A stretch of 64,000 nucleotides of DNA from Pigmentiphaga sp. NML080357 (GTDB lineage Bacteria > Pseudomonadota > Gammaproteobacteria > Burkholderiales > Burkholderiaceae_B), in contig NZ_NINW01000037.1 of assembly GCF_002188465.1 (NCBI RefSeq), forward strand, positions 186,001 through 250,000, in the 5' to 3' direction. Positions 1 to 64,000 of this stretch are shown here, piece by piece. Below the pieces are notes generated by a model. It was not told the DNA's origin, ran no database searches, and saw nothing but the letters and a program-made list of their open reading frames with translations. Every line of letters starts with the position of its first letter. The first letter of the stretch is position 1. A program made the position numbers and the translations under genes.

Positions 1-1
1 G

Positions 2-751
2 CTGAACATCCTGCGGGCGCTGAATCACCAGCCTCAGAGCTCGCTCCAGTCGCTGCACCAGTCCACCGGACTGCCCAAGTCCACCATCCACCGCCTGCTG
101 GCGACGCTCAAGAGCGAAGGCTACGTGCGCGCGGACGTGGTCAAGGGCACATATACGCTGACCGAAAAAGTCCGTTGCCTGAGCGAAGGTTTTTCCGACC
201 CTGAAATGGTGGTGGAGGTCGGCGCGCCCATCGTGCTCAAAAGCACGCGCGCCACGGGGCTGCCGCTGGCGCTCGGCACGCTGGACCGTGGCCACATCGT
301 CGTGCGCTACAGCTCCATGCCCTACAGCCCCATCGGCTCCGAGCACACTACGGTCGGGCATGTCCACGATCTCGTGCATTCCGGCATGGGCCAGGCGTAC
401 CTGGCCTACTGCGGCCAGCCTGAACGAGACCGCCTGTTGCAATGGATGCAGGCTTCGATGCCCGAGCCGAGCCTGTGGCCGCCGGTCGAACGAGACATCC
501 AGGATCAGCTGGCCACCACGCGCCGGCGCGGCTACGGCTTGCGCAAGGGCCAGGGCCGTGGATCGAGCACCACGCTGGCCGTGCCGCTGACCCACGGCGA
601 GCACGTGCTGGGCGTCCTGTCGCTGACCACCTTCAGCGCGCTGCTCACCCCGGAACGCCTGCGCGAATGCCTGGGCCATCTGGAACGCACGCGCAAGGAA
701 ATCTGCGCCGCCGTGAGTACGCGGCTCGCCCCCGGCCCACGCGTTCCGTGA
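2..751 (+). CDS. IclR-family transcriptional regulator (5' end outside window)
   Basis: Reading frame open from base 2, so the gene begins left of the window; the first visible residues (LNILRALNHQ) already lie in the winged helix-turn-helix, with a recognition-helix-like stretch LPKSTIHRLLATLKSEGYV. The rest matches the IclR effector domain: a GHVHDLVHSGMGQAYLAY segment and a C-terminal VPLTHGEHVLGVLSLTTF strand pair. It probably controls a nearby small-molecule pathway; the FAH-family gene starts about 110 bases downstream on the same strand and is a plausible target. Family call is firm, the ligand unknown. Confidence 0.88.
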   Translation: MNILRALNHQPQSSLQSLHQSTGLPKSTIHRLLATLKSEGYVRADVVKGTYTLTEKVRCLSEGFSDPEMVVEVGAPIVLKSTRATGLPLALGTLDRGHIVVRYSSMPYSPIGSEHTTVGHVHDLVHSGMGQAYLAYCGQPERDRLLQWMQASMPEPSLWPPVERDIQDQLATTRRRGYGLRKGQGRGSSTTLAVPLTHGEHVLGVLSLTTFSALLTPERLRECLGHLERTRKEICAAVSTRLAPGPRVP

Positions 752-861
752 CACGGAAAGACGTGGCGGCGCAGTTCCGCGCAACCCTCCCGGGAACATA
801 AGCTGTCGTGCCACGAGGCGACCTGTGCAGTCGCCCCGTTTTTTCCGCACTGGAGCCTCGC

Positions 862-1836
862 TTGAAACTCGCCAGCTACGCCACCTTCGACAGCCCCGAC
901 GCCGCGCGTGTCGGATTCGTGGTCTCCGACTCCGAACTGATCGACGCCGAAACCGCATGCCGCCAATTCGCCCCCGGCTTCCCGGGCCCGCTCGACATGC
1001 ATCGGTTGATCGAGGCCGGCCCGGATTTCTGGGACCGGCTCCGGGAGGTACATGTCGCGCTCGGGCAGGCCGGCCTGCCGCGCCTGCCCATGGATACGAT
1101 CCGCTTTCTTCCCGCCGTGCCGCGCCCCTCGAAGCTGTGCTGCCTGGCCTTGAACAACAGCGCCAACAGCGACCGCATCGTCAAGGGGCCCCGGCACCCG
1201 GCGGTCTTCACCAAGCCCTGGTCCGCGCTGGTCGGCCATGGCGAGCCGATACGCCTGAAACCCCACTATGGCCGCGTGCATCCGGAACCTGAGCTGGCGG
1301 TGGTGATAGGCAAGCTGGCGCGCGACATCGACGCGACCGACGCCTATGACCACGTCTTCGGCTACACCATCCACAACGACCTGACCTCGCCCACCATGCG
1401 CGACGAGGACAGTTTCCACTATCGCGCCATCCATCCGGCGCTGGAAGGGGAAGGCATCCGCTACGTCGACAGCCACGTGTCCTACAGCGGCCGCTACAAG
1501 GGTTCGGACACGTTTTCCCCGCTGGGCCCCTGGATCGTCACCCGCGACGAGATCGCCGACCCGCACGCGCTGGACATCTCGTGCCACGTCCGGGAAGAAC
1601 AGTACGCCAGCGACAACACGGCCAACCTCTTTCACAAACTGCCCGAGGTCCTCGCCTTCGTATCCAGCTACATGACGCTGGTGCCCGGCGACGTGGTCTC
1701 GATGGGCACGGCGCTGGCCTCGGGAGGCAAGCCTGGGCGCGCGGTCCAGAATGCGGATCTCAACAAGATCGGCGGCCCGGTCAGCGTGACCGTGGCGGGA
1801 ATAGGCAGACTCAGCAATCCAGTGCAGGCAGGCTGA
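862..1836 (+). CDS. Fumarylacetoacetate hydrolase (FAH) family protein
   Basis: A 324-residue member of the FAH superfamily, cytosolic metal-dependent enzymes that hydrolyse or decarboxylate beta-keto acids in ring-cleavage pathways. The family metal ligands are visible as E142 and E144 in HPEPELAVVIG and D173 in YTIHNDLTS; the C-terminal GTALASGGKPGR loop replaces the usual GTPxGVG. The start is set at TTG 862 because the protein then begins MKLASYATFD, the normal family N-terminus, with TGGAG 5 to 9 bases upstream; a GTG at 808 in the same frame would add 18 unlikely residues. It lies opposite a beta-diketone hydrolase operon, so the two may serve one alicyclic degradation route (inference). 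Exact substrate unknown. Confidence 0.85.
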   Translation: MKLASYATFDSPDAARVGFVVSDSELIDAETACRQFAPGFPGPLDMHRLIEAGPDFWDRLREVHVALGQAGLPRLPMDTIRFLPAVPRPSKLCCLALNNSANSDRIVKGPRHPAVFTKPWSALVGHGEPIRLKPHYGRVHPEPELAVVIGKLARDIDATDAYDHVFGYTIHNDLTSPTMRDEDSFHYRAIHPALEGEGIRYVDSHVSYSGRYKGSDTFSPLGPWIVTRDEIADPHALDISCHVREEQYASDNTANLFHKLPEVLAFVSSYMTLVPGDVVSMGTALASGGKPGRAVQNADLNKIGGPVSVTVAGIGRLSNPVQAG

Positions 1837-1859
1837 CGGCCCCCGCTGCCGCCGCCGCG

Positions 1860-1878
1860 GCAGGCTGCGGCCGCCTGC
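1860..1878. terminator. Possible hairpin between convergent genes
   Basis: GCAGGC and GCCTGC arms flank a 7-base loop in the 68-base gap between the convergent FAH and IclR genes. There is no T-run on either side, so terminator function is weakly supported. Confidence 0.3.
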
Positions 1879-1904
1879 GATCGCGCCGCGTGGCCGGCTG
1901 CGGC

Positions 1905-2726
1905 TCAGAACCTTGGATCGCTCATCACCGAGTGGATGAGCGACGGGCTGCGCTCCAGCGCGAGGCTGATCTGGCGCGCCGTGTCGCGCAGCCTCGGCAG
2001 GCGGGTCTTCACCAGCTCGTCCATGCCTACCCTGGCGATGTTGCTGGAGCAATTCACCGCGGCCACCGTACGGCCGCTCCCGTCCTTTACCGGGACCGCC
2101 ACCGCGAGCACCCCGTACTCGAACTGGTCCTGAATCTGCGCGTAGCCCCGCTCCCGCGTCGCATCCAATGCCCGAGCGATCGCCTCGGCATCGGTGTAGG
2201 TCTTGGACGTATAGGCGGGGAAAGGCGCGGCTCGCAAGTACTCGCGCAGCAACGGCTCGCTCAGGCTGGCCAGCAGCACGTGTCCCAGCGAGGTGGCATA
2301 AGCCGGCGAGCGATATCCCACGCCGGCGCGAAAACCTTTGGTCTCCTTGCTGGGAGCATGGGCGACATACACCACGTCGTTCCCGTCCAGGACCGCCAGG
2401 GATGCCGAATCGTGGAACTCCTCGACGAGATCCTGCAGGAAAGGCTGCGCCACCTGCCTCAGGTTCATGGACATCAGGAATGCGGACCCCAGGGCCAGCA
2501 CCTTGGGCCGCAGCAGGAACCGGCGGCCGTTCATCCCGACGAACCCGAGCTCCTTCAAGGTGAGCAGGCATCGGCGCGCCGTCGCCGGCGCCATGCCTGT
2601 AACCGCAGCCACCTCGCTCAGGTTCATTTCCGGGCGCTCGGCCGTGAACGCCTGGATCACTTCGAGGCCGCGCGCCAGCGCGGACACGAAATCGCCCGAC
2701 TCCTTGATGGTTTTGCCTTCGCTCAT
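1905..2726 (-). CDS. IclR-family transcriptional regulator (PcaR/PobR-like)
   Basis: 273 residues with an N-terminal winged HTH (LSEVAAVTGMAPATARRCL, about residues 36-54) followed by the IclR ligand domain (YRSPAYATSLGHVLLASL, and VAVPVKDGSGRTVAAVNCSS). The double IclR signature and length resemble the PcaR/PobR subgroup that controls aromatic degradation operons. It is the last gene of a minus-strand series (SMP-30 lactonase, Bug protein, beta-diketone hydrolase, iclR), 65 bases after the hydrolase, so it is probably co-transcribed with its targets and may act at the tandem palindromes at 5536-5568. Start ATG 2726; effector unknown. Confidence 0.88.
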   Translation of the reverse strand: MSEGKTIKESGDFVSALARGLEVIQAFTAERPEMNLSEVAAVTGMAPATARRCLLTLKELGFVGMNGRRFLLRPKVLALGSAFLMSMNLRQVAQPFLQDLVEEFHDSASLAVLDGNDVVYVAHAPSKETKGFRAGVGYRSPAYATSLGHVLLASLSEPLLREYLRAAPFPAYTSKTYTDAEAIARALDATRERGYAQIQDQFEYGVLAVAVPVKDGSGRTVAAVNCSSNIARVGMDELVKTRLPRLRDTARQISLALERSPSLIHSVMSDPRF

Positions 2727-2791
2727 GGGGATTGCTGTCGATCCGGATTACGGCACCGCGCGGATTTTACAGCGCTCCCCATGAACGCCGG

Positions 2792-3556
2792 CTAAGCTGC
2801 GGGCTCCTTCATCCGTGCCAGGCCTTCGAGCGCGAGGCCATAACCCAGGACATCATGCAGGCGCGCCTTGAGCTCCTGATTCAGGCACACGCGTGTGTAG
2901 CGGCGCACCAACCTGGGCTGCTTCAGGAGCATCGCGGCCAGTTCCCTCGCGCGAGGCATCAGGTCCTGCGCGGGCAGCACCTCGTTCACCAACCCCATCT
3001 CGAGCGCCTGCCTCGCATCGATCTCATGTCCGGTCAGCAGGAAGTAATGCCCGCGCGCCCGCCCCATCAGCAACGGCATGATCAGATGCATGCCGTCGCC
3101 CGGCACCATTCCTCCCTGGAAATGTGCCGTGTCCTGGATCGTGGCCGTATCGGACGCCAGCACGATGTCGCCCAGCAGCGGAATTTCCGCGTGCCGCACG
3201 GCGGGACCGTTGATGATGCTGATGACCGGCACTTCGATGTCGAGCAGATTGATGAGCAGACGCTTGCCTTCCCAATAGATCGGGTCGTAGATCGTAGGCG
3301 TCATCGAGTTGCGGTTGACGTGCCCGCCGGGCGCCACGGGCGGACCGCTGAAGGCGTCGCCGGTTCCGGTCATGATGACGACTTCGTTCTCGCGGTCGCG
3401 CCCCACATCCAGGAAAGCCTGCTCGAACTCGCGGTGCGACAGCAGATTCCACTGCAGTGGCCCGCCCTGGTGATGAAAGTGCATCTCCAGCACGCCGGCG
3501 TTGCGGACCATCCTGATGGTCTCGAATTTGTTTGCGTATTCGTCGAAATTGCTCAC
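2792..3556 (-). CDS. Crotonase-superfamily hydrolase, 6-oxocamphor (beta-diketone) hydrolase-like
   Basis: 254-residue crotonase fold. Beyond the generic family signature it closely follows, from memory, the 6-oxocamphor hydrolase of Rhodococcus: the N-terminal DEYANKFETIRM pattern, DRENEVVIMTGTG, LLDIEVPVISIINGP and ATIQDTAHFQGGMVPGDG. The His/Asp pair that family uses for retro-Claisen cleavage of cyclic beta-diketones is present as H145 and D154, and H122 is also present. True enoyl-CoA hydratases carry Glu residues there, so C-C bond hydrolysis of a non-CoA cyclic diketone is more likely. It sits between a Bug protein and an IclR gene in one operon. Substrate not determined. Confidence 0.8.
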   Translation of the reverse strand: MSNFDEYANKFETIRMVRNAGVLEMHFHHQGGPLQWNLLSHREFEQAFLDVGRDRENEVVIMTGTGDAFSGPPVAPGGHVNRNSMTPTIYDPIYWEGKRLLINLLDIEVPVISIINGPAVRHAEIPLLGDIVLASDTATIQDTAHFQGGMVPGDGMHLIMPLLMGRARGHYFLLTGHEIDARQALEMGLVNEVLPAQDLMPRARELAAMLLKQPRLVRRYTRVCLNQELKARLHDVLGYGLALEGLARMKEPAA

Positions 3557-3609
3557 GGTCCATTCCTATATATGAGTGGGCGCCTGCGCCCGCGCTCTGC
3601 TCGCCGCCT

Positions 3610-4587
3610 TCATAACTTGATGCCGGCTTCCTGTATCGACCGCCGCCAGCGCTCGGTGTCTCTGCGCATCAGCTTGCCGAAATCGACGCGGCTGTCGCCG
3701 CCCGGTGTCAGCGCCTGGGGCATGAGCACCTCGTCCACGAAGTGTTTGTCGCTGAGGACGGCATGCACATCGGCGTGGATCTTGTCGAGGATCTCGGGCG
3801 GCGTGCCGGCCCGGCCCGCCAGCCCGAACCAGACATTGACGGAAAACCCCGGCACGCCGGCCTCGGCGACAGTGGGCAGGTCAGGACGCAACGGCACGCG
3901 CGCGTCCGTGGCGACTGCCAGGATCCTGACTACGCCGGCCTTCTCCTGCTGCTGGAATGCGCCCAGCGTGCCTATGTACAGGCTGACCTGGCCGCCGATC
4001 ATGTCGGTGATGACTTGCGCGGTCCCTTTGTAGGGCACGTGCAGCATGCGCGTGCCGCTGAGTTGCAGGAACTCCTCCATCGCGACGTGCGGATAGGAGC
4101 CGGGGCCGAGCGATCCGTATGGCGTGCCCGGATGTGCCTTCAGATAGGCAACCAGCTCCTTCACGTTGCGCACGGGCAGCTTGCTCGACACGACGAGTAT
4201 CGGAACCTGCCGCGCGACCACGGTGACGGGCGCGAAGTCCTTCAGCGGGTGGTACGCCATGTTCGCGTGCAACGACGGCAGGATGACGTATGGGGCACTG
4301 TCGGACAGCATGAGCGTATAGCCGTCGGGCGGCGCCTTGGCGACCGCCGCCGCGCCGATCATGCCCGATGCGCCGCCGCGGTTCTCGACGATCACGGGTT
4401 GGCCCCATTTGTCGCCCAACCGGGAGGCAATGCTGCGGGCGACGGTGTCGGTGGCCCCTCCAGGCGTGTAGGGCACGACGATGCGGACGGGCCGGTCGGG
4501 ATAGGCGCCGGGTGCCCCGGCATGCGCGCCGCCGGCCCAGGCCAGCAGCGCGGCGCAGGACAGGCGGCGTACGATCGCGGTTCTCAT
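3610..4587 (-). CDS. Bug/TctC-family periplasmic solute-binding protein
   Basis: 325 residues: signal peptide (MRTAIVRRLSCAALLAWAGG, cleavage near residue 23), then the Bug pattern YPDRPVRIVVPYTPGGATD, VIVENRGGASGMIGA, KAPPDGYTLML and HVPYKGTAQ. These proteins bind carboxylates or related small ligands in the periplasm, usually for tripartite tricarboxylate transporters or signalling. Start ATG 4587 has GGAGGG 8 bases upstream; the frame stays open further 5' but that part only shadows the upstream gene. It lies 23 bases after the SMP-30 gene in the same operon, suggesting it captures the pathway substrate. No membrane components lie nearby, as is usual for orphan Bug genes. Confidence 0.93.
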   Translation of the reverse strand: MRTAIVRRLSCAALLAWAGGAHAGAPGAYPDRPVRIVVPYTPGGATDTVARSIASRLGDKWGQPVIVENRGGASGMIGAAAVAKAPPDGYTLMLSDSAPYVILPSLHANMAYHPLKDFAPVTVVARQVPILVVSSKLPVRNVKELVAYLKAHPGTPYGSLGPGSYPHVAMEEFLQLSGTRMLHVPYKGTAQVITDMIGGQVSLYIGTLGAFQQQEKAGVVRILAVATDARVPLRPDLPTVAEAGVPGFSVNVWFGLAGRAGTPPEILDKIHADVHAVLSDKHFVDEVLMPQALTPGGDSRVDFGKLMRRDTERWRRSIQEAGIKL

Positions 4588-4610
4588 GATGTCTCCCTCC
4601 TTCGGTCTCT

Positions 4611-5522
4611 CTAGCCCAGGAACTCGGGTTCCGGCAGCCCCTGCACGCCCGGCCTGACCGCCAGCACGTTGCCCGCGAGCGGTTGCTGCGCCAGCTCCTT
4701 GTCCTGCATGCGGCGCCGGGCGGTGGTGATGTACAGGATGTCGAGATCCGGTCCGCCGAAGCACAGGCTCGACACGCGGCGCACCGGCAGGTTGATGACC
4801 GTATCGATGCGCCCGCGCGGGTCGTAGCGCGTCACGCACCAGCCGTCCATGTTGGCGCTCCAGAAGCAGCCATCGGCATCCACGGTGGATCCGTCGCAGA
4901 TGCCGCGCCCGAGGGGAACGTCGGCGAAATGGCGACGGTTGTAGATGGCGCCATCGACCGAGTCGTAGTCGAACACGTCGATCCTGCAGCTGAACGAATC
5001 GGTCATGTACATCAGCCGGTTGTCCGGGCTGAACGAGATCCCGTTGATGGCGGTGATGCCTTCCAGTATCAGCGTCGTCTTCAGATCGGGATCGAGCCTG
5101 AACAACCGGCCGCGCGGGGTATAGGCGGCGGCCTCGACGGTGCCCGACCAGAAGCGCCCGTAGCGATCGACCTTGCCATCGTTGAAGCGGTTGCCGGGTC
5201 GCTCGGCATCGGGTCGCGCGATATCGGCCAGCGTCCCGGTCTCGGGCGAGAAGAAATAGAAGCCTGACCGCATGCCCACCACGAGCCCGCCCTGGGCGCG
5301 CAAGCCGATGCTGCCGACCTCCTCGTGCATCTTCCAGCTTTGTTTCTGCCCGCTCGCCGGATCGAGCCGGTGGATGAACTGGCCGATGCCGTCCACCCAC
5401 CAGAGCCGCTGGTGCCGGTGGTCCCAGACGATGGACTCGCCCAGGATGTCCTGCCCTGCGTCGACGACATCGATGACGGAACCGACCATATCGATCGGCT
5501 TCGTCGTGCTGCGTACCGTCAT
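4611..5522 (-). CDS. SMP-30/gluconolactonase family lactonase
   Basis: 303-residue six-bladed beta-propeller of the SMP-30/gluconolactonase/LRE family, metal-dependent lactonases. The three expected metal ligands are visible: E29 (DILGESIVWD), N160 (ITAINGISFS) and D210 (GICDGSTVDADG); NDGKVDRYGRFW (from about 114) is the substrate-site motif. Start ATG 5522 has AAGGAGGAGGT just upstream. It is the first gene of the operon that includes the Bug protein, the beta-diketone hydrolase and the IclR regulator, and likely opens a lactone formed in that pathway (inference). Confidence 0.9.
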   Translation of the reverse strand: MTVRSTTKPIDMVGSVIDVVDAGQDILGESIVWDHRHQRLWWVDGIGQFIHRLDPASGQKQSWKMHEEVGSIGLRAQGGLVVGMRSGFYFFSPETGTLADIARPDAERPGNRFNDGKVDRYGRFWSGTVEAAAYTPRGRLFRLDPDLKTTLILEGITAINGISFSPDNRLMYMTDSFSCRIDVFDYDSVDGAIYNRRHFADVPLGRGICDGSTVDADGCFWSANMDGWCVTRYDPRGRIDTVINLPVRRVSSLCFGGPDLDILYITTARRRMQDKELAQQPLAGNVLAVRPGVQGLPEPEFLG

Positions 5523-5535
5523 ACCTCCTCCTTAT

Positions 5536-5568
5536 TTCGCTAGACGAATTATTTTTCGCTTAACGAAT
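5536..5568. promoter_or_regulatory. Tandem operator-like palindromes upstream of SMP-30 operon
   Basis: Two copies of TTCGCT-NN-ACGAAT (5536-5549 and 5555-5568) are spaced 19 bases start to start, about two helical turns, in an AT-rich stretch just before the SMP-30 ribosome binding site. The TTCG/CGAA dyad resembles IclR-family operators of the PcaR/PcaU type; the operon's own IclR gene is the natural candidate regulator. Confidence 0.6.
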
Positions 5569-5772
5569 AAATAGTGCACGCACGGGAAGGAGAAGTCAAG
5601 AGGGGATCGGTCGGGACGGGCGTGACCAGGCACGCCCGGTATCGGACGACCAGGCGGCAGAGATAGCAAGAAGAGGATGCGGCGCCTCTAGGAAGCGATC
5701 AAGCCTTGCGAGTGGCGATTTGCGCGGCGCCGCGGCGGCGCTCCGGCCGCTTGCCGGCCGGAGCGCGGAACG

Positions 5773-6486
5773 TCAATCGTCGATGTCCACTTCCGCGCAC
5801 CAGAGGTCCCAGCAGCGCTTGAGCTGGCCGCGGTTGGCCTCGGTGGCGAGGTCGGATTCGGTCTCGGACAGGTAGCGCACATTCCCGGAGACACGCATCG
5901 CCCCCAGTTGCATGCCGGCGTTGACCTCCGCGTAGACGGCCCGATAGATCGCTTCTTCCAGGCTGGTCCCCACCATGGTGGCGCCATGACCCGCCATCAA
6001 CACCGTGCTCGCCGGGCCCAGGGTCTCGGCAAGGTGACGGCCCAGCTCATGGTCGCGTATCAGCATGTCGGTTTCGCGTCCCGTGGCCTCGCGGATGTCG
6101 AACTTGGCGGCGCGGGTGAGAAAACCCGCCATGTGGAACATGGGCCTGATCTGAACATCGGTGGCGCCGATGGTGATCATTGCAGTCGAATGGCTGTGGA
6201 CGACGGCGCGGACGTCGGGACGGGTACGGTAGATCTCGCCGTGAATGAAGCGCTCCAGGTAGAGCCGCCGGGTGTCGCCGCCGGTCGGATTCGATTCCGC
6301 ATCCAGTTCGACGATATCGGCCTCCTTCACCAGATTGGGTGCGCGGTTGCACGAGATCAGGTAGTGGCCGGGGATCTCGGGATGCCGGCAGCTCACGTGC
6401 CCGAAGCCGTCGACCACGCCCTTCAGGTAGAGAATCCGGTTCGCCCGCGCCAGGTCCCGGCGCGCCTCTCGCACGATGTCGCTCAT
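5773..6486 (-). CDS. Class II aldolase/adducin family protein
   Basis: 237 residues of the class II aldolase/adducin fold, zinc enzymes such as L-fuculose-phosphate aldolase and 3-oxo-tetronate decarboxylases. Zinc-ligand-like histidines are visible in AVVHSHSTAMITIG (HxH) and in LMAGHGATMVG, with the GHVSCRHP loop near the N-terminus. Start ATG 6486 (MSDIVREARR) is preferred for its GGGAG site; the frame extends to 6570 but without a ribosome binding site. It is transcribed away from a Bug gene, sharing a 155-base regulatory gap with inverted repeats. No kinase or other sugar-acid gene is adjacent, so the substrate is open. Confidence 0.85.
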   Translation of the reverse strand: MSDIVREARRDLARANRILYLKGVVDGFGHVSCRHPEIPGHYLISCNRAPNLVKEADIVELDAESNPTGGDTRRLYLERFIHGEIYRTRPDVRAVVHSHSTAMITIGATDVQIRPMFHMAGFLTRAAKFDIREATGRETDMLIRDHELGRHLAETLGPASTVLMAGHGATMVGTSLEEAIYRAVYAEVNAGMQLGAMRVSGNVRYLSETESDLATEANRGQLKRCWDLWCAEVDIDD

Positions 6487-6541
6487 GATTGCTCCCGCTT
6501 TGTTCTGGATGGATGACCGGCTTATTGTGCACCCGAACCGC

Positions 6542-6570
6542 ACGTCAATTTTCTTGACGTTCATCGTCAA
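6542..6570. promoter_or_regulatory. Operator-like repeat array between aldolase and Bug genes
   Basis: Three half-sites of one motif: ACGTCAA (6542-6548), TTGACGT (6554-6560) and CGTCAA (6565-6570), forming two overlapping inverted repeats in the divergent gap. Typical of a dimeric repressor or activator serving both genes; the regulator is not identifiable here. Confidence 0.45.
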
Positions 6571-6641
6571 CGTCGGTGATGAAAATGCCAGTCCGCCTGT
6601 GAAATACTCGATTCAAGAAAAAGCAATCCTGGAGGACAACC

Positions 6642-7616
6642 ATGCATTCCACATCCCGCGCGCGCCGCCTCGCCTGGCTGGGCGGCCTTTTCGCAATGTC
6701 GTTCGGCCTGGCCGCGATCGCAAGCGACGCCTGGCCCGCAAAGCCGATTACCTTCGTGGTTCCATCCTCGCCCGGCGGCGGCACCGATATCTACGCCAGG
6801 CTGCTGGCTGAAGGCGTGACCAAGGAGCTCAAGCAGACCATCGTGGTCGAAAACAAGCCCGGGGCGAGCGGCAATATCGGGGCCGCGGCGGTGGCGCGCG
6901 CCGCGCCGGACGGCTACACCTTCCTGGTTTCCGCCACCCCGGCCATCGCGGTCAATCCCTACCTGTACAAGAACCTGCCCTACGACGCCGAAAAGGACCT
7001 CCTGCCGGTGGCGCGCGGCGTGGATGCGCCGCTGGTCTACGTGGTGCCCCCCGGTTCCCGCCTCAAGACACTCGACGACCTGATCGCCGCCGGCAAACGC
7101 GATCCGGGCAAGCTCGCGTTCGGCTCGGCAGGCCATGGCTCGCCCACCTTCCTGGGCGTCAAGGTCATGGAAGAAAAGACCGGCGCGTCCTTCACCCACG
7201 TGCCCTACAAAGGCATGGCGCCCACCATGCAGGACTTCCTGGGCGGCCGCCTGGACTTCCTGCAATCGGACGTCGCCTCGGTACTGCCGCACATCAAGGC
7301 CGGCAAGGCCGTCCCCCTCGCCATCAGCAGCAAGTCGCCGCTGTTTCCCAAGCTGCCGGTCTGGACGGAACAGGGCTTGCCCGACGTGCCGCAGTCCTTC
7401 AGCGTGATGGCGCCCGCCGGCACGCCCGAGGCCATCGTCCAGAAGATGAGCCAGACGGTGGTCAAGGCCATGCAGGAGCCGTCGGTCAAGCAGCGCCTGA
7501 TCGAACAAGGCTACATACCGGTCTCCGACACGCCCGCAAAGTTCGGCCAGCAATTGAAGGCCGAGCGCGCCATGTGGAAGGCCCTGATCGAGCGCAACCA
7601 CATTACCGTCGAATAG
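6642..7616 (+). CDS. Bug/TctC-family periplasmic solute-binding protein
   Basis: 324 residues with a signal peptide (MHSTSRARRLAWLGG to about residue 30) and Bug landmarks WPAKPITFVVPSSPGGGTD, TIVVENKPGASGNIGA, AAPDGYTFLVSA and FTHVPYKGMAPTMQDF. Start ATG 6642 with TGGAGGA 6 bases upstream. Divergent from the class II aldolase gene, which may use the ligand this protein binds; the downstream LysR gene is convergent and ends 19 bases after its stop. Confidence 0.93.
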   Translation: MHSTSRARRLAWLGGLFAMSFGLAAIASDAWPAKPITFVVPSSPGGGTDIYARLLAEGVTKELKQTIVVENKPGASGNIGAAAVARAAPDGYTFLVSATPAIAVNPYLYKNLPYDAEKDLLPVARGVDAPLVYVVPPGSRLKTLDDLIAAGKRDPGKLAFGSAGHGSPTFLGVKVMEEKTGASFTHVPYKGMAPTMQDFLGGRLDFLQSDVASVLPHIKAGKAVPLAISSKSPLFPKLPVWTEQGLPDVPQSFSVMAPAGTPEAIVQKMSQTVVKAMQEPSVKQRLIEQGYIPVSDTPAKFGQQLKAERAMWKALIERNHITVE

Positions 7617-7634
7617 GCTCCGGCCCGGCGCTCC

Positions 7635-8579
7635 TCAACCCTGCGCGACCCGCGCGAGCGCCTTTCTCAACCACGTGGCCCCGGCATCCTTCTTGTGCCG
7701 CGGGTGCCAATGCTGGTGGACGATGTAGCTGGGCGACTCGAACGGCAGGTCGATCGCCATCAAGGGCGCGAAGCGCATCAGCGCCCGGCTCAGGCGCGCG
7801 GGCACCACGGCCACCAGGTCGCTGTCGGCGAGCAGGTGCTCGATGCCCGCGAAGCTCGATTGCTGGAGCCTGATGTTGGGCCGTGCGCCCAGCTTCTCGG
7901 CGGCATAGTCTTCCCAGCGTTGCCGGTTGCGCCCCCGGCTCGCCACCGACAGATGGGGCAGCCGCAGGAACTCGGCCACCGGCATGCCCGCCTGCAACGC
8001 GGGATGGCCGGCGCGGCCGAGACAGACGTAGTACTCGCGATACAGCCGTTGCCGGATGACCGCATTGCCCATGGTCGGCACGTGGCCGAGCACCAGGTCC
8101 AGCGTCCCGGATTCGAGGTGCCAAGGCGTATCGGCCGTGATCTCGATCTGCTCCAGGCTGACGCCCGGGGCCTCGCTGGCCAGCAGCGCGCGCAGATGGG
8201 GCATCAGCACGTACACGCCGATCTCGCTCATCGCCACGCGGAAATGCCGTGTGGCCGATGCGGGATCGAACGCATCGCGCGCCAGCGTGCTCGCCTGGAG
8301 CAGTTGCTGCGCCTGCTTGAGCCCGGGATAGATCGATTCGGCCTTGATGGTGGGGATCATGCCGACCGCGCTGCGCACGAACAGGTCATCCTGGTAGATG
8401 TCGCGCAGCCGCGCCAGCGCCATGCTGACCGTCGAGGGATTCATCCCCAATCGCGCCGCCACGCGCGCGATGCCCGAGACCTCGAACAAGGCGACGAAGA
8501 TACTGATCTGCCTGTAGTCGGGAAAGCCCCGGGCGTCCTCGTCCTTGCGTTTCCCGCGCATTTCCGTTCCGGACGCCAT
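7635..8579 (-). CDS. LysR-family transcriptional regulator
   Basis: About 314 residues. The N-terminal HTH is clear (FPDYRQISIFVALFEVSGIA, then ARVAARLGMNPSTVSMALAR), followed by the LysR substrate domain with its REYYVCLGRAGHP and SDLVAVVPARLSR segments. Start chosen at ATG 8579 (MASGTEMRGK), with a GAGG site; ATG 8561 is the alternative, and an upstream start at about 8627 cannot be excluded. Divergent from an SDR gene across a 165-base gap with a T-N11-A box, the usual layout for a LysR activator and its target. Confidence 0.85.
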   Translation of the reverse strand: MASGTEMRGKRKDEDARGFPDYRQISIFVALFEVSGIARVAARLGMNPSTVSMALARLRDIYQDDLFVRSAVGMIPTIKAESIYPGLKQAQQLLQASTLARDAFDPASATRHFRVAMSEIGVYVLMPHLRALLASEAPGVSLEQIEITADTPWHLESGTLDLVLGHVPTMGNAVIRQRLYREYYVCLGRAGHPALQAGMPVAEFLRLPHLSVASRGRNRQRWEDYAAEKLGARPNIRLQQSSFAGIEHLLADSDLVAVVPARLSRALMRFAPLMAIDLPFESPSYIVHQHWHPRHKKDAGATWLRKALARVAQG

Positions 8580-8700
8580 TCGATCGCCGCCTCGCGGCCC
8601 CATGTGGACTCCATTCGCGAACATTTCCAGCCGGCAGTCTACTCCCGGGCAGGCGCCTTTGCCGCACGCCCGGGCCTTGCCGGCATGCCGCTTGCTCCGT

Positions 8701-8716
8701 ATCGTCGGATACCGAT
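8701..8716. promoter_or_regulatory. LysR-type T-N11-A box upstream of SDR gene
   Basis: Dyad ATCG..CGAT with inner TCGG-ATA-CCGA fits T-N11-A (T8702, A8714), about 30 bases before the SDR start in the LysR/SDR divergent gap. Confidence 0.4.
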
Positions 8717-8744
8717 CCGCCATGCACATCGAAGGAGCTGCATC

Positions 8745-9539
8745 ATGAGAATCGACCTTACCGGGAAGACCGCCCTCGTCACCGGCTCGACCGAGGGCAT
8801 CGGATATGCCATCGCCCAAGGACTGGCACGCGCCGGGGCCGCGGTGGTGCTCAACGGACGCAAGGCGCCAAGCGTGGAGCAGGCCGTTTCCCGGCTGCGG
8901 CAAGAGGTCCCGTCGGCCGGCGTGCGCGGCGTGGCCGCCGACCTGGGGTCGGCGCAAGGCTGCGATACGGTCGTGGCTGCCGTGCCCGACGTGGACATCC
9001 TGGTCAACAATGTCGGCATCTTCGGCCCTCGGGACTTCTTCGAGACGCCCGATGCCGAGTGGCAGACATTCTTCGACGTGAACGTCATGTCCGGCGTGCG
9101 GCTCTCGCGCGCCTACGTGCCCGGCATGGCGCGCCGCCTGTGGGGCCGCGTGCTGTTCGTATCATCGGAATCGGCGCTCAACATCCCCGCCGACATGATC
9201 CACTACGGCTTCACCAAGACCGCGGTCCTGTCGATCTCGCGCGGACTGGCCAAGCGCATGGCCGGCACGGGCGTGACGGTCAACGCCATCCTGCCCGGTC
9301 CGACGCTGTCTGAGGGCTTGCAGGAAATGCTGGAGGAAGAGCGCCGGTCCAGCGGCAAGCCGCTGGACCAGGTGGCGCGCGAATTCGTCATGAAAAACCG
9401 CCCCAGCTCCATCATCCAGCGCGCTGCCACGGTAGAGGAAGTGGCCAACATGGCCGTCTACGCCGCCTCGCCTCAGGCCTCGGCGACGACCGGCGCCGCG
9501 CTGCGGGTGGATGGCGGCGTGGTCGATACCATCGCCTAG
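8745..9539 (+). CDS. Short-chain dehydrogenase/reductase (SDR)
   Basis: 264 residues of a classical SDR: cofactor motif TGSTEGIG (residues 13-20), NNVG, catalytic Ser in LFVSSESALN and the YxxxK pair in HYGFTK, plus C-terminal TGAALRVDGG. It oxidises or reduces a hydroxyl/carbonyl using NAD(P); the GRK after the second beta strand (VVLNGRKAP) suggests NADPH preference (inference). Start ATG 8745 follows GAAGGAG by 8 bases. Probably controlled by the divergent LysR regulator. Substrate unknown. Confidence 0.9.
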   Translation: MRIDLTGKTALVTGSTEGIGYAIAQGLARAGAAVVLNGRKAPSVEQAVSRLRQEVPSAGVRGVAADLGSAQGCDTVVAAVPDVDILVNNVGIFGPRDFFETPDAEWQTFFDVNVMSGVRLSRAYVPGMARRLWGRVLFVSSESALNIPADMIHYGFTKTAVLSISRGLAKRMAGTGVTVNAILPGPTLSEGLQEMLEEERRSSGKPLDQVAREFVMKNRPSSIIQRAATVEEVANMAVYAASPQASATTGAALRVDGGVVDTIA

Positions 9540-9581
9540 AGCCTGTGCATACCCGGCCGGGCGGAAAACGGCCGCCGCGGG

Positions 9582-10484
9582 TCAGTCCTCGCCCAGTTCC
9601 GCGAACCGCCGCGCCAGGTGATCCACCAGTGCCCGGACCGCGGGCAGCAGGCCGCGACGGGACGCGAATACCGCGTGAATGATCTCCCGGCGCGGCGCCC
9701 AACCCGGAATGACGTGAACCAGTTCACCGCTCATGACCTGGTCACGCACCATCATGGATGGCAGTTGCACGACGCCCACCCCGGCCACCGCGGCGGCGCG
9801 CAAGGCGGGCATGCCGCGGGTAATGAGCCGAGGGCGGTGGCGCACGGCGGCGTGCGCGCCGCCGGGGCCTACCAGGTTCCAGACGTATTCCTGCTGCGGT
9901 ACGCCCAGCGCCATGCTGGGCAGTCCGGCCAGGTCGGCCGGCACTCGCGGGATGCCGTGCTTGAGCAGCTCGGGGCAGGCCACCAGGTATTGCCTGCGCT
10001 CGGACAGCACGCGCATGACAAGCCCGCTGTCCTCCAGCGGCGGCGGCCGCACGCGGATGGCGACGTCCACTCCCTCGCCGACCACATCCACGCGCCGGTT
10101 GGTTTCCTCCAGGTGGATCTCCACATGGGGATGCGCCACCATGAATTCGGCCACCATGTCGGCGACCAGGGTGTCCAGCAGAGCCACCGGGCAAGTCATG
10201 CGCACGATGCCGCGCGGCTCGGCATGCATGACCGCGATGGCCTCGTCGGCCGCTTCCGCCTCGACCAGCACGGCCTTGCAGTGGTTGTAGTAGGTCTGGC
10301 CGATTTCCGTGACAGCGAACCGGCGGGTCGAGCGCTGGATGAGCCGTACCCCCAGCCGGGTCTCCAACAGCGCCATACGGCGGCTGAGCTTGGACTTGGG
10401 AATGCCCAGGGCACGCCCGGCCGGGGCGAAGCCGCCGTGGTCCACCACCTGGACGTAGTAATAGAGGTCGTTGAGGTCTTGCAC
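9582..10484 (-). CDS. LysR-family transcriptional regulator
   Basis: 300 residues if started at GTG 10484 (GGGGA about 9 bases upstream), giving an N-terminus of MQDLNDLYYYVQVVDHGGFA that matches the family; the open frame continues to 10565 but would then overlap the pirin promoter. HTH GFAPAGRALGIPKSKLSRRMA, followed by the two-lobe effector domain (GIVRMTCPVALLDTLVADM, EGVDVAIRVRPP). Subgroup resembles AaeR/DmlR-like regulators. Divergent from pirin and a broken isochorismatase-type gene, the likely targets. Confidence 0.86.
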   Translation of the reverse strand: MQDLNDLYYYVQVVDHGGFAPAGRALGIPKSKLSRRMALLETRLGVRLIQRSTRRFAVTEIGQTYYNHCKAVLVEAEAADEAIAVMHAEPRGIVRMTCPVALLDTLVADMVAEFMVAHPHVEIHLEETNRRVDVVGEGVDVAIRVRPPPLEDSGLVMRVLSERRQYLVACPELLKHGIPRVPADLAGLPSMALGVPQQEYVWNLVGPGGAHAAVRHRPRLITRGMPALRAAAVAGVGVVQLPSMMVRDQVMSGELVHVIPGWAPRREIIHAVFASRRGLLPAVRALVDHLARRFAELGED

Positions 10485-10489
10485 GTCAT

Positions 10490-10507
10490 CGTTCCCCAAA
10501 TAGAACG
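10490..10507. promoter_or_regulatory. LysR-type box in lysR-pirin gap
   Basis: Perfect CGTTC/GAACG arms with an 8-base spacer, fitting T-N11-A (T10492, A10504). It overlaps the ribosome binding region of the LysR gene, consistent with autorepression and divergent activation of pirin. Confidence 0.5.
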
Positions 10508-10600
10508 CTGCATCTGAATTTTGCCACCTACCGCCGCTTTCGTCCCGTAGATATGCTTTATCCATCGGGCCTGAAACGCCCTGGCCATTCGGAGATCGTC

Positions 10601-11467
10601 ATGAAAAAGATTCTCGGCATCTACAGCGCCCCCCGGCCCCACTGGGTGGGAGACGGTTTTCCCGTGCGCTCGCTGTTCGGCTATGACGGCCTGGGCCGCC
10701 ACCTGAGCCCGTTCCTGCTGCTGGACCATGCTGCGCCGACGTCCTTCCCGCCCGCGGCGCAGCCCCGGGGCGTAGGCCGTCATCCTCACCGCGGCTTCGA
10801 AACGGTCACCATCGTCTACCAGGGCGAGGTGGAACATCGGGACTCCACCGGCGCCGGCGGCCTGATCGGCCCTGGAGACGTGCAGTGGATGACTGCCGCG
10901 GGCGGCATCCTGCACGAGGAATTCCATTCCCGCGCCTTCACCGAACGCGGCGGCACCATCGAGATGGTGCAGTTGTGGGTCAACCTGCCTGCGCGGGACA
11001 AGATGGGCGAACCGGGCTACCAGACCCTGCTCGATGCCGACATACCTTCCGTCGCGCTGCCGGGCGGAGCCGGCCGGGTACGTGTCATCGCCGGGGAATT
11101 CGAAGGCGCCAGGGGACCGGCGCGCACGCACACGCCCATCGACCTGCGGGATATCCGTATCGCGCAGGGCGGCATCGCCCGTTTCGATGCCACGGCGGGC
11201 CACACCCTGGCGCTGGTGGTACTGCACGGGACCGTGCTGGTGAACGGCGACGCGGTGGCGCGCGAAGGCCAACTGGTGCATTTCGAGCGCGCCGGCACCG
11301 GTGTCACGATCGAGGCCAACAATGACGCAACCGTGCTGTGGCTCGCCGGCGAGCCCATCGACGAGCCCGTGGTGGGTTACGGCCCCTTCGTGATGAATAC
11401 GAAGGCCGAGATCCAGCAGGCCATCGAGGACTACAACGCCGGCCGCTTCGAGCGGTCGGCCGCCTGA
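10601..11467 (+). CDS. Pirin family protein
   Basis: 288-residue bicupin. The pirin N-terminal cupin signature is complete: GRHPHRGFETVT (two metal histidines), GDVQWMTAAGGILHEE (third His and Glu ligands), then the C-terminal pirin domain with TLALVVLHGTVLVNG and WLAGEPIDEPVVGYGPFVMN. Bacterial pirins include quercetinases and redox-responsive regulators; the sequence does not decide which. Start ATG 10601 has GGAGA 7 bases upstream. Pairing with a YcaC-type isochorismatase gene immediately downstream is common, although that partner is broken here. Confidence 0.93.
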   Translation: MKKILGIYSAPRPHWVGDGFPVRSLFGYDGLGRHLSPFLLLDHAAPTSFPPAAQPRGVGRHPHRGFETVTIVYQGEVEHRDSTGAGGLIGPGDVQWMTAAGGILHEEFHSRAFTERGGTIEMVQLWVNLPARDKMGEPGYQTLLDADIPSVALPGGAGRVRVIAGEFEGARGPARTHTPIDLRDIRIAQGGIARFDATAGHTLALVVLHGTVLVNGDAVAREGQLVHFERAGTGVTIEANNDATVLWLAGEPIDEPVVGYGPFVMNTKAEIQQAIEDYNAGRFERSAA

Positions 11468-11577
11468 AAACAACCGGGCCTCGCCCGACGGGGTCCGCCG
11501 CCCACCTGCGGATCCCGATGACCGCCGAATTCTGTCTCCCGTCCAATCCGGACATCATCCGAACAGGAGTCCAACCA

Positions 11578-12085
11578 TGAGCCAACCCTACATCCGCCTC
11601 GACAAGGACAACGCCGCCGTACTGATGGTGGACCATCAGAGGACGGGCCCAACGGTCCCCTGGTGCCGGAGCTCAAAAAGCAGTTTCCGGATGCGCCGTA
11701 TATCGCGCGCCCCGGCAACATCAACGCCTGGGACAACGAGGACTTCGTGAAGGCGGTCAAGGCAACCGGCAGGAAGCAGCTCATCATCGCCGGCGTCGTC
11801 ACCGAAGTATGTGTAGCCTTCCCCGCGCTGTCGGCCATCGAAGAAGGCTTCGAGGTGTTCGTGATCACCGACGCGTCGGGCACCTTCAATGCCCTTGCCC
11901 GCGACGCGGCATGGGACCGCATGTCGCGCGCCGGGGCGCAACTGATGACCTGGTTCGGCGCCGCATGCGAACTACACCGCGATTGGCGCAATGACGTGGA
12001 AGGACTCGCCAACCTGTTCTCCAACCACATTCCCGACTACCGCAACCTGATCCATAGCCACAATGCGGTGAAGGCGTCGAAGTAA
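11578..12085 (+). pseudogene. Isochorismatase-family (YcaC-like) hydrolase, internal deletion and frameshift
   Basis: The start frame reads MSQPYIRLDKDNAAVLMVDH and then shifts: DGPNGPLVPELKKQFPDAPY and all later sequence (including GVVTEVCVAFPA with the catalytic Cys) continue in another frame to the stop at 12085. Compared with full-length YcaC (about 208 aa, from memory), about 39 codons between VDHQ and the EDGPNGP motif are missing; a deletion near 118 bases joined at CAGAG explains both the loss and the shift. The catalytic Asp remains in the first fragment and Cys in the second, so no active enzyme can be made. A GTG at 11663 could start only the C-terminal piece. Confidence 0.85.
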
Positions 12086-12094
12086 GGGGCTGTC

Positions 12095-12113
12095 GCCGGC
12101 ACACCGTGCCGGC
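12095..12113. terminator. Hairpin terminator-like element between convergent genes
   Basis: Perfect 8-bp stem GCCGGCAC/GTGCCGGC with a 3-base loop in the 33-base gap between the YcaC-like pseudogene and the tannase-like gene. No strong T-run on either side. Confidence 0.5.
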
Positions 12114-12118
12114 CTCCT

Positions 12119-13768
12119 TCACTCCGTCACGCACTCGAAACTGGCCGCGTCATTGACGGGGCCAGCGCCCTTGTACCTCGGCCATCCCGGGAACAGGCAC
12201 ATCGGCCTGGTGCGCGACGCGCCCGGGTTGGCGTCGATGGCCGTCAACACGCCTGGCGCGGTTCCCTGCTCCACCCAGCCGGTCAGCGCCCCCAGGGCAT
12301 CGTAGGTCGCGTTGAACGGCCCGAAGCCGTGGCCCAGGCCGGGAACGATGTAGAACCGTGCGAATCCGTCCACGGCGGCCTGGCCCTTCTGCGCCACCAG
12401 CTTGCGGTAGTAGACGACGGAATTGTGCGGGGTGATGAAATCGTCGGCGGTACCGTGGATCATGATCAGCTTGCCGCCCTTCTTCATGAACGGCCCGAGA
12501 TCCACGTCGGACACGTCCATGATGCCGCCCACTTCCTTGATCCGCGTGGCGTATGCCTTGGGATCGAGCGTCATCGGGTCGAAGTTGACGTCGCGGGTGA
12601 TGATGTACTTCGTGGTGGCGGCGCCGACCGAATAGAGCAGCGCCTCCTTGCCCGACAGCGGATTGGAAGGCTGGGGCACGCTGCCGTAGGAAGACACGTT
12701 GAACAGCGCGCCCTCCAGGATGGGCCAGCGCTCGAATCGCGTCATGCCGGCGATCTCGACGCCCGGCTCGTAGGGCGAAGCAATGGTTTCCACGCCGCTG
12801 ATCTGCGCGTCGGACAGGCAGGTATCGCCCGTGTCCCCGCCCCCGGGGCACCGGAGCGTACGGCGGACGCCGGCAATGCCGAAGGCCGCATCGCAGCCGG
12901 CCACGTCGCTGATGATGCCGTCTTTCGTGCCGTCCAGCGGATCGCATGCCGCATAGACCGCGTCGGTCAGCAGCTTGACCTTGGCGGCGTTCATCCAGTT
13001 GGCGCCGCCGTTGCCGTACATGGCGCGGCCCGCGTTCAGCGATCCCAGGTGCAGCATGGTCACGTTGTACGCAGGATAGTTCGACACGACGCCGTCGTAG
13101 TCCTCGGGATAGCGGGCCGCCGCGTCGAGCGCCTCGTGGCCGCCCTGCGAGGCCCCGATGAAATAGAAGCGCTCGGGCGCCACGCCATAGCGCGCCTTGA
13201 TCAGCGCCATCGCGACGTCGTGCGTCTTCTTGATGGACAACTGGCCGAAGTTCATCAATGCTTCGGCATTCAACGCGAACGACGCGTCGAACCCCGCACT
13301 GGACTTGTGCCCCCCGTCGCTGCCGAGCGTCACGTAACCCTGCGCCAGGGGAGCCTGGGATTCGGCCGGCTGCAGGGGATATTTGCCCAGTCCGGTGACC
13401 AGCGTACCGTTGAAGGCGCCGCCGCCCAGCTGCAGCGCCCGCTTGTTCCAGTTGGTGGGCAGGTTGACCTGGAACTCCAGGTTGGGCGCGGCAGGATCCA
13501 CGGGCATGACGATGCCCCGCACCGCGCAATACTCGCCGTTGGCGTTGCCTTGCGCGTCCGCCTTGACCAAAACGGCCGACTGCACGACCGCGCCCGAAGA
13601 AGGTTTGCCGATTTCGGCCTTGGAGATCATCCTGCCGTTCAGGTCGCTGCAGGACTGCTCGGCGGACGGCCCGGGAGGCGGCGGGTTCGGGGCCGGGTCG
13701 TCGCTGCCGCCGCAGGCGGCCAACGCAGCGAGCAGGAATGCCGGAAACGGGGCGCGACGAATCTCCAT
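12119..13768 (-). CDS. Tannase/feruloyl esterase-like lipoprotein
   Basis: 549 residues. Lipoprotein signal with lipobox LAAC (Cys19), then a Pro-rich spacer and an alpha/beta-hydrolase domain of the tannase/feruloyl esterase family: RALQLGGGAFNG, nucleophile motif FIGASQGGHEALDAAARYPEDYDG (S207), Asp in HGTADDFITP and His in PGLGHGFG. The family's hallmark Cys residues next to Ser and His (CS-D-HC) are replaced by Ala and Gly, so the usual disulfide between them is absent. Start ATG 13768 has GGAGGAG; a much longer open frame upstream is spurious. Last gene after exoprotein 1 and a sigma factor; it may act on a cell-surface or environmental ester (inference). Confidence 0.8.
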   Translation of the reverse strand: MEIRRAPFPAFLLAALAACGGSDDPAPNPPPPGPSAEQSCSDLNGRMISKAEIGKPSSGAVVQSAVLVKADAQGNANGEYCAVRGIVMPVDPAAPNLEFQVNLPTNWNKRALQLGGGAFNGTLVTGLGKYPLQPAESQAPLAQGYVTLGSDGGHKSSAGFDASFALNAEALMNFGQLSIKKTHDVAMALIKARYGVAPERFYFIGASQGGHEALDAAARYPEDYDGVVSNYPAYNVTMLHLGSLNAGRAMYGNGGANWMNAAKVKLLTDAVYAACDPLDGTKDGIISDVAGCDAAFGIAGVRRTLRCPGGGDTGDTCLSDAQISGVETIASPYEPGVEIAGMTRFERWPILEGALFNVSSYGSVPQPSNPLSGKEALLYSVGAATTKYIITRDVNFDPMTLDPKAYATRIKEVGGIMDVSDVDLGPFMKKGGKLIMIHGTADDFITPHNSVVYYRKLVAQKGQAAVDGFARFYIVPGLGHGFGPFNATYDALGALTGWVEQGTAPGVLTAIDANPGASRTRPMCLFPGWPRYKGAGPVNDAASFECVTE

Positions 13769-13889
13769 GATGTCTCCTCCGGGTGCGGGATTCTTGTCGT
13801 TCTCGCGCGCGTCGGCCGACACACGGCCATCGCGCGTGCATGGCGCCAACCATGCCCCAAATCGTTCACAAAGTAAACTAAAAAAAGCC

Positions 13890-14483
13890 CTACCAATAAG
13901 AAACGGATTGCTCGCGGCGCCCCGCCGGTGCCTCGGGCGCCGCCTCCATTTCGGTTGCGCATCGGCGTATTGCCTGGCGCAAGGCGGTGTCGACGTTGCG
14001 CAGCGACAACCCATGGCGCGCCGCCACTTCCCTGCGCGGCGACTCGTCGACGCACAGCGCGAACAGGATCGTCTGGTGCCGCCCCGGCAGGCGCCGGTAG
14101 GCCCGGTCCAAGGCCCGGACCGATGCGCGCGCGGCGGCGATGCGCTCGGGTCCCGGCGCATCATCCTGGATACCGTCGAGCGCATCGGCGTCCTCCCGTG
14201 ACCGGAGCGTCCGGCTGGCGCGCACCAGGTCGACGGCGGCATTGCACGCGACACGGAACACGTAACCTTCGGGGTTCTCCGGCTCTCGTACCAGCACGGC
14301 CCCGCCCAGCCGCAGCCAGGCCTCGTGCAGGCTCTCGCTGGCCAGGTCCGGGCAACCGAGCTGCCGGGTAAGGCGTTTGTGCAAGCCGGCATAGTTCCCG
14401 GCAAGGACATCCTGCAAGCGGCCGTGGCGGCCAGCCACGGCCGCCTTCAAGGCCGAAGCCTCCGAGCGGTCCGGAAAGCTCAT
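13890..14483 (-). CDS. ECF-type RNA polymerase sigma factor (third of the locus)
   Basis: 197 residues resembling FecI-like ECF sigma factors: region 2 (LASESLHEAWLRLGG, YVFRVACNAAVDLVRAS) and region 4 (RRLPGRHQTILFALCVDE, VAARHGLSLRNVDTALRQ). Its ATG 14483 lies 5 bases beyond the stop of giant exoprotein 1, and its ribosome binding site GTAGG overlaps that stop codon, so it is probably translated by coupling. No anti-sigma gene follows; the next gene, 121 bases on, encodes the tannase-like lipoprotein. Region 2 is somewhat degenerate compared with the two VreI-like factors in the window. Target unknown. Confidence 0.8.
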   Translation of the reverse strand: MSFPDRSEASALKAAVAGRHGRLQDVLAGNYAGLHKRLTRQLGCPDLASESLHEAWLRLGGAVLVREPENPEGYVFRVACNAAVDLVRASRTLRSREDADALDGIQDDAPGPERIAAARASVRALDRAYRRLPGRHQTILFALCVDESPRREVAARHGLSLRNVDTALRQAIRRCATEMEAAPEAPAGRREQSVSYW

Positions 14484-14488
14484 GTCGC

Positions 14489-17400
14489 CTACCTTTCCTG
14501 CATCAGCTGGTGCCGCTCGGCGGGCGTGAGACGGGCAAGCTGGCCGGCGTCGAAGTGCCGGCCAGCCCCGACGATCTGGATGTAGCTGGCCGGATCGCTG
14601 CCTCGCGCGCTGGTGGCGGGCTCATCGCCCATGGCTCCTTCCTGCCTGTCCGTGGCCGGAGCCGGTTCGCTGCCGAAGCCGAGTACCCTGACGGTGAACA
14701 CGGAGGGCAGGCTGTTGCGGGCGGCCTTGCGCTCCTGCTGCAACACCTCCTGCGCGGCGGCCGCGGCCTGCGACGCCGCGGCGCTGGCGGCAGTCAGCGC
14801 GCCCACGTTGACCGCCGCCACGGCGGGCAATCCGGTGACCTTGCCCTTTACCTGGATGTTCTCGGCATTGAGCACGTAGAGCGCGGCCACGTTCAGATTG
14901 CCCGCCACCCGTATGCCCGCGTCCCCGGCATTGACCGTTCCCACCGGAGCGACCAGGTCCACGTCGCCATCGCCCACGGTCCCGATGCCGCTGCCGCTCA
15001 TGTCGGAGCGCTCGCGCATTTCCGTGTTGCCGTCCTCGTCGGTCACGATGTCCGCCGACGAAGGCACCCTCACGGTCTTCGCGCCCCGCCCGGCGTCGAT
15101 GTCGCCCAGGGTGGACCAGACGATCTGGTCGCTGCCCTCGCGCGTGGCGGCGGGGACGAACGACAGGAGGCGCGAGCGGTTGACGGTCACATCGTCGCGG
15201 GCAAACACGTTGATGTGCCCCGAAGCCAACGTCACCAATCCATGACCCGGCGGAACAGTGGCGCCGAGCGCGGCGAGCTGCAAACCGCCTCCCGGCGTCA
15301 GCACGCTGATGTCGCCGCCGGCCATGGTGCGCAGCATCAGGTTGTTGGCGGCGATGTCTCCGCGCCAGCCGTCGCCGGGGAACAACGCCTCGATGGCCGC
15401 GTAGCCGCGGTTGTAGCCGCCGTTGCGCGGCAAGCCGTTCTCGCCGGGAAAATTCTGGTCGCGGCCGGCGTCGCGCAGCTCCAGGAGCAGCACCTGCCGC
15501 AGGAACTGTTGCCGGACCAGGGCCGGCAATTCCTGAAAACGCTCCCAGGCCGCGAGCGGAGCCAGCTCCTCGCCCGTCATCGCCTTCACGTAGGAAACCA
15601 GGCCCCGCCGGGTGGTCTTGCTCGTGCCGTCTTCGCGCGCCTCGGTGCCATCCGTCAGGTACAGCGGCAGTACCGTGCCGTCGGCCGCCGTCTGCGTCAG
15701 GTAGGACGGCATGCCGGCGACCTGGCCGGGGTTCAGGTAGGCATCGGCGAAGGCGTCGTAGGCCACATCCCCGTTGATGCCCGCCAGCGCGCTGATGCTC
15801 GCGCCTTGCGCGGGCAGGCCGCGTATGACCGCGTTGTTCAAGGGCCGGTTGTTGTCGTCGTAGCGGCCGACATTGCCGAGCGTCATAGCGCGCAGCTTGT
15901 TGGCATAGATGTCGCGGCCGGCCGACAGCACGAGCGCGCCCGGGCCCTGGACCTCGATGTGGTTGAAGTATTCCGATAGCGGCGTCCCCACTTCCAGGAT
16001 GTCGTTGCCGGCTTCCAGCAAGGTCACGTCCGACGGACGCAGGTTGCGCGCCAGCACGTGCAAGCCGCGGATGTCGCGGCCGGCGCGCACCCAGGTCTGC
16101 TCGCTGGCGATCAGGTTCAACCCGTCGATCGAGCCGCCGGCATAGATGCGGCTGGGGGCGTGGTCGTTCGCCAGGGGCAAGACTTCGGGGTTGGCCACGC
16201 TGTTGAAATAGGCGCTGCCCAATGGCAAGGAGGCAGTGCCGATCTCGTTGCGCAGCAGCGTCGCCATCCCGGTGATCAGATGCTCTTCGAACCCCACCGG
16301 CATCGCCGGAGAAGGAATCATTTCCGGCGTGGCGTAGGCCATGTACAGGCCCGGCTCGGCCAGCTGCAGGCGGTAGCCGTCGCGCGCATAGCGCAATGCG
16401 TCCGGCCTGCCGAAGCGCAGATCGGCCTGCGCCGCCAGCGTCACGTCGTTGTCGGTCGAGGGCATGACGTACAGCGGTCCCTGGATTTCCACACCGCCGT
16501 TCATGGCGACGATCTTCAATTGCGCGGGGTAGAGATTGCCGCCATACCCGATGAGATTGTCCTGATCCGTGGTATGGCTTTCCAGCGTGACGTCGCGGAA
16601 TGCGTAGTCGGCCTGGTTGACCAGCGAAATGCTGCCGCCCACCGAAACGAGATCCAGCGCGGTCGCGCCGGTGTAGCCGCTCATGTAGGCGCCACGGACG
16701 ATCTGCGGCAGGTCGCCGCTGCCGTCGCTACCGTAGCGCACCATCAAAGGGTCGACGACGGACTGGACCTGCAGGTTGCCCTGGGTGCGCACGCTCAAGG
16801 TCGCGTCGCCTACGGCGAGGATGGGCGAAAGCGGGAACACGTAGTCCCGGCCCCCGTCCCAGTCGGCAATGGTGACGGTGACCTCGTGCCCTGTGCCGGT
16901 TTCGCCCGCGCGGATGCGGCCGACGCCACGCGCCACGTAGTATTGCCCGCCGAGGATCGCGCCGCCCGCCTCGACCGTCAGCGCGCCGCCGTTGCGCGTC
17001 TCCATGACTCGCGCTTCGGTGGCGCTGCGGCCGCCGCGCATGCGCATGTTGGTCGGCAGCGCCACCACCAGGTTGGAGAGATCGCCGCCTGCATGGACCG
17101 ACACGTTTCCGCCGCCAAGCGCGCCCACGCCCTGCTGGAACATGCCATAGTCGATCCACCAGCTCGACTGCTCGGCCGGCCGCCGGATGGGTCCGTAGCT
17201 GCCGTCGGGCAGTTCGCCGTACTCGCCGCCGAGATAGTCGCCGAAATAGTGGTCCGCGTTGACGGCGCCCTGCCGGTTCAGCCATTGGACGAAACGCTGG
17301 CCGGATGGCTGGGCGGAGATTGCGCCCTGGGCGACGATATCGAGGTGTCCGCCTTCTACCCCATAGACCGCATCGGCCCGCGCCGTCGTGAAATCGTCCC

Positions 17401-20400
17401 AGGTCGTCGGGTCGCGCCGCCCGGCGGTGTAGATCACGGACTCCTCGTGGGCAAGCCTGACGTCGCGGCCGGCGCGCACCGACAGATCGCCCGTGCCGGT
17501 GCGAACCAGTTTTCCGGCGCCATTGTCTTCCTCGCCGGGATCGGTGTCGGCCCTGCCGACGATGATGGAACCCTGGTTCTCGGCGATGGCGGCATGAGGA
17601 CGCAGCGCCAGTCGGTCGGCGGCGGACAGGTCCGCGCCCGCGGCCAGGTTGAGGTTCCAGCCTTGAGTGTCTTGCAGCGCGCCGGTGCGGTCCGCACGGT
17701 CGAACCCATCGCTCAGATGGCCGCCGATGATCAGGTTTCCGGCCGCGCGCAAGGTCAGGCTGCCGCCACGGGAAGCGGCAAGGTCCTCGAACAGGTTCCA
17801 GTCCGCCGCCAGGGCGAGATCGCCGTCGGCGACGATTTCTATGCCGGCGGCGACGCTCCAGCCCGGTGCCGTGCCCAGGCGCCCGGCGATGGCATCCCGG
17901 CGTGCCGCGAACGCGTTGGCCTCGTCGACCGCGGCCTGCCTGACCGCATCGACGGAATCGCTTTCGTACGTCCGAGTCCCCTCGACCACGGCCGACCTCG
18001 CGCCGGCGATGCGCGTCGCGAGCCGGTCCATGGCCAGGTCGAGGTTATTCTCCGTACGCTGCGCGCGGACGAGGATCCTGCCGCCTTCTCCACCACTCAC
18101 GTCGATCGATCCGCCCGCCAGGTCGAGCCTGCCGCCGGCCGCGTCCAGCGTGACGCGGCCGCTGCCGATGGCGGCCGTGGCGCCGGCCAGCAACTCCGCT
18201 CCGTCGCTCATGGAGACGCCGCCACCGCCGACGATGCGGATGGAACCGCCGTAGGCCGCGCGCGCGTCGATCCTGCCGGCAATGTTCACATGTCCGCGAT
18301 CGGCGGCCACGAGCAGCCGTTCCACGGTCGTGCCGCCATCCACCGTCACGTCGCCGGTGCGTATGCGGAACTCGCGCGCGTACAGGAAGCCCGCGTCATT
18401 CAGGCGGGCGTTGAAGCCGGCGAAATCCGGCAGGGCGTCGATGTCCAGGCTCAATGATCCGGGCAGGCCGCCTTCGCCCGCATGCGCGCGGACGTCTCCC
18501 TCCAGCAGCACGCGGCCGCCGTTGCCCGCGGCCAGCGCCAGCGTGCCGGCGCTGCCGCCCCCGGCCTGGGCGGACAGGTTCAGCCGGCTGCCCGCCTCGA
18601 TCCGTACGCTCCCATCGACCGCGGTCAGTTCGACCCTGCCCGCGTCCCCGTACTCGGACAGGTCGTAGAACTGTCTGGCAAAGCCGCCCACGTCCACGAT
18701 ACTGCTCTGCTCGAGCGTGATGTCGCCGCCGACGGCCGTCACCGCGATGGTGCCGCCCAAGGCCGCGATCCGGCCGCCCACGCGTACGCTGCCGCCGGTC
18801 AATGCGAGACGCGCACCCAGGCTGTCGTGCGGCGCGGCTTCCTGGCCGGGCCCGTTGGCATCTCCGCTGGCCAGCACGTCGAGCACCCCGGTGGTCCGCA
18901 GCGCGAGACTGGCCGCACTGCCGCCGGTAAGGAGCGGCGTGCGCAGCGTCAGCGCAGCCGCGCCGGCGTCGAGCTCGCCCTGCCCTTGCCCGATGATGCG
19001 ATCGGCGGCTTCCAGCGCCACCGTGCCGAAGCCCGAAATGCGCTTCTTGCCTTCGTCGAGGACGATCGTGTCGGCGGCCAGGATCAGACTCCCGGCGCCG
19101 CCCCCGGCGGGACCGTGCTCCTGGCCGCTGTTGAGCAAGATGACGGTGGCGCCCCGCACCGTCACATCCTGGTCGCCGTAGCCGGCCCATTCTCCTCCAT
19201 CGAATATCACCGCGCGCAGGCCCGCTGCCTGCAGGTCGGCGGATTGGTGGAAATCGAAGCTCGAATAGCTGCGTAGCGTGAGCGACTCGGTCCGGGACAA
19301 CTGCGCCAGCGCCGCCGCATCCAGCAGCAGCCCCTCGCCATCGCCACCGAAGCCTATGCGCCCCGACGCCACAGAAAGGTCGCGCCCGCCCAGCACCGCC
19401 GAACTGGCCATGTCGGTCGTGCGCGTCGCGTCGATCAGGAGCGCGCCGGAACCCTCTACCCGCGCCCGTTCGCCGATGCGCACCTGGCCGCCGCGCGTGG
19501 TATCGACGCTGTGCCTCACGACACGCGCGGCATCGCCGGCCGCGACGCGCAGCAGCGTGCCCCAATCCCGCTCCGGCACGATGAGCGTATCGTCCGCGGG
19601 ATCGTCGGGCGTGCCGCTGTCGTTGTACTCGGCCGCCTGCTGCGGCGCCACGATCAGGTCGCTCGCGGCGGCCGGGGTGCCGCTGGCCTCCACCACGCTG
19701 CCGGCGTCGATACTGAGCAGCTCGCTGGCCGCCAGGATGATCTCCGGCCCCGCCAGCACCGAGCCGGCGTCGTTGCGAACGACGATATTGCTGGCCGTCA
19801 CGTCGAGCGCAAGGCCAAGGGGGTCGCCGCGGCGGGTGCCGCCGATCAGCACGCTGCCGGCGCCAAAGCCGCTCAAATCCTGCGCATCGATCAGCAGGAA
19901 GCCCGCGTCGATGAGATCCGCGGGGTCCTGGCCGGCGCCCACGATGGCGATTTTCTCGCCCGTGATATCGAGCAACCCGCCTCGCCCCTGCTCGCCGGGC
20001 TGCGAATGCAACCGGCCATCGAGCGTCAGCGAGCGTCCCGCGCTGAACACCGCGGCGCCGCCGTCGCGCGGCAGGCGGGGCGTCACGATATTCTGGCCGG
20101 TCAGGCGGTACTGGGTGAGTTTGAAGGCGTCCGACGAAAAGAAGTCGTTGGCCATCGCCTCGTTGTATTCGGTATAGCGCCGTACGATGTCGCCCGACAG
20201 CACCCGCCATGCCGAAGCCTGGGCATCCTGCGTCTCGCCGTAGCCATTGCCGCGGCGTCCCTGCATGACCAGGCTTCCGTCGGCCGCTTGCGTCGCTCCC
20301 GCCGCGATGCCGGTCCAGGTCTTGTCGGTGGGCTGGACCGCAAAAGCGCCGGGCAGCAGCGCATAGCGTGCGGGCAGCAAGGCATACCAGCCCGCCGCGA

Positions 20401-23400
20401 GCCCGGGGCCGCCGGCCAGCCAGATCCGCTCGCCGGCCGCCGCGCCCGCCTCGGGCGAGGCGCCATCGTAGCCCGGCAGGATCGCGTACATGCCCGGCTG
20501 GGTCAGCACATCGTGCGAGCCGCCCGGGCCGGGAACGAACTCCCATGCATACAAATCTCCCCCGCCCGAAATGTCGACCAGCGCGCCGTCGGCCATGTCC
20601 ACCTCGGGAGCCTTGAGCTCGACGCGCTTCTCCGGCGGGGCGTCCAGGAGGCCCTGGGTAGGATCGGTCTCGTCGATCACGATCTGGGCCGGGTCGCGCC
20701 AATGCTCGTTGTTGCGCAATACGCCATAGGGCACGACGACGCCCGTGCCCGACACGGAGGTGACGCTGCCTGTGCCCAGCACCAGTCTTTCCGCGGCGTC
20801 GAGAACGAGCTGGCCGTGGGGCGCGCGCAGCACGCCATGCTGCTCGATGACGGGGGCCTGCATCGTCAGGCGGCCGCCGGCGGAAAGCGGCGCCGAGGCG
20901 CCTCCCATCCGTTCAATGCGCAGCAGGTCGCCTGCGCGGACCGTCGCCGACGTCGCCGTCCCGGGATAGATCTGCGCGGACCGGATGACGAGACTTCCAT
21001 CCACGGCGAAATCGACGGATTCGCCTGGCAGGCGTCCGAGCCGTACCTCATCCGCCTCGATCAGGGTCTGATCGAATCCGCCGATGCGGCTTCCCCAGCC
21101 GGTTATTGTCGTCTCGCCCCGGACATCGACCAGTTGCGCATCCAGCGTGAGCCGGCCTGCCAGCCCCCCCGCACCGGCTCGTGCCGGCTCGGCCGAGGCG
21201 GCGGTTCCGCCCAGGGAGATCACGGGCGCGCTCAGCCGGGATGCCGCCTCGCGGTACTGGGCGATCTCGCCGGTAATGGAAATGGATCGGCCCAGCGTCA
21301 ACGAGACGCCATCCAGTCGGATCGGCGCCTGCTCCACGGTCGACAGGGCAAGATCTGCAAAACCGCCACCCGAGATCGTCGAAGGCCTGACGATCATGGC
21401 GAGGTCCTGACCCGGCGACTGGAACGCCTCGCGCAGCGCGTCGGTATAAATGAAATAGTCCCGGAACAGGTCCAGCGCTTCCGGAGTCAGGCCGAAGTCC
21501 GCGGGGTCCAGCGGGGGCTTGACGGCGATATTCCCCGGCACGGTGTCCGAAACGATGAAGTTCCGGCTTCCGGCAAGCAGGGTCTGCAGCTCGGGCGGCA
21601 AGACCATGGGCGTCTCGATGGCAATGCCCCAGAAGTCCAGGAAGTAGGGACGCCAGTCCACGCCCAGCGCCTCGCTCCAGTCATTGGAGCCGCAAATGCC
21701 GTCTCCCGCGATGCCGTAGCAATCGGGATCCATGACGCTCAGCATCGACTGGATCTGCTCCAGGGGCGAGCCGCCCGGATCGCCCGGCGGCGGGGCAAAT
21801 TCGAACGAAACGCTGCCGCCCGCCGTCCCCGCGCCGCCGGCGTGCCCGCGCAGCGTGCCTTCGACGACGCCGCCGCCCGTCACGGCGATGCTTCCGCCGC
21901 GGCTGGCGATCGCCACGCCGTGCGTGTCGCCGAACCGATAACCGCCGATGCCAGGCGGACTGTCGATGATGCCGGCGGCACCCGACACGTCGATGAGGGC
22001 CCCACGCCGCATGTCGAGATTCTCGGAGGCCAGTTCGACGCGGCCGCCGGGCAGCACGGTGCCCACGCGCCAGCCCTGGCTGTTCCGATAGGTTGCATCG
22101 GCGCCGCGGGCCAGGAGCTGCGCGCCGTCATCCAGGACGATGCGAGCGGCGTTCAATCGGATGCTCCCTGCCGGCGCTTCCAGCGTGCCGCGTACGTCGA
22201 TGGAGGCCCCGGACTGGAGATGTCCGAACTCGATCGCGCCGCCGAGGTCCGTCCGGATCGAAGCTCCCTGGCCGATCACGATCTCGCCGGCATCGATGGC
22301 GAGCCGGTTCGGCGACCTGGCCAGGCGCTGATCGGGACGCAACGTAGCCAGCCGCTCCGGCATGCCGGAGGCTCCTTTCGTCCAATCGGCAAGTCCGGCA
22401 TTGCCGAGATCGACACTGACGACCTCTTGCGAAATTTTCGCGCCGTCCGGCACGGTAACGCGACGCCCCGAGCCGCGGATGGCCAATTCGCGGAATCCCT
22501 TGTCCGCATACAGCGAAGGCGGCAGCACGATCGTTCCATCGGGCGCATCGGTTCCGCCCATTTGCACGTCGGCGGCAACCCCCAGCAGCAGGCTCGCGCC
22601 GGCGCCGGGGGCATGGCCGATGAACGCGATCCCGCTCAAGCCCGTCGCGGCATCGACGCCTCCGAGCATCAGCTCGCCGCCATCGCCGCGCCCGATGGCC
22701 GGCTTGCCGTTCGCCGCGCGATAGATGCGGCCGCCACCCGACGCGTCGAGAACGGCGCCGGCCTCGGCGATCAGCCGGCCGTCTCCCGGATTGGTCTGCA
22801 GCATGGATATCGAGCCCGCATCGACGGCCCACGGCGCGCCCGCCCCGCCTCCTTGCCAGGCATTGGCCCACATGCCGGCCACGTCGAGGCGGCTGCCCGC
22901 GCCCAGCATCACGTCGCCGCCCTGGGTCTCCAGCCGGATGGCTCCGCCGGGCGCGCGTATTTGCCCATGCACCGCGATGTCGATGCCCGCGTTCTCGACG
23001 GCGTACAGGTTGAACTGCGTGCCCGGAAAGAGGTCCAGGGCCGCGGCATCCACGATCGTCGAATCGTCGGTGGCGAACAGATTGATGACGCCCAGGCCGG
23101 ACCGGTTCAGCATGGCGTCGGAGAGGTACGTATGCTTTTCGAAGGAGGTTTTCCCGTCGCCGGCATCGGGGCGTTCGGCGACATACCAATCGGCCGGGAT
23201 GGGCGCGTCGGCGCCGAAGTCCGCCGGCAACTGCAGGGGCGTGGGCGTGATGATCACGTGCCCCGGCGACCAGACCGTATCGGTGAACGCGCCGCCCCCC
23301 ACCGTCAGGCTCCCGCCCGGCCGAGCGGGTTTGGCCTGGTCCCGGTCGGCCTGGGTTGCGCCAGCCCATATCTCGCCTTCCAGCACGATGGCGGCGCCCG

Positions 23401-25765
23401 CATTGATCTGGATGGCGCCGGCGCTGCGTCCCTCGAGATAGCCGGACTCGTGGTGGTCGGCCCCGAGCACGGCGCTCTTCCAGGTATTGGACACGCCCCA
23501 GCGGCCGTGCTGCTGTTCGTACTGCCCGGCTATGCCGACATAGATCATGTCGGGCGTCGCCTGCGCGATCGGATAGATGCGGCCGTCCGCGCCGACCAAT
23601 TTGGTGGCGGTATTCATGCCGCCTCCGTAGCGCACCGACCCGCCGGCGATGTCCATCAGCGATCCGGGCCGCGCGACGACTTCGCCGCCATCGGTCACCA
23701 GCGAGATGGATCCGGCGCTGGTGGAGATCTCCGCCAGGTCCGTCTTGCCCACGCCCACCCAGCCCGTCATGTCGCCGAGCGGCGTACCGACCCAGGCCCC
23801 GGGCACATAGCCGCCCTTGCCGTCCGGCACCCATTGCACGCCCGACATGACCCCGTCGCCGAACTGCCCCGCCGCCCGCCGGTCGATGACGACCTTCTTG
23901 CCGCGCAGCCACGAATCGCGCAGCAGCGGGGAATCGCGCAGCTCATTGATGCGCAGCTCCGCCTCGATGAAATTGCGCGCCATCGGCACCTCGACCTCCT
24001 GCAGCCCCGCGACGCTCAGGAAAGCATTCCCGTCGAGATAGATGCGGCTGCCGTCCGGCGCGGTGCCGGGCAGGTCGTGCTCCTGGATGGTGAAGGCGCT
24101 GGCCGCCGACCGCACGTCGATGATCCCCGCGGGCACGCGTACCGTGGCCTCGGACTGGATGTCGACCAGCTTGCCGTACAGCCTCACGCTGCCGGGCGCG
24201 TAGCGTGTCGCCAGGGCCGAGGCCTCGATTTCGCTGGTATCGCCGGCGTCCGGCGTGACCGTCGTCACGCTGCCTGGCGCCAGCGTCAGCGTGCCCGAGG
24301 ACCAGCTGCGCATCTGCCTCACGCTGTCGGCGAAGGCATGGGTGCCCTGCCCCCAGGCGCGCAGCACGATGGACCCGTTCCGGTTGTTCAAGGCCGTAGT
24401 GGCCGACAACACGCCATTCTGCGTGACGTTGAGCGACTGCATGGTGATGTTGCCGCGCTCCGCCTCGGCCATGCCGGCGTTGACGACTTCATAGCCGATC
24501 TGGGCGGCCCGCGCGTCCATGATGTCCATGACCTCGCGCATCGGCTCCACGCCGTTGCCGATTCCATACACGCCATCGCGCGCCTGGTAGTAGCTGAAAT
24601 GCTTGGGCGCCGGCGCGGCGACCGCCACCTCCAGCCCCCGCACCTCGGGCGGACCGCTCGTGCCCGTTTCGTTTTCCGCCGTCTTCAGGAAGACGTTCTC
24701 GCCCGCCGCCATGATGATCTGGCCATCCGGAGCCGACAGCCGGCCGGCGTTGCGCACCTTGGGCGCGAACAGCATGAGCTTGCCGCCGGCATCCACGTCC
24801 AGTCGAGCGCCCGCCTGCACCTCCACGGCGCCCGGCGCGGCGCCGGGCGTGTACATCTCGCTGCCGAACAGCGGCAGGAAGGTTTCCCCGTAGTCGCCGA
24901 AAGTCGGAATCGCATAGTCCGTGCCGGCGAATCCGGGGAAATAGGATGGCTTGTTGATGCCCTTGTTGAACTGTTCGTCCGTCAGGCGCAGGCTGGCCGC
25001 CACCAATGTGCTCGCATTCACCTGGCTGCTCCCGGTGAACACGATGCCGTTGCGGTTAATGATGTACACCGCGCCATCGGCGTTGATGCGGCCCGCGATC
25101 TGGCTGGGCCGCCCGGACGGATCGTTGACCCGGTTCAGGGCGATCCAGTGGTTGCTTCCGTCCGTCGCGCTCGTGCCCGCGCGCTGGTCGAAGTTGACCG
25201 TGGTGTTGCGCCCCACATTGAAGGTCTCCCAATTCAGGATCGCCTTTTCCGCCGTCTGCTCGATGGTGACGGTGGTTTGACCTCCCTGGGCGCTCTGCAC
25301 CGGCGCCTTGGCGTTCAGCCAGCCGGCAGTCAGCGACCCGGCGTCGACCTCCAGGCCGCCCTCGGCCAGGCCGTCCGGAATGAGCGACTGGCCCTGCGCG
25401 GCGGCCAGCCTGGCGGCGGCCTGCGCGGCCTGCTGGGCCGCGATCGATTGCGCTGCCTGGTTCAGGTGCCGGATGGAGCGCTGGACCTGCTCATTGGCGC
25501 GGGCCTGGTAGCGGGACGGGTCGGTCAGGGACGAAGCCGGCTGGCCATTGGGCAGGCGGCCGGTGGCGGTCGCGGTGCTTTGCAGCGCGCCTTTGGCGCT
25601 GAACCACGCGGGACTGAATGCATGCTGGGCCTGCGCGCCGCTTGCAATTGCGCCCGAGGCCGCAGCCAGCGCGATGGCGCGGGCCAGCGGCGCCAGGCGC
25701 AGGGTTCCGCCCGCGGTGATATCGGAAGCGCGGGAGGCCGCGGCGGCGCGTACGCATGTGATCAT
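14489..25765 (-). CDS. Giant filamentous-haemagglutinin-like TPS exoprotein 1 (PdtA-like, DUF3739)
   Basis: 3758 residues, secreted partner of a two-partner system. Long signal region ending about residue 46 (SGAQAQHAFS), then a TPS secretion domain (about 150-300) with LTAGWLNAKAPVQ, ILNWETFNVGRNTTVNFDQ and NRNGIVFTGSSQVNAS, followed by thousands of residues of degenerate beta-helix (GGxI/L, A-G-S-x-L/I-D patterns). Near 1790 it carries GLAAGWYALLPARYALLPG, also present in exoprotein 2; C-terminal about 250 residues are DUF3739-like (NAENIQVKG, LPSVFTVRVLGFGSE). Apart from one in the signal region, the only cysteines I saw are C1349 and C1358. It follows its FecR-like gene by 86 bases. Nearest transporter is the TpsB at 35.8 kb. 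Adhesin or effector role unknown. Confidence 0.9.
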   Translation of the reverse strand: MITCVRAAAASRASDITAGGTLRLAPLARAIALAAASGAIASGAQAQHAFSPAWFSAKGALQSTATATGRLPNGQPASSLTDPSRYQARANEQVQRSIRHLNQAAQSIAAQQAAQAAARLAAAQGQSLIPDGLAEGGLEVDAGSLTAGWLNAKAPVQSAQGGQTTVTIEQTAEKAILNWETFNVGRNTTVNFDQRAGTSATDGSNHWIALNRVNDPSGRPSQIAGRINADGAVYIINRNGIVFTGSSQVNASTLVAASLRLTDEQFNKGINKPSYFPGFAGTDYAIPTFGDYGETFLPLFGSEMYTPGAAPGAVEVQAGARLDVDAGGKLMLFAPKVRNAGRLSAPDGQIIMAAGENVFLKTAENETGTSGPPEVRGLEVAVAAPAPKHFSYYQARDGVYGIGNGVEPMREVMDIMDARAAQIGYEVVNAGMAEAERGNITMQSLNVTQNGVLSATTALNNRNGSIVLRAWGQGTHAFADSVRQMRSWSSGTLTLAPGSVTTVTPDAGDTSEIEASALATRYAPGSVRLYGKLVDIQSEATVRVPAGIIDVRSAASAFTIQEHDLPGTAPDGSRIYLDGNAFLSVAGLQEVEVPMARNFIEAELRINELRDSPLLRDSWLRGKKVVIDRRAAGQFGDGVMSGVQWVPDGKGGYVPGAWVGTPLGDMTGWVGVGKTDLAEISTSAGSISLVTDGGEVVARPGSLMDIAGGSVRYGGGMNTATKLVGADGRIYPIAQATPDMIYVGIAGQYEQQHGRWGVSNTWKSAVLGADHHESGYLEGRSAGAIQINAGAAIVLEGEIWAGATQADRDQAKPARPGGSLTVGGGAFTDTVWSPGHVIITPTPLQLPADFGADAPIPADWYVAERPDAGDGKTSFEKHTYLSDAMLNRSGLGVINLFATDDSTIVDAAALDLFPGTQFNLYAVENAGIDIAVHGQIRAPGGAIRLETQGGDVMLGAGSRLDVAGMWANAWQGGGAGAPWAVDAGSISMLQTNPGDGRLIAEAGAVLDASGGGRIYRAANGKPAIGRGDGGELMLGGVDAATGLSGIAFIGHAPGAGASLLLGVAADVQMGGTDAPDGTIVLPPSLYADKGFRELAIRGSGRRVTVPDGAKISQEVVSVDLGNAGLADWTKGASGMPERLATLRPDQRLARSPNRLAIDAGEIVIGQGASIRTDLGGAIEFGHLQSGASIDVRGTLEAPAGSIRLNAARIVLDDGAQLLARGADATYRNSQGWRVGTVLPGGRVELASENLDMRRGALIDVSGAAGIIDSPPGIGGYRFGDTHGVAIASRGGSIAVTGGGVVEGTLRGHAGGAGTAGGSVSFEFAPPPGDPGGSPLEQIQSMLSVMDPDCYGIAGDGICGSNDWSEALGVDWRPYFLDFWGIAIETPMVLPPELQTLLAGSRNFIVSDTVPGNIAVKPPLDPADFGLTPEALDLFRDYFIYTDALREAFQSPGQDLAMIVRPSTISGGGFADLALSTVEQAPIRLDGVSLTLGRSISITGEIAQYREAASRLSAPVISLGGTAASAEPARAGAGGLAGRLTLDAQLVDVRGETTITGWGSRIGGFDQTLIEADEVRLGRLPGESVDFAVDGSLVIRSAQIYPGTATSATVRAGDLLRIERMGGASAPLSAGGRLTMQAPVIEQHGVLRAPHGQLVLDAAERLVLGTGSVTSVSGTGVVVPYGVLRNNEHWRDPAQIVIDETDPTQGLLDAPPEKRVELKAPEVDMADGALVDISGGGDLYAWEFVPGPGGSHDVLTQPGMYAILPGYDGASPEAGAAAGERIWLAGGPGLAAGWYALLPARYALLPGAFAVQPTDKTWTGIAAGATQAADGSLVMQGRRGNGYGETQDAQASAWRVLSGDIVRRYTEYNEAMANDFFSSDAFKLTQYRLTGQNIVTPRLPRDGGAAVFSAGRSLTLDGRLHSQPGEQGRGGLLDITGEKIAIVGAGQDPADLIDAGFLLIDAQDLSGFGAGSVLIGGTRRGDPLGLALDVTASNIVVRNDAGSVLAGPEIILAASELLSIDAGSVVEASGTPAAASDLIVAPQQAAEYNDSGTPDDPADDTLIVPERDWGTLLRVAAGDAARVVRHSVDTTRGGQVRIGERARVEGSGALLIDATRTTDMASSAVLGGRDLSVASGRIGFGGDGEGLLLDAAALAQLSRTESLTLRSYSSFDFHQSADLQAAGLRAVIFDGGEWAGYGDQDVTVRGATVILLNSGQEHGPAGGGAGSLILAADTIVLDEGKKRISGFGTVALEAADRIIGQGQGELDAGAAALTLRTPLLTGGSAASLALRTTGVLDVLASGDANGPGQEAAPHDSLGARLALTGGSVRVGGRIAALGGTIAVTAVGGDITLEQSSIVDVGGFARQFYDLSEYGDAGRVELTAVDGSVRIEAGSRLNLSAQAGGGSAGTLALAAGNGGRVLLEGDVRAHAGEGGLPGSLSLDIDALPDFAGFNARLNDAGFLYAREFRIRTGDVTVDGGTTVERLLVAADRGHVNIAGRIDARAAYGGSIRIVGGGGVSMSDGAELLAGATAAIGSGRVTLDAAGGRLDLAGGSIDVSGGEGGRILVRAQRTENNLDLAMDRLATRIAGARSAVVEGTRTYESDSVDAVRQAAVDEANAFAARRDAIAGRLGTAPGWSVAAGIEIVADGDLALAADWNLFEDLAASRGGSLTLRAAGNLIIGGHLSDGFDRADRTGALQDTQGWNLNLAAGADLSAADRLALRPHAAIAENQGSIIVGRADTDPGEEDNGAGKLVRTGTGDLSVRAGRDVRLAHEESVIYTAGRRDPTTWDDFTTARADAVYGVEGGHLDIVAQGAISAQPSGQRFVQWLNRQGAVNADHYFGDYLGGEYGELPDGSYGPIRRPAEQSSWWIDYGMFQQGVGALGGGNVSVHAGGDLSNLVVALPTNMRMRGGRSATEARVMETRNGGALTVEAGGAILGGQYYVARGVGRIRAGETGTGHEVTVTIADWDGGRDYVFPLSPILAVGDATLSVRTQGNLQVQSVVDPLMVRYGSDGSGDLPQIVRGAYMSGYTGATALDLVSVGGSISLVNQADYAFRDVTLESHTTDQDNLIGYGGNLYPAQLKIVAMNGGVEIQGPLYVMPSTDNDVTLAAQADLRFGRPDALRYARDGYRLQLAEPGLYMAYATPEMIPSPAMPVGFEEHLITGMATLLRNEIGTASLPLGSAYFNSVANPEVLPLANDHAPSRIYAGGSIDGLNLIASEQTWVRAGRDIRGLHVLARNLRPSDVTLLEAGNDILEVGTPLSEYFNHIEVQGPGALVLSAGRDIYANKLRAMTLGNVGRYDDNNRPLNNAVIRGLPAQGASISALAGINGDVAYDAFADAYLNPGQVAGMPSYLTQTAADGTVLPLYLTDGTEAREDGTSKTTRRGLVSYVKAMTGEELAPLAAWERFQELPALVRQQFLRQVLLLELRDAGRDQNFPGENGLPRNGGYNRGYAAIEALFPGDGWRGDIAANNLMLRTMAGGDISVLTPGGGLQLAALGATVPPGHGLVTLASGHINVFARDDVTVNRSRLLSFVPAATREGSDQIVWSTLGDIDAGRGAKTVRVPSSADIVTDEDGNTEMRERSDMSGSGIGTVGDGDVDLVAPVGTVNAGDAGIRVAGNLNVAALYVLNAENIQVKGKVTGLPAVAAVNVGALTAASAAASQAAAAAQEVLQQERKAARNSLPSVFTVRVLGFGSEPAPATDRQEGAMGDEPATSARGSDPASYIQIVGAGRHFDAGQLARLTPAERHQLMQER

Positions 25766-25779
25766 CTGTTCTCTCGCTC

Positions 25780-25801
25780 GAGTAACGAAATCCTGTTACT
25801 C
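25780..25801. promoter_or_regulatory. Inverted repeat in leader of exoprotein 1 gene
   Basis: GAGTAAC and GTTACTC, perfect 7-base arms around an 8-base spacer, 14 to 36 bases before the exoprotein ATG. It could be an operator or an RNA hairpin close to the ribosome binding site (GAGAGAA). Confidence 0.45.
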
Positions 25802-25851
25802 CTAGAGACGGGTACCGCGGCCCGATTCCCCGAATTAAATTTTGAAGGCGT

Positions 25852-26922
25852 TCAACTCAGGATGACGACCCCGCCCGGCAGCGTGCGCGCGTTGAGCGCG
25901 AAGGAGTGCTGGATCTGCAGCAAGACGGCCTCTAGGTCCCTGGTGGAGAAGCGGCCACTGACCTTGTTGTCGCTCATCTCTTTGGCCATCAGCACCACGC
26001 GTCCGGCGCGATAGCGGTTGATCTCCTCGATCACCTCGGCGAGCCGGGCCTGCCTGAACACCAGCATGCCTCGCCGCCACGCCGAGGCATCTTCCGGCAC
26101 CGCGGGCTGCGTCCCGCCCAGCCCCCGCTCGCCATAGGCGAGCTGCTGCCGCGCATGCAAGGTTCGCACACCGGCGGGATGCTCGATCCGGACGCTGCCG
26201 TCGATGCACGTCACGGAAACCGTGTCCGCAACGCACTTGACCTGGAAATGGGCCGCACGGGCGATGCTCCGGCCGGATCCGGCCAGCACCACGAAAGGTG
26301 CCGGGGTTTCCGGCAGGTCGATGGCCGCCTCGCCCTGGATCAGCTCGATGCCGACGTCCCTGCCATCGGCCACCTGCCGGCGTACCCGGGTGCGGGTATT
26401 CAGCTCCACGTCGACACCGTCGGCGACGACGATGCGCTGGCGCTCGCCGGGACCGGTGCCGAAATCGGCATCCCAATCAGCGATGGCCGGCCACAGGCCG
26501 AACGGCGGATGAACCGCCGCAACGGCCACCACGGCCGCGGCGCCCGCCGCCGCCCCGATGAAGGCGCGGCGTTGCTGCCTGCGGTCGGCCTGGACCGCCC
26601 GCCGGTGCGCACCGGCCACGGCGGGGTCGCCGGCCAGCAGGCTGCCGATGGCCGGCCCCAACAGCCGCCACTCCCGCCTGGCTTCGTCGAACGCCGCGCC
26701 ATGCCGGTCGCTCGCCGCCCGCCAGCGGTTGAACGACATGGCGTCCCATTGGCTGACCTTGCCGGACGCGAACAACCGCAGCCATGCCCGGGCCTCGCGC
26801 CGCAGCGATTCATCCAGCGCATGGCCATGGTCGTGGGTAGGCGGCGTGTTCATGGTGTCGACCTGCTCGGGTTCGTGATGAAAAGACGTTCCCGAACGGC
26901 CGGATTCCCAATCTTTTTTCAT
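25852..26922 (-). CDS. FecR-like anti-sigma factor (VreR-like), module 1
   Basis: 356-residue inner-membrane sigma regulator. N-terminal cytosolic DUF4880-type helices (EARAWLRLFASGKVSQWD, about 42-60), one membrane helix near 120-143, periplasmic FecR domain (about 165-260) and a C-terminal STN-like segment (LAEVIEEINRYRAGRVV, then VSGRFSTRDLEAVLLQIQ). The helix is preceded by RQQRRAFIG, which looks like a twin-arginine signal. Start ATG 26922 overlaps the sigma stop as ATGA, with GGGAGAAG upstream, showing translational coupling. It should hold the adjacent sigma until the periplasmic VreA-like protein signals. Confidence 0.88.
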   Translation of the reverse strand: MKKDWESGRSGTSFHHEPEQVDTMNTPPTHDHGHALDESLRREARAWLRLFASGKVSQWDAMSFNRWRAASDRHGAAFDEARREWRLLGPAIGSLLAGDPAVAGAHRRAVQADRRQQRRAFIGAAAGAAAVVAVAAVHPPFGLWPAIADWDADFGTGPGERQRIVVADGVDVELNTRTRVRRQVADGRDVGIELIQGEAAIDLPETPAPFVVLAGSGRSIARAAHFQVKCVADTVSVTCIDGSVRIEHPAGVRTLHARQQLAYGERGLGGTQPAVPEDASAWRRGMLVFRQARLAEVIEEINRYRAGRVVLMAKEMSDNKVSGRFSTRDLEAVLLQIQHSFALNARTLPGGVVILS

Positions 26923-27440
26923 CGCTTCTCCCGGCCAATGCGCGCCATGCACAAGTCCTGGGCTTTCTTGAGCTCGTATTCGACCGCGCGTACCGAGATG
27001 CCCAGCCGGCGGGCGACCTCCACCTGGGGCAAACCTTCCCAGCGCACCAGCACGAGCACTTGCCGGCATCGCTCGGGCATGCGCTGGACGGCCTTGAGCA
27101 AGGCCTCGACCTGGGCACGGTCCTCGGCGGTTTGTACCGGTCCGGGCGCGGGATCGGGCAATTCGGCCAGTGCCTCGATTTCCTCCGCCGAGAGCATCCG
27201 GGTCTGGCTGCGTTGGGCATCGACGGCGATGTTGACCGCCATGCGCAGCAGATAGGAGTATGGCCTGGCAACCATGCCTCCGCGATCGTCCTGCGCCTGC
27301 AGCCGCAGCCAGGTATCCTGCAACGCGTCCCCCGCCAGCTCGGCATTGCCCAGCCTGCGGGTCAGCTGGCGCTTGAGGTCGTTGTAGCGTTCCACCAGCA
27401 ACGATCTGAGCAGCGGTCGTGCGTCGTCTTTCTGCGCCAT
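26919..27440 (-). CDS. FecI-like ECF sigma factor (VreI-like), module 1
   Basis: 173 residues: region 2 (RRLGNAELAGDALQDTWLRL, PYSYLLRMAVNIAVDAQRS) and region 4 (MPERCRQVLVLVRWEGLPQV, ARRLGISVRAVEYELKKAQD). The PDPAPGP linker is shared with the paralogue at 53.1 kb. It directs RNA polymerase to genes of a cell-surface signalling regulon, probably including the exoprotein gene downstream. It starts 1 base after the STN protein's stop and overlaps the FecR-like gene by 4 bases, so all three are made together. Confidence 0.9.
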   Translation of the reverse strand: MAQKDDARPLLRSLLVERYNDLKRQLTRRLGNAELAGDALQDTWLRLQAQDDRGGMVARPYSYLLRMAVNIAVDAQRSQTRMLSAEEIEALAELPDPAPGPVQTAEDRAQVEALLKAVQRMPERCRQVLVLVRWEGLPQVEVARRLGISVRAVEYELKKAQDLCMARIGREKR

Positions 27441-27441
27441 G

Positions 27442-28140
27442 CTAGGGGGCTCGCGGCGGGCAGTCCGTGCCCGCGATCTCGGTTCTGGGCAGGATGAGAA
27501 GAGTCAGAGGCTGGGGCACGTCGGCCGGCGGCGCGATGAAACGGGTCCGGCCCAGCGCCCGCAGGATCGCCGCGTCGCGCCGGCCGTCGCCAGTGCTCCC
27601 CAGCAACCGCACGTCGGCCTTGCCGCGGTCATCGACGGCCAGGCGCAATAGCGCCCGATAATCGCCGGGCGCGGTCAGCATATCGTCGCACAGCACCCGC
27701 AGCAGCCTCGCCTGGACCAGGCCCCCGTAGCGGTCGATTGCGTGTGCCGATGCCGCGGCGGGTGGCGGCGGCTCGGGCCCGGACGCCCCGGACGGTTTCA
27801 GCACGAAGGCATCGATGCCCGGAGTGCCCACGTCGTCCGCGATGAGCCCCGTCCCCGCCAGCATCAGGTCGAGCGCCTCGCGCCCGCCATACGAACCGTG
27901 GATCGGCGCCGACACCCTGCCCGCGACCAGCGTATCGGGAAACAGTACGGAACGGCCGGATGCCGCCGCGTAGGCGTCTAGCGCCGCGGCGAGCGGCTGT
28001 GCCGGCAGATCGAAATGGATGAGATGTCCCTGCGCATCGTGCGTCATGTCTTCCGGCCATCCGGGAATGGGCGACAACGCGGCGGCGGCCAGGTGCATCG
28101 CTACGGCCCATCTCGCGGCGAAGGCTACTTTCCTTGCCAT
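27442..28140 (-). CDS. Free-standing STN plus TonB-C-like periplasmic signalling protein (VreA-like), module 1
   Basis: 232 residues with signal peptide (to about residue 30), an STN domain (about 40-115: IHFDLPAQPLAAALDAYAAA, SGRSVLFPDTLVAGR, ALDLMLAGTGL), a Pro-rich linker, and a C-terminal TonB-CTD-like domain (135-218: DRYGGLVQARLLRVL, LAVDDRGKADVRLLGSTGDG, AAILRALGRTRF). STN domains normally sit at the front of TonB-dependent receptors; here there is no beta-barrel, the architecture of P. aeruginosa VreA (from memory). It presumably relays a periplasmic signal to the FecR-like protein encoded two genes on. Promoter region lies in the 130 bases upstream, near a PHO-box-like repeat. Confidence 0.85.
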   Translation of the reverse strand: MARKVAFAARWAVAMHLAAAALSPIPGWPEDMTHDAQGHLIHFDLPAQPLAAALDAYAAASGRSVLFPDTLVAGRVSAPIHGSYGGREALDLMLAGTGLIADDVGTPGIDAFVLKPSGASGPEPPPPAAASAHAIDRYGGLVQARLLRVLCDDMLTAPGDYRALLRLAVDDRGKADVRLLGSTGDGRRDAAILRALGRTRFIAPPADVPQPLTLLILPRTEIAGTDCPPRAP

Positions 28141-28187
28141 CCGCGGCAGCCAGGAAATCCATGTTCGGAGGTCTTTGAAAGCAAACC

Positions 28188-28212
28188 CGGGCTCCCCTTA
28201 CCGGGAAGCCCG
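28188..28212 (-). terminator. Probable terminator of the tpsB-exb operon
   Basis: CGGGCT/AGCCCG stem continued by CCC/GGG around a TTACC loop; on the minus strand it is followed by TTTGCTTTC. It lies 60 bases after the last gene of the nine-gene operon and just before the module 1 genes. Confidence 0.6.
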
Positions 28213-28230
28213 TGATGGTAGAAGCCGTTT

Positions 28231-28248
28231 GTGACGCCGGTGTGAAAT
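28231..28248. promoter_or_regulatory. PHO-box-like direct repeat upstream of module 1 (weaker match)
   Basis: On the minus strand: ATTTCAC, ACCG, GCGTCAC, the 7-4-7 layout of a PHO box, about 90 bases before the VreA-like start. It keeps TCAC in both repeats but is less exact than the sites at 37624, 51937 and 57523. Confidence 0.35.
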
Positions 28249-28272
28249 ATGGCGACCCGGCCGTCGCGCGGA

Positions 28273-28551
28273 TCAGGACCGCCCGGCCTTGCGCGGCTGC
28301 TCCGCGGCCGATTTCGCCTTGCTCCCCGCCTGCTTGTAGGCGCGCCGGGCGGCCTGGAGCTCGGCGCCGGAAATGCCGAGCTCCACCATCGATTCCACCA
28401 GCAGGCGCAGCAGCCGCTCGCGCTGGCGGATGCGCACGGTCTCCACCCGTCGCGTCCGTTCGAGCTGTCGCGCGGTGGCATTCAACTGCCGGCGCATGTG
28501 CTCGTGCAGGTTCGCATCCGCATCGCAGTGGAACTCGGCCGTCTCCGTCAT
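28273..28551 (-). CDS. Small helical hypothetical protein
   Basis: 92 residues, highly charged and alpha-helical (LHEHMRRQLNATARQLERTR, RIRQRERLLRLLVESMVELG, ISGAELQAARRAYKQ), Lys/Arg-rich C-terminus, no signal peptide. The phrase GISGAELQAARRAYKQ resembles the basic core of H-NS-type proteins only superficially, so I do not call it that. Last gene of the tpsB-exb operon, 45 bases after the YbjN-like gene, so a cytoplasmic accessory role is likely. Function unknown. Confidence 0.65.
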   Translation of the reverse strand: MTETAEFHCDADANLHEHMRRQLNATARQLERTRRVETVRIRQRERLLRLLVESMVELGISGAELQAARRAYKQAGSKAKSAAEQPRKAGRS

Positions 28552-28596
28552 CGTGTTTCTCCGGTGTTGCAGAGGACTACGGCAGTGGGCGGGAAA

Positions 28597-29124
28597 TCAA
28601 GCCGAAACGGCCGCGGGTTCCCCCTCCGCCTGCACGGCTGCCTGCGTCGCGGCAGCGTCCGCCCCGGCCTGCTCGGCGCGGAAGTTGCGCAGGTACAGGA
28701 AGAACTGGCCCATCATCTGCGTCCAGATCTGCGCCGCGACTACCAGGTGGCTGGCGGACACGCCGCCGGCGGCCACCACGTCCATCTCCAGCACGACGAA
28801 ATCACCATGCCGGGACACGCGGGCGAAACGCTTGGTACGGTGCCATTCGGTCAGCAGCGCCGCGGGCAGGTCGCCGCCTTGCACGCGCAGCGGGCAGCTG
28901 AACGTGAAATCCGCATACTGGTCCTTGGCCTGGGCGTTGCCCCACAGCACCTGGAACCCGACGCCGTGGCAGGCGCTGTGCAGGCGGACGATGCCGTCCT
29001 GCTCGATAGGTGTCACGGCGCAGCCGGCGGCCTTGATGGCGTCGGCCACTTGATCGGGGCCGACGAAGGTCAGCATCTGGGTTCCGGTTTTCTCGGCCTC
29101 GGCGGGCGTGGCGTTCTTGCTCAT
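28597..29124 (-). CDS. YbjN-domain protein
   Basis: 175 residues matching the YbjN fold (related to type III secretion chaperones): early QVADAIKAAGCAVTPIEQDG, core YADFTFSCPLRVQ, ALLTEWHRTKRFARVSRHGD and VLEMDVVAAGGVSASHLVVA. No signal peptide, so cytosolic, perhaps a chaperone or regulatory adaptor for another product of this operon (inference). The C-terminus is an Ala-rich tail. It lies 51 bases after the parvulin gene. Confidence 0.7.
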   Translation of the reverse strand: MSKNATPAEAEKTGTQMLTFVGPDQVADAIKAAGCAVTPIEQDGIVRLHSACHGVGFQVLWGNAQAKDQYADFTFSCPLRVQGGDLPAALLTEWHRTKRFARVSRHGDFVVLEMDVVAAGGVSASHLVVAAQIWTQMMGQFFLYLRNFRAEQAGADAAATQAAVQAEGEPAAVSA

Positions 29125-29175
29125 GATGTTTCCTGAAATGAATGGTGTTGTGGTGTCGGATACCGGGCGACGCGC

Positions 29176-30108
29176 TCAGTTCGCCTTGCGCAGCGCCTCG
29201 TCCAGCGCGGCGTTGTCGATCTTCACCGAACCGGAGGGGGCCAGCTTGGCCATGTAGGCGTCGATCAGCTCCTGCTGCCGCTGCTGCCGCAGGACCTGGC
29301 GCAGGCGTGGCTTGACTTCGTCCAGCGACGCGGTGCGCGCCGCATGAGACTCCAGCAGCTTCAGGATGTGGAATCCGGCGGCCGACTGGACAGGCTCGCT
29401 GACCTGGCCCGGCTTGAGGCGAGCCACCGTGTCGCGTACCTCGGGCAGCAATTGGGTCAAGGGCAAGGTGCCCACGTCGCCGCCGCGGGCCGCGGACCGT
29501 TCGTCCTGCGAGTTCTTGCGGGCCAGGTCGGCGAAATCGCCGCTCTTGGCCTGGGCCGCCAGTAGCTGCGCCTGCGCGCGGGCCTTGGTCACGGCTGCCG
29601 AATCGTTGCCAGGCGCGGCGAGGAAGATCTGGGCGACGTGGTAGGTGGCGGGAATCTGGAATCCGTCCTTGGCGCGTTCATAGGCTTCGCGCACTTCGGC
29701 GTCCGAGGGATAGGCGTCGGGAACCTGGGCCACGGAATTCAGGTACGACGTGGCGACGATCCGGTCCGTGACCTCGCGCACGGCGGCGTCTATCCTCGCC
29801 TTGATCTCGGGACGGCGCTCCCAGCCCTTGCCCTGGGCTTCCTGCAGCAAGGCCTCGCTGGCCAGCCGCTGGCGCAGCCAGCCTTCGATGCTCGACCGAT
29901 CCTCCTTGGCCGCATTGCGCTCGGCGTCAGGCATCGACTGCAGCAGGCGTTCGATCTCCTGTTGCTTGATGGACACGTTGCCGATGCTGGCCACGGTGGC
30001 GCCGCCTTCCGCGGCATGAGCGAGGCCGGCGGTACCGAGGCAGGCGGCGATCAATGCCGCCGCGATGGCCGACCGGCGGCAGGCCGGCTGATGATGTTTG
30101 ACTTTCAT
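29176..30108 (-). CDS. Periplasmic parvulin-type peptidyl-prolyl isomerase (SurA/Par27-like)
   Basis: 310 residues: signal peptide (to about 32, GTAGLAHAAE), SurA-N-like helical domain (IKQQEIERLLQSMPDAERN, IEGWLRQRLASEALLQEA), then a rotamase domain (ATYHVAQIFLA, SGDFADLARKNSQDERSAARGGDVG, GQVSEPVQSAAGFHILKLLE). Start ATG 30108 with AAGGAAG. Family members chaperone outer-membrane proteins; in Bordetella, Par27 assists FHA secretion, so a dedicated chaperone for these giant exoproteins or the TpsB barrel is a reasonable inference. The P. aeruginosa pdt locus also carries a parvulin gene (from memory). Confidence 0.88.
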   Translation of the reverse strand: MKVKHHQPACRRSAIAAALIAACLGTAGLAHAAEGGATVASIGNVSIKQQEIERLLQSMPDAERNAAKEDRSSIEGWLRQRLASEALLQEAQGKGWERRPEIKARIDAAVREVTDRIVATSYLNSVAQVPDAYPSDAEVREAYERAKDGFQIPATYHVAQIFLAAPGNDSAAVTKARAQAQLLAAQAKSGDFADLARKNSQDERSAARGGDVGTLPLTQLLPEVRDTVARLKPGQVSEPVQSAAGFHILKLLESHAARTASLDEVKPRLRQVLRQQRQQELIDAYMAKLAPSGSVKIDNAALDEALRKAN

Positions 30109-30213
30109 ATCGTTCAACTTCCTTCTGTAGTGGCAGCTGGCGGCTATTGCAGCGAAGCAATATGACAAAACCACCTCGGCCACTGAAAAACCCCGTGCGT
30201 CCGCACGATTTCC

Positions 30214-30912
30214 CTATTGCGCGGCGGGCTGCGCCGCGCCGCGGGCATCGAAACGTCCTTCGTACAGCTTGTCCCCGTACTGCTGGGCGATCTCGTCGAG
30301 CTTGACCCTCGCCTTGCCGGCAAACGGCTGCCGGGCAGACATCACCGTGCCCAGGTCGATGGTCTCGTAGGCGCGCAGGATTTCCTGGCCGACGGCATAC
30401 AGCTGCGCGTTCTTGGCCTCGCACTGCCCGATGGCGGTACGGTGGCTCGCCGCTTCCGTCGCCAGGCGTTGCCGCTCGCCCTCCGACGCCCGGGCCATCT
30501 TGAGCAGCTCGTCATAGGCGTTGCGGTATTGCGCCACCTGGCCGGAGGCCTTCTCCAGCGCGGCCTCGGCCTGCTCCTTCAGGCGCACGCTGTCGTCGCG
30601 CGCCTTCTGGCGGGATTCCCGCTCCGCCGCCAGTTGCGCCTTGGCCCGGGACAGTTCCTCTTTCAGTTCAGCCAGCTCCCCCGCATCGGCCGGGGCGGCG
30701 GAGACCCCGCCGCCCTTCGCTTTCAGCGCGGCCAGCTCGTTCTGCGCCTGCTGGAGCTGCGATGTGGTGATGCGCAGCTGGGCGCGCAAGCGCTCTTCCA
30801 TGCTTTGCGCCTGCTGGGCCGAGGCGGACCCCGCGGCGGCCAGCGATAGCGCCAGCGCCCATGCGGTTCGCCGCATCGCCCGCCCGGCCGGCTTCCAGGA
30901 TGCTCTGTGCAC
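30214..30912 (-). CDS. Periplasmic coiled-coil protein
   Basis: 232 residues from GTG 30912 (AAGGAG 6 bases upstream), or 220 from ATG 30876, which starts directly at the signal peptide MRRTAWALALSLAAAGSASA. The mature part is a long coiled coil (about 40-175: RLRAQLRITTSQLQQAQNEL, GELAELKEELSRAKAQLAAE, RLKEQAEAALEKASGQVAQY), ending with a less helical tail and one Cys (GQCEAKNAQLY). It lies 10 bases after the porin gene and probably bridges or scaffolds envelope components. No enzymatic motif. Confidence 0.75.
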   Translation of the reverse strand: MHRASWKPAGRAMRRTAWALALSLAAAGSASAQQAQSMEERLRAQLRITTSQLQQAQNELAALKAKGGGVSAAPADAGELAELKEELSRAKAQLAAERESRQKARDDSVRLKEQAEAALEKASGQVAQYRNAYDELLKMARASEGERQRLATEAASHRTAIGQCEAKNAQLYAVGQEILRAYETIDLGTVMSARQPFAGKARVKLDEIAQQYGDKLYEGRFDARGAAQPAAQ

Positions 30913-30922
30913 GTCGGTCTCC

Positions 30923-32809
30923 TTAGAAGCGAGCGTTGAACTCGACCTGCAGCATGTCGATCGACAGCGGCGGACCGTAGACTTCCTTCGACGAGATCCA
31001 GCGGCCGGTGAACCAGACGCTCTTGTCGACGGCATACGAACCTCCCAGGTAATAGCCCTTGGCGTTGGTGCCGCCCAGGTGGAAGGACGAGTCGTTGTAG
31101 GCATCCGGCAACGCGTCGGGCTCGATGCGCTTGTATCCCGCCAGCAGGTTCCAGTCGCCCTTCGCGGTCGGACTGGGCTTGCCGAAAGTCAGCTGCACCA
31201 TGTAGGCATTGGGGCCGCTCTTGAAATCGGGACGGCCGGTGCCGCCGGAACCGCCGAAGTTGTTGACGATGCCCCCGTTGGAGCGGGTCCACATTTCGTC
31301 GGCGTCGTAGGCTAGGTTGCGGATGAAGTTGGCGTCCAGGCGCAGCCCGTAGCCGCCCGCCACCTTGGTGTCCCAGCGGAAGTTCAGGTCCAGCAATTGG
31401 AACTTGGAAGCCAGGCCCACGTATTGCGGCATGGACGTATTGGCGGGATCCAGCGGATCGAGCGCGATATTGCGCAACAGCATCAGCGTGTTGCCCTTCT
31501 GCATGAACGCCGGCCGCGACCAGTCGGAACTGCAGTGATCCGCGCCGGCGTACAGGGCGCAGGGCTCCGACAGCCTGCCGCTGATGTTGCGGAAATCGTA
31601 GTACGCGACGGCGCCGCGCAGGCGGTTGTCCTCGTTCACCTTCCAGTTGGAGCCGACCTGCGCGCCGATCAGCCACTTGTTCCGGCTGCGCATCTTGTCC
31701 TGGCTGGTGCCGGGGAAGCTGTCCGACGAGTACTCCAGCGGAATCAGGCCCAGGCTGCCGAACAGCGAGACGTCCGGATTGGCCGCCAGCGGACGCTCCG
31801 CCGTCGCGGCGATACCGTCGAAATTCAGATCCGACGAGAACAGCGTATCGGTGGAGAAGAACGGATTGCCGAAGCGGCCGCCGGTAACCGTCAGCCACTC
31901 CGTCGGCTTGTACGACAGCCAGGCCTGGTCGAGCCAGACGCTCTTCTTGCCCAGGCCGCCGCCCAGCGTCTGGGTGGTCGACACCGGGCTGGTATCGCTG
32001 CCGGTGGCAAGCCGGATCCCGGCCGTCGTGCGGTCGGAGATATCCGCGTAGACGCCCAGGCGGGCACGCGCGCGGAACAGGTTCTTGCGGTTCTGGCGCG
32101 TATTGATCGTATCGGGCAGGCCCAGGTTGGTGTTCGGATTGACGTCGTAGCCGCCGCCCTCGTTGATGGCCGCCCAGTCCACCTCGATGTTGCTGTTGCC
32201 GCCCGAGTAGAAGCGGGACTCGTTGCGGACCCGGATGTCGCCTTCCACACGGATGCGCTTGGTCCATTCGGGCGTCTCGTTGGGCGCGGCCCAGCCTTCG
32301 GCCTTGGCCTGGGCCATGACCTGGCCCTTGATCTCGTCGCGGATCTGGTCGCGCACGGTCTCCGGGATATAGGGCACCCGCACGTCGCCGGGTTCGGGGC
32401 GCAGCACCCCTGCCGCCGGCGCGGTGGCCGTCGCGGCGGCCGCGGCCTGGCGCTGCGCCTGCTGGGCCGCCAGGGCTTCGGTCTGCGCCTGGGCGAGCAA
32501 GGCTTCGCCCACGTCCTTGGAGAGGGCGCCGCTCTGGATCAGGCCTCGGATCAGGCGGACCATCGCGCTTTCGGTGGGCGCCGCCGCGGTCTGGGCATGG
32601 GCCGGGACCGTTCCCAGCAGTCCTGCCACCGACGCGACGGCGGCGGCGATGGCGCGGAGACCGGGGCGGCTGCGCGCCGCACCCGCGGCCGGCCGCTGTT
32701 CCCGGGGATGGCTGCCGCGGGCTGCGCGGCGCTCGGAGGTTGTCGATTGATTCATGAGCGAGTTCACGGAATGGGATGGAAACGGATGGGACGGCAGCGG
32801 CAGGTTCAT
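30923..32809 (-). CDS. Putative outer-membrane porin (Porin_5-like)
   Basis: 628 residues: extended N-terminus, signal peptide ending about residue 73 (GTVPAHAQT), a periplasmic helical/Ala-Gln-rich segment (LLAQAQTEALAAQQAQ), then a beta-barrel of alternating strands (RIRVEGDIRVRNESRFY, FRARARLGVYADISDRT, LTVTGGRFGNPFF) ending in a terminal Phe (QVEFNARF). ATG 32809 overlaps the tonB stop as ATGA. The helical N-terminal domain could contact peptidoglycan or the Exb-TonB complex. No TonB-dependent receptor is present, so this barrel and TpsB are the only candidate outer-membrane partners in the operon. Confidence 0.8.
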   Translation of the reverse strand: MNLPLPSHPFPSHSVNSLMNQSTTSERRAARGSHPREQRPAAGAARSRPGLRAIAAAVASVAGLLGTVPAHAQTAAAPTESAMVRLIRGLIQSGALSKDVGEALLAQAQTEALAAQQAQRQAAAAATATAPAAGVLRPEPGDVRVPYIPETVRDQIRDEIKGQVMAQAKAEGWAAPNETPEWTKRIRVEGDIRVRNESRFYSGGNSNIEVDWAAINEGGGYDVNPNTNLGLPDTINTRQNRKNLFRARARLGVYADISDRTTAGIRLATGSDTSPVSTTQTLGGGLGKKSVWLDQAWLSYKPTEWLTVTGGRFGNPFFSTDTLFSSDLNFDGIAATAERPLAANPDVSLFGSLGLIPLEYSSDSFPGTSQDKMRSRNKWLIGAQVGSNWKVNEDNRLRGAVAYYDFRNISGRLSEPCALYAGADHCSSDWSRPAFMQKGNTLMLLRNIALDPLDPANTSMPQYVGLASKFQLLDLNFRWDTKVAGGYGLRLDANFIRNLAYDADEMWTRSNGGIVNNFGGSGGTGRPDFKSGPNAYMVQLTFGKPSPTAKGDWNLLAGYKRIEPDALPDAYNDSSFHLGGTNAKGYYLGGSYAVDKSVWFTGRWISSKEVYGPPLSIDMLQVEFNARF

Positions 32810-33522
32810 GACGGACGCTGTCCCTTGATGGTGATCCGCATCGGGTAGCGCATCGAGGCGGGAGGACGTTCGTCGATCACGTCGGCATCCCGCAGCGCCG
32901 CCAGGACGGTCTTGTCGATGTCGGCGTCGCCGGTGCCCTGGACCAGTTGAGCTTTCGCCACCCGGCCCTCTGCACTCAGCCAGAGGTCGACGCGCATGTC
33001 CTGGAACGCCAGGTGGCGGGTCCGCGCATCGCGGGCCAACAGCCGCTGCAAGGCGCTCGCGTAGTACGCGGAGTACGCGGAATTGCCCAGCCCGCCGCGC
33101 CCTGCTCCGGTCGATCCGCCGCCCCGGCCCGCGGCCACGCCGAAGGCGTCCGTGCCGGCCTGCGCGGCCCCGTCGATGGTGACGGGATCGCCCAGGTCCT
33201 GCGACGGGCTCGGGGGCGCTTCTTCCGGCGGCGTATCGAGCGGTTCGATGGGCGTCGGCTCGGGTTCGACCACTTCCGGCTTGACCTCGGGCTCGGGCTC
33301 CGGAAGCTTTTCCGGCTCGGGCGGCGGCGGAGGCGGCGGAGGAAGCATCAGCATGGGGGGGGCCGCTACTTCACGCTTGGTACTGGCGGTATCGGCAAGC
33401 AGATACCACAGCAGCCCGGCAAGAATGGCCAGGACGCCCAACCCGATGACAAGTCCCCCCCAGCGCCGCCACAGGCGGCTGCCGGCCGACGTCTCGCGAG
33501 GGATGGGATCGCGACTGATCAC
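32806..33522 (-). CDS. TonB-family energy transducer
   Basis: 238 residues: one N-terminal membrane helix (about 21-43), a long Pro/Glu-rich periplasmic spacer (about 54-115, with eight consecutive Pro), a Gly-rich hinge and a C-terminal TonB domain (about 155-236: LLARDARTRHLAFQDMRVDL, GRVAKAQLVQGTGDADIDKT). It should transmit proton-motive force from ExbB/ExbD to an outer-membrane protein. The membrane helix lacks the Ser/His pair of E. coli TonB. It lies 10 bases after exbD and overlaps the porin start. Confidence 0.88.
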   Translation of the reverse strand: MISRDPIPRETSAGSRLWRRWGGLVIGLGVLAILAGLLWYLLADTASTKREVAAPPMLMLPPPPPPPPEPEKLPEPEPEVKPEVVEPEPTPIEPLDTPPEEAPPSPSQDLGDPVTIDGAAQAGTDAFGVAAGRGGGSTGAGRGGLGNSAYSAYYASALQRLLARDARTRHLAFQDMRVDLWLSAEGRVAKAQLVQGTGDADIDKTVLAALRDADVIDERPPASMRYPMRITIKGQRPS

Positions 33523-33532
33523 ATTGCTCTCC

Positions 33533-33943
33533 TCACGCCGGCTTGCCCGTCACCAGGCCGACCTGGTTGAGCTCGATCCGGCGGAGCAGGTCCAGCACTT
33601 CGACCACCTTCGCGTACTGGACCGACGCGTCGCCGCGGACGATGACCGGGAAATCGGGCGACAACGCCTTTTCGGTGCGCAGCCGCTCTTCCAGTTCAGG
33701 CAGGGTGACCGGATAGGCATCGAGGAATACCTGGCCGGCGTTGTCGATGGTGATGGCCTTGGTCTTGGGTTTTTCCAGCGGGACCGAGGCGCTGGCCTTG
33801 GGCAGGTCCACGCGGATGCCGGGAATGCTGGCGTTGCTGGTCAGGATGAAAATGACAAGCACCACCAGCAGCACGTCGACGAAAGGCGTGATGTTGATGC
33901 CGTTGGCGCGCTTCTTGGTGCCGAACTTGACAGCGGTTGCCAT
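33533..33943 (-). CDS. exbD: ExbD/TolR-family proton-channel protein
   Basis: 136 residues: short cytosolic N-terminus, one membrane helix with the essential aspartate (NITPFVDVLLVVLVIFIL, D23), then the periplasmic ExbD domain (VDLPKASASVPLEKPK, FPVIVRGDASVQYAKVVEVL). Start ATG 33943; the open frame extends to 34135 but only shadows exbB. It forms the ion channel with the ExbB-type protein encoded 14 bases upstream and powers the TonB protein encoded next. Confidence 0.93.
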   Translation of the reverse strand: MATAVKFGTKKRANGINITPFVDVLLVVLVIFILTSNASIPGIRVDLPKASASVPLEKPKTKAITIDNAGQVFLDAYPVTLPELEERLRTEKALSPDFPVIVRGDASVQYAKVVEVLDLLRRIELNQVGLVTGKPA

Positions 33944-33957
33944 GGTCGCCCGCTCCG

Positions 33958-35751
33958 TCAAGCGCGCTGCAGGGCCGGGCGGGCCTGACGGCCCTCGCCC
34001 TGCTCTTCGGCCAGGCGCGTGGAGAACTCGTCCACGAACACGGCCATGTCGGCGCCGATGGCTTCCGAACGCGAGGCGAGCCAGTTGTAGCCGAACAGCG
34101 CGGGAATCGCGACGCCCAGGCCGGCCGCGGTACACAGCAGCGCGGCCGCCATGCCGGGCGCGACAGAGTTGATGTCCACCGCGCCGGCCATGGCCGCCAC
34201 CACGAACACCAGCATGATCCCGATCACCGTGCCGAACAGGCCCACGTACGGGGCCCCTTCGATGGTGGTCGACAGCCAGTTCATGCGCTTGGACATGCGC
34301 TCGTTCTCGCGCACCATCACACCGTCCATCGCCGCGCGGATGGCCCCGATGGTGGCATCCGATACCGCGTTGATGTCATACCCGCGCTCCTGGCGGCGGC
34401 GCATTTCATCGATCGCCACTTCATAGAGGCGGTAGAGCGGCGAATCCTGCTTGACGTCCTCCGGAACGCGGTTGCTCTTGGCGAGGTGGTCGAGCGGCGC
34501 GCCGGCCGATTCGCGAAAGAAGGCCATGAACGCGTCGTTGGCGCGTGCCATCGCGCCGTAGCTGCGGCCCTTGCCGATCATGATGGCCCAGGAAACCAGC
34601 ATCATCAGGGCCAGGATGGCCACCACGACCCAGGCGTCCAGCGGCATTGCCGCGAGGATGAAGCCGAAGTGGCTCTTGCCGGCCTGCTGCTCGTCGGCGC
34701 CGAAGGCGGTCAGGCGCGAATCGGCGCCTTGCGAAATGGCATCGGCCAGGATCAACGCGTCGGGACGGGCGGTCTTGGAAAGACGCAGTTCGTCGATGGC
34801 CCCGGTGAAGGCGCCAAGCGCCGGCGCGGCGGGCGCGGCGGCGCCGTTGCGCGCCACGTCGCCACCGATCGCCGCGGCAGTGTTGAAAGCGGGAACGCTG
34901 GCCGCCACGGCGGCGGCCTGGCGGCCGCTCACGTACAGGGCGACATTGCCGCCCTCGGACTTGACCGCGATGTGCGACCACTGGCCCGCCTGGATGGGCT
35001 GGCCGGGCGCGCTGCGCTGCCCGTTGACCTGAACGAACGGCACGCCCTGGTTCACCCCCACGACGAACTCGTTGGCGCCGTCGCGGCGCACATAGATGGC
35101 CTGCTCGGCACCCAGCTGATCGGGCCGCACCCAGGCGGAGAACGTGAACGGCGCGCCGGCCTGCAGCGCCAGCGACGGCGAGGCGGGCAGCATCAGGGGC
35201 GAGACGCCGAGCTGGGCGCCCTTGCCGATGACTGTGCCGTCCACGCTCACGACGGCGGTCTGCCCATGGTTGCCATAGGCGGTGGTGTCGCGCGGCGGCA
35301 CGTTGGCTTCGGAGAAGTGATAGACCAGCGTGTAGTCCGGATCGAACGTCAACTGGCCATTGGCCGAAGCCGGAGCCTTGGGGTTGCCGTAGTACATCCA
35401 CAGTTGCTGGGCGCCATTGGCCGACACATTGGGCACGTCGACCCATACCAGCGCGATGCCCAGCAAGGGATCGAACTGCTCGATCTGGTGATTGAGCACG
35501 GTCTTGTCGTCGCCCGCCACGAAGCGCAGGTCCGAACCGTTCTCGCTCACGCCCTCGAAGCTGAAGTTGCCGGTGTGCAGGCGGATCAGCACCGGCGTAC
35601 GCCCCGCCTCGCCGCCCAGCGCGGCGCCCTGCTGCGTGGCATCGATGGTGATGGGTTTGCGGTAGGCCCAGTCGGGTTGCCACCAGGCCTGCGCCAGGCC
35701 GGGCAGGACCGCGCTCAGCATGGTGAGCGCGAAAAGCAGAATGCGACGCAT
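33958..35751 (-). CDS. exbB: DUF2341-LamG-ExbB/MotA/TolQ fusion proton-channel protein
   Basis: 597 residues from ATG 35751 (GGAG 8 bases upstream). Signal peptide, DUF2341 domain (about 23-130, WWQPDWAYRKPITID), LamG/concanavalin-like domain (about 175-320, FTFSAWVRPDQLGAEQAIYV, GQWSHIAVKSEGGNVALYVS), membrane helix (about 360-385), and C-terminal MotA/TolQ/ExbB core (about 470-580, EGAPYVGLFGTVIGIMLVF, AALLCTAAGLGVAIPALFGY). The core is a standard proton channel; the large extra periplasmic part looks like a carbohydrate-, peptidoglycan- or protein-binding sensor. ATG 35784 is a weaker start. Confidence 0.88.
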   Translation of the reverse strand: MRRILLFALTMLSAVLPGLAQAWWQPDWAYRKPITIDATQQGAALGGEAGRTPVLIRLHTGNFSFEGVSENGSDLRFVAGDDKTVLNHQIEQFDPLLGIALVWVDVPNVSANGAQQLWMYYGNPKAPASANGQLTFDPDYTLVYHFSEANVPPRDTTAYGNHGQTAVVSVDGTVIGKGAQLGVSPLMLPASPSLALQAGAPFTFSAWVRPDQLGAEQAIYVRRDGANEFVVGVNQGVPFVQVNGQRSAPGQPIQAGQWSHIAVKSEGGNVALYVSGRQAAAVAASVPAFNTAAAIGGDVARNGAAAPAAPALGAFTGAIDELRLSKTARPDALILADAISQGADSRLTAFGADEQQAGKSHFGFILAAMPLDAWVVVAILALMMLVSWAIMIGKGRSYGAMARANDAFMAFFRESAGAPLDHLAKSNRVPEDVKQDSPLYRLYEVAIDEMRRRQERGYDINAVSDATIGAIRAAMDGVMVRENERMSKRMNWLSTTIEGAPYVGLFGTVIGIMLVFVVAAMAGAVDINSVAPGMAAALLCTAAGLGVAIPALFGYNWLASRSEAIGADMAVFVDEFSTRLAEEQGEGRQARPALQRA

Positions 35752-35806
35752 GGAAGACTCTCCGAAGACTTGTCTGGAAGACATGAATAGAAGCTAGTGG
35801 CGTTGA

Positions 35807-37459
35807 TCAATAGCTGGCGTTGATGCTGAAGGTCAGGCGCGGATCGTGCCGCTCGGTGCGAGGACCGTCCTTGAGCGGATAGCCGAAGTCGAGCCGTCCG
35901 GTCACGCGCTGGCCGATGCGAAAGCTCGTTCCCATTCCCACCGAGGCCAGCGTGAAGCGGGCATCCTGTTCGGGCAGCGGATCGCGCAGCCGCAACTGCG
36001 CGGCATCCAGGAATACATAGGCACGCCAGTTCTCCACCCAGGAGCCGGCCCAGGGCAAGGGCTTGGTCCGCCATTCGGCCGAACCGACCAGGCCGTAGTC
36101 GCCGGTGGACTCGGCCGACATGTAGCCGCGCACCGAGTTCATGCCGCCGGCGGCGATCTGTTCGCCGGACACCAGCGGCGAATCGGTCATCTGGCCCGCC
36201 AGCCTGAACCCCAGCTGCGAATCGTTGGCGAAGTTGTAGGTGGCGTTCACATCGGCCTTCAGCACCATGAAGCTGGGCGACGCCTTATAGCGCTTGTAGT
36301 CGAACTCGCGCCAATTGCTGCCGTAGCCGAACAGGCTGCGCGTACCGGTCAGGAACGACATGCCGAGCGCATACTGGCCGCGCTCGGTCTGGCGGAATCC
36401 GGAATAGGACAAGGTGATCGGCGCGTACCTGAGCGGGACGTCGTCGCCCGTGGTGCCCAGCCACAGCTGTTCCTTGTTGCGCTTGAAATCGACGCCCGCG
36501 CTGAACGCGTGCCACCAGTCGCCTGCGTTGGGTACCGTGTAGGTGGCCTTCAGGCCGATGGAGTGCCCCTTGCCGAGCACCGTCGTGCCGCCCACCGTCG
36601 TGCCGCCCACCGTCGAGACGTTGCTGTCGGAAACGTAGCCCGACATCTCGAGGCTCCAGTTCGAATCTTTCAACGGAGCGATGTAGGATCCCGACCAAAC
36701 CTTGGTCTGGTTCAGGTCCTGGGGCGTGCCGAAGAAGCTGAGCGACGCGCTGTGCCCAAGCTGCCACAGGTTGTCGTGGCCGATAGAGGCCGTGGCCCGC
36801 AGCGGCTTGGTGTCGGGGCTGCGATCGTTGTTCAGGCCCACGCTGGCGCGCCACGGACTGCTGTCTTCCACTTTCAGGTCGACGTCCATGGTGCCGGGCA
36901 GGCTGCCCTGCCTGACGAGCGGCATGACCTGCCGGCGGCCGGTGCGGTTCAAGGCGGTCAACTCGGACTGCGCCTGGTTGAAGTCGGGCACCTCGCCCTC
37001 TTTCAGGGCCGGCACCTGGTCGCGCACCGCCAGCGGCGACGAGTATTCCGCGCCAACCACACGCACCCGGCCTACCTTGGTCTCCGATACCTGGAGGAAC
37101 ACGATGCCGCCGACGACCTGCTGTTCGGGCAGGTCGACGTACACGGACTGGTAGCCCTTGGCCTGGTAGACCGCGAGCAATGCGTCGCGCGCGGCCTCCA
37201 TGTCCTTGAGGGTACGGCCCGGTCCGAGGAACGGCGTCACCGCCTTCTCGATCGACCTGGCGTCCAGCACCGTGTTGCCCCGTACGATGTATTCGTTGAT
37301 GTCGACCCGGCGTTCCGCGCCGGTCGAAACGTCGGCGGCAGGCGCCGCTCCGGCGCCCGGTGCCTGGGCCGGCGCAACGCCGGGAAGGCCCAGCGACATC
37401 GCCGCCAGGCAGAGGGCTCGCCATGCCGCCGACGGCCCGTTCTTTTTCAGCTCATGCAT
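35807..37459 (-). CDS. TpsB outer-membrane transporter (FhaC/ShlB family, PdtB-like)
   Basis: 550 residues from ATG 37459 (MHELKKNGPS, signal peptide to about 33); ATG 37498 with a GAGG site would add 13 residues. Two POTRA domains: DINEYIVRGNTVLDARSIEK to GRVRVVG, and SSPLAVRDQVPALKEGEVPD to LKVEDSSP; then a 16-strand barrel with the family VRGY motif (MNSVRGYMSAES) and a terminal aromatic (SINASY). It exports a TpsA through the outer membrane; being the only tpsB in the window, it may serve both giant exoproteins. First gene of a nine-gene operon, 55 bases before exbB. Confidence 0.92.
   Translation of the reverse strand: MHELKKNGPSAAWRALCLAAMSLGLPGVAPAQAPGAGAAPAADVSTGAERRVDINEYIVRGNTVLDARSIEKAVTPFLGPGRTLKDMEAARDALLAVYQAKGYQSVYVDLPEQQVVGGIVFLQVSETKVGRVRVVGAEYSSPLAVRDQVPALKEGEVPDFNQAQSELTALNRTGRRQVMPLVRQGSLPGTMDVDLKVEDSSPWRASVGLNNDRSPDTKPLRATASIGHDNLWQLGHSASLSFFGTPQDLNQTKVWSGSYIAPLKDSNWSLEMSGYVSDSNVSTVGGTTVGGTTVLGKGHSIGLKATYTVPNAGDWWHAFSAGVDFKRNKEQLWLGTTGDDVPLRYAPITLSYSGFRQTERGQYALGMSFLTGTRSLFGYGSNWREFDYKRYKASPSFMVLKADVNATYNFANDSQLGFRLAGQMTDSPLVSGEQIAAGGMNSVRGYMSAESTGDYGLVGSAEWRTKPLPWAGSWVENWRAYVFLDAAQLRLRDPLPEQDARFTLASVGMGTSFRIGQRVTGRLDFGYPLKDGPRTERHDPRLTFSINASY
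36578..36615. repeat. 15-bp tandem repeat inside tpsB
   Basis: Unit CACCGTCGTGCCGCC repeated twice plus a half copy, encoding VGGTTVGGTTV in the barrel. In-frame unit gain or loss would change a loop or strand length. Confidence 0.7.
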
Positions 37460-37806
37460 GTGTCGAAATCGTTTCTCAAGTAGTAGCCTTCGCGGCATGC
37501 CGTCCTCGCCCCCACGGCTGGACGGACACAGGGTCCGGACAGCGCCGCTCGACATGTCGGAGCGTGCGCATGTCGGCGTTGCGTACGTTTGCATAGACGG
37601 ATGAGGAAGCGCCGGACTGCCGTTTGTCACGAAAAGTTCATGAAAGAAATCCGGCCGCCGAGCGGAGCGTCCCGAGACACGCGCGCGAGGTGGTCCGATT
37701 CCTGCTCCGGTGCTAGGATGGAATCAAGGCGCTGTCGAGCGCGCTTGCCTTGCCCGGCATCGATTCCCGCCGCCTTTTGCAGGGTCGGGACGCAGGAGAT
37801 CCCCCG
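37460..37806. other. Divergent regulatory gap between tpsB and small secreted protein gene
   Basis: 347 bases without a convincing gene. It holds the PHO-box-like repeat at 37624-37641, a perfect palindrome CGACATGTCG at 37550-37559 with a partial direct repeat (CATGTCGG) 20 bases on, and a TGCTAGGAT sequence at 37711-37719 that could be a -10 region for the plus-strand gene. Some promoter for the tpsB operon must lie here. Confidence 0.55.
37624..37641. promoter_or_regulatory. PHO-box-like direct repeat upstream of tpsB operon
   Basis: TTGTCAC, GAAA, AGTTCAT on the plus strand: the 7-4-7 direct-repeat layout of PhoB sites (CTGTCAY-N4-CTGTCAY), about 165 bases from tpsB and 165 from the small secreted gene. 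Nearly the same sequence recurs at 51937 and 57523. Confidence 0.6.
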
Positions 37807-38166
37807 ATGAACCGCAAATCGTTCGTTTCCCTGGCCGCACTGCTGGCCGCCCACCTGTTTGCCGGCGCGGCGTCGGCGGCCGATGCCGCGCCGGCGTCCT
37901 CCTGCATCGAAGTCGAGGTAAACGGCCAGCGCTCGCCCTCCTACGGGTGCCTGACCCAGAAACTGCAGCCCACTCCCGCGCCCAGGAACCTGGAAGGCAC
38001 GCCGGAACTGGCCTCCGAAGCCATCGTCCAGCGCTCCTCGAACCAGTTGGGTCTGTTCAACCGGGCGGCCACGGCGAACCGCATGGGCAACACCTTCGGC
38101 ACGTCGGTGTATCCGCAGCGGCCGCCCGCGCCGCAGTACGGCAGCCCGGTGTTCGGGCCGCGCTGA
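37807..38166 (+). CDS. Small secreted hypothetical protein
   Basis: 119 residues: signal peptide MNRKSFVSLAALLAAHLFAG to about residue 25, then a mature part of about 94 residues containing one Cys pair (SSCIEVEVNGQRSPSYGCLT) and a Pro/Tyr-rich C-terminus (TSVYPQRPPAPQYGSPVFG). Start ATG 37807 with GGAG upstream. The only plus-strand gene inside the secretion locus, divergent from tpsB and convergent with exoprotein 2. Family not recognised; a periplasmic or surface accessory of the TPS system is possible. Confidence 0.75.
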   Translation: MNRKSFVSLAALLAAHLFAGAASAADAAPASSCIEVEVNGQRSPSYGCLTQKLQPTPAPRNLEGTPELASEAIVQRSSNQLGLFNRAATANRMGNTFGTSVYPQRPPAPQYGSPVFGPR

Positions 38167-38174
38167 TAAAAGAA

Positions 38175-38208
38175 CGGTGCGCGGTCCGGAGATCCCGACC
38201 GCGCACCG
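38175..38208 (-). terminator. Rho-independent terminator of exoprotein 2 gene
   Basis: Perfect 12-bp stem (CGGTGCGCGGTC with GACCGCGCACCG) and a 10-base loop; on the minus strand it is followed by TTCTTTTAT. It lies 21 bases beyond the exoprotein stop and may also end the plus-strand small gene. Confidence 0.8.
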
Positions 38209-38228
38209 CTCCGACTACGCCATCGCCG

Positions 38229-41200
38229 CTACAGCCCCAGCCGCGCCCGCTCCTGCGCCGTCAGCGCCGACGGGTCCACCACCTTCACCAGCCCCTCGGG
38301 CCGATAAGCCGAAGGTTCCGGTGCACGCGGCGCCGCAGGTTCCTGCGACGCGGGCGCGGTCTCGTTGCCGAACCCCAGCACCCGCACGGTAAAGACCGAC
38401 GGCAGGGCCTGGCGCGAAGCCGCCCGTTCGCGCTGCAGCACCTCCTGCGCCGCCGTCGCCGCCTGCGAGGCCGCCGCGCTGGCATTGGTCAACGCCGCCA
38501 CGTTCACCGCCGCCACGACCGGAATCCCCACCGCCTTGCCCTGCACCTGGATGTTCTCCGCGTTCACCACGCGCAGCGCCGCCAGGTTCACGTTGCCCGA
38601 CACCCGGATCCCCGCCTCGCCCGCGTCGATCGTGCCCAAGGGCGCGATCAGGTCGATGTCGCCGGGAGGCACCTCCGGGATCGGGTTCAGCGTGGCGATG
38701 CCGGCGCCCGTGCTCGGCGCCTGCGGCGACAGGGTGACGTTGCCGACGCTGTCGTACGTGCGCCGCGAGGGCGTATAGACCACCGTCGTCTTGGAGCCCC
38801 GTCCCGCGTTGATGTCGCCGGCCGCCGACCAGCCCAGGATATTGCCGCCGAAGGTGGTGAAGACGCGGCTCTGCCCCAACAGGATGCTGTCGTGGGAATA
38901 GATGCTGATGTCGCCCTCGCCTTGTGTCATCACACCGGAGCCGGGCCCCGGGTTGAAGCCACCGTCGATGCCGACCAGCGTGCGGCCGCCCGGCGTCATG
39001 ATGCTGATGTCGCCGCCGAAGTTGGTGTGGATGCCGGCGTCCAGCACATCGTAGAACGACACGTTGTAACCGGGGCTACCCAGCGCCTCCCACTGCGCCT
39101 TGGTGATGTAGGTCGTGCCCGGTGTCGGACGCGCCTGGCCGGCGGGGTTGTTTGCATAGTCGGCGTTGTAGTAGAGCGCGCTGCTGAACATCGTCAGGTC
39201 GCCTTCGTACGTCAGTGCCCTGCCCCGCGCGTCCTGCTCGGGGAACAAGGTCGCGATGGCTTCACGGCCGCGCAGGTAGCTGCCGAAGCGCTTGCCGTCG
39301 GCATCGTTGTACTCGCGGCCGGACTCGCGCAACTCGGCATAATAGACATTGCGCAAGTAGGCGTGCCGCTGCTCCGGCGGCAGTGCATCGAAGAAGGCGC
39401 GCGCGTCTGTAGTCGCCGCATCGAAATGCAGGCCCAGGCCATTGGCGCCGCCGAAGCGGTCGCTCAGCCAGTTCACCAGGTGCAACTGGCTTTGCTGCTG
39501 GAACTCGCGCGCCAGCGAACGGTTGCTGGCGGTGCGGCCCTGGGCCAGCGCGGCGGCGCGCGCCTCATCCAGCTGCGCCTGCTGCTGCGCCAGGAAGTCT
39601 TGCGCGCCGGCCTCGTCGCCGGTGTAGCCGAACTCGCTTTGCAGCCATTGCGCCAGCGTGAGCTTGCCGCTGTAGACGATCAAGGCCTTGCCTGGCTGGT
39701 CAGCGAAGGGCCGGCCCGGATCGGCCTGGTTGGACGGGTCCAGATAACGCCTGGCAAAGGCATCCCAGTAAGCGCCCTCGCCCATTCCCGCCGACACCGA
39801 GATACTGGCGCCGCCGCTGCGGCCGCCCGACGCCTCGACACCGCCGAGCGGCCCCAGGCTCTTGATCTCGCCCTTGTTGCCCAGATAGACGTGGCGGCCA
39901 GCCGATACATCGAGCAGGCCCGGGCCGAGGATATAGAAGCTGCTGCTGCGCAGATCGCGGCCGGCCTGCACCACCGATATCTCGTCGGCATAGGCATGAG
40001 CGATCAGGTTGCCGCGGGTCGAGGCGGTCGAGTCCAGGCGCCCTGCCGTCGGATCCTTCTGGCCCAGCGGCGTACCGGAATCCGTGATGTCGCGGCCGGC
40101 GCGTATCGCCACCGGACCCGACGCCTCGTAGCGCGACCCTGCCGAGCCCGCCGGATAGCCCAGCAACACTTCCTGGCCGACGCGCAGGCCGACGATGTCG
40201 CCTTGCACCGCGTAATAGCGCGCCGGCTCCCGTCCCACGGCCGCCCCGGCGAAGGTCGCCGTGCCGCCAAAGGTAAACAACGCGGCAGTATTGATGCGTC
40301 CCAAGGTTTGGCTCCCCAGCCAATCGTGGTACAGCGCCGCTTCGGCCGACGCGTTGTGGACCAGAAGCGGATCGGTGCCGTACTGGCCGCCACCGGTTTG
40401 AGCCAGCATGCCGACAAAACCGGGACGGAACGGGCTGGCCATCCCCAACGGGTCGGCCGTTGAGGTCGAGAACACATAGCCTGCGCCATGAATCGAATCC
40501 TGCGCCAGCAGCTGCAGTTCGCCCTTGCCGGTAGCATTGACGAACTGCGCGCCGACCGGCGAAGGCGCCAGCACAGTGCCGTGGGCATAGCGCATGATTC
40601 CGGTGGAAAAATGGCGCGCGCTGCTGGCGCTGGCGCCGTAGTACAGGCTGCCATTGGCGGCGGCCGCTCGCAGGACGGACGGGTAGAAAGAGCCGTCACC
40701 GTTGGCCGACTGGTTGCGGCCCTTGCCGCCTCCGCGCACGTTTTCGTTGATATCCCTTTCGTCCCAGGTCGTGGTGGGAGTCAGGTTGCCGCCTGCGCTG
40801 AACAGATCGATGGCGGTAGCCGGCGTCCACAGCGAGAACCAGGTCCAACCGTCACCGGCGTAATCCGCGCCTTGGTAGGTGAAAGGGGTTGCATTGAGCA
40901 GCAGGGTCCGGCCGGGGTCGGCCGTACCGCCCAACACCAGATCGCCACGGGTTTCGATGCGGACAGCGGAATCGCCCAGCACCAGAATAGGCCCGCCGGT
41001 GGCTTGGCCGCCCCCGGCCGCGTACACGTCGCCCCGGCGGGAATCCATCTGATCCCGCCCGCCATAGCCGAGCTTCACCCCGCCAATGGCGCCGGCATCG
41101 ATCGTTGTGGCGCCGCGCAGATTGACGAAGGTACTGTTCAGGTCGTGCTCGTTGACCCGTAGTTCCGGGTTCGGATTCAAGGTACCGCCCAGGCGCAGCG

Positions 41201-44200
41201 AGAGGTCACCGCCGCCGGTCTGCACCAGTTCGCCGCTCGGCGTGATGCGACCGGTACTGGCCACGGCCAGATGCAGACCCTGGCTGCGCGGCGTATGGCG
41301 CGTCTCGTTCCAGGTCGCCTGAAGGCCGCGCGCATCGATCATGCCGGCATCGCCGCCGGCCTCCACGACTAGATTGCCGCCACCGAGCGTGCCGATGCCG
41401 GTGAAGCCCACCAGGAAAGGGGCATTGCCGAATAGCCTCGTACCGTAAGGATCGGTCTGGCCGGTGGCGCCACCCGCGACATAAGTGCCGAAGTTGATCC
41501 ACCACGCCGTCGGCACCGCGTCGGTGCCCGCCTCGACGCTACCGGTACCCTGCCGCCACAGCCAGTTGCCAACCGCCGCGGTCGCGATCTGCTGGCGCGT
41601 GTTGTAGAAGGTATAGCCGCCAACGTCGCTGCGGTTCTCGTTGTTGCCAACCAGGTCGCCCTTGAGATCGCCGCCGGCACGCAACAACACGTTACCGCCC
41701 TGCTCTGGGTACCAGGCCGCGTACAGGCTGTCGGCGCCGCCATCGACCAGCGCTTCGAAAATTGCTCCTTCGGGACGCAGCACCGTACCGTCGGTCAAAC
41801 GGCCGCGCGCCTGGTTATAGCCGCTGCCCGGCGGCACCGAAGACGTGCCCGCCGTGTAGACGCCGTAGAGCGAGGTCATTTCGAAATCCCCGCCGGAAAC
41901 CAGGTCCAGGTCGCCGGTGCCGGTGCGCAACGCGCTGAACAATTGCTGCCGCGCTAGCTTGGGGGCGAACTCCAGGTCCGGCGGCGTCCCGGCATCTACG
42001 ACATGGATGACTTCACCATAGCCCCAGTCGTTGAGCTCGGTGACGCTCTCGGAAATGATCCAGCTGTCCTTGAGGTTCTGCACGTCGCTTGGGGTGATCG
42101 CCTGGCCTGGTGTCAGCACGATGCCGTACCACGCCGCGAGATCGGCGAAGAGGGCCTCGGCTTCTGGCGACGTGGCGGCCTCGTACGTGGCCGGCGTGCC
42201 GGTGCCGGGGATCGGCGTGAGCACGTGCCCCATGCCGAAATGCGTGTCGGACAGGAGCAAGCGCGCCGTGCGGTCTGGCAATGTCAGGCGTGCGTCGGCC
42301 GCCGTCGTGTCCGCGCCGGCCACCAGGCGAAGGTCCCACGACTGCGAGCCCGGAGCCAGCATCGGCGCCAGCGCCAAGGTGCGACCCTGGGTGCCGTCGG
42401 CCCCCTTGGGACGCAGGTCCACCATCTCCACGCCGCCCGGCAGCACCACGTCGGTTTCCGACGGCACGATGGCACCCTTGGCCAGCGCCAGCGGCCGGGC
42501 CAGCTTCATCGCTACCGGCAGCTCCACGCCTTTCGGCCACACCGTGGCCCCGATCTGCGCCTGCGCCGGCAGGCGGAAACCCGCGGCCAGCTGCATGCCG
42601 GCGTCCAGCGTCACCGGCGCCTGCAACACGGTGCCGGCCGCGTGCACCACGTTGCCCTGGCCATCGAGCACCGCCGCCCCCAGCACCGTGCCGGCCGGCA
42701 GCGTCAGGCTCTGCGCCAACGGCATGGCGGAGGGCAGGAGCGTGCCGGCCGGCAAGGTCAGGCTCGATACCGGCAGGTCATAGTTCAGCGTGCGGCCGCT
42801 GGCGAACTGGGTGCCGGCGTCCAGCGTCGCCATGCCGCCGTGCGGAATGACGAGATCCCCGCCGAACGGCATGCGTCCCGCGGGCAGCACCCAACCGTTG
42901 TCGTCTGCCGTCACGCCCAGCTTGCTCGTGTCGAAACCGTCGGTGATGCTGCCGAAGATCGCCAGGTCGCCCTGGGCGCGCAGCACCAGCGCGCCGGCTT
43001 CGCCCGAACCATGGACGGACGTTTTCTGCGTGCGCGGATTGACGCTGGCGTAGCGGTGGCCGGACAGATCGATGTCGCCGTCCACGTGCAGGTTGCCGTC
43101 GGGATTGACTGCCGCATTGCTGACGATCTCCACGCCGGGACGCAGGTGGAACTGCTCGGCATGGGCGCGCAGGCCGGCGAGCTTGCCGTCCATCAGCGCG
43201 CGGTTGGCCAGCGCGTTGTCGATGAAGGCGATGCTGTCGGCGTGCTTGCCGTCCAGGTAGGCCTGGTCGATGGTCTGGTAGCTTCGGCCGTCCACCGTGG
43301 TCTCGGTGCCGGCGGCCGCGTCGTCGTAGGTATGGAAGGCATTGACGGCGACGGACTTGGCGCCGGCGATCACGATGGCGCCGCTGGCGTCGATGTCGAC
43401 GTCGTTGCCCCTGGCGCCGCCCAGGCGTGGGGCGTTCAACGCCACCGTGCCGTAGTTCGCGTTCGCGCCCGCCACGCCCAGGTCCATGCGCACGCCGTCG
43501 GCCAGCACCAGGCGGCCGCTGCCCGAGTCGATCTCGATGACGGCGCGGTTAGGCGCGTCGATCGCCTGCCCATAGCTGTCCTTGCGCAACACGCTGGCGC
43601 TGGCGTCGAGCACGGCGCTGCCTGCAAGCGTGACGCCCCGGTTGGCGGCCAGGCGGATGCTGCCGGCCTGCTCGCCGCTGGCATCGACCCGGCCCGTTAC
43701 CGTCAGGCTGCCGTTGTCCACCGAGACGTTGATCTCGCGGGCCTTGAGTTCATTGCCTATGGCCAGGTCGCCTTGCTTGATCTGAAAGCTGCGGCCGCCG
43801 AAGACTTCGCCCTGCGTCAAGCGTTCATTCAGGCCGGCGAAATCGGCGATGCGCTGCGCACGCACGTCGATATAGCCCGCGGCGAACGGGACCTGCGTGC
43901 CGCCCGCATCGTAGTGGCCGCCGCTGCCCCCCAGCACGCCGCCCGCCAGGTCCGCCGTGCCTTCCAGCGCCAGTACCGTGAGCTTGCCGGCGCGGTTGTT
44001 CTCGGCGGCCAGGTCTATCGTCGAACCGGCATGCTGGGCGATGTTGCCCTGGCGGCTCGACAGCGTCACGTCGCCGCCCCAGCTGTACTTGCTGACGTCG
44101 AAGAAATCGATCTTGCGGCCGGCCAGGTCCAGTTGCGCGCCGTCCGCCAGCGTCACGTCGTTCTGCGCCGACAATGCCAGCTTGCCGCTGGGCAGCAGCA

Positions 44201-47200
44201 CCGCGGTACCGAGCACGAGGCGCGTGCCGGCATCGAGCGCCAGCTCGGCGCCCAGGGCGTCGGCCAGGGTGGCGTTGTCCGCCAGCGGCGCGGCGGAGCC
44301 TGCCGGGGCGGAGACGGCGATGGCGCCGCCGGCCTTGATGCGGTTCACCGAACCGGCCCGGCCGGTAAGCAGCGGCGTGTTGAGGTTCAGCTCGCCGCCG
44401 CTGTAGGTCCATGCCTTGGCCGTGTCGTCCCAGGCGCCCCGGGATTGGTACACCGCCAGCGCGCCCTTGTGGTTGGCCGTGATGCGTTCGGCCGCGTTGA
44501 GATCCACGCTGGCAAAGCCCAGCGCCAGGCGTTCGTGCGTGCCCACGGTATCGGGCTGGCTTTGGGGGCCGTAGCCGAACTCGATGACGTCCGCATCGAT
44601 CACCAGTTTTCCGCTGCCGGTGCCGGCGCCGCCGGCGATGACATTGCCCGCCGGCGTGGTCGCGCCGTTCCAGACCAGGGTGCCGGTTTCGATGCGGGCG
44701 ACGTCGCCCGCGCCGCCGTGGCCGTAGATGGCCGGCGTGCCCAGCACCAGGCGCTCCAGCGCCGACTTGCCGGTGGCCGGGTCGATGGTGCTCAAGTCCA
44801 CACTGCCATAGAAATTGACCGAATCGCCGGCGGTCAGGACGAGGTTTTCCAGGGCCGGCGCGCCGGTGCGGGTATCGCCGCGCAACAGGCGGTCCAAGAC
44901 GCCCTGGTTCAGCGTCAGGCCCGAGGGCAGGATGCCCGCGGCCCCGGCCTGCGCCAGCGCCTCGGCGCTGCCCACGTTGATGCCGCCCATGGCCAGCACC
45001 AGGTTGCGGGTTCCATAGCGCACCGACTCGCCCAGCTCGAACGACTTGTTGGTGGCGGCGGTGATCGTGCCTTCCGAGTACAGCACCGTTTCGCCGGCGC
45101 AGCTCGCACCCGCGGCGCAGGCGCCGACGTGCAGATAGCCCGCGCCGAGTACGCCGGAAGCGTCATCGGCAGTAGGCGAGGTCACGTCCAGCCAGCCGTT
45201 GGTCACCGCCAAGACCCCGGTCTGGCCCGGCATCAGCACATAACCGTCGTTCGAATCCCAGGGCGCCTTGCCCCGCCCCAAGGTATTGATGCCCGCGCCC
45301 TGCTCGATGGTCAGGCCTTGGTTCTTGTCGTTGACCACCAGGAAGACCGATGCCGCTTCCAGCACGGCGCCCTGGCGCAGGATGAGCTCGCCGGTCGAAC
45401 CGTTGCCCAGGCCGACCTGCCAGGAATTCTGGGTCGACGAACCGCTGTCGTTCTGCACGGCGAACGTGGACACCGGCGAACCGCCGATGCTGATGCCGGC
45501 GGCGCCCAGGCCATTGAGCGTACTGGCGTAGACCGACGTGCCGTCGAAGCCTTCGGTGGGCGCCGCGCCATCGGCAAGGATCTCGATGCGGTTGCCGTTC
45601 AGCACCGCGGTGCCGCCGCGCCCGCCTTCGGCGGGGGTGAAGTCCGCCGTGCCGGCGGCAATGTCGAGGCGGCTGCCCGGCGAAAGACCCAATTGCCGCG
45701 CATCGCGCTCCAGTTGCGGCCGCGGCGCGCCGTCGCGCGCGGCCCAGTCCAGGCCGAACTGCGCGTAGCTGGTCTCGTTGTATTGCGAATAGCTGCGCAA
45801 GGTGTCGGCCGGTGTCAGTACGGCCTGCGTGGTTTGCGCGTCGGCGATGCCGGTGTTGGCGATGCCCAGGCGCGCAGCCGTGGCGTAGGAACCGTTGCGC
45901 ATGGCGGTGCCGCTGCCGAAGGCGGCCTGGCTCGCGGCCAGCCCGTTCAGCTCCACGCGGAAGGCGCCCGGCAGCAGCGCATAGGTGGACGGCAACAAGG
46001 TGTACGTGCCGGCCGCCAGGCCCGGCACGCCCTCGCCGACGGTGATCTGGCGGCCGACCATCGGATCGCCGGCGCCGTTCTCGGCTGCGATCGGCGCCGC
46101 GACGGGCTGCGCGCCAGGGACGATGGCGTAGACAGGGTTGGTGGACAGCCCCGGCAGCACGAAACCATCGCCGGTCATTTGCACCAGCGGATGCAGGCGT
46201 GCATCGGTGGAGCCGCCGCGCCCGGTCAGGAAACCCGCCCCCGTCAGTTCGCCGCCGCCGGACAGATCGATCCGAGCGCCGTGCCGGACTTCGATGCTGT
46301 CCGCCGTCAGCTGCACATTGCCCAGGCCCCCGCCCAGGCCGGAGAACCAGGCTTCCGCGCCGGCGTAGTTGTAGCTCAGGCCGTCGACCGTGCCGCCGTA
46401 GGGCATGACCAGGCCCGCGGCGCTGACGGACGTCACGCTGCCCGGACGGAGCACGATCGTGCCCGGTTCCTGGTGGTTCCCCGCGGTAACGCCAAACTCC
46501 AGCATGCCCAGCGGCGCGCGGACCACGCCGTCCTGATCGATATTGGCCGACCGCAGGCGCAAGGTGCCGAAGGCCGAGTACGGCGCCGGCGGGGTAGCGC
46601 CATCGCCGCTGCGCTCGATGCGCAGGACGCGCTCGGGATCGTAGGTGATCTGATAGACGCCCCACTGGTCGAAAGCGCCCTTGCGCCCCGCGATCACTTC
46701 GGCCAGCGCGCCGGTGGCCGGATGAATCTGGCTGGCGGCCAAGACCAGGTCGCCCTCGGTCGTCAGTGACGTGCGGTCGCCGACCGTATGCCTGAGAAAA
46801 CGCAGATCGTTCTGGCTGCGCAGTTCCAATTGCTCGAAGCCGTGGCGCGAAACCAGGGCCTTGCCGCTCTGCATCGAGTAGCCATGGGCACCGAACCGCA
46901 CCGCATTGAGCACGTCCAGCACGCCGGCTTCGACACGCAGTCGCGTGTCGTCCTGCAATGCGACCATGCCGCCTTGGTAAGAAGTAGGCTCGGTCAAGAA
47001 CGGCATGGTGTACCTGTCCTTGCCCAGGCTCGAAGTGCCTGCCAGGCGCACATAGGGCGCGGCCAGGCTCGCGCTGGCGCCGGCTAGCGCACCTTCCGCA
47101 AGAACGATGGCGCGCGATGCCAGGTGCAGGCTCTGGCCCAGCGCGAGGTCCACGCCATCGCCCAGCGACAGGACGCCGTTGACCAGCATGGACAGGTTGC

Positions 47201-50200
47201 CGAAGCCACCCGCCTGGACGCGGTCCGCGCCGAGTCGGCCATGGCCGTAGACCAGCCCCGGATCGGCCCGGCCCGGACGCACGTCGGCCGCCAGGCCTTC
47301 CGGCGCCTGTTCCTTCACCAATTGCAGTTCGCGGTGCACCAGCACGCGATCGGACGGATTGCCCGCATCCCTATAGGCGGGCGCTTCCAGCGCCAGCGAC
47401 AGCGTGCCGCCGGCGGCGCCGGCGCCGCCCGCCGCGGCTTGCATGTCGCCATCGAGATAGAGGCCGTTGAAACTGGCCAGATGGATCACGCCGCCGTCGG
47501 AAGCCAGCCGCGTCTCGCCCAGGCCGGGCAAATCCAGCGTCGCGGCGGCGCCTGACGCGTCCAGGCGCGCGCCGGGACGGATGACGACGAAATTGTCGAC
47601 GGCATCGGCCTTGGTGGCGTAGGCCTGGTACTTGCCGCCGATCTCGATACGCCCGCCGTCCAACACCACGCCGTAACGGCGCCCCTGGACATCCACTGCC
47701 GAGTGGGCAGAGCCCGCCACGTCGAGCACGGCCTTGCTCCCTATCCAGATCGATCCGTCGTGGCCCTTCAAGTGGCCGGCGTTCTCGGTGCCAAAACCCA
47801 GGCCATACACGCCGATGCGGCCGCCGGCAGCGCGCAGCTCGCCATCGATATTGATCTGGCCGTTGCCGTTCAAGACGATGCCGTGCCCCGGATCGACTTC
47901 GACACGGGCACCTTCGCCGATGGCGAGCGTGGGCGTCTCGCCGCCTTCGACCATGCTGCGCGCATCTCCGGCGGTCAGCACCAGATCGGCCCCGCCGCGC
48001 TGCGTCAGCCGGCCTTTGCGGGCATCCTCGGCGAACAGCGGCGCCAGCCGCCGTTCCAGCGCCGCTTGCGGATCGGCCCCCGTGGCCACGTCGCGCGCCA
48101 CGGAAAGATCCGCCTGCAGGACCGGCATCGTCGCGCGCAGGTTGGCGCCCGCGGCCACGGCCAGGCCATTGCCGCCCGTCACCTCGTAGCGCGAGAAACC
48201 CTGCTGGAAGCGCGCGGCGTCCAGATGCAGCAAGGACTCGACCGCCACCGCATACGGCAGGGACGAACCGGCGCGGACCAGCGTGCCGGCGGCATAGGTC
48301 AATTCGCTGGCCGCGACGGTGCCGGCCTTGATCACGCCCGGCGTCGGAGCGATCGGCATGCCGTTCGGCAGGATGGCGGCATCCACGACGTAATTGAGGG
48401 GGAAATTCACCGGGTTCACGATTGACGTGATGACCGTGCCGGCCGGCAGCGTCGGCGGCGTGCTCCAGCTATAGCCGTCGACCGTCAGGTACTGGCCATT
48501 GGAAAGCGTCACGCTGTAGCTGACGTTCTCGCTGGCCGCCTTCGGCAGCGTCCAGGCGGCGCCCAGCGTGACCCAGCTTGCCGGATTGCCGGCAACGATC
48601 CGCGGCGCCCCGCCGACCGCCTCGCCCGGGTTGGCGTGCGTGCGGACGTAGTGATAGTCCACCGGCAGCACCGCGCCTTCGGCGACGGTGAAAGCCTCGC
48701 TGGTAATCAGATCGACCAGCGAAGTCTCGCCCGCCCGCAGGACGCCGTCGCTGCCGGCGACCTGGCCGCCGACGATCACCGCATTGCCCGTTTGCAGGGT
48801 CAGCGTGCCGCCGCCCTTGACGCCGTGGCCGCGCAGCTCGCCTTCCAGCACCAATTTGCCCTTGGGCCCGCCGGCTGCCGAGTAGGCGTCTGCGACCAGC
48901 GCGATGTCGCCGCCCTTGCCGCCGCGCAGGCTGTCATCGGCCATCAGCGCCGCGCCCGATGAAACGTCGAGCAGCGCGCCCGCGCCCACCAGCACGTCGC
49001 CGCTGCTGCGTACGTCGATACGGCCGCCGTCGACGTACGGCAGGCCGCCGATGTCGGCGCCGTCGCGCAGCAGATTGCTCCACAGGCCGCGCGCGTCCAG
49101 CGTCACGCCGTCGCCGATGGCGACGCGCGCCACATAGCCTGCCGGCACGGCCGTCGTCAGCGGAAGCTGCTGCCAACCCGTGCTGGCGCTGACGTGCCGG
49201 TCGACCATATTTCCCAGGACAATGGCGCCGCCGCGCGCCGTCAGATCGGCATTGACGTCGACCTGCGCGGCGTGCAAGGCGATCTCCCCGCCAGGGGCGA
49301 CCGCGAGCGACTCGGCGACCTCGATCCCGCCCTTGGCGTAGACCCGCAGTCCGCCGAGCTCCAGCGCGTTGAGCCAGGCCGCCTCGAGCGCGATGTCTCC
49401 GGCCCCGGCGCCGCCTATCTTTACCGAGTCGACCACGGCGCCCGGGCTGTAGCGCAGGTCGCCGCGGTCGGCGTCGTAGACCGGCGTCCAGGTGCCGATG
49501 ACCAGCTCGCCGTTGCGCGCGACGGCCGTCTGCGCCTGGCGGTAGCCGTCCAGGCCCGCCTCGCGCGCCCGCTGTTGCCGCTCGCCCTGGTAGGTGCTGG
49601 TCTCGACGTCGCCTTGCAGCGTCGCCGCGCTCGTCGCCACCACCAGGCGGCCGCCGTCGCGGCCGACGGTATAGCCGTTCTCCAGGCGCCGCAGCGGCGC
49701 GATGATCGGGTTGTAGAAACTCTCCTTGGCCGTGTCGCCCCAGCGCGCCGGATCCGTTTCGAAACCGCGGTACAGGCCCGTGTACAGCAGGTCGCCCGGC
49801 GCCGTCGAGGCGTTGTACAGGCGGCCGTCCGAGCCCTTCAACCAGGTCTGCGCCACGTAGCCCGTCTGCACGTCCAGGGCGCCGCCCGACAGATTGATCA
49901 GCGACCCCTGGCGCGTCAGCAGGTTGCCGCCGCTGAACTGCACCGTGCCGCCCTGCGCCGACCACTCGCCGATGCCGTGCCCGGTAATGCCGAGATAGCC
50001 GCCTACTTCCAGCAGGCCGCCCGCCGTATACCAGCGATCGGTTTCGTAGCCGTTGGTGCCAGCCGGCACCAGGACCAGGTCGCGGCGGTCGAGCCAGATA
50101 TCGCTGTTGCGCAGCTTGTCGCCGTCGCGGTTGACCGAGGCGTCGCGCTGCTCGAAGCCCTGCACATTGACCAGGACATTGTTCGCTTCCATCGCCACGC

Positions 50201-51773
50201 GCACGCCGACGTAGCCGGAAACGTCGATCACGGCGCCGTGCTTCACCTCGCTGGTGCCCGGCGCATCGACGTAGACCTGGCCGCTGGTGGCCAGGGTCAG
50301 GCTCTCGCCTTCGAAGCGGACATCGCCGCCGCTGACGATCTGCACCAGCGACTGGTCGCGCCGGTGGGCGATGCCGTCGCCCGCCTTGTCGCTGTCCTGG
50401 ACCAGGGTCTCGCGCTGCACGTCCAGCGCCGTCGAGGCGCTCTCGTCGAGCACGATGGCGGTGACGCCGCCTTCCCGCAGGCTGACCTGCGCGGTGTTGT
50501 CGCCGCTCGCGGCCAGGTGGACAGTGCCCCGCGTATGCACCGAAGTCGTCGCCACGGCAACGCCGCCCTGGCGCACGTCGTGGCCGGCCAGCGTGATGTC
50601 GCCGGTCGATGCCTGGATCAGGCCGGTGTTGCTCGCCAGGCCGCTGGCGCTGCCGTCCAGCCGCTGCGTCGCGACCACGCTGCCGCGCGTGGTCGAATTC
50701 TGGTTCTCGTCGGTACTCAACCCCTTCCTGATCACGAAGGCATCGCCCGCCGCCAGCACCGCCTGGCCGCCGGCGGTGGTGATCTGGCCGGCGTTGTGCA
50801 CCTCGCTACCCAGCAGCATCACATAGCCGCCGCCTTCGGTCACCGTCTGCGGAACGTGCGTGGCGATCCGCGCGCCCCGCTCCACCACGACCTGCCCCGT
50901 CGCCGCGCCATGGCTGTTGCTGCTGGCCGTGGTCTGCAGATCGTTGGCGAAGGTGGGAATATGGCCGCTGCCTTGCGCGTCGCTGTACAGCCTCTTCTTG
51001 AACTGGCTGTCGGTCATGCCCACCGCGGCTGCCGCCAGGTTGCGCACGTTCACCTGGCTCGCCCCGCTGAACACGATGCCGTTGCGGTTGACGATCATCA
51101 CCGTCCCGGGCGCCTGGATCTGCCCCTGGATCTGGCTCGGGCGCGCCTGCGGATCGTTCACCCGGTTCAGCACCGACCAGCTCGCCTGCTGGTCGAACGC
51201 CACCGTCGTGTTCTTGCCGACGTTGAACGTCTCCCAGTTCAGGATCGCCTTGTCGGCCGTCTGCCCGATCGTCACCGTGGTCTTGCCTGCGGCCACCGTC
51301 TGCACCGGATCCTTGGCGTTGAGCCATCCAGCCGTCAGGCTGTTGGTGTCGACCTTCAGGCCGCCTTCGCCCAGGCCGTCGGGCACCGACGATCCCCCTG
51401 CCAGTGCCGCTTCCCGCGCCGCCTTCTGTGCCGCCTGCTGCGCGGCGATCGCCTGCGCCGCCAGGTTCAGGTTGTCGATCGAGGTCTGCAGCTTCTGGCG
51501 CGCCGCCGCCGATTGCTGCTGGGGCGCCGTCAACGACGAGGCCGGCAGGCCGTTGGGCAGCCGCCCCGTCGCCGTGGCCGTGCTCTGCGCCGCCCCCTTG
51601 GCCGCGAACCACGACGGGCTGAATGCATGCTGCGCACGGACGGGTTCGGCAAACGCCCCCGCCAACGCCAGCGCTGCGATCGCAGCCGCCATCGGCGTGC
51701 GCCGCCATGCCCCGGCGCGCGCAGCGTTTCCGGATAGAGCAGCGCCGTGACGCGCGGACCGGGTTGAGAACAT
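38229..51773 (-). CDS. Giant filamentous-haemagglutinin-like TPS exoprotein 2 (PdtA-like, DUF3739)
   Basis: About 4514 residues from ATG 51773 (AGGAAA upstream; ATG 51833 is possible). Signal region ends near AEPVRAQHAFS; TPS domain follows (SLTAGWLNAKDPVQ, ILNWETFNVGKNTTVAFDQQ, VNRNGIVFSGASQVN), then long beta-helix, the shared GLAAGTYTLLPSTYALLPG motif (about 1925), an LPAGT-rich repeat block (about 2990-3125) and a DUF3739-like C-terminus (NAENIQVQG, LPSVFTVRVLGFGNE). Ends are strongly alike to exoprotein 1, the middle much less. The only cysteines noticed are C2219 and C2225; three RGD tripeptides lie near 770, 2297 and 3580. Preceded by its own VreA/I/R-like genes. Confidence 0.9.
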   Translation of the reverse strand: MFSTRSARHGAALSGNAARAGAWRRTPMAAAIAALALAGAFAEPVRAQHAFSPSWFAAKGAAQSTATATGRLPNGLPASSLTAPQQQSAAARQKLQTSIDNLNLAAQAIAAQQAAQKAAREAALAGGSSVPDGLGEGGLKVDTNSLTAGWLNAKDPVQTVAAGKTTVTIGQTADKAILNWETFNVGKNTTVAFDQQASWSVLNRVNDPQARPSQIQGQIQAPGTVMIVNRNGIVFSGASQVNVRNLAAAAVGMTDSQFKKRLYSDAQGSGHIPTFANDLQTTASSNSHGAATGQVVVERGARIATHVPQTVTEGGGYVMLLGSEVHNAGQITTAGGQAVLAAGDAFVIRKGLSTDENQNSTTRGSVVATQRLDGSASGLASNTGLIQASTGDITLAGHDVRQGGVAVATTSVHTRGTVHLAASGDNTAQVSLREGGVTAIVLDESASTALDVQRETLVQDSDKAGDGIAHRRDQSLVQIVSGGDVRFEGESLTLATSGQVYVDAPGTSEVKHGAVIDVSGYVGVRVAMEANNVLVNVQGFEQRDASVNRDGDKLRNSDIWLDRRDLVLVPAGTNGYETDRWYTAGGLLEVGGYLGITGHGIGEWSAQGGTVQFSGGNLLTRQGSLINLSGGALDVQTGYVAQTWLKGSDGRLYNASTAPGDLLYTGLYRGFETDPARWGDTAKESFYNPIIAPLRRLENGYTVGRDGGRLVVATSAATLQGDVETSTYQGERQQRAREAGLDGYRQAQTAVARNGELVIGTWTPVYDADRGDLRYSPGAVVDSVKIGGAGAGDIALEAAWLNALELGGLRVYAKGGIEVAESLAVAPGGEIALHAAQVDVNADLTARGGAIVLGNMVDRHVSASTGWQQLPLTTAVPAGYVARVAIGDGVTLDARGLWSNLLRDGADIGGLPYVDGGRIDVRSSGDVLVGAGALLDVSSGAALMADDSLRGGKGGDIALVADAYSAAGGPKGKLVLEGELRGHGVKGGGTLTLQTGNAVIVGGQVAGSDGVLRAGETSLVDLITSEAFTVAEGAVLPVDYHYVRTHANPGEAVGGAPRIVAGNPASWVTLGAAWTLPKAASENVSYSVTLSNGQYLTVDGYSWSTPPTLPAGTVITSIVNPVNFPLNYVVDAAILPNGMPIAPTPGVIKAGTVAASELTYAAGTLVRAGSSLPYAVAVESLLHLDAARFQQGFSRYEVTGGNGLAVAAGANLRATMPVLQADLSVARDVATGADPQAALERRLAPLFAEDARKGRLTQRGGADLVLTAGDARSMVEGGETPTLAIGEGARVEVDPGHGIVLNGNGQINIDGELRAAGGRIGVYGLGFGTENAGHLKGHDGSIWIGSKAVLDVAGSAHSAVDVQGRRYGVVLDGGRIEIGGKYQAYATKADAVDNFVVIRPGARLDASGAAATLDLPGLGETRLASDGGVIHLASFNGLYLDGDMQAAAGGAGAAGGTLSLALEAPAYRDAGNPSDRVLVHRELQLVKEQAPEGLAADVRPGRADPGLVYGHGRLGADRVQAGGFGNLSMLVNGVLSLGDGVDLALGQSLHLASRAIVLAEGALAGASASLAAPYVRLAGTSSLGKDRYTMPFLTEPTSYQGGMVALQDDTRLRVEAGVLDVLNAVRFGAHGYSMQSGKALVSRHGFEQLELRSQNDLRFLRHTVGDRTSLTTEGDLVLAASQIHPATGALAEVIAGRKGAFDQWGVYQITYDPERVLRIERSGDGATPPAPYSAFGTLRLRSANIDQDGVVRAPLGMLEFGVTAGNHQEPGTIVLRPGSVTSVSAAGLVMPYGGTVDGLSYNYAGAEAWFSGLGGGLGNVQLTADSIEVRHGARIDLSGGGELTGAGFLTGRGGSTDARLHPLVQMTGDGFVLPGLSTNPVYAIVPGAQPVAAPIAAENGAGDPMVGRQITVGEGVPGLAAGTYTLLPSTYALLPGAFRVELNGLAASQAAFGSGTAMRNGSYATAARLGIANTGIADAQTTQAVLTPADTLRSYSQYNETSYAQFGLDWAARDGAPRPQLERDARQLGLSPGSRLDIAAGTADFTPAEGGRGGTAVLNGNRIEILADGAAPTEGFDGTSVYASTLNGLGAAGISIGGSPVSTFAVQNDSGSSTQNSWQVGLGNGSTGELILRQGAVLEAASVFLVVNDKNQGLTIEQGAGINTLGRGKAPWDSNDGYVLMPGQTGVLAVTNGWLDVTSPTADDASGVLGAGYLHVGACAAGASCAGETVLYSEGTITAATNKSFELGESVRYGTRNLVLAMGGINVGSAEALAQAGAAGILPSGLTLNQGVLDRLLRGDTRTGAPALENLVLTAGDSVNFYGSVDLSTIDPATGKSALERLVLGTPAIYGHGGAGDVARIETGTLVWNGATTPAGNVIAGGAGTGSGKLVIDADVIEFGYGPQSQPDTVGTHERLALGFASVDLNAAERITANHKGALAVYQSRGAWDDTAKAWTYSGGELNLNTPLLTGRAGSVNRIKAGGAIAVSAPAGSAAPLADNATLADALGAELALDAGTRLVLGTAVLLPSGKLALSAQNDVTLADGAQLDLAGRKIDFFDVSKYSWGGDVTLSSRQGNIAQHAGSTIDLAAENNRAGKLTVLALEGTADLAGGVLGGSGGHYDAGGTQVPFAAGYIDVRAQRIADFAGLNERLTQGEVFGGRSFQIKQGDLAIGNELKAREINVSVDNGSLTVTGRVDASGEQAGSIRLAANRGVTLAGSAVLDASASVLRKDSYGQAIDAPNRAVIEIDSGSGRLVLADGVRMDLGVAGANANYGTVALNAPRLGGARGNDVDIDASGAIVIAGAKSVAVNAFHTYDDAAAGTETTVDGRSYQTIDQAYLDGKHADSIAFIDNALANRALMDGKLAGLRAHAEQFHLRPGVEIVSNAAVNPDGNLHVDGDIDLSGHRYASVNPRTQKTSVHGSGEAGALVLRAQGDLAIFGSITDGFDTSKLGVTADDNGWVLPAGRMPFGGDLVIPHGGMATLDAGTQFASGRTLNYDLPVSSLTLPAGTLLPSAMPLAQSLTLPAGTVLGAAVLDGQGNVVHAAGTVLQAPVTLDAGMQLAAGFRLPAQAQIGATVWPKGVELPVAMKLARPLALAKGAIVPSETDVVLPGGVEMVDLRPKGADGTQGRTLALAPMLAPGSQSWDLRLVAGADTTAADARLTLPDRTARLLLSDTHFGMGHVLTPIPGTGTPATYEAATSPEAEALFADLAAWYGIVLTPGQAITPSDVQNLKDSWIISESVTELNDWGYGEVIHVVDAGTPPDLEFAPKLARQQLFSALRTGTGDLDLVSGGDFEMTSLYGVYTAGTSSVPPGSGYNQARGRLTDGTVLRPEGAIFEALVDGGADSLYAAWYPEQGGNVLLRAGGDLKGDLVGNNENRSDVGGYTFYNTRQQIATAAVGNWLWRQGTGSVEAGTDAVPTAWWINFGTYVAGGATGQTDPYGTRLFGNAPFLVGFTGIGTLGGGNLVVEAGGDAGMIDARGLQATWNETRHTPRSQGLHLAVASTGRITPSGELVQTGGGDLSLRLGGTLNPNPELRVNEHDLNSTFVNLRGATTIDAGAIGGVKLGYGGRDQMDSRRGDVYAAGGGQATGGPILVLGDSAVRIETRGDLVLGGTADPGRTLLLNATPFTYQGADYAGDGWTWFSLWTPATAIDLFSAGGNLTPTTTWDERDINENVRGGGKGRNQSANGDGSFYPSVLRAAAANGSLYYGASASSARHFSTGIMRYAHGTVLAPSPVGAQFVNATGKGELQLLAQDSIHGAGYVFSTSTADPLGMASPFRPGFVGMLAQTGGGQYGTDPLLVHNASAEAALYHDWLGSQTLGRINTAALFTFGGTATFAGAAVGREPARYYAVQGDIVGLRVGQEVLLGYPAGSAGSRYEASGPVAIRAGRDITDSGTPLGQKDPTAGRLDSTASTRGNLIAHAYADEISVVQAGRDLRSSSFYILGPGLLDVSAGRHVYLGNKGEIKSLGPLGGVEASGGRSGGASISVSAGMGEGAYWDAFARRYLDPSNQADPGRPFADQPGKALIVYSGKLTLAQWLQSEFGYTGDEAGAQDFLAQQQAQLDEARAAALAQGRTASNRSLAREFQQQSQLHLVNWLSDRFGGANGLGLHFDAATTDARAFFDALPPEQRHAYLRNVYYAELRESGREYNDADGKRFGSYLRGREAIATLFPEQDARGRALTYEGDLTMFSSALYYNADYANNPAGQARPTPGTTYITKAQWEALGSPGYNVSFYDVLDAGIHTNFGGDISIMTPGGRTLVGIDGGFNPGPGSGVMTQGEGDISIYSHDSILLGQSRVFTTFGGNILGWSAAGDINAGRGSKTTVVYTPSRRTYDSVGNVTLSPQAPSTGAGIATLNPIPEVPPGDIDLIAPLGTIDAGEAGIRVSGNVNLAALRVVNAENIQVQGKAVGIPVVAAVNVAALTNASAAASQAATAAQEVLQRERAASRQALPSVFTVRVLGFGNETAPASQEPAAPRAPEPSAYRPEGLVKVVDPSALTAQERARLGL

Positions 51774-51936
51774 CGTTTCCTGTCGCCGGGCGGAAACGCG
51801 GGACGAAGCGATAGGCTTGGCGGGCACGGACATATCGGGTCGGATCCTAGACAGATGAATCAGCTCGGGCGCGCAAGCCGCGCACCCCTATGTCCGTATA
51901 GACGCAGCCCGGAAAAAAGGTGGAACAGAAAACCCC

Positions 51937-51954
51937 ATGAATTTTTGGTGACAG
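51937..51954. promoter_or_regulatory. PHO-box-like direct repeat upstream of exoprotein 2
   Basis: On the minus strand: CTGTCAC, CAAA, AATTCAT, the best match of the set (first repeat identical to the consensus CTGTCAY), about 165 bases before the exoprotein ATG. Confidence 0.65.
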
Positions 51955-51960
51955 GTCACC
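51947..51960. promoter_or_regulatory. GGTGAC/GTCACC palindrome overlapping the PHO-box-like site
   Basis: GGTGACAGGTCACC, perfect 6-base arms with a 2-base centre, overlapping the PHO-box-like repeat; a second regulator could compete there. Confidence 0.4.
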
Positions 51961-51983
51961 TCGCGCATCCCGGTCCAGGCCCC

Positions 51984-52025
51984 GGGGGCTGGGGGCTGGG
52001 GGCTGAGGGCTGAGGGCTGGGGGCT
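51984..52025. repeat. Six-copy heptanucleotide tandem repeat upstream of exoprotein 2
   Basis: Units GGGGGCT x3, GAGGGCT x2, GGGGGCT, beginning 23 bases beyond the FecR-like stop and ending about 210 bases upstream of the exoprotein start. Short, pure heptamers of this kind can vary by slippage and alter promoter spacing or read-through. Confidence 0.85.
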
Positions 52026-52047
52026 GACGGCGAGGTCGTGGACCGGA

Positions 52048-53004
52048 CTACCCCAGCATCACGACATTCGCTACGCGGCGGACATGGACGGCATAGAGCT
52101 GCCGGATGAGATCGATGGCCTGGTCGGTGTCGTTGATGGCGAAGCGGCCACTGATGCGCTGGCGGGCCAGCCGGTCGTTCATCAGGATCACGCGGCCGCT
52201 GCGGTAACGGTTGATCTCGGCCACGGCATCGACCAGCGGCGTGTCGTTGAAGACGATGTACCCCTGGCGCCAATCCGAGGGCGCGGCGCCTGTGTTGCGC
52301 ACGGCGGCGGATGTGTGCCCCGTACCGTACGAGGCCGACTCGCTGGCCTCCAAGGTCAGGATGCCGTCGGCATGGTACAGCTCGGCCTGACCTTCCGTGC
52401 AGAGGACGCGGGTTTCTTCGTTGTCCAGATGTCTGATCTCGACGCACCCCGCCGCGAGCTGGATGCGGCCCGAGCCGGCCTGGATCTCCAGCGGCGCCTG
52501 GCCGTCGTTGCGGATCTCGGCTTCGCCGGCGATCAGTTCGACCCGCAGGGGGTCGGCCCGCCGGACCGACAGGCTGGTCTGGGTATTCAGCAGCAGCTGT
52601 ATATGCGCATTCAACGCCACGCTGAGCTGCTCGCCCACGGCCGTGCGATAGTCGGCCCCCATCTCGGACCAGGACGGCCACAGCCCCAAGGGCGGATTCA
52701 CCATGCCCACCACGCCCGCGGCGGTGGCGACCGCGGCGCCGACGAACCACCTGCGGCTTGGCGAGACCGGCCGCGCCACCTGCGCTGCCGGAATCCGTTG
52801 CCGGACCGTCTGCAGGACCTCGCCCATTTCGCGCCATTCCGCGCTCGCCCGCCGCCACATCTGCGCATGCGTGGCGCTCTGTGCGCACCAGCGGCGCAGC
52901 GCCTCGGCATCGGCGGCGGTCGGACGGCCGACAGCCAGCCGCCGCGCCCATGCCCGCGCCTGCTGCAACACGATGTCGGCGCCGTCCGCACCGGGATCGT
53001 TCAT
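52048..53004 (-). CDS. FecR-like anti-sigma factor (VreR-like), module 2
   Basis: 318 residues from ATG 53004 (AGGAG 5 bases upstream; ATG 53043 is possible). DUF4880-type N-terminus (VLQQARAWARRLAVGRPTAA), membrane helix near 87-108 preceded by a Tat-like SPSRRWFVGA, FecR periplasmic domain, and a C-terminal STN-like part (DAVAEINRYRSGRVILMND, then ISGRFAINDTDQAIDLIRQ). The NPPLGLWPSW motif after the helix parallels HPPFGLWPAI in the module 1 protein. It should sequester the sigma factor encoded just upstream; the exoprotein 2 gene follows after a repeat-bearing gap. Confidence 0.88.
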   Translation of the reverse strand: MNDPGADGADIVLQQARAWARRLAVGRPTAADAEALRRWCAQSATHAQMWRRASAEWREMGEVLQTVRQRIPAAQVARPVSPSRRWFVGAAVATAAGVVGMVNPPLGLWPSWSEMGADYRTAVGEQLSVALNAHIQLLLNTQTSLSVRRADPLRVELIAGEAEIRNDGQAPLEIQAGSGRIQLAAGCVEIRHLDNEETRVLCTEGQAELYHADGILTLEASESASYGTGHTSAAVRNTGAAPSDWRQGYIVFNDTPLVDAVAEINRYRSGRVILMNDRLARQRISGRFAINDTDQAIDLIRQLYAVHVRRVANVVMLG

Positions 53005-53062
53005 AGGTTCTCCTGCCATCATGCCGTGGAGCCGGGTATCCATGTCCTGTTTTTCCTTCTTC

Positions 53063-53659
53063 TTATAGACGTTCCGCAACACGGACGTGCGCACGCTTTT
53101 TCGGGGAATCTGACAATTTGTTGCCATCTTTCCCAGCGCCGCCGGCAATAGCGTCCACCGCTTCCATGTGACGCGCGCAGAATTCGTGCGCGGCCTGCAG
53201 CTCCCTGCTGATCAGCCGCGTGGAGACGCCCCATCGCTGGGCCAGCTCCTTCAGCGTCAAGCCGTCGACCCGCGCGGAGTAGAGAATGTCGCGCTGCCGG
53301 GCGGGCAAGGCGGCCAGGGCATCGACGGCCCGGGTCAGGTCGAAGCGCGCCTGCACCACGTGCGACGGACCGGGCGCGGGATCGGCCAGTTCGTACAAGT
53401 CTGCCACCTCATCGGCACTCAGGTAGCGCTGGGTGCCGCGCAACCGGTCGATGGCAGCGTTGACGGCGGTATGCAGCAGATAAGCCTGGGGATGCCGCAC
53501 CTCGTTCAAGCCTTCACGGTCCGCCAACTGCACATAGGCGTCGTGCAGCGCTTCGCCAGCCAGTTCCGCCGAGCCCAGGCGCCGGACCAGCTGCGCCTTG
53601 AGCGTTTCATAGCGCTCGGTAAACAGCCGCTTCAATTCGGCCAGGCCGCTGCCCGTCAT
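53063..53659 (-). CDS. FecI-like ECF sigma factor (VreI-like), module 2
   Basis: 198 residues: region 2 (RRLGSAELAGEALHDAYVQL, AYLLHTAVNAAIDRLRG), the ADPAPGP linker shared with module 1, and region 4 (LPARQRDILYSARVDGLTLK, ELAQRWGVSTRLISRELQAA). Longer C-terminal tail than the module 1 factor. ATG 53659 overlaps the STN protein stop as ATGA. It probably transcribes exoprotein 2 and perhaps tpsB; cross-talk with the module 1 sigma is an open question. Confidence 0.9.
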   Translation of the reverse strand: MTGSGLAELKRLFTERYETLKAQLVRRLGSAELAGEALHDAYVQLADREGLNEVRHPQAYLLHTAVNAAIDRLRGTQRYLSADEVADLYELADPAPGPSHVVQARFDLTRAVDALAALPARQRDILYSARVDGLTLKELAQRWGVSTRLISRELQAAHEFCARHMEAVDAIAGGAGKDGNKLSDSPKKRAHVRVAERL

Positions 53660-54357
53660 GACGCGCAAGCCTTCAGGCGGCCGGTCTGAGGCGTCACCAG
53701 CAGCACGATGGGCTGGACGAGTGCGGGCGGCGGCTCGATGCCCAGCTGCGCCCCCTCCAGGCGGGCTTCGATGCGCGGCTCGAGGTCGGCATGGCCCTGC
53801 GCGGCGGCCCTGACCCGATGCAGCGCTCCGGTACCGCTGACATAGGCGCTGATAGCCAGCCGGTACTGGCCGACAGCCAACCCGGCGTCGACGCAGAGAA
53901 TACTGGTGGCCACGCGCTGCACCCGACCGTAGAACGCGGCGTGGGCAGCGGTCCCGCCATCGCCTTCCGCGGCGGGGTACGCCGCGAGCTCGACCGGCAC
54001 GATCACGAATGCGCCGGACGACGCGAACCGCGCCCGCATCCCGGTCCCCTGCAGCAAGGTGTCCAAGGCCTCATCGGGATCCAGGGGCTCGCGGATCGCC
54101 GTCGATCTCAACCCGGCCACCTGGCCGGCATCGTAGAGAACCGAGCGGCCGGTCGCCAGGCTGTAGGCCTGCAGCGCGTCGTGCAAGGGCAGGCTGTCGA
54201 TGGCGAACGATGCAGGCTCGCTCCTGGCCGCCACGCCGGCTTCGCGCGCGGGCGCCGACGCGGCGGCCACGTTGCAGAAGCCGCAGCAGAACGGCCCCAG
54301 GATCCAGGCGCACAACATCATGCGCACACGAAGCAGGTGCGAACGACGAGCGGACAA
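53656..54357 (-). CDS. Free-standing STN plus TonB-C-like periplasmic signalling protein (VreA-like), module 2
   Basis: About 233 residues. STN domain (about 50-120: FAIDSLPLHDALQAYSLATG, RSVLYDAGQVAGL, ALDTLLQGTGM), a linker, and a TonB-CTD-like domain (141-223: AFYGRVQRVATSIL, YRLAISAYVSGTGALHRVR, PALVQPIVLLV). Same architecture and almost the same length as the module 1 protein, with low overall identity. Start uncertain: TTG 54357 gives a charged n-region before the hydrophobic MMLCAWILGPFCCGFC; ATG 54321 lacks it and TTG 54438 adds 27 residues. None has a good ribosome binding site. Confidence 0.8.
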   Translation of the reverse strand: MSARRSHLLRVRMMLCAWILGPFCCGFCNVAAASAPAREAGVAARSEPASFAIDSLPLHDALQAYSLATGRSVLYDAGQVAGLRSTAIREPLDPDEALDTLLQGTGMRARFASSGAFVIVPVELAAYPAAEGDGGTAAHAAFYGRVQRVATSILCVDAGLAVGQYRLAISAYVSGTGALHRVRAAAQGHADLEPRIEARLEGAQLGIEPPPALVQPIVLLVTPQTGRLKACAS

Positions 54358-54708
54358 GCGGGCGACGGCAGGCAGGACATTCCACCCCAAACGCGGCAGT
54401 TCTTCATGGACCGCACGGCTGGACCGGGCGTGCGGCAAGGCCGCCGCATCGTAGCCCGCGGGCGTGACAGCCGGATTACATCCGCGTTACCGCCCGCGCC
54501 GCACCGACCGGCCCGCCGCCGCGATCCGGCGCGGCGACGAGCCTATCCCCAAGGTACGGACCAGGTTCGCAAACCCGCGCACCAGTTCCCATAGTCCTGC
54601 TGCCATCATTCCCCGGCGCTCGGCCCGTGGCCATTGAAGTATGGACGGATGGCGGTGCCGCGAACTGCAGCGATCCTGACAAACAAGTTGTATCCTTTTG
54701 TGCCGGCG
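54358..54708. other. Gap between HtrA gene and module 2
   Basis: About 350 bases with no credible gene. On the minus strand there is a TTGTTTGTCAGG sequence near 54690 (possible -35 or half a PHO box) and a GGTTTGCGAACC near-palindrome at about 54564-54575. I found no full PHO-box-like repeat here. Confidence 0.45.
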
Positions 54709-56118
54709 CTACCGCGCATCCCGGGATGCCGCGCCGGGAAGCTCCAGCGCGACGAATATCCTGGTCCCCCGGCGCTGCACCAGCAGCGCCGCGGATCCTT
54801 CGGCTTCGGTCACCGCCTCGGCCAATGCGGCCAACGATCCAACGGGCTGTCCGTTGACGGCCAGGATGACGTCGCCGATTTTCATCCCCGCGCGCGCGGC
54901 AGCAGCGTTGACCCGCTGCACCAGCAATCCGGCCTCGACGCGCAGGACCTGGAGCTCCTGCGGCAGCAGCGGACGCACGACCAGGCCCAGCGGGGTGGCG
55001 GGATCGGATGCGGCCGCGGCCGGGCGGGACGGAACTTCGAAACGATCGATGGGGACGTCCATCGCCACGCGCTCCCGATCGCGCCAGACGGCCATCGTCG
55101 CCGTCTGGCCCGGCGGCAGCTCCGCGACGAAAATCAGCGCGTCGGCCGACTGCTTCACCGCTCGCCCCCGCACTTCGAGAATCACGTCCCCCGGCCGCAA
55201 GCCGGCCCGGTCCGCGCCGCCCCCGGGCTCCACGTAGCTGATCAGGGCGCCGGCGGGCTGCGGCAGCCGGAACGAATGGGCCAATGCCTGGCTCACCTCC
55301 TGGACCGCCACCCCGATACGGCCACGCGTGATGCTGCTGCCCGCCTGCAATTGCTGCTTGATGCGCATGGCCACATCGATCGGAATGGCAAAGGACAGAC
55401 CCTGGTATCCGCCGTTGTTGCTGTAGATGCGCGAATTGATGCCGATGACCTCGCCCCGCAGGTTGAATAGCGGGCCGCCGGAATTGCCGGGATTGACGGG
55501 CACGTCCGTTTGCAGGAATGGCATGTACTCGGCGCCCGGGAGAACCCTGCCCTTGGCGCTGATGATGCCCGCGGTGGCCGATTGGCTGAAGCCGTAAGGC
55601 GCCCCGATGGCCAGCACCCAGTCGCCCACGTCGGCCCGGTCCGGATCGCCGATCGCCACCACCGGCAGCCCGGACGCCTCGATCTTGAGCAGGGCCACGT
55701 CGGCCACGGGGTCCAGGCCGATCAATTGCGCCTTGAATTCCCGGCGATCCGCCAGCCGCACGCTGATGTCCCTGCCCTGCGCCACCACGTGGGCATTGGT
55801 GAGGATGTAGCCGTCTGCGCCGACGATGAAACCCGAGCCCAGGCTGCGTTCGTCGACCTGGTCGCGGCGGGGCAGCCGGCCTTGCCGCCTTCCCGTCGCC
55901 GGGTCGATCGCGGCGGTTGGCGATGCGCCATCGCGCACCACGCCGATATTTACCACGGCGGGCCCGTAGGTCTTCACCAAGGCCGAGAAATCGGCGGCCG
56001 GCAGCCACGTGGCGGGCGGCATGTTGGCGCAGGCCGATACCGCGAGCATCGCCGCCAGCAGCGCGTGCCGCAGCAAAGGAAGGCGACCGCCTGCGCCCGG
56101 GCTAGGTTTTCGCCACAA
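54709..56118 (-). CDS. HtrA/DegP-type serine protease, probable lipoprotein
   Basis: 469 residues from TTG 56118; lipobox LAVSAC near residue 30. Trypsin-like domain with catalytic His (YILTNAHVVAQG), Asp (DPVADVALLKIEA) and Ser (NPGNSGGPLFNL), followed by two PDZ domains (IGVAVQEVSQALAHSFRLPQ to about 380, and LRVEAGLLVQRVNAAAARAG to the end). Such proteases degrade or process periplasmic proteins; in Bordetella, DegP helps FhaB quality control. Overlaps the TonB-C-like gene by 17 bases, so co-translated. The unusual start codon makes the N-terminus uncertain; a start nearer the lipobox is possible. Confidence 0.88.
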   Translation of the reverse strand: MWRKPSPGAGGRLPLLRHALLAAMLAVSACANMPPATWLPAADFSALVKTYGPAVVNIGVVRDGASPTAAIDPATGRRQGRLPRRDQVDERSLGSGFIVGADGYILTNAHVVAQGRDISVRLADRREFKAQLIGLDPVADVALLKIEASGLPVVAIGDPDRADVGDWVLAIGAPYGFSQSATAGIISAKGRVLPGAEYMPFLQTDVPVNPGNSGGPLFNLRGEVIGINSRIYSNNGGYQGLSFAIPIDVAMRIKQQLQAGSSITRGRIGVAVQEVSQALAHSFRLPQPAGALISYVEPGGGADRAGLRPGDVILEVRGRAVKQSADALIFVAELPPGQTATMAVWRDRERVAMDVPIDRFEVPSRPAAAASDPATPLGLVVRPLLPQELQVLRVEAGLLVQRVNAAAARAGMKIGDVILAVNGQPVGSLAALAEAVTEAEGSAALLVQRRGTRIFVALELPGAASRDAR

Positions 56119-56599
56119 AGCTGAGTTCCAGCTGCAGCACCATGGGCTGGCGCATATCGCGAGGCGGCGGCTCGGACAATGCCTGCGAGGTCAGCAGGGC
56201 GCGCAGGTCCTCATCGGCTTGCTGCTGGCCCAGCGACGCGAATTCCAGCCGTTCCACCTTGCCGCCCTCGCCTACCCAGACCCGCACGATCAGCGGCGCG
56301 GGCGGCGCGGCCTGCCCTTCCTGCAGCATCCTGTCCTGCATCCAGGCATGCAGCCGCTGCACGGTTTCGTTCTCCGGATCGCTCAGCCATGCCTGGAACT
56401 GGTTGCTGGCCAGTTGCGCATAGCTGATCCAGTGCTGCGGCACGGGCTGCGCAGGCGCCTGGGCGGCCGCGGGAGCGCTGGCCGCCGCGGTCAGGCCCAG
56501 GCCGAGGGCGCCGGCGACGCGCGCGATGCGCTCCCAGGCGCGGCGAATGAACGGGCTGCCGCTGGAGCGCGTAAAGGATGGGTTCGAGGTCTTTGCCAT
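56102..56599 (-). CDS. TonB-C-like periplasmic protein
   Basis: 165 residues from ATG 56599: signal or membrane helix (about 24-48, IARVAGALGLGLTAAASAPA), a helical segment (FQAWLSDPENETVQRLHAWM) and a C-terminal TonB-CTD-like domain (PLIVRVWVGEGGKVERLEFA, SEPPPRDMRQPMVLQLELSF). It resembles the C-terminal half of the VreA-like proteins but without an STN domain. Between a trypsin-like protease and HtrA in one operon. Possible link between proteolysis and the signalling proteins (inference). Confidence 0.7.
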   Translation of the reverse strand: MAKTSNPSFTRSSGSPFIRRAWERIARVAGALGLGLTAAASAPAAAQAPAQPVPQHWISYAQLASNQFQAWLSDPENETVQRLHAWMQDRMLQEGQAAPPAPLIVRVWVGEGGKVERLEFASLGQQQADEDLRALLTSQALSEPPPRDMRQPMVLQLELSFVAKT

Positions 56600-56632
56600 G
56601 ATAGAGGTCACGCGTTGAGGACGACTCCGCAT

Positions 56633-57403
56633 CTAGCCGCACAAGATCCCCACGGCCAGCGTCGCGGCGCGGGCGGCGGGCGACTGGTTCGGCGCCAGCT
56701 GCGGCGTGTCGCTTTCGGTAAAGGAGATGCCGCTGTCGCGGAGGAATTGTTTGACCGGTTCGGCTGCGACGGCGCGAACCTGGGACGGCCCGGACACCAT
56801 GGCTGCGCTGGACGCGCGGCTGAGCACGACGCCCGCGGCGCCGGGGCCCCGCGCCACCCGCTCCACGACCACGCCGGCAACCAGGCCATCGGCGTGCAAT
56901 ACGGCGCTGCCGCTGGTTCCCGGCTTGACGCCCGAAATCAGGTTCAGGTCATCGCCTCCCGGCACGGTCATGGCATTGCTCAGCACGCTGGCACGGTGCG
57001 GCATGCGTTGCAATACGCTGTAGGCCTCGGCGAAGACGCCCATGCTGCTGCCGCCGGATTGCGCCTTGGCCGGAAAGGTCGCGCTCAGGTAAGGGATCAG
57101 TTCCGTGCCGAGTACGGCCAGGTCGTGCGCATTGCTGACCGCGCGCACCCGGGCCTGCGCCACCTTGCCGTCCTTGACGACGAAGACGTCCTTGCAATGA
57201 TCGACCGCATGACGGGCCGTCAGCACGTCTCCCTGTTGATTGAGGAAGACGCCGGTGGCATGGGTATCCGCCCCGATGGAAAGCCGGGGCGGCTCGGCCC
57301 GCGAAGCACATGGCATGGCGACGGCGCAGGCTCCCGCGGCAATGGCGGCCGCCGCCCGGCGCATCGTGTTCGCCATCGATATCGCACGATGGCCTCTCGC
57401 CAT
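56633..57403 (-). CDS. Secreted trypsin-like serine protease
   Basis: 256 residues from ATG 57403 (or 247 from ATG 57376). Signal peptide around RRAAAAIAAGACAVAMPCAS, then a chymotrypsin-fold domain with His (DVLTARHAVDHCKDV), Asp (SNAHDLAVLG) and Ser (GVKPGTSGSAVLHADG) in the usual order and spacing. No PDZ domain. It heads an operon with the TonB-C-like and HtrA genes; a PHO-box-like repeat lies 120 bases upstream. May process secreted or periplasmic proteins of the neighbouring TPS system (inference). Confidence 0.83.
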   Translation of the reverse strand: MARGHRAISMANTMRRAAAAIAAGACAVAMPCASRAEPPRLSIGADTHATGVFLNQQGDVLTARHAVDHCKDVFVVKDGKVAQARVRAVSNAHDLAVLGTELIPYLSATFPAKAQSGGSSMGVFAEAYSVLQRMPHRASVLSNAMTVPGGDDLNLISGVKPGTSGSAVLHADGLVAGVVVERVARGPGAAGVVLSRASSAAMVSGPSQVRAVAAEPVKQFLRDSGISFTESDTPQLAPNQSPAARAATLAVGILCG

Positions 57404-57522
57404 GTCAACGCGCCCCTGCAGCTGGAAAATTGGCCGCACACTGTGCCTCTGGATGATTGCCGGGATATGTCGGTCGTCCCGCCTCTTCTTCCAAGACGGA
57501 TACGGGGCCCGAAAATCGCCTG

Positions 57523-57540
57523 TTGTCACAAAAAATTCAC
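57523..57540. promoter_or_regulatory. PHO-box-like direct repeat upstream of protease operon
   Basis: TTGTCAC, AAAA, AATTCAC on the plus strand, 7-4-7 layout as at 37624 and 51937, about 120 bases before the protease start. Confidence 0.6.
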
Positions 57541-57598
57541 ACGATGGCGGAGCGTCGCGGAGGCGGTTCCACCGCCGGCAGCGAAGAATAACGAGAGA

Positions 57599-58117
57599 TC
57601 AGGCTTCCAGCAGCCGTCTCATATAGCAGGCGCCTGCGCCGTAGCCATCGAGCGCCTCGGGCTCGGCCTCTACCGCCTCGAATCCCTGGCGTACCCAGTA
57701 GGCTCGCGCCGGGGCCAGCGACACCAGCGTCGCGCAGGCAAGCCCGGCTTTCCGCGCATGGTCGAGCCCGGTTCGCACCAGCGCCGTCCCCACGCCCTGC
57801 CCCGCCGCGGCCGGCGCCACGGCGCAATCATGCAGGAACCAGCTGCGCGCATCGGCCGGCAGGGCCGGCAGCGGTACGTTGAGTCGGGGCGGCGCGCCCA
57901 GGGGCCAAGGGTAGGAAACGAGATAGCCCAGCACACCGTCCGGGCCGCGCGCGACCCAGCAGGTGCGCGGCGACAGGCGGATACGGTTCAGGAACAATCC
58001 GGCATCTTCCAGCACGTCGACGCCGGCATAGGCCTGGGCCTGCACGGCCAACACGGCCTCGACGGCGGCCGGCTGCATTGCCTCGATGGCAAAGCCGGCC
58101 GAATGACGGGCGGCCAC
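57599..58117 (-). CDS. GNAT-family N-acetyltransferase
   Basis: 172 residues from GTG 58117 (or 159 from ATG 58078). Acetyl-CoA motif A is clear: WFLHDCAVAPAAAGQGVGTA followed by LVRTGLDHARKAGL; motif B ends in YWVRQGFEAVE. Substrate unknown. It begins 2 bases after the leuA stop and probably shares its transcript; most of the longer open frame upstream shadows leuA. Confidence 0.85.
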   Translation of the reverse strand: MAARHSAGFAIEAMQPAAVEAVLAVQAQAYAGVDVLEDAGLFLNRIRLSPRTCWVARGPDGVLGYLVSYPWPLGAPPRLNVPLPALPADARSWFLHDCAVAPAAAGQGVGTALVRTGLDHARKAGLACATLVSLAPARAYWVRQGFEAVEAEPEALDGYGAGACYMRRLLEA

Positions 58118-58119
58118 CC

Positions 58120-59661
<1,542 letters not shown>

Positions 59662-59681
59662 TAGAATCTCCTGGCCAGCGC

Positions 59682-60440
59682 CTACTCGATCGTTCTACGT
59701 GTGTGCTGCTGCAGGCGGCGGGCCTTGTTCCAGCGTACCGCCCACAGTACGTAGCCGGACAATCCGTAGATCACGAACAGCGCGAACAGCACGATGGGCG
59801 GATCGCTGGAAATGAAGACGAAGGCCAGCACGACCAGCAGGATGGTCCAGAACGGCACGCTGCGGCCCAGCGCGAACGACTTGCCGCTGAAGAAGGGCGC
59901 GTTCGATACCATGCTCATGCCTGCGTAGACCGTCAGGCCGAAGGCGGCCCAGGGCATCCACAGTTCGCGGATGGGCAGCTTGTTGTCGACCGCCAGCCAG
60001 ACGAAGCCTGCCACCATCGCGGCCGCCGCCGGGCTCGGCAGGCCTTGGAAGAACCGTTTGTCCACCACGCCGACGTTGATGTTGAAACGGGCCAGGCGCA
60101 GCGCGGCGCCCGCCACATAGATGAAGGCGGCCAGCCATCCCCACCGCCCCAATCCGTTCAGGATCCATTCGTACATGACCAGGGCCGGCGCCACGCCGAA
60201 CGACGTCATGTCGGAAAGCGAGTCGTATTGCTCGCCGAATGCGGACTGCGTGTTCGTCAACCGGGCGACGCGGCCGTCCATGCCGTCGAGCACCATGGCC
60301 ACGAAGATGGCGATGGCTGCCGCCTCGAAACGGTCGTTCATGGCCTGGACGATGGCATAGAAGCCGGCGAACAGGGCCGCGGTGGTGAAGGCGTTGGGCA
60401 GCAGGTAGATGCCGCGGTGGCGGTGCTCCAGGTCTTTCAT
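59682..60440 (-). CDS. pssA: CDP-diacylglycerol-serine O-phosphatidyltransferase
   Basis: 252-residue inner-membrane enzyme that makes phosphatidylserine from CDP-diacylglycerol and serine. The CDP-alcohol phosphatidyltransferase motif is intact: DG-x2-AR-x8-G-x3-D-x3-D, residues 55-77. About seven hydrophobic helices. Start ATG 60440 ([10 protein letters not shown]) with AGGCGG; the frame extends to 60482 without support. First gene of pssA-leuA-GNAT. Confidence 0.96.
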
Positions 60441-60561
60441 GACTGGATTCCGCCTGAAGATGGAACGTCGAGGTGCACCCACGTTGCAATGCTCCCCTTT
60501 ATATATGGAGAAAGAGTGGTGATCAGCATGATACGAAGGTTAACCGATGCGGTGCCGGCGG

Positions 60562-60646
60562 GCCAGGGAAGCCCACCCCCCCTCGCGCGCCCCCCTCAAG
60601 GGGCGGCGCTGGCGGACCGGCAAAGCCGGATCCGCGGCGCCCTGGC
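60562..60646. repeat. REP-like structured element
   Basis: Outer arms GCCAGGG/CCCTGGC enclose two hairpins: CCCCT-CA-AGGGG (60592-60603) and a 10-bp stem with one bulge (60612-60635) centred on CCGGC-AAA-GCCGG. This layout resembles interspersed repeats of Achromobacter/Bordetella intergenic regions (from memory). Single copy in this window. Confidence 0.55.
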
Positions 60647-60842
60647 TCTGGTGCGGCTTTCTCCGTTTGCGGCGGCGGTGCTGCCGCTGGCGGTCAGGAC
60701 ATGGTGGTTTTCACCATAAAGAACCATTTGGTACATAGTAATAGCGGATATGGCAGGGCTGCGGGCGGTTCCTTCTTCCCCATAGCCATGGGATTTCTCA
60801 CCATTTCTTGCATTTCCTGCCATTGACGTCCGGCACAACCTG

Positions 60843-60883
60843 TTGGTAGATTGGTTCACATTAATAAACCAAATAAGTACCAA
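60843..60883. promoter_or_regulatory. Nested inverted repeat before the hydrolase-Bug operon
   Basis: TTGGTA (60843) with TACCAA (60878), and inside it TTGGTT (60851) with AACCAA (60867). Lies directly before the ribosome binding site TTGGAGA, so bound protein would block expression. The TTGGT/ACCAA half-sites resemble GntR-type operators. Confidence 0.5.
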
Positions 60884-60894
60884 TTGGAGACAAC

Positions 60895-61809
60895 ATGCCC
60901 AATGTCGAATGGCAGGGCGGCACGGAGCACTGGACGACCAAGGGCGACGTGCGCCTGTTCCTGTGGGAGAAGCGCGCCGCGGCCGGTGTGCCTTTCGCCG
61001 GCACGATCCTGTTCGTGCACGGTTCGTCCATGGCGTCGCAGCCGACTTTCGACCTGACGGTGCCCGGACGGCCCGACTCCTCGGTCATGGACTGGTTCGC
61101 CCGCCGGGGCTTCGACACCTGGTGCATGGACAACGAAGGCTACGGCCGTTCCAGCAAGCACCGGCCCATCAACTGCGACATCGCCAACGGCGCCGACGAT
61201 CTCGAGGCCGGCTCGCAATACATCCTGGCGCGCAACGGCGGCAAGCCGCTGCACGTCTACGGCATTTCATCGGGCGCGCTGAAGGCGGCGCTCTTTGCCC
61301 AGCGCCACCCGGAACGCGTGGCCCGCCTGGCGCTCGACGCCTTCGTCTGGACCGGCGAGGGCAGCCCCACCCTGAAGGAGCGCGCCAAGAAGCTGCCCGA
61401 CTTCCTCGCGAAGACGCGCCGCCCCATCGACCGTGCCTTCGTCTACAGCATCTTCAACCGCGACCACCCCGGCACGGCGGACGACGCCACCATCGAAGCC
61501 TTTGCCGACGCCATCCTCACCCTGGACGACTCGATGCCCACCGGCACCTACGTCGACATGTGCTCGAAGCTGCCGCTGGTCGATCCCGCGCGCCTGACCA
61601 TCCCGACGCTGATCATGCGCGGCGAGTACGACGGCATCGCGAGCTTCGACGACCTGCTGCGCTTCTTCGAGAGGCTGCCCAACATGGACAAGCAATTCAC
61701 CGTCATGTCGGGCATCTCCCACGCCAGCTTCCAGCAGAAGAACTACCTGCGCGTCTACCACATCCTGCACGCCTTCCTCACGCTTCCCGAGGCCCGATAC
61801 GGAGGTTGA
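60895..61809 (+). CDS. Alpha/beta hydrolase
   Basis: 304 residues: oxyanion-hole motif LFVHGSSMAS, nucleophile elbow GISSG with S125, acid Asp in RGEYDGIAS, and His in SGISHASFQ. Cytosolic serine esterase or C-C/C-Cl bond hydrolase; no signal peptide. Start ATG 60895 with TGGAGA. Only 4 bases separate it from the following Bug gene, indicating one operon in which Bug captures and the hydrolase processes a related compound (inference). Confidence 0.87.
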   Translation: MPNVEWQGGTEHWTTKGDVRLFLWEKRAAAGVPFAGTILFVHGSSMASQPTFDLTVPGRPDSSVMDWFARRGFDTWCMDNEGYGRSSKHRPINCDIANGADDLEAGSQYILARNGGKPLHVYGISSGALKAALFAQRHPERVARLALDAFVWTGEGSPTLKERAKKLPDFLAKTRRPIDRAFVYSIFNRDHPGTADDATIEAFADAILTLDDSMPTGTYVDMCSKLPLVDPARLTIPTLIMRGEYDGIASFDDLLRFFERLPNMDKQFTVMSGISHASFQQKNYLRVYHILHAFLTLPEARYGG

Positions 61810-61813
61810 CTCC

Positions 61814-62782
61814 ATGAAGCGCATCCACGGCATGGCATTGGCGGTTACCCTGTTGGCGCTGTCGCCGCAGGCACAAGCCGCGCAAGACTACCCCAACCGT
61901 CCGGTCAAGGTCATCGTTCCTTTCGAGCCCGGCGGCTTCACCGATGTCGTGGCGCGCGTCGTCGCGCAGCAACTGGGCGGGGCGCTGGGGGAGTCCTTCA
62001 TCGTCGAGAACAAACCGGGCGCCGGATCGACCATCGGGTCGGATTTCGTCGCCAAGGCGGCGCCCGACGGCTACACGCTCGAGATCGTCTCCACCAATCA
62101 TGTGACCAGCCACCGGCTGTACAAGAACCTGGACTACGATCCCATCAAGAGCTTCACGCCCATCGCCAAGCTGGCCGACAGCCCCTACGTGCTGTTTGCC
62201 AATGGGAAGGTGCCGGCGCAATCGGTGCAGGAGCTCATCGCACTCTCGAAATCGAGCGCCAAGCCCATCCGCTACGCGTCGTCCGGCAACGGCAGCACGC
62301 AGCACCTCATGGGGGCGCTGTTCATCGCCAAGTCGGGCGCCAAGCTCGAACACGTGCCTTACCGCGGCAGCGGCGGCGCCATGAAAGATCTTGCCGCGGG
62401 TTTCGTGGAAACGAGCTTTGCCGCCGTCTCGAACGGCCTGCCTCACGTCAAGAGCGGCAAGATCAAGGCGCTGGGCGTGACCAGCACGCGCCGCAATGCC
62501 CAGATGCCCGGCGTGCCGAGCCTGGCGGAAGCAGGGGTCGCGGGCTATGACGCGGTGGTCTGGCTGGCCTTGCTCGGTCCCGCCGGGATGCCGCAGGACA
62601 TCGTCGCACGCCTGAACGAGGCGGTACGCACCGGGCTGTCCAAGCCGGAAGCGCGGGACGCTCTGGCGGCCGCGGGTGTGGACGTGGCCCTGTCCACGCC
62701 GGGCGAGCTGGCCCAATACATGGCCCAGGAGAATGCCATGTGGGGCGAAGTCATCCGCGGCATCGACATCCGGATCGATTGA
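61814..62782 (+). CDS. Bug/TctC-family periplasmic solute-binding protein
   Basis: 322 residues: signal peptide (MKRIHGMALAVTLLALSPQA, cleavage about residue 22), then YPNRPVKVIVPFEPGGFTD, SFIVENKPGAGSTIGS, AAPDGYTLEIV and LEHVPYRGSGGAMKD. Second gene of the hydrolase operon. Convergent with the dipeptidase-like pseudogene. Confidence 0.93.
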   Translation: MKRIHGMALAVTLLALSPQAQAAQDYPNRPVKVIVPFEPGGFTDVVARVVAQQLGGALGESFIVENKPGAGSTIGSDFVAKAAPDGYTLEIVSTNHVTSHRLYKNLDYDPIKSFTPIAKLADSPYVLFANGKVPAQSVQELIALSKSSAKPIRYASSGNGSTQHLMGALFIAKSGAKLEHVPYRGSGGAMKDLAAGFVETSFAAVSNGLPHVKSGKIKALGVTSTRRNAQMPGVPSLAEAGVAGYDAVVWLALLGPAGMPQDIVARLNEAVRTGLSKPEARDALAAAGVDVALSTPGELAQYMAQENAMWGEVIRGIDIRID

Positions 62783-62815
62783 CCTCCGCTCTGCGATCGC
62801 GGCGGGCCAGGGACA

Positions 62816-63509
62816 TCAATGCCCCGCCGTCGCGTGGCGGTCCATGAAGCGCAACCAGTTGCCGCCGATGAGTCCGCGCACCGTTTCCTCGCTGAACCCC
62901 GCATGCAGCAGCGCCGCGGTAATGCGCGGCCATTCCGTCCAGGCCTGGAAACCGGCCGGGGATGCCCCGATGCGGGGCAGCTCCTGCGGCTTGAAACCGG
63001 CGCGGATGAAAGCCTGCCTCCAGCCGCTCGAGGCGGCTGTCGCACCAGCCGGCGTCCTGCGTTCCGAGCAGCACTCCCAATACGCCGCCGGCCGCCGCAT
63101 GGGCAAGTTCGGCCGAGCTGCGGCATATCTTCAGCATCCCGCTCACGCGCTCGGCATGCGCATACCATGCAAGGTCCCGCACGATGGCGTCCCAGCCGCA
63201 TGGGTCGACTTCGATGCCGCCCAGCGTCGCCTGGATGGTTTTCACGCCCGACCGGCGCCAGGTATCGGCCAGCAGGCGCCGGGTCTCGGGGATCTCGTCG
63301 ACTTCGGCCAGGCGATCGTTCATCATTGCCCGCAGCGTCGCACCCAGCGATGCGCCGCGCGCCAGCTCGCGCCGCATGATTGCCTCGTGGCGCATGCTCA
63401 TCACGATGGGTCCGCCGATGGGCACGAAGTCGAAAGTGAAACCGCTCTCGTGAAGCGAGCGCGCGCGGTCGAGTTGCTCGTCGGAAGGCAAGCGATGGAA
63501 GGGATTCAT
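62816..63509 (-). pseudogene. M19 dipeptidase-like gene, internal deletion and frameshift
   Basis: The first part (ATG 63509, MNPFHRLPSDEQLDRARSLH to GGVLGVLLGTQDAGW) fits the N-terminal half of peptidase M19 (membrane/renal dipeptidase family). The M19 C-terminus (GFSEETVRGLIGGNWLRFM) then appears in a different frame, ending at 62816. Together they give about 215 residues against about 330-390 for the family, so roughly 100 or more central codons, which hold most metal ligands, are missing. The original frame runs on to 62751 as nonsense. ATG 63509 overlaps the upstream Bug stop as ATGA. Family call for the first part is moderate; the HxD motif is not seen. Confidence 0.65.
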
Positions 63510-64000
63510 TCGGCCACGACTCCTGCCTGCTTGATGGCCAGGTTGACCAGCCGGTATTCCTGCTCGAAAGCGGCCCGGAATGCCTGCGGCGAGGACGCGA
63601 GCACTTCCCCTCCGCCTTCGGCGACGAATTTCGCCACGGCGGGTTCCTGCATCGCCGCGGCCACGGTTTCGTGCATGCGGCCGATGACGGCGCCGGGCGT
63701 GCCGCGTGGCGCGGACAGGCCGAACCAGATCGAGATCTGGAAAATCGGATCGGCAAAGCCCTGTTCGGCGAACGTGGGCAAGTCCGGCAGCAGCGGCGAG
63801 CGCCGCGGCCCGGAGATCGCCAGCAATTTCGCCTGCCCCTTCTGCGCGAACTGGATCGCGAGATTGGCCGGCGCGAAGGCCAGCGCGATCTGCCTGCCGA
63901 GGAAGTCCTGTATTGCCGGCGCGCCCCCTTTGTAAGGCACGTGCAGCAGCGGCGCGCCGCTGCGGCTGGCCAGCGTTTCGCCCAGGATATGGGTGTAGCT
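63506..64000 (-). CDS. Bug/TctC-family periplasmic solute-binding protein (5' end outside window)
   Basis: C-terminal about 164 residues, open to the window edge. Landmarks: SYTHILGETLASRSG, LLHVPYKGGAPAIQDFLGRQ, PDLPTFAEQGFADPIF and ISIWFGLSAPRGTPGAVIGR. Overlaps the dipeptidase-like gene by 4 bases, so the pair was an operon. Fifth Bug gene of the window. Confidence 0.9.
   Translation of the reverse strand, partial: SYTHILGETLASRSGAPLLHVPYKGGAPAIQDFLGRQIALAFAPANLAIQFAQKGQAKLLAISGPRRSPLLPDLPTFAEQGFADPIFQISIWFGLSAPRGTPGAVIGRMHETVAAAMQEPAVAKFVAEGGGEVLASSPQAFRAAFEQEYRLVNLAIKQAGVVAE

Follow-up and report, generated by a model that had tools for sequence, protein, structure and literature searches.

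A locus in which two giant exoprotein genes, each with its own set of signaling genes, flank a single operon encoding a two-partner transporter along with ExbB, ExbD, and TonB raises the question of what kind of system these parts make up. We analyzed this locus within a window of 64,000 nucleotides from Pigmentiphaga sp. NML080357; all positions below follow the numbering of that window, and every gene listed lies on the minus strand. Judged by its sequence, the system is of the Pseudomonas aeruginosa PUMA3/Vre-PdtAB kind. Our preferred reading, to which we assign a probability of about 0.64, is a multi-cassette, PUMA3/Vre-controlled two-partner secretion system in which one dedicated machine serves several giant DUF3739 exoproteins, with energy coupling, sensing, and regulation that we infer. 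Directly observed are the anatomy of the locus, one machine against 1 to 13 exoproteins, their near-obligate co-occurrence, the unity of the signaling trio, a promoter block, and homology between the C-terminal domains of VreA and TonB.

The predicted machine comprises TpsB (35807-37459, likely start 37459; PF03865, E 2e-22; PF08479, E 1e-13), an ExbB with a DUF2341 and LamG extension (33958-35784; PF10102, PF13385, PF01618), ExbD (33533-33943; PF02472, E 8.2e-29), TonB (32806-33522; TIGR01352, 30.0 bits against a cutoff of 27.1, with PF13103 under cutoff), a Porin_5 outer membrane protein (30923-32809; PF16930, E 9.8e-197), a coiled-coil protein of about 220 amino acids with a signal-like leader (30214-30876, likely start 30876; no family above cutoff), a PpiC-type peptidyl-prolyl isomerase (29176-30183; PF00639, E 8.4e-22), and a YbjN-domain protein (28597-29124; PF10722, E 4.1e-10). 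A small 92-amino-acid protein without a Pfam match follows (28273-28551). Among 80 named loci of other genomes, the coiled-coil protein recurs in 74, YbjN in 73, PpiC in 41, and the small protein in 21. The order TpsB-ExbB-ExbD-TonB-porin-coiled coil is kept in 73 of these 80 loci and is therefore not due to chance; six of the remaining seven stop short of the operon end, and the seventh, L137, departs from it only in how the open-frame starts are ordered.

TPS-domain exoproteins together with a ShlB/POTRA transporter place the locus in two-partner (type Vb) secretion. The transmembrane aspartate of the ExbD motif VDVL is conserved, as are two transmembrane threonines of the machine ExbB (T519 in 80 of 81 rows, T552 in 78 of 81), which we take to be the residues expected of a TonB-ExbB-ExbD energizer. 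ExbB and TolQ usually carry a glutamate in TM3. As placed against E. coli ExbB, the sole reference, that position holds alanine in 78 of the 81 ExbB proteins of the machine and a gap in 3, so the motor may differ. DUF2341 is likewise found on an Exb/Tol-type subunit in generic ion transporter A subunits (PMC12505986), in a paper whose main text does not use the word "two-partner." In the HxuCBA system of Haemophilus influenzae (PMC5422565), a TPS exoprotein also adjoins a TonB-linked gene; there HxuC is a TonB-dependent receptor, whereas here the tpsB operon holds TonB, ExbB, and ExbD themselves. The same paper holds that TPS or type V export requires no energy source (PMC5422565), which counts against our preferred reading.

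VreA1 (27442-28140), a secreted STN domain joined to a TonB/TolA-like C-terminal domain, is followed by an ECF sigma factor (26919-27440; PF08281, E 2.2e-13; PF04542, E 1.1e-7) and a FecR-type regulator (25852-26853, likely start 26853; PF04773, PF16220, and PF16344 under cutoff). The second trio consists of VreA2 (53656-54321, likely start 54321; PF07660 STN, E 4.1e-9; VreA profile, 234 bits), its sigma factor (53063-53659; PF07638, E 7.7e-9; PF04545, PF08281), and its FecR-type protein (52048-53043; PF04773, E 3.4e-8; PF16220). The order vreA-vreI-vreR is also that of a third cassette in this genome, which encodes VreA, sigma factor, FecR, and TpsA and lies on contig C11. As in PUMA3, VreA combines an FpvA-like signaling domain with a TolA/TonB-like domain and lacks a barrel, and the Vre trio is tied to tpsA, tpsB, exbB, and exbD genes. 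The STN domain, FecR-type regulator, and ECF sigma factor are shared with TonB-dependent cell-surface signaling of the FecA/FpvA-FecR-FecI type, but VreA has neither barrel nor plug, and its second domain resembles TonB, the energizer. The VreA C-terminal domain is homologous to that of the machine's own TonB, and VreA has two invariant cysteines.

The original prediction, whose genes are all present on the minus strand where it placed them, had proposed this affinity to Vre/PUMA3, and the two-domain build of VreA, the gene order, and a counterpart in Pseudomonas otitidis bear it out: that species combines a VreA of the same family (210.7 bits) and a trio with the operon and a single DUF3739 exoprotein. 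The likeness to P. aeruginosa rests on published description rather than letter-by-letter comparison. The PAO1 PUMA3 genes, pdtA, and the phdA-pdtB-exbB2D2-tonB4-PA0696-PA0701 operon form the closest known system (PMC2729926; PMC4971064). Shared with it are the barrel-free VreA build, described for P. aeruginosa in PMC2729926, the vreA-I-R order, genes for TpsA, TpsB, ExbB, ExbD, TonB, and PpiC, and, putatively, a Pho-box-plus-ECF promoter layout. Unlike PAO1 as portrayed there, the present system has several cassettes per machine, often unlinked, and a second sigma factor after tpsA. The window also has a trypsin/TonB-C/HtrA operon under the same promoter type and a tannase gene, and its parts are not separated by Hxc type II genes. 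Deletion of vreA in P. aeruginosa, according to PMC4971064, left pdtA and machine promoter activity unchanged under phosphate starvation, so a sensing role for VreA there stays putative.

A promoter block made of a Pho-box-like repeat and an ECF-type -10 element (CGTCTA) is conserved at similar spacing upstream of the machine in 68 of 78 aligned loci (here 37590-37643, minus strand; matrix score of 62.0 with the window excluded from training). The same block, identically spaced, precedes the protease operon of the window (57489-57542, minus strand), the second-best site at 34.7; the third scores -13.2. Upstream of tpsA2 lies a Pho-box-like element (51936-51954, minus strand; 23.3 against a 99% control level of 16.2) with CGTCTA about 30 bases downstream, and the score at tpsA1 is borderline (6.6). 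The full machine-promoter matrix fails to transfer to tpsA promoters. Neither vreA gene of the window has a clear Pho-like box (-1.5 for VreA1 and 0.8 for VreA2, against a 95% control level of 5.5); of 52 vreA genes from related cassettes, 29 exceed the 95% level and 3 the 99% level, and a matrix scan of the C11 cassette genes found no such box. We count these gaps against our preferred reading, together with the presence of the block before the trypsin gene in only two (L179 and L180) of the six named loci with trypsin.

DUF3739 exoproteins and the LamG-ExbB of the machine are almost always found together: of 200 family genomes, 25 are positive and 24 of these have both, and of 398 phylum genomes, 14 are positive and 13 have both. 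All 24 family genomes with the system have exactly one machine, with 1 to 13 exoproteins. Multicopy genomes are a minority, since 43 of 46 positives at the order level have a single match. Most exoproteins of G068 and G176 adjoin a trio (12 of 13 and 9 of 11, respectively); some have none. Independence of the modules from the exb-type operon had been named beforehand as an outcome that would tell against the original prediction. It holds for position, as a cassette is often distant from the operon, but not for occurrence, as the genomes with cassettes nearly always have one; G117, with a broken frame, and G528 carry cassettes without a machine.

A less likely alternative is that Exb, TonB, and Porin_5 serve uptake rather than export, the substrate being, for instance, a phosphorus source caught by the exoproteins. 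TpsA would bind the nutrient outside the cell, and import would fall to the porin or a different receptor, as with HxuA and HxuC. The porin gene within the operon, the Pho-like promoter, and the HxuABC precedent (PMC5422565) all suit such a role. However, receptor typing, which covered the window operon and the annotated operons of two Klebsiella plasmids, found no full-size TonB-dependent receptor gene in any of them, the sole gene so named on the plasmids encoding a 235-amino-acid VreA-type protein, and one TpsB-bearing machine for up to 13 exoproteins suits an exporter at least equally well.

It is quite improbable that the giant exoproteins use any TpsB in the cell, with the operon TpsB serving its neighbor alone. 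Two to five ShlB matches do occur in 23 of the 24 family genomes with the system, but in G105 a single ShlB match accompanies several intact giant exoproteins, and the second ShlB of the window genome reaches only 57 bits to the TpsB profile with no giant frame nearby. Both ShlB matches of this genome, and its sole DUF2341 match, lie on contigs other than C11.

The exoproteins themselves, TpsA1 (3,758 amino acids; 14489-25765; TPS PF05860, E 6.1e-20; DUF3739 PF12545, E 2.3e-32) and TpsA2 (4,534 amino acids; 38229-51833; TPS, E 6.4e-21; DUF3739, E 2.6e-39), recall polymorphic interbacterial toxins of the CDI type in size and TPS architecture. Delivery of such toxins is very improbable: the DUF3739 region toward the C terminus ranks with the best-conserved parts of 14 aligned paralogues (the final stretch beyond it less so, at 0.47), no Pfam toxin domain was found at E 0.001, the gene after tpsA1 encodes an ECF sigma factor rather than a small immunity-like protein, and the combination of variable toxic C terminus and immunity gene that marks CDI was not found.

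Identical gene order bears out the original description of the modules as two copies, but recent tandem duplication within the lineage is refuted by the low identity between the trios of only 30 to 38% (VreA, 30%; sigma factor, 38%; FecR, 31%) and by closer relatives elsewhere among the cassettes compared (84% to G190 for sigma 1, 69% to G068 for sigma 2), the two sigma factors falling on separate branches. TpsA1 and TpsA2 are 39% identical in their N-terminal and 55% in their C-terminal parts. Sequence comparison identifies the trio as one evolutionary unit, which the exoproteins do not follow.

Several features once thought peculiar to this lineage proved to be shared. The extra sigma factor, sigX (13890-14483; PF08281 [Sigma70_r4_2], E 1.6e-6), begins 6 bases past the TpsA1 stop and has no adjoining anti-sigma gene; the 15 post-tpsA sigma factors, sigX among them, group in a separate clade (support 95/92), to which five genomes other than this one contribute members. 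The protease cassette encodes a trypsin-like protease with a signal-like leader (56633-57403; PF13365, E 4e-9), a TonB-C-domain-like protein without STN, also with a signal-like leader (56102-56632; VreA profile, 78 bits; no Pfam or NCBIfam match), and a Do/HtrA-family protease with two PDZ domains (54709-56118; TIGR02037, 422.6 bits against a cutoff of 416.2); a frame at 54476-56008 is spurious. Herbaspirillum, Bordetella, and Cupriavidus are among those that also carry such genes close to the operon; of the 80 named loci, 13 have TonB-C, 6 trypsin, and 4 HtrA. Nor is lineage specificity supported for the multimodule layout, given the 1 to 13 exoproteins of other genomes, or for the tannase/feruloyl-esterase family lipoprotein (12119-13768; PF07519, E 6.3e-117), which one Variovorax genome and Pigmentiphaga-type genomes also carry close to the system (two of the 80 named loci and, in addition, L096 and L100). 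The tannase frame 12119-14410 was rejected as overlong because its upstream part overlaps the sigma gene; the likely start, a methionine at 13768 with a lipoprotein-type leader, gives 549 amino acids.

In the secretion system that we favor, each exoprotein gene would normally lie behind its own VreA-sigma-FecR switch, one cassette class adding a second ECF sigma factor after it, and every exoprotein would leave through the single TpsB. PhoB would open the machine and protease promoters on phosphate starvation, and the sigma factor of each trio would add its own exoprotein. VreA may compete for a TonB docking site, sense in this way what state the exporter is in, and pass the STN domain on to the FecR protein, ExbB-ExbD-TonB may give energy for export or release, and HtrA, trypsin, and PpiC would deal with the exoprotein in the periplasm. 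A more specific proposal, which we consider rather unlikely, is secretion driven by proton motive force, in which the ExbB-ExbD-TonB motor acts on TpsB for export or release, VreA at the same docking site reports the occupancy of the exporter to cassette-specific sigma factors, and only selected members of a repertoire of up to thirteen exoproteins reach the surface through a single common gate. Among the matches listed in the open-license literature, we found no description of a regulatory design with many separately switched giant surface proteins and one dedicated exporter.

A class of giant exoproteins that is rarely found apart from its own ExbB-ExbD-TonB set makes the question of energy directly testable by gene deletion, and VreA gains a concrete hypothesis, that of a TonB-like probe joined to a signaling domain. 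The layout is one of many separately switched giant surface proteins per cell with a single dedicated exporter, and it hints at a secretion system whose power supply and gating are perhaps unusual, in a group where some relatives have expanded to as many as thirteen giant proteins per genome.

The window is best explained as a multi-cassette, PUMA3/Vre-controlled two-partner secretion system in which one dedicated machine serves several giant exoproteins, a reading to which we give a probability of roughly 0.64. All genes of interest in this part of contig C12 of the 5.73-Mb genome lie on the minus strand and, in order of transcription, fall into four groups. The first encodes a trypsin-like protease, a TonB-C-like protein, and HtrA; the second encodes VreA2, sigma 2, FecR 2, and TpsA2 (4534 aa). 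The third is the machine operon, consisting of TpsB, ExbB with a DUF2341-LamG extension, ExbD, TonB, Porin_5, a coiled-coil protein, PpiC, YbjN, and a 92-aa protein. The fourth encodes VreA1, sigma 1, FecR 1, TpsA1 (3758 aa), a further ECF sigma factor, and a tannase-family lipoprotein. For comparison we used 80 named loci, the best 80 of 480 relatives in our collection; the closest relatives of the ExbB extension among them were Burkholderiales MAG 67-32 (90% identity), Alcaligenaceae bacterium SAGV5 (90%), and Pigmentiphaga sp. NML030171 (87%), which makes Pigmentiphaga or a neighboring genus the probable source. Core operon order was identical in 73 of the 80, with six others cut by the locus end and one differing solely in open-frame starts.

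Counting markers for the exoprotein (DUF3739) and the machine ExbB (DUF2341) brought the asymmetry of the system into focus. Among 200 genomes of the family, DUF3739 occurred in 25 and DUF2341 in 24, all within those 25 (Fisher P = 4e-30, kinship of genomes ignored), and the sole genome with DUF3739 alone, G117, carried a broken 199-aa frame. DUF2341 was single copy in all 24, with DUF3739 matches numbering 1 to 13, some of those in G044, G061, and G138 being fragments. Across 398 genomes of the phylum, 13 had both markers, one had DUF3739 only, none had DUF2341 only, and 384 had neither; in the exception, G528, the DUF3739 matches lay on contigs C24 and C32, within 4 kb of the low-coordinate end of each, and one double-positive genome, G399, had two DUF2341 matches. 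DUF3739 was present in all 45 genomes checked (45 of the 80 named loci), again with 1 to 13 matches, the 13 in Bordetella ansorpii SMC-8986T occupying contig places identical to those of genome G068. At the level of the order, 46 of 399 genomes had a match (45 above the cut-off), and because 43 of the 46 were single-match, the expansion of exoproteins belongs to some lineages. One compared genome, G105, had a single ShlB match in total versus at least three intact giant exoproteins and one broken. In G176, a genome with 11 exoproteins, the single machine ExbB (locus L046) was split over two overlapping frames, which could be an assembly error or a real break.

The third transmembrane segment of ExbB/TolQ proteins usually carries a glutamate. 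In the machine ExbB (33958-35784 in the window, plus the 80 named loci) alanine occupied this position in 78 of 81 proteins, and the loss argues against simple motor chemistry; the two transmembrane threonines were retained.

The original observation of duplicated modules was not borne out as a local duplication. Identities between the window's two trios were only 30% for VreA, 38% for sigma, and 31% for FecR, and TpsA1 and TpsA2 were 39% identical in their N-terminal and 55% in their C-terminal parts. A third cassette with the same gene order lies on contig C11 of the same genome. Genome-wide, TPS-domain matches numbered exactly three, in the three giant proteins, and ShlB matches numbered two, none on C11; the second, on contig C7, scored only 57 bits against the TpsB profile, and 19 kb fetched around it contained no giant frame and none longer than 798 aa.

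Within the 20 kb fetched around each giant exoprotein, a trio adjoined 12 of 13 in G068 and 9 of 11 in G176; one of these trios was divergently placed. Counting VreA places of at least 100 bits (a split place as one) and DUF3739 matches of at least 90 bits, the numbers of full-length VreA and exoproteins correlated strongly (Spearman 0.97) and were equal in 22 of 28 system-bearing genomes. In four further genomes that lack the system, a VreA search scored no higher than 63 and 66 bits in G073 and G096, where the frames were of receptor size, and yielded one weak match in G001 and none in G002. Within G068 (12 cassettes) and G176 (9), VreA, sigma, and FecR distances correlated mutually (Mantel r 0.56 to 0.77, P <= 0.0015) but not with exoprotein distances (r -0.26 to 0.17, P >= 0.08), indicating that the three trio genes are passed on together, with exoproteins swapped or diverging independently. 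In an alignment of 14 giant proteins the N- and C-terminal parts were the most conserved, a pattern that a single exporter shared by all the proteins would predict. In G176, a trio and a lone VreA on contig C6 (L240, L241) had no exoprotein directly adjoining within the stretch fetched. Several exoprotein or VreA places were broken or interrupted in G044, G061, and G138, from which it appears that cassettes may also decay.

Upstream of tpsB, a block with the consensus ATGAA-n-TTTTcgTGACA, 25 bases, CGTCT aligned in 68 of 78 loci, the window included, with 10 below the score cut. Its first half, read in reverse, is TTGTCACGAAAACTTCAT, which resembles a Pho box. Taking CGTCT to lie near -10 places the repeats at roughly -38 to -53. 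A study of P. aeruginosa pdtA (PMC4971064) describes a pho box at -40 to -56 plus -35 and -10 elements, all required. When the window and the three genomes nearest to it were left out of training, the matrix picked up two sites in the 64 kb, one before tpsB with a score of 62.0 and one before the trypsin gene with 34.7; the next site down reached -13.2, and none of 40 shuffled windows exceeded 2.5. In G190 and G068, too, the block stands ahead of the trypsin gene, though in only 2 of the 6 named loci having that gene. Genome-wide, it was found with up to three mismatches in 17 of 19 system genomes and 0 of 7 without the system, and with up to two in 16 of 19; as a control, the pattern in reversed form hit 5 of the 26 genomes. 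The 2 of 6 loci and the control matches slightly lower our confidence in the multi-cassette, one-machine explanation.

Against levels set by random windows from the same loci, a Pho-like box preceded tpsA in 24 of 48 dereplicated regions above the 95% level (12 above 99%) and vreA in 29 of 52 (3 above 99%). By this scoring tpsA2 was positive and tpsA1 borderline, and no box was found before vreA1, vreA2, or the C11 genes. In three genomes (L257:2982, L258:2612, L260:6081) an additional block copy lies ahead of membrane-type proteins that are related to one another, 168-177 aa long, and without a Pfam family; a copy also lies inside the operon, as if it were two units, near the coiled-coil gene start in three genomes (L174:15071, L175:15511, L239:16486). 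A 46-base stretch, near-identical across genera, fits the pattern with three mismatches on contig C10 of the window's genome (L259:1724) and in seven other genomes, and a two-mismatch block on contig C20 of the window's genome (L256:5731) has no obvious gene right behind it.

Of 53 sigma genes in the cassettes fetched, 15 directly followed tpsA rather than preceding fecR. In a tree rooted by midpoint only, one branch (support 95/92, 92% of bootstrap trees) separated these 15 from 38 trio sigmas. The window's copy starts 6 bases past the TpsA1 stop with no anti-sigma gene beside it, and it may be produced only once tpsA is transcribed to its end.

The single-cassette form is already known from P. 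aeruginosa, and another paper (PMC10977779) shows that the label VreARI exists in database annotation. Among the matches listed for open-licence papers on PUMA3/Vre, DUF3739, DUF2341, and ExbB/energy with TPS, none, judging by title and abstract, described a system of several cassettes or tested energy coupling. The whole operon, a VreA-type trio, and two proteins annotated as filamentous hemagglutinin family are carried by a plasmid of Klebsiella quasipneumoniae that has been typed as conjugative, and a linear K. pneumoniae plasmid record has the operon annotated from ExbB onward near its start. On these Klebsiella plasmids, pKqq_SB98_1 (L245) and pMagicconchshell_02 (L244), the operon ends with a LysR regulator.

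We infer that the system as a whole probably works as follows. Under phosphate starvation, PhoB and an ECF sigma factor would open the machine and protease promoters, and each trio would switch in its own exoprotein. The TonB-like domain of VreA may occupy the TonB docking place, thereby signaling to FecR how occupied the exporter is; arguing against this sensing step, the same P. aeruginosa study (PMC4971064) found promoters unchanged under phosphate starvation when vreA was deleted. The single TpsB would provide outer membrane passage for the exoproteins, aided by PpiC, with proteases removing stuck exoprotein, and the Exb-TonB set would work on TpsB or the porin, leading to export, release, or surface display.
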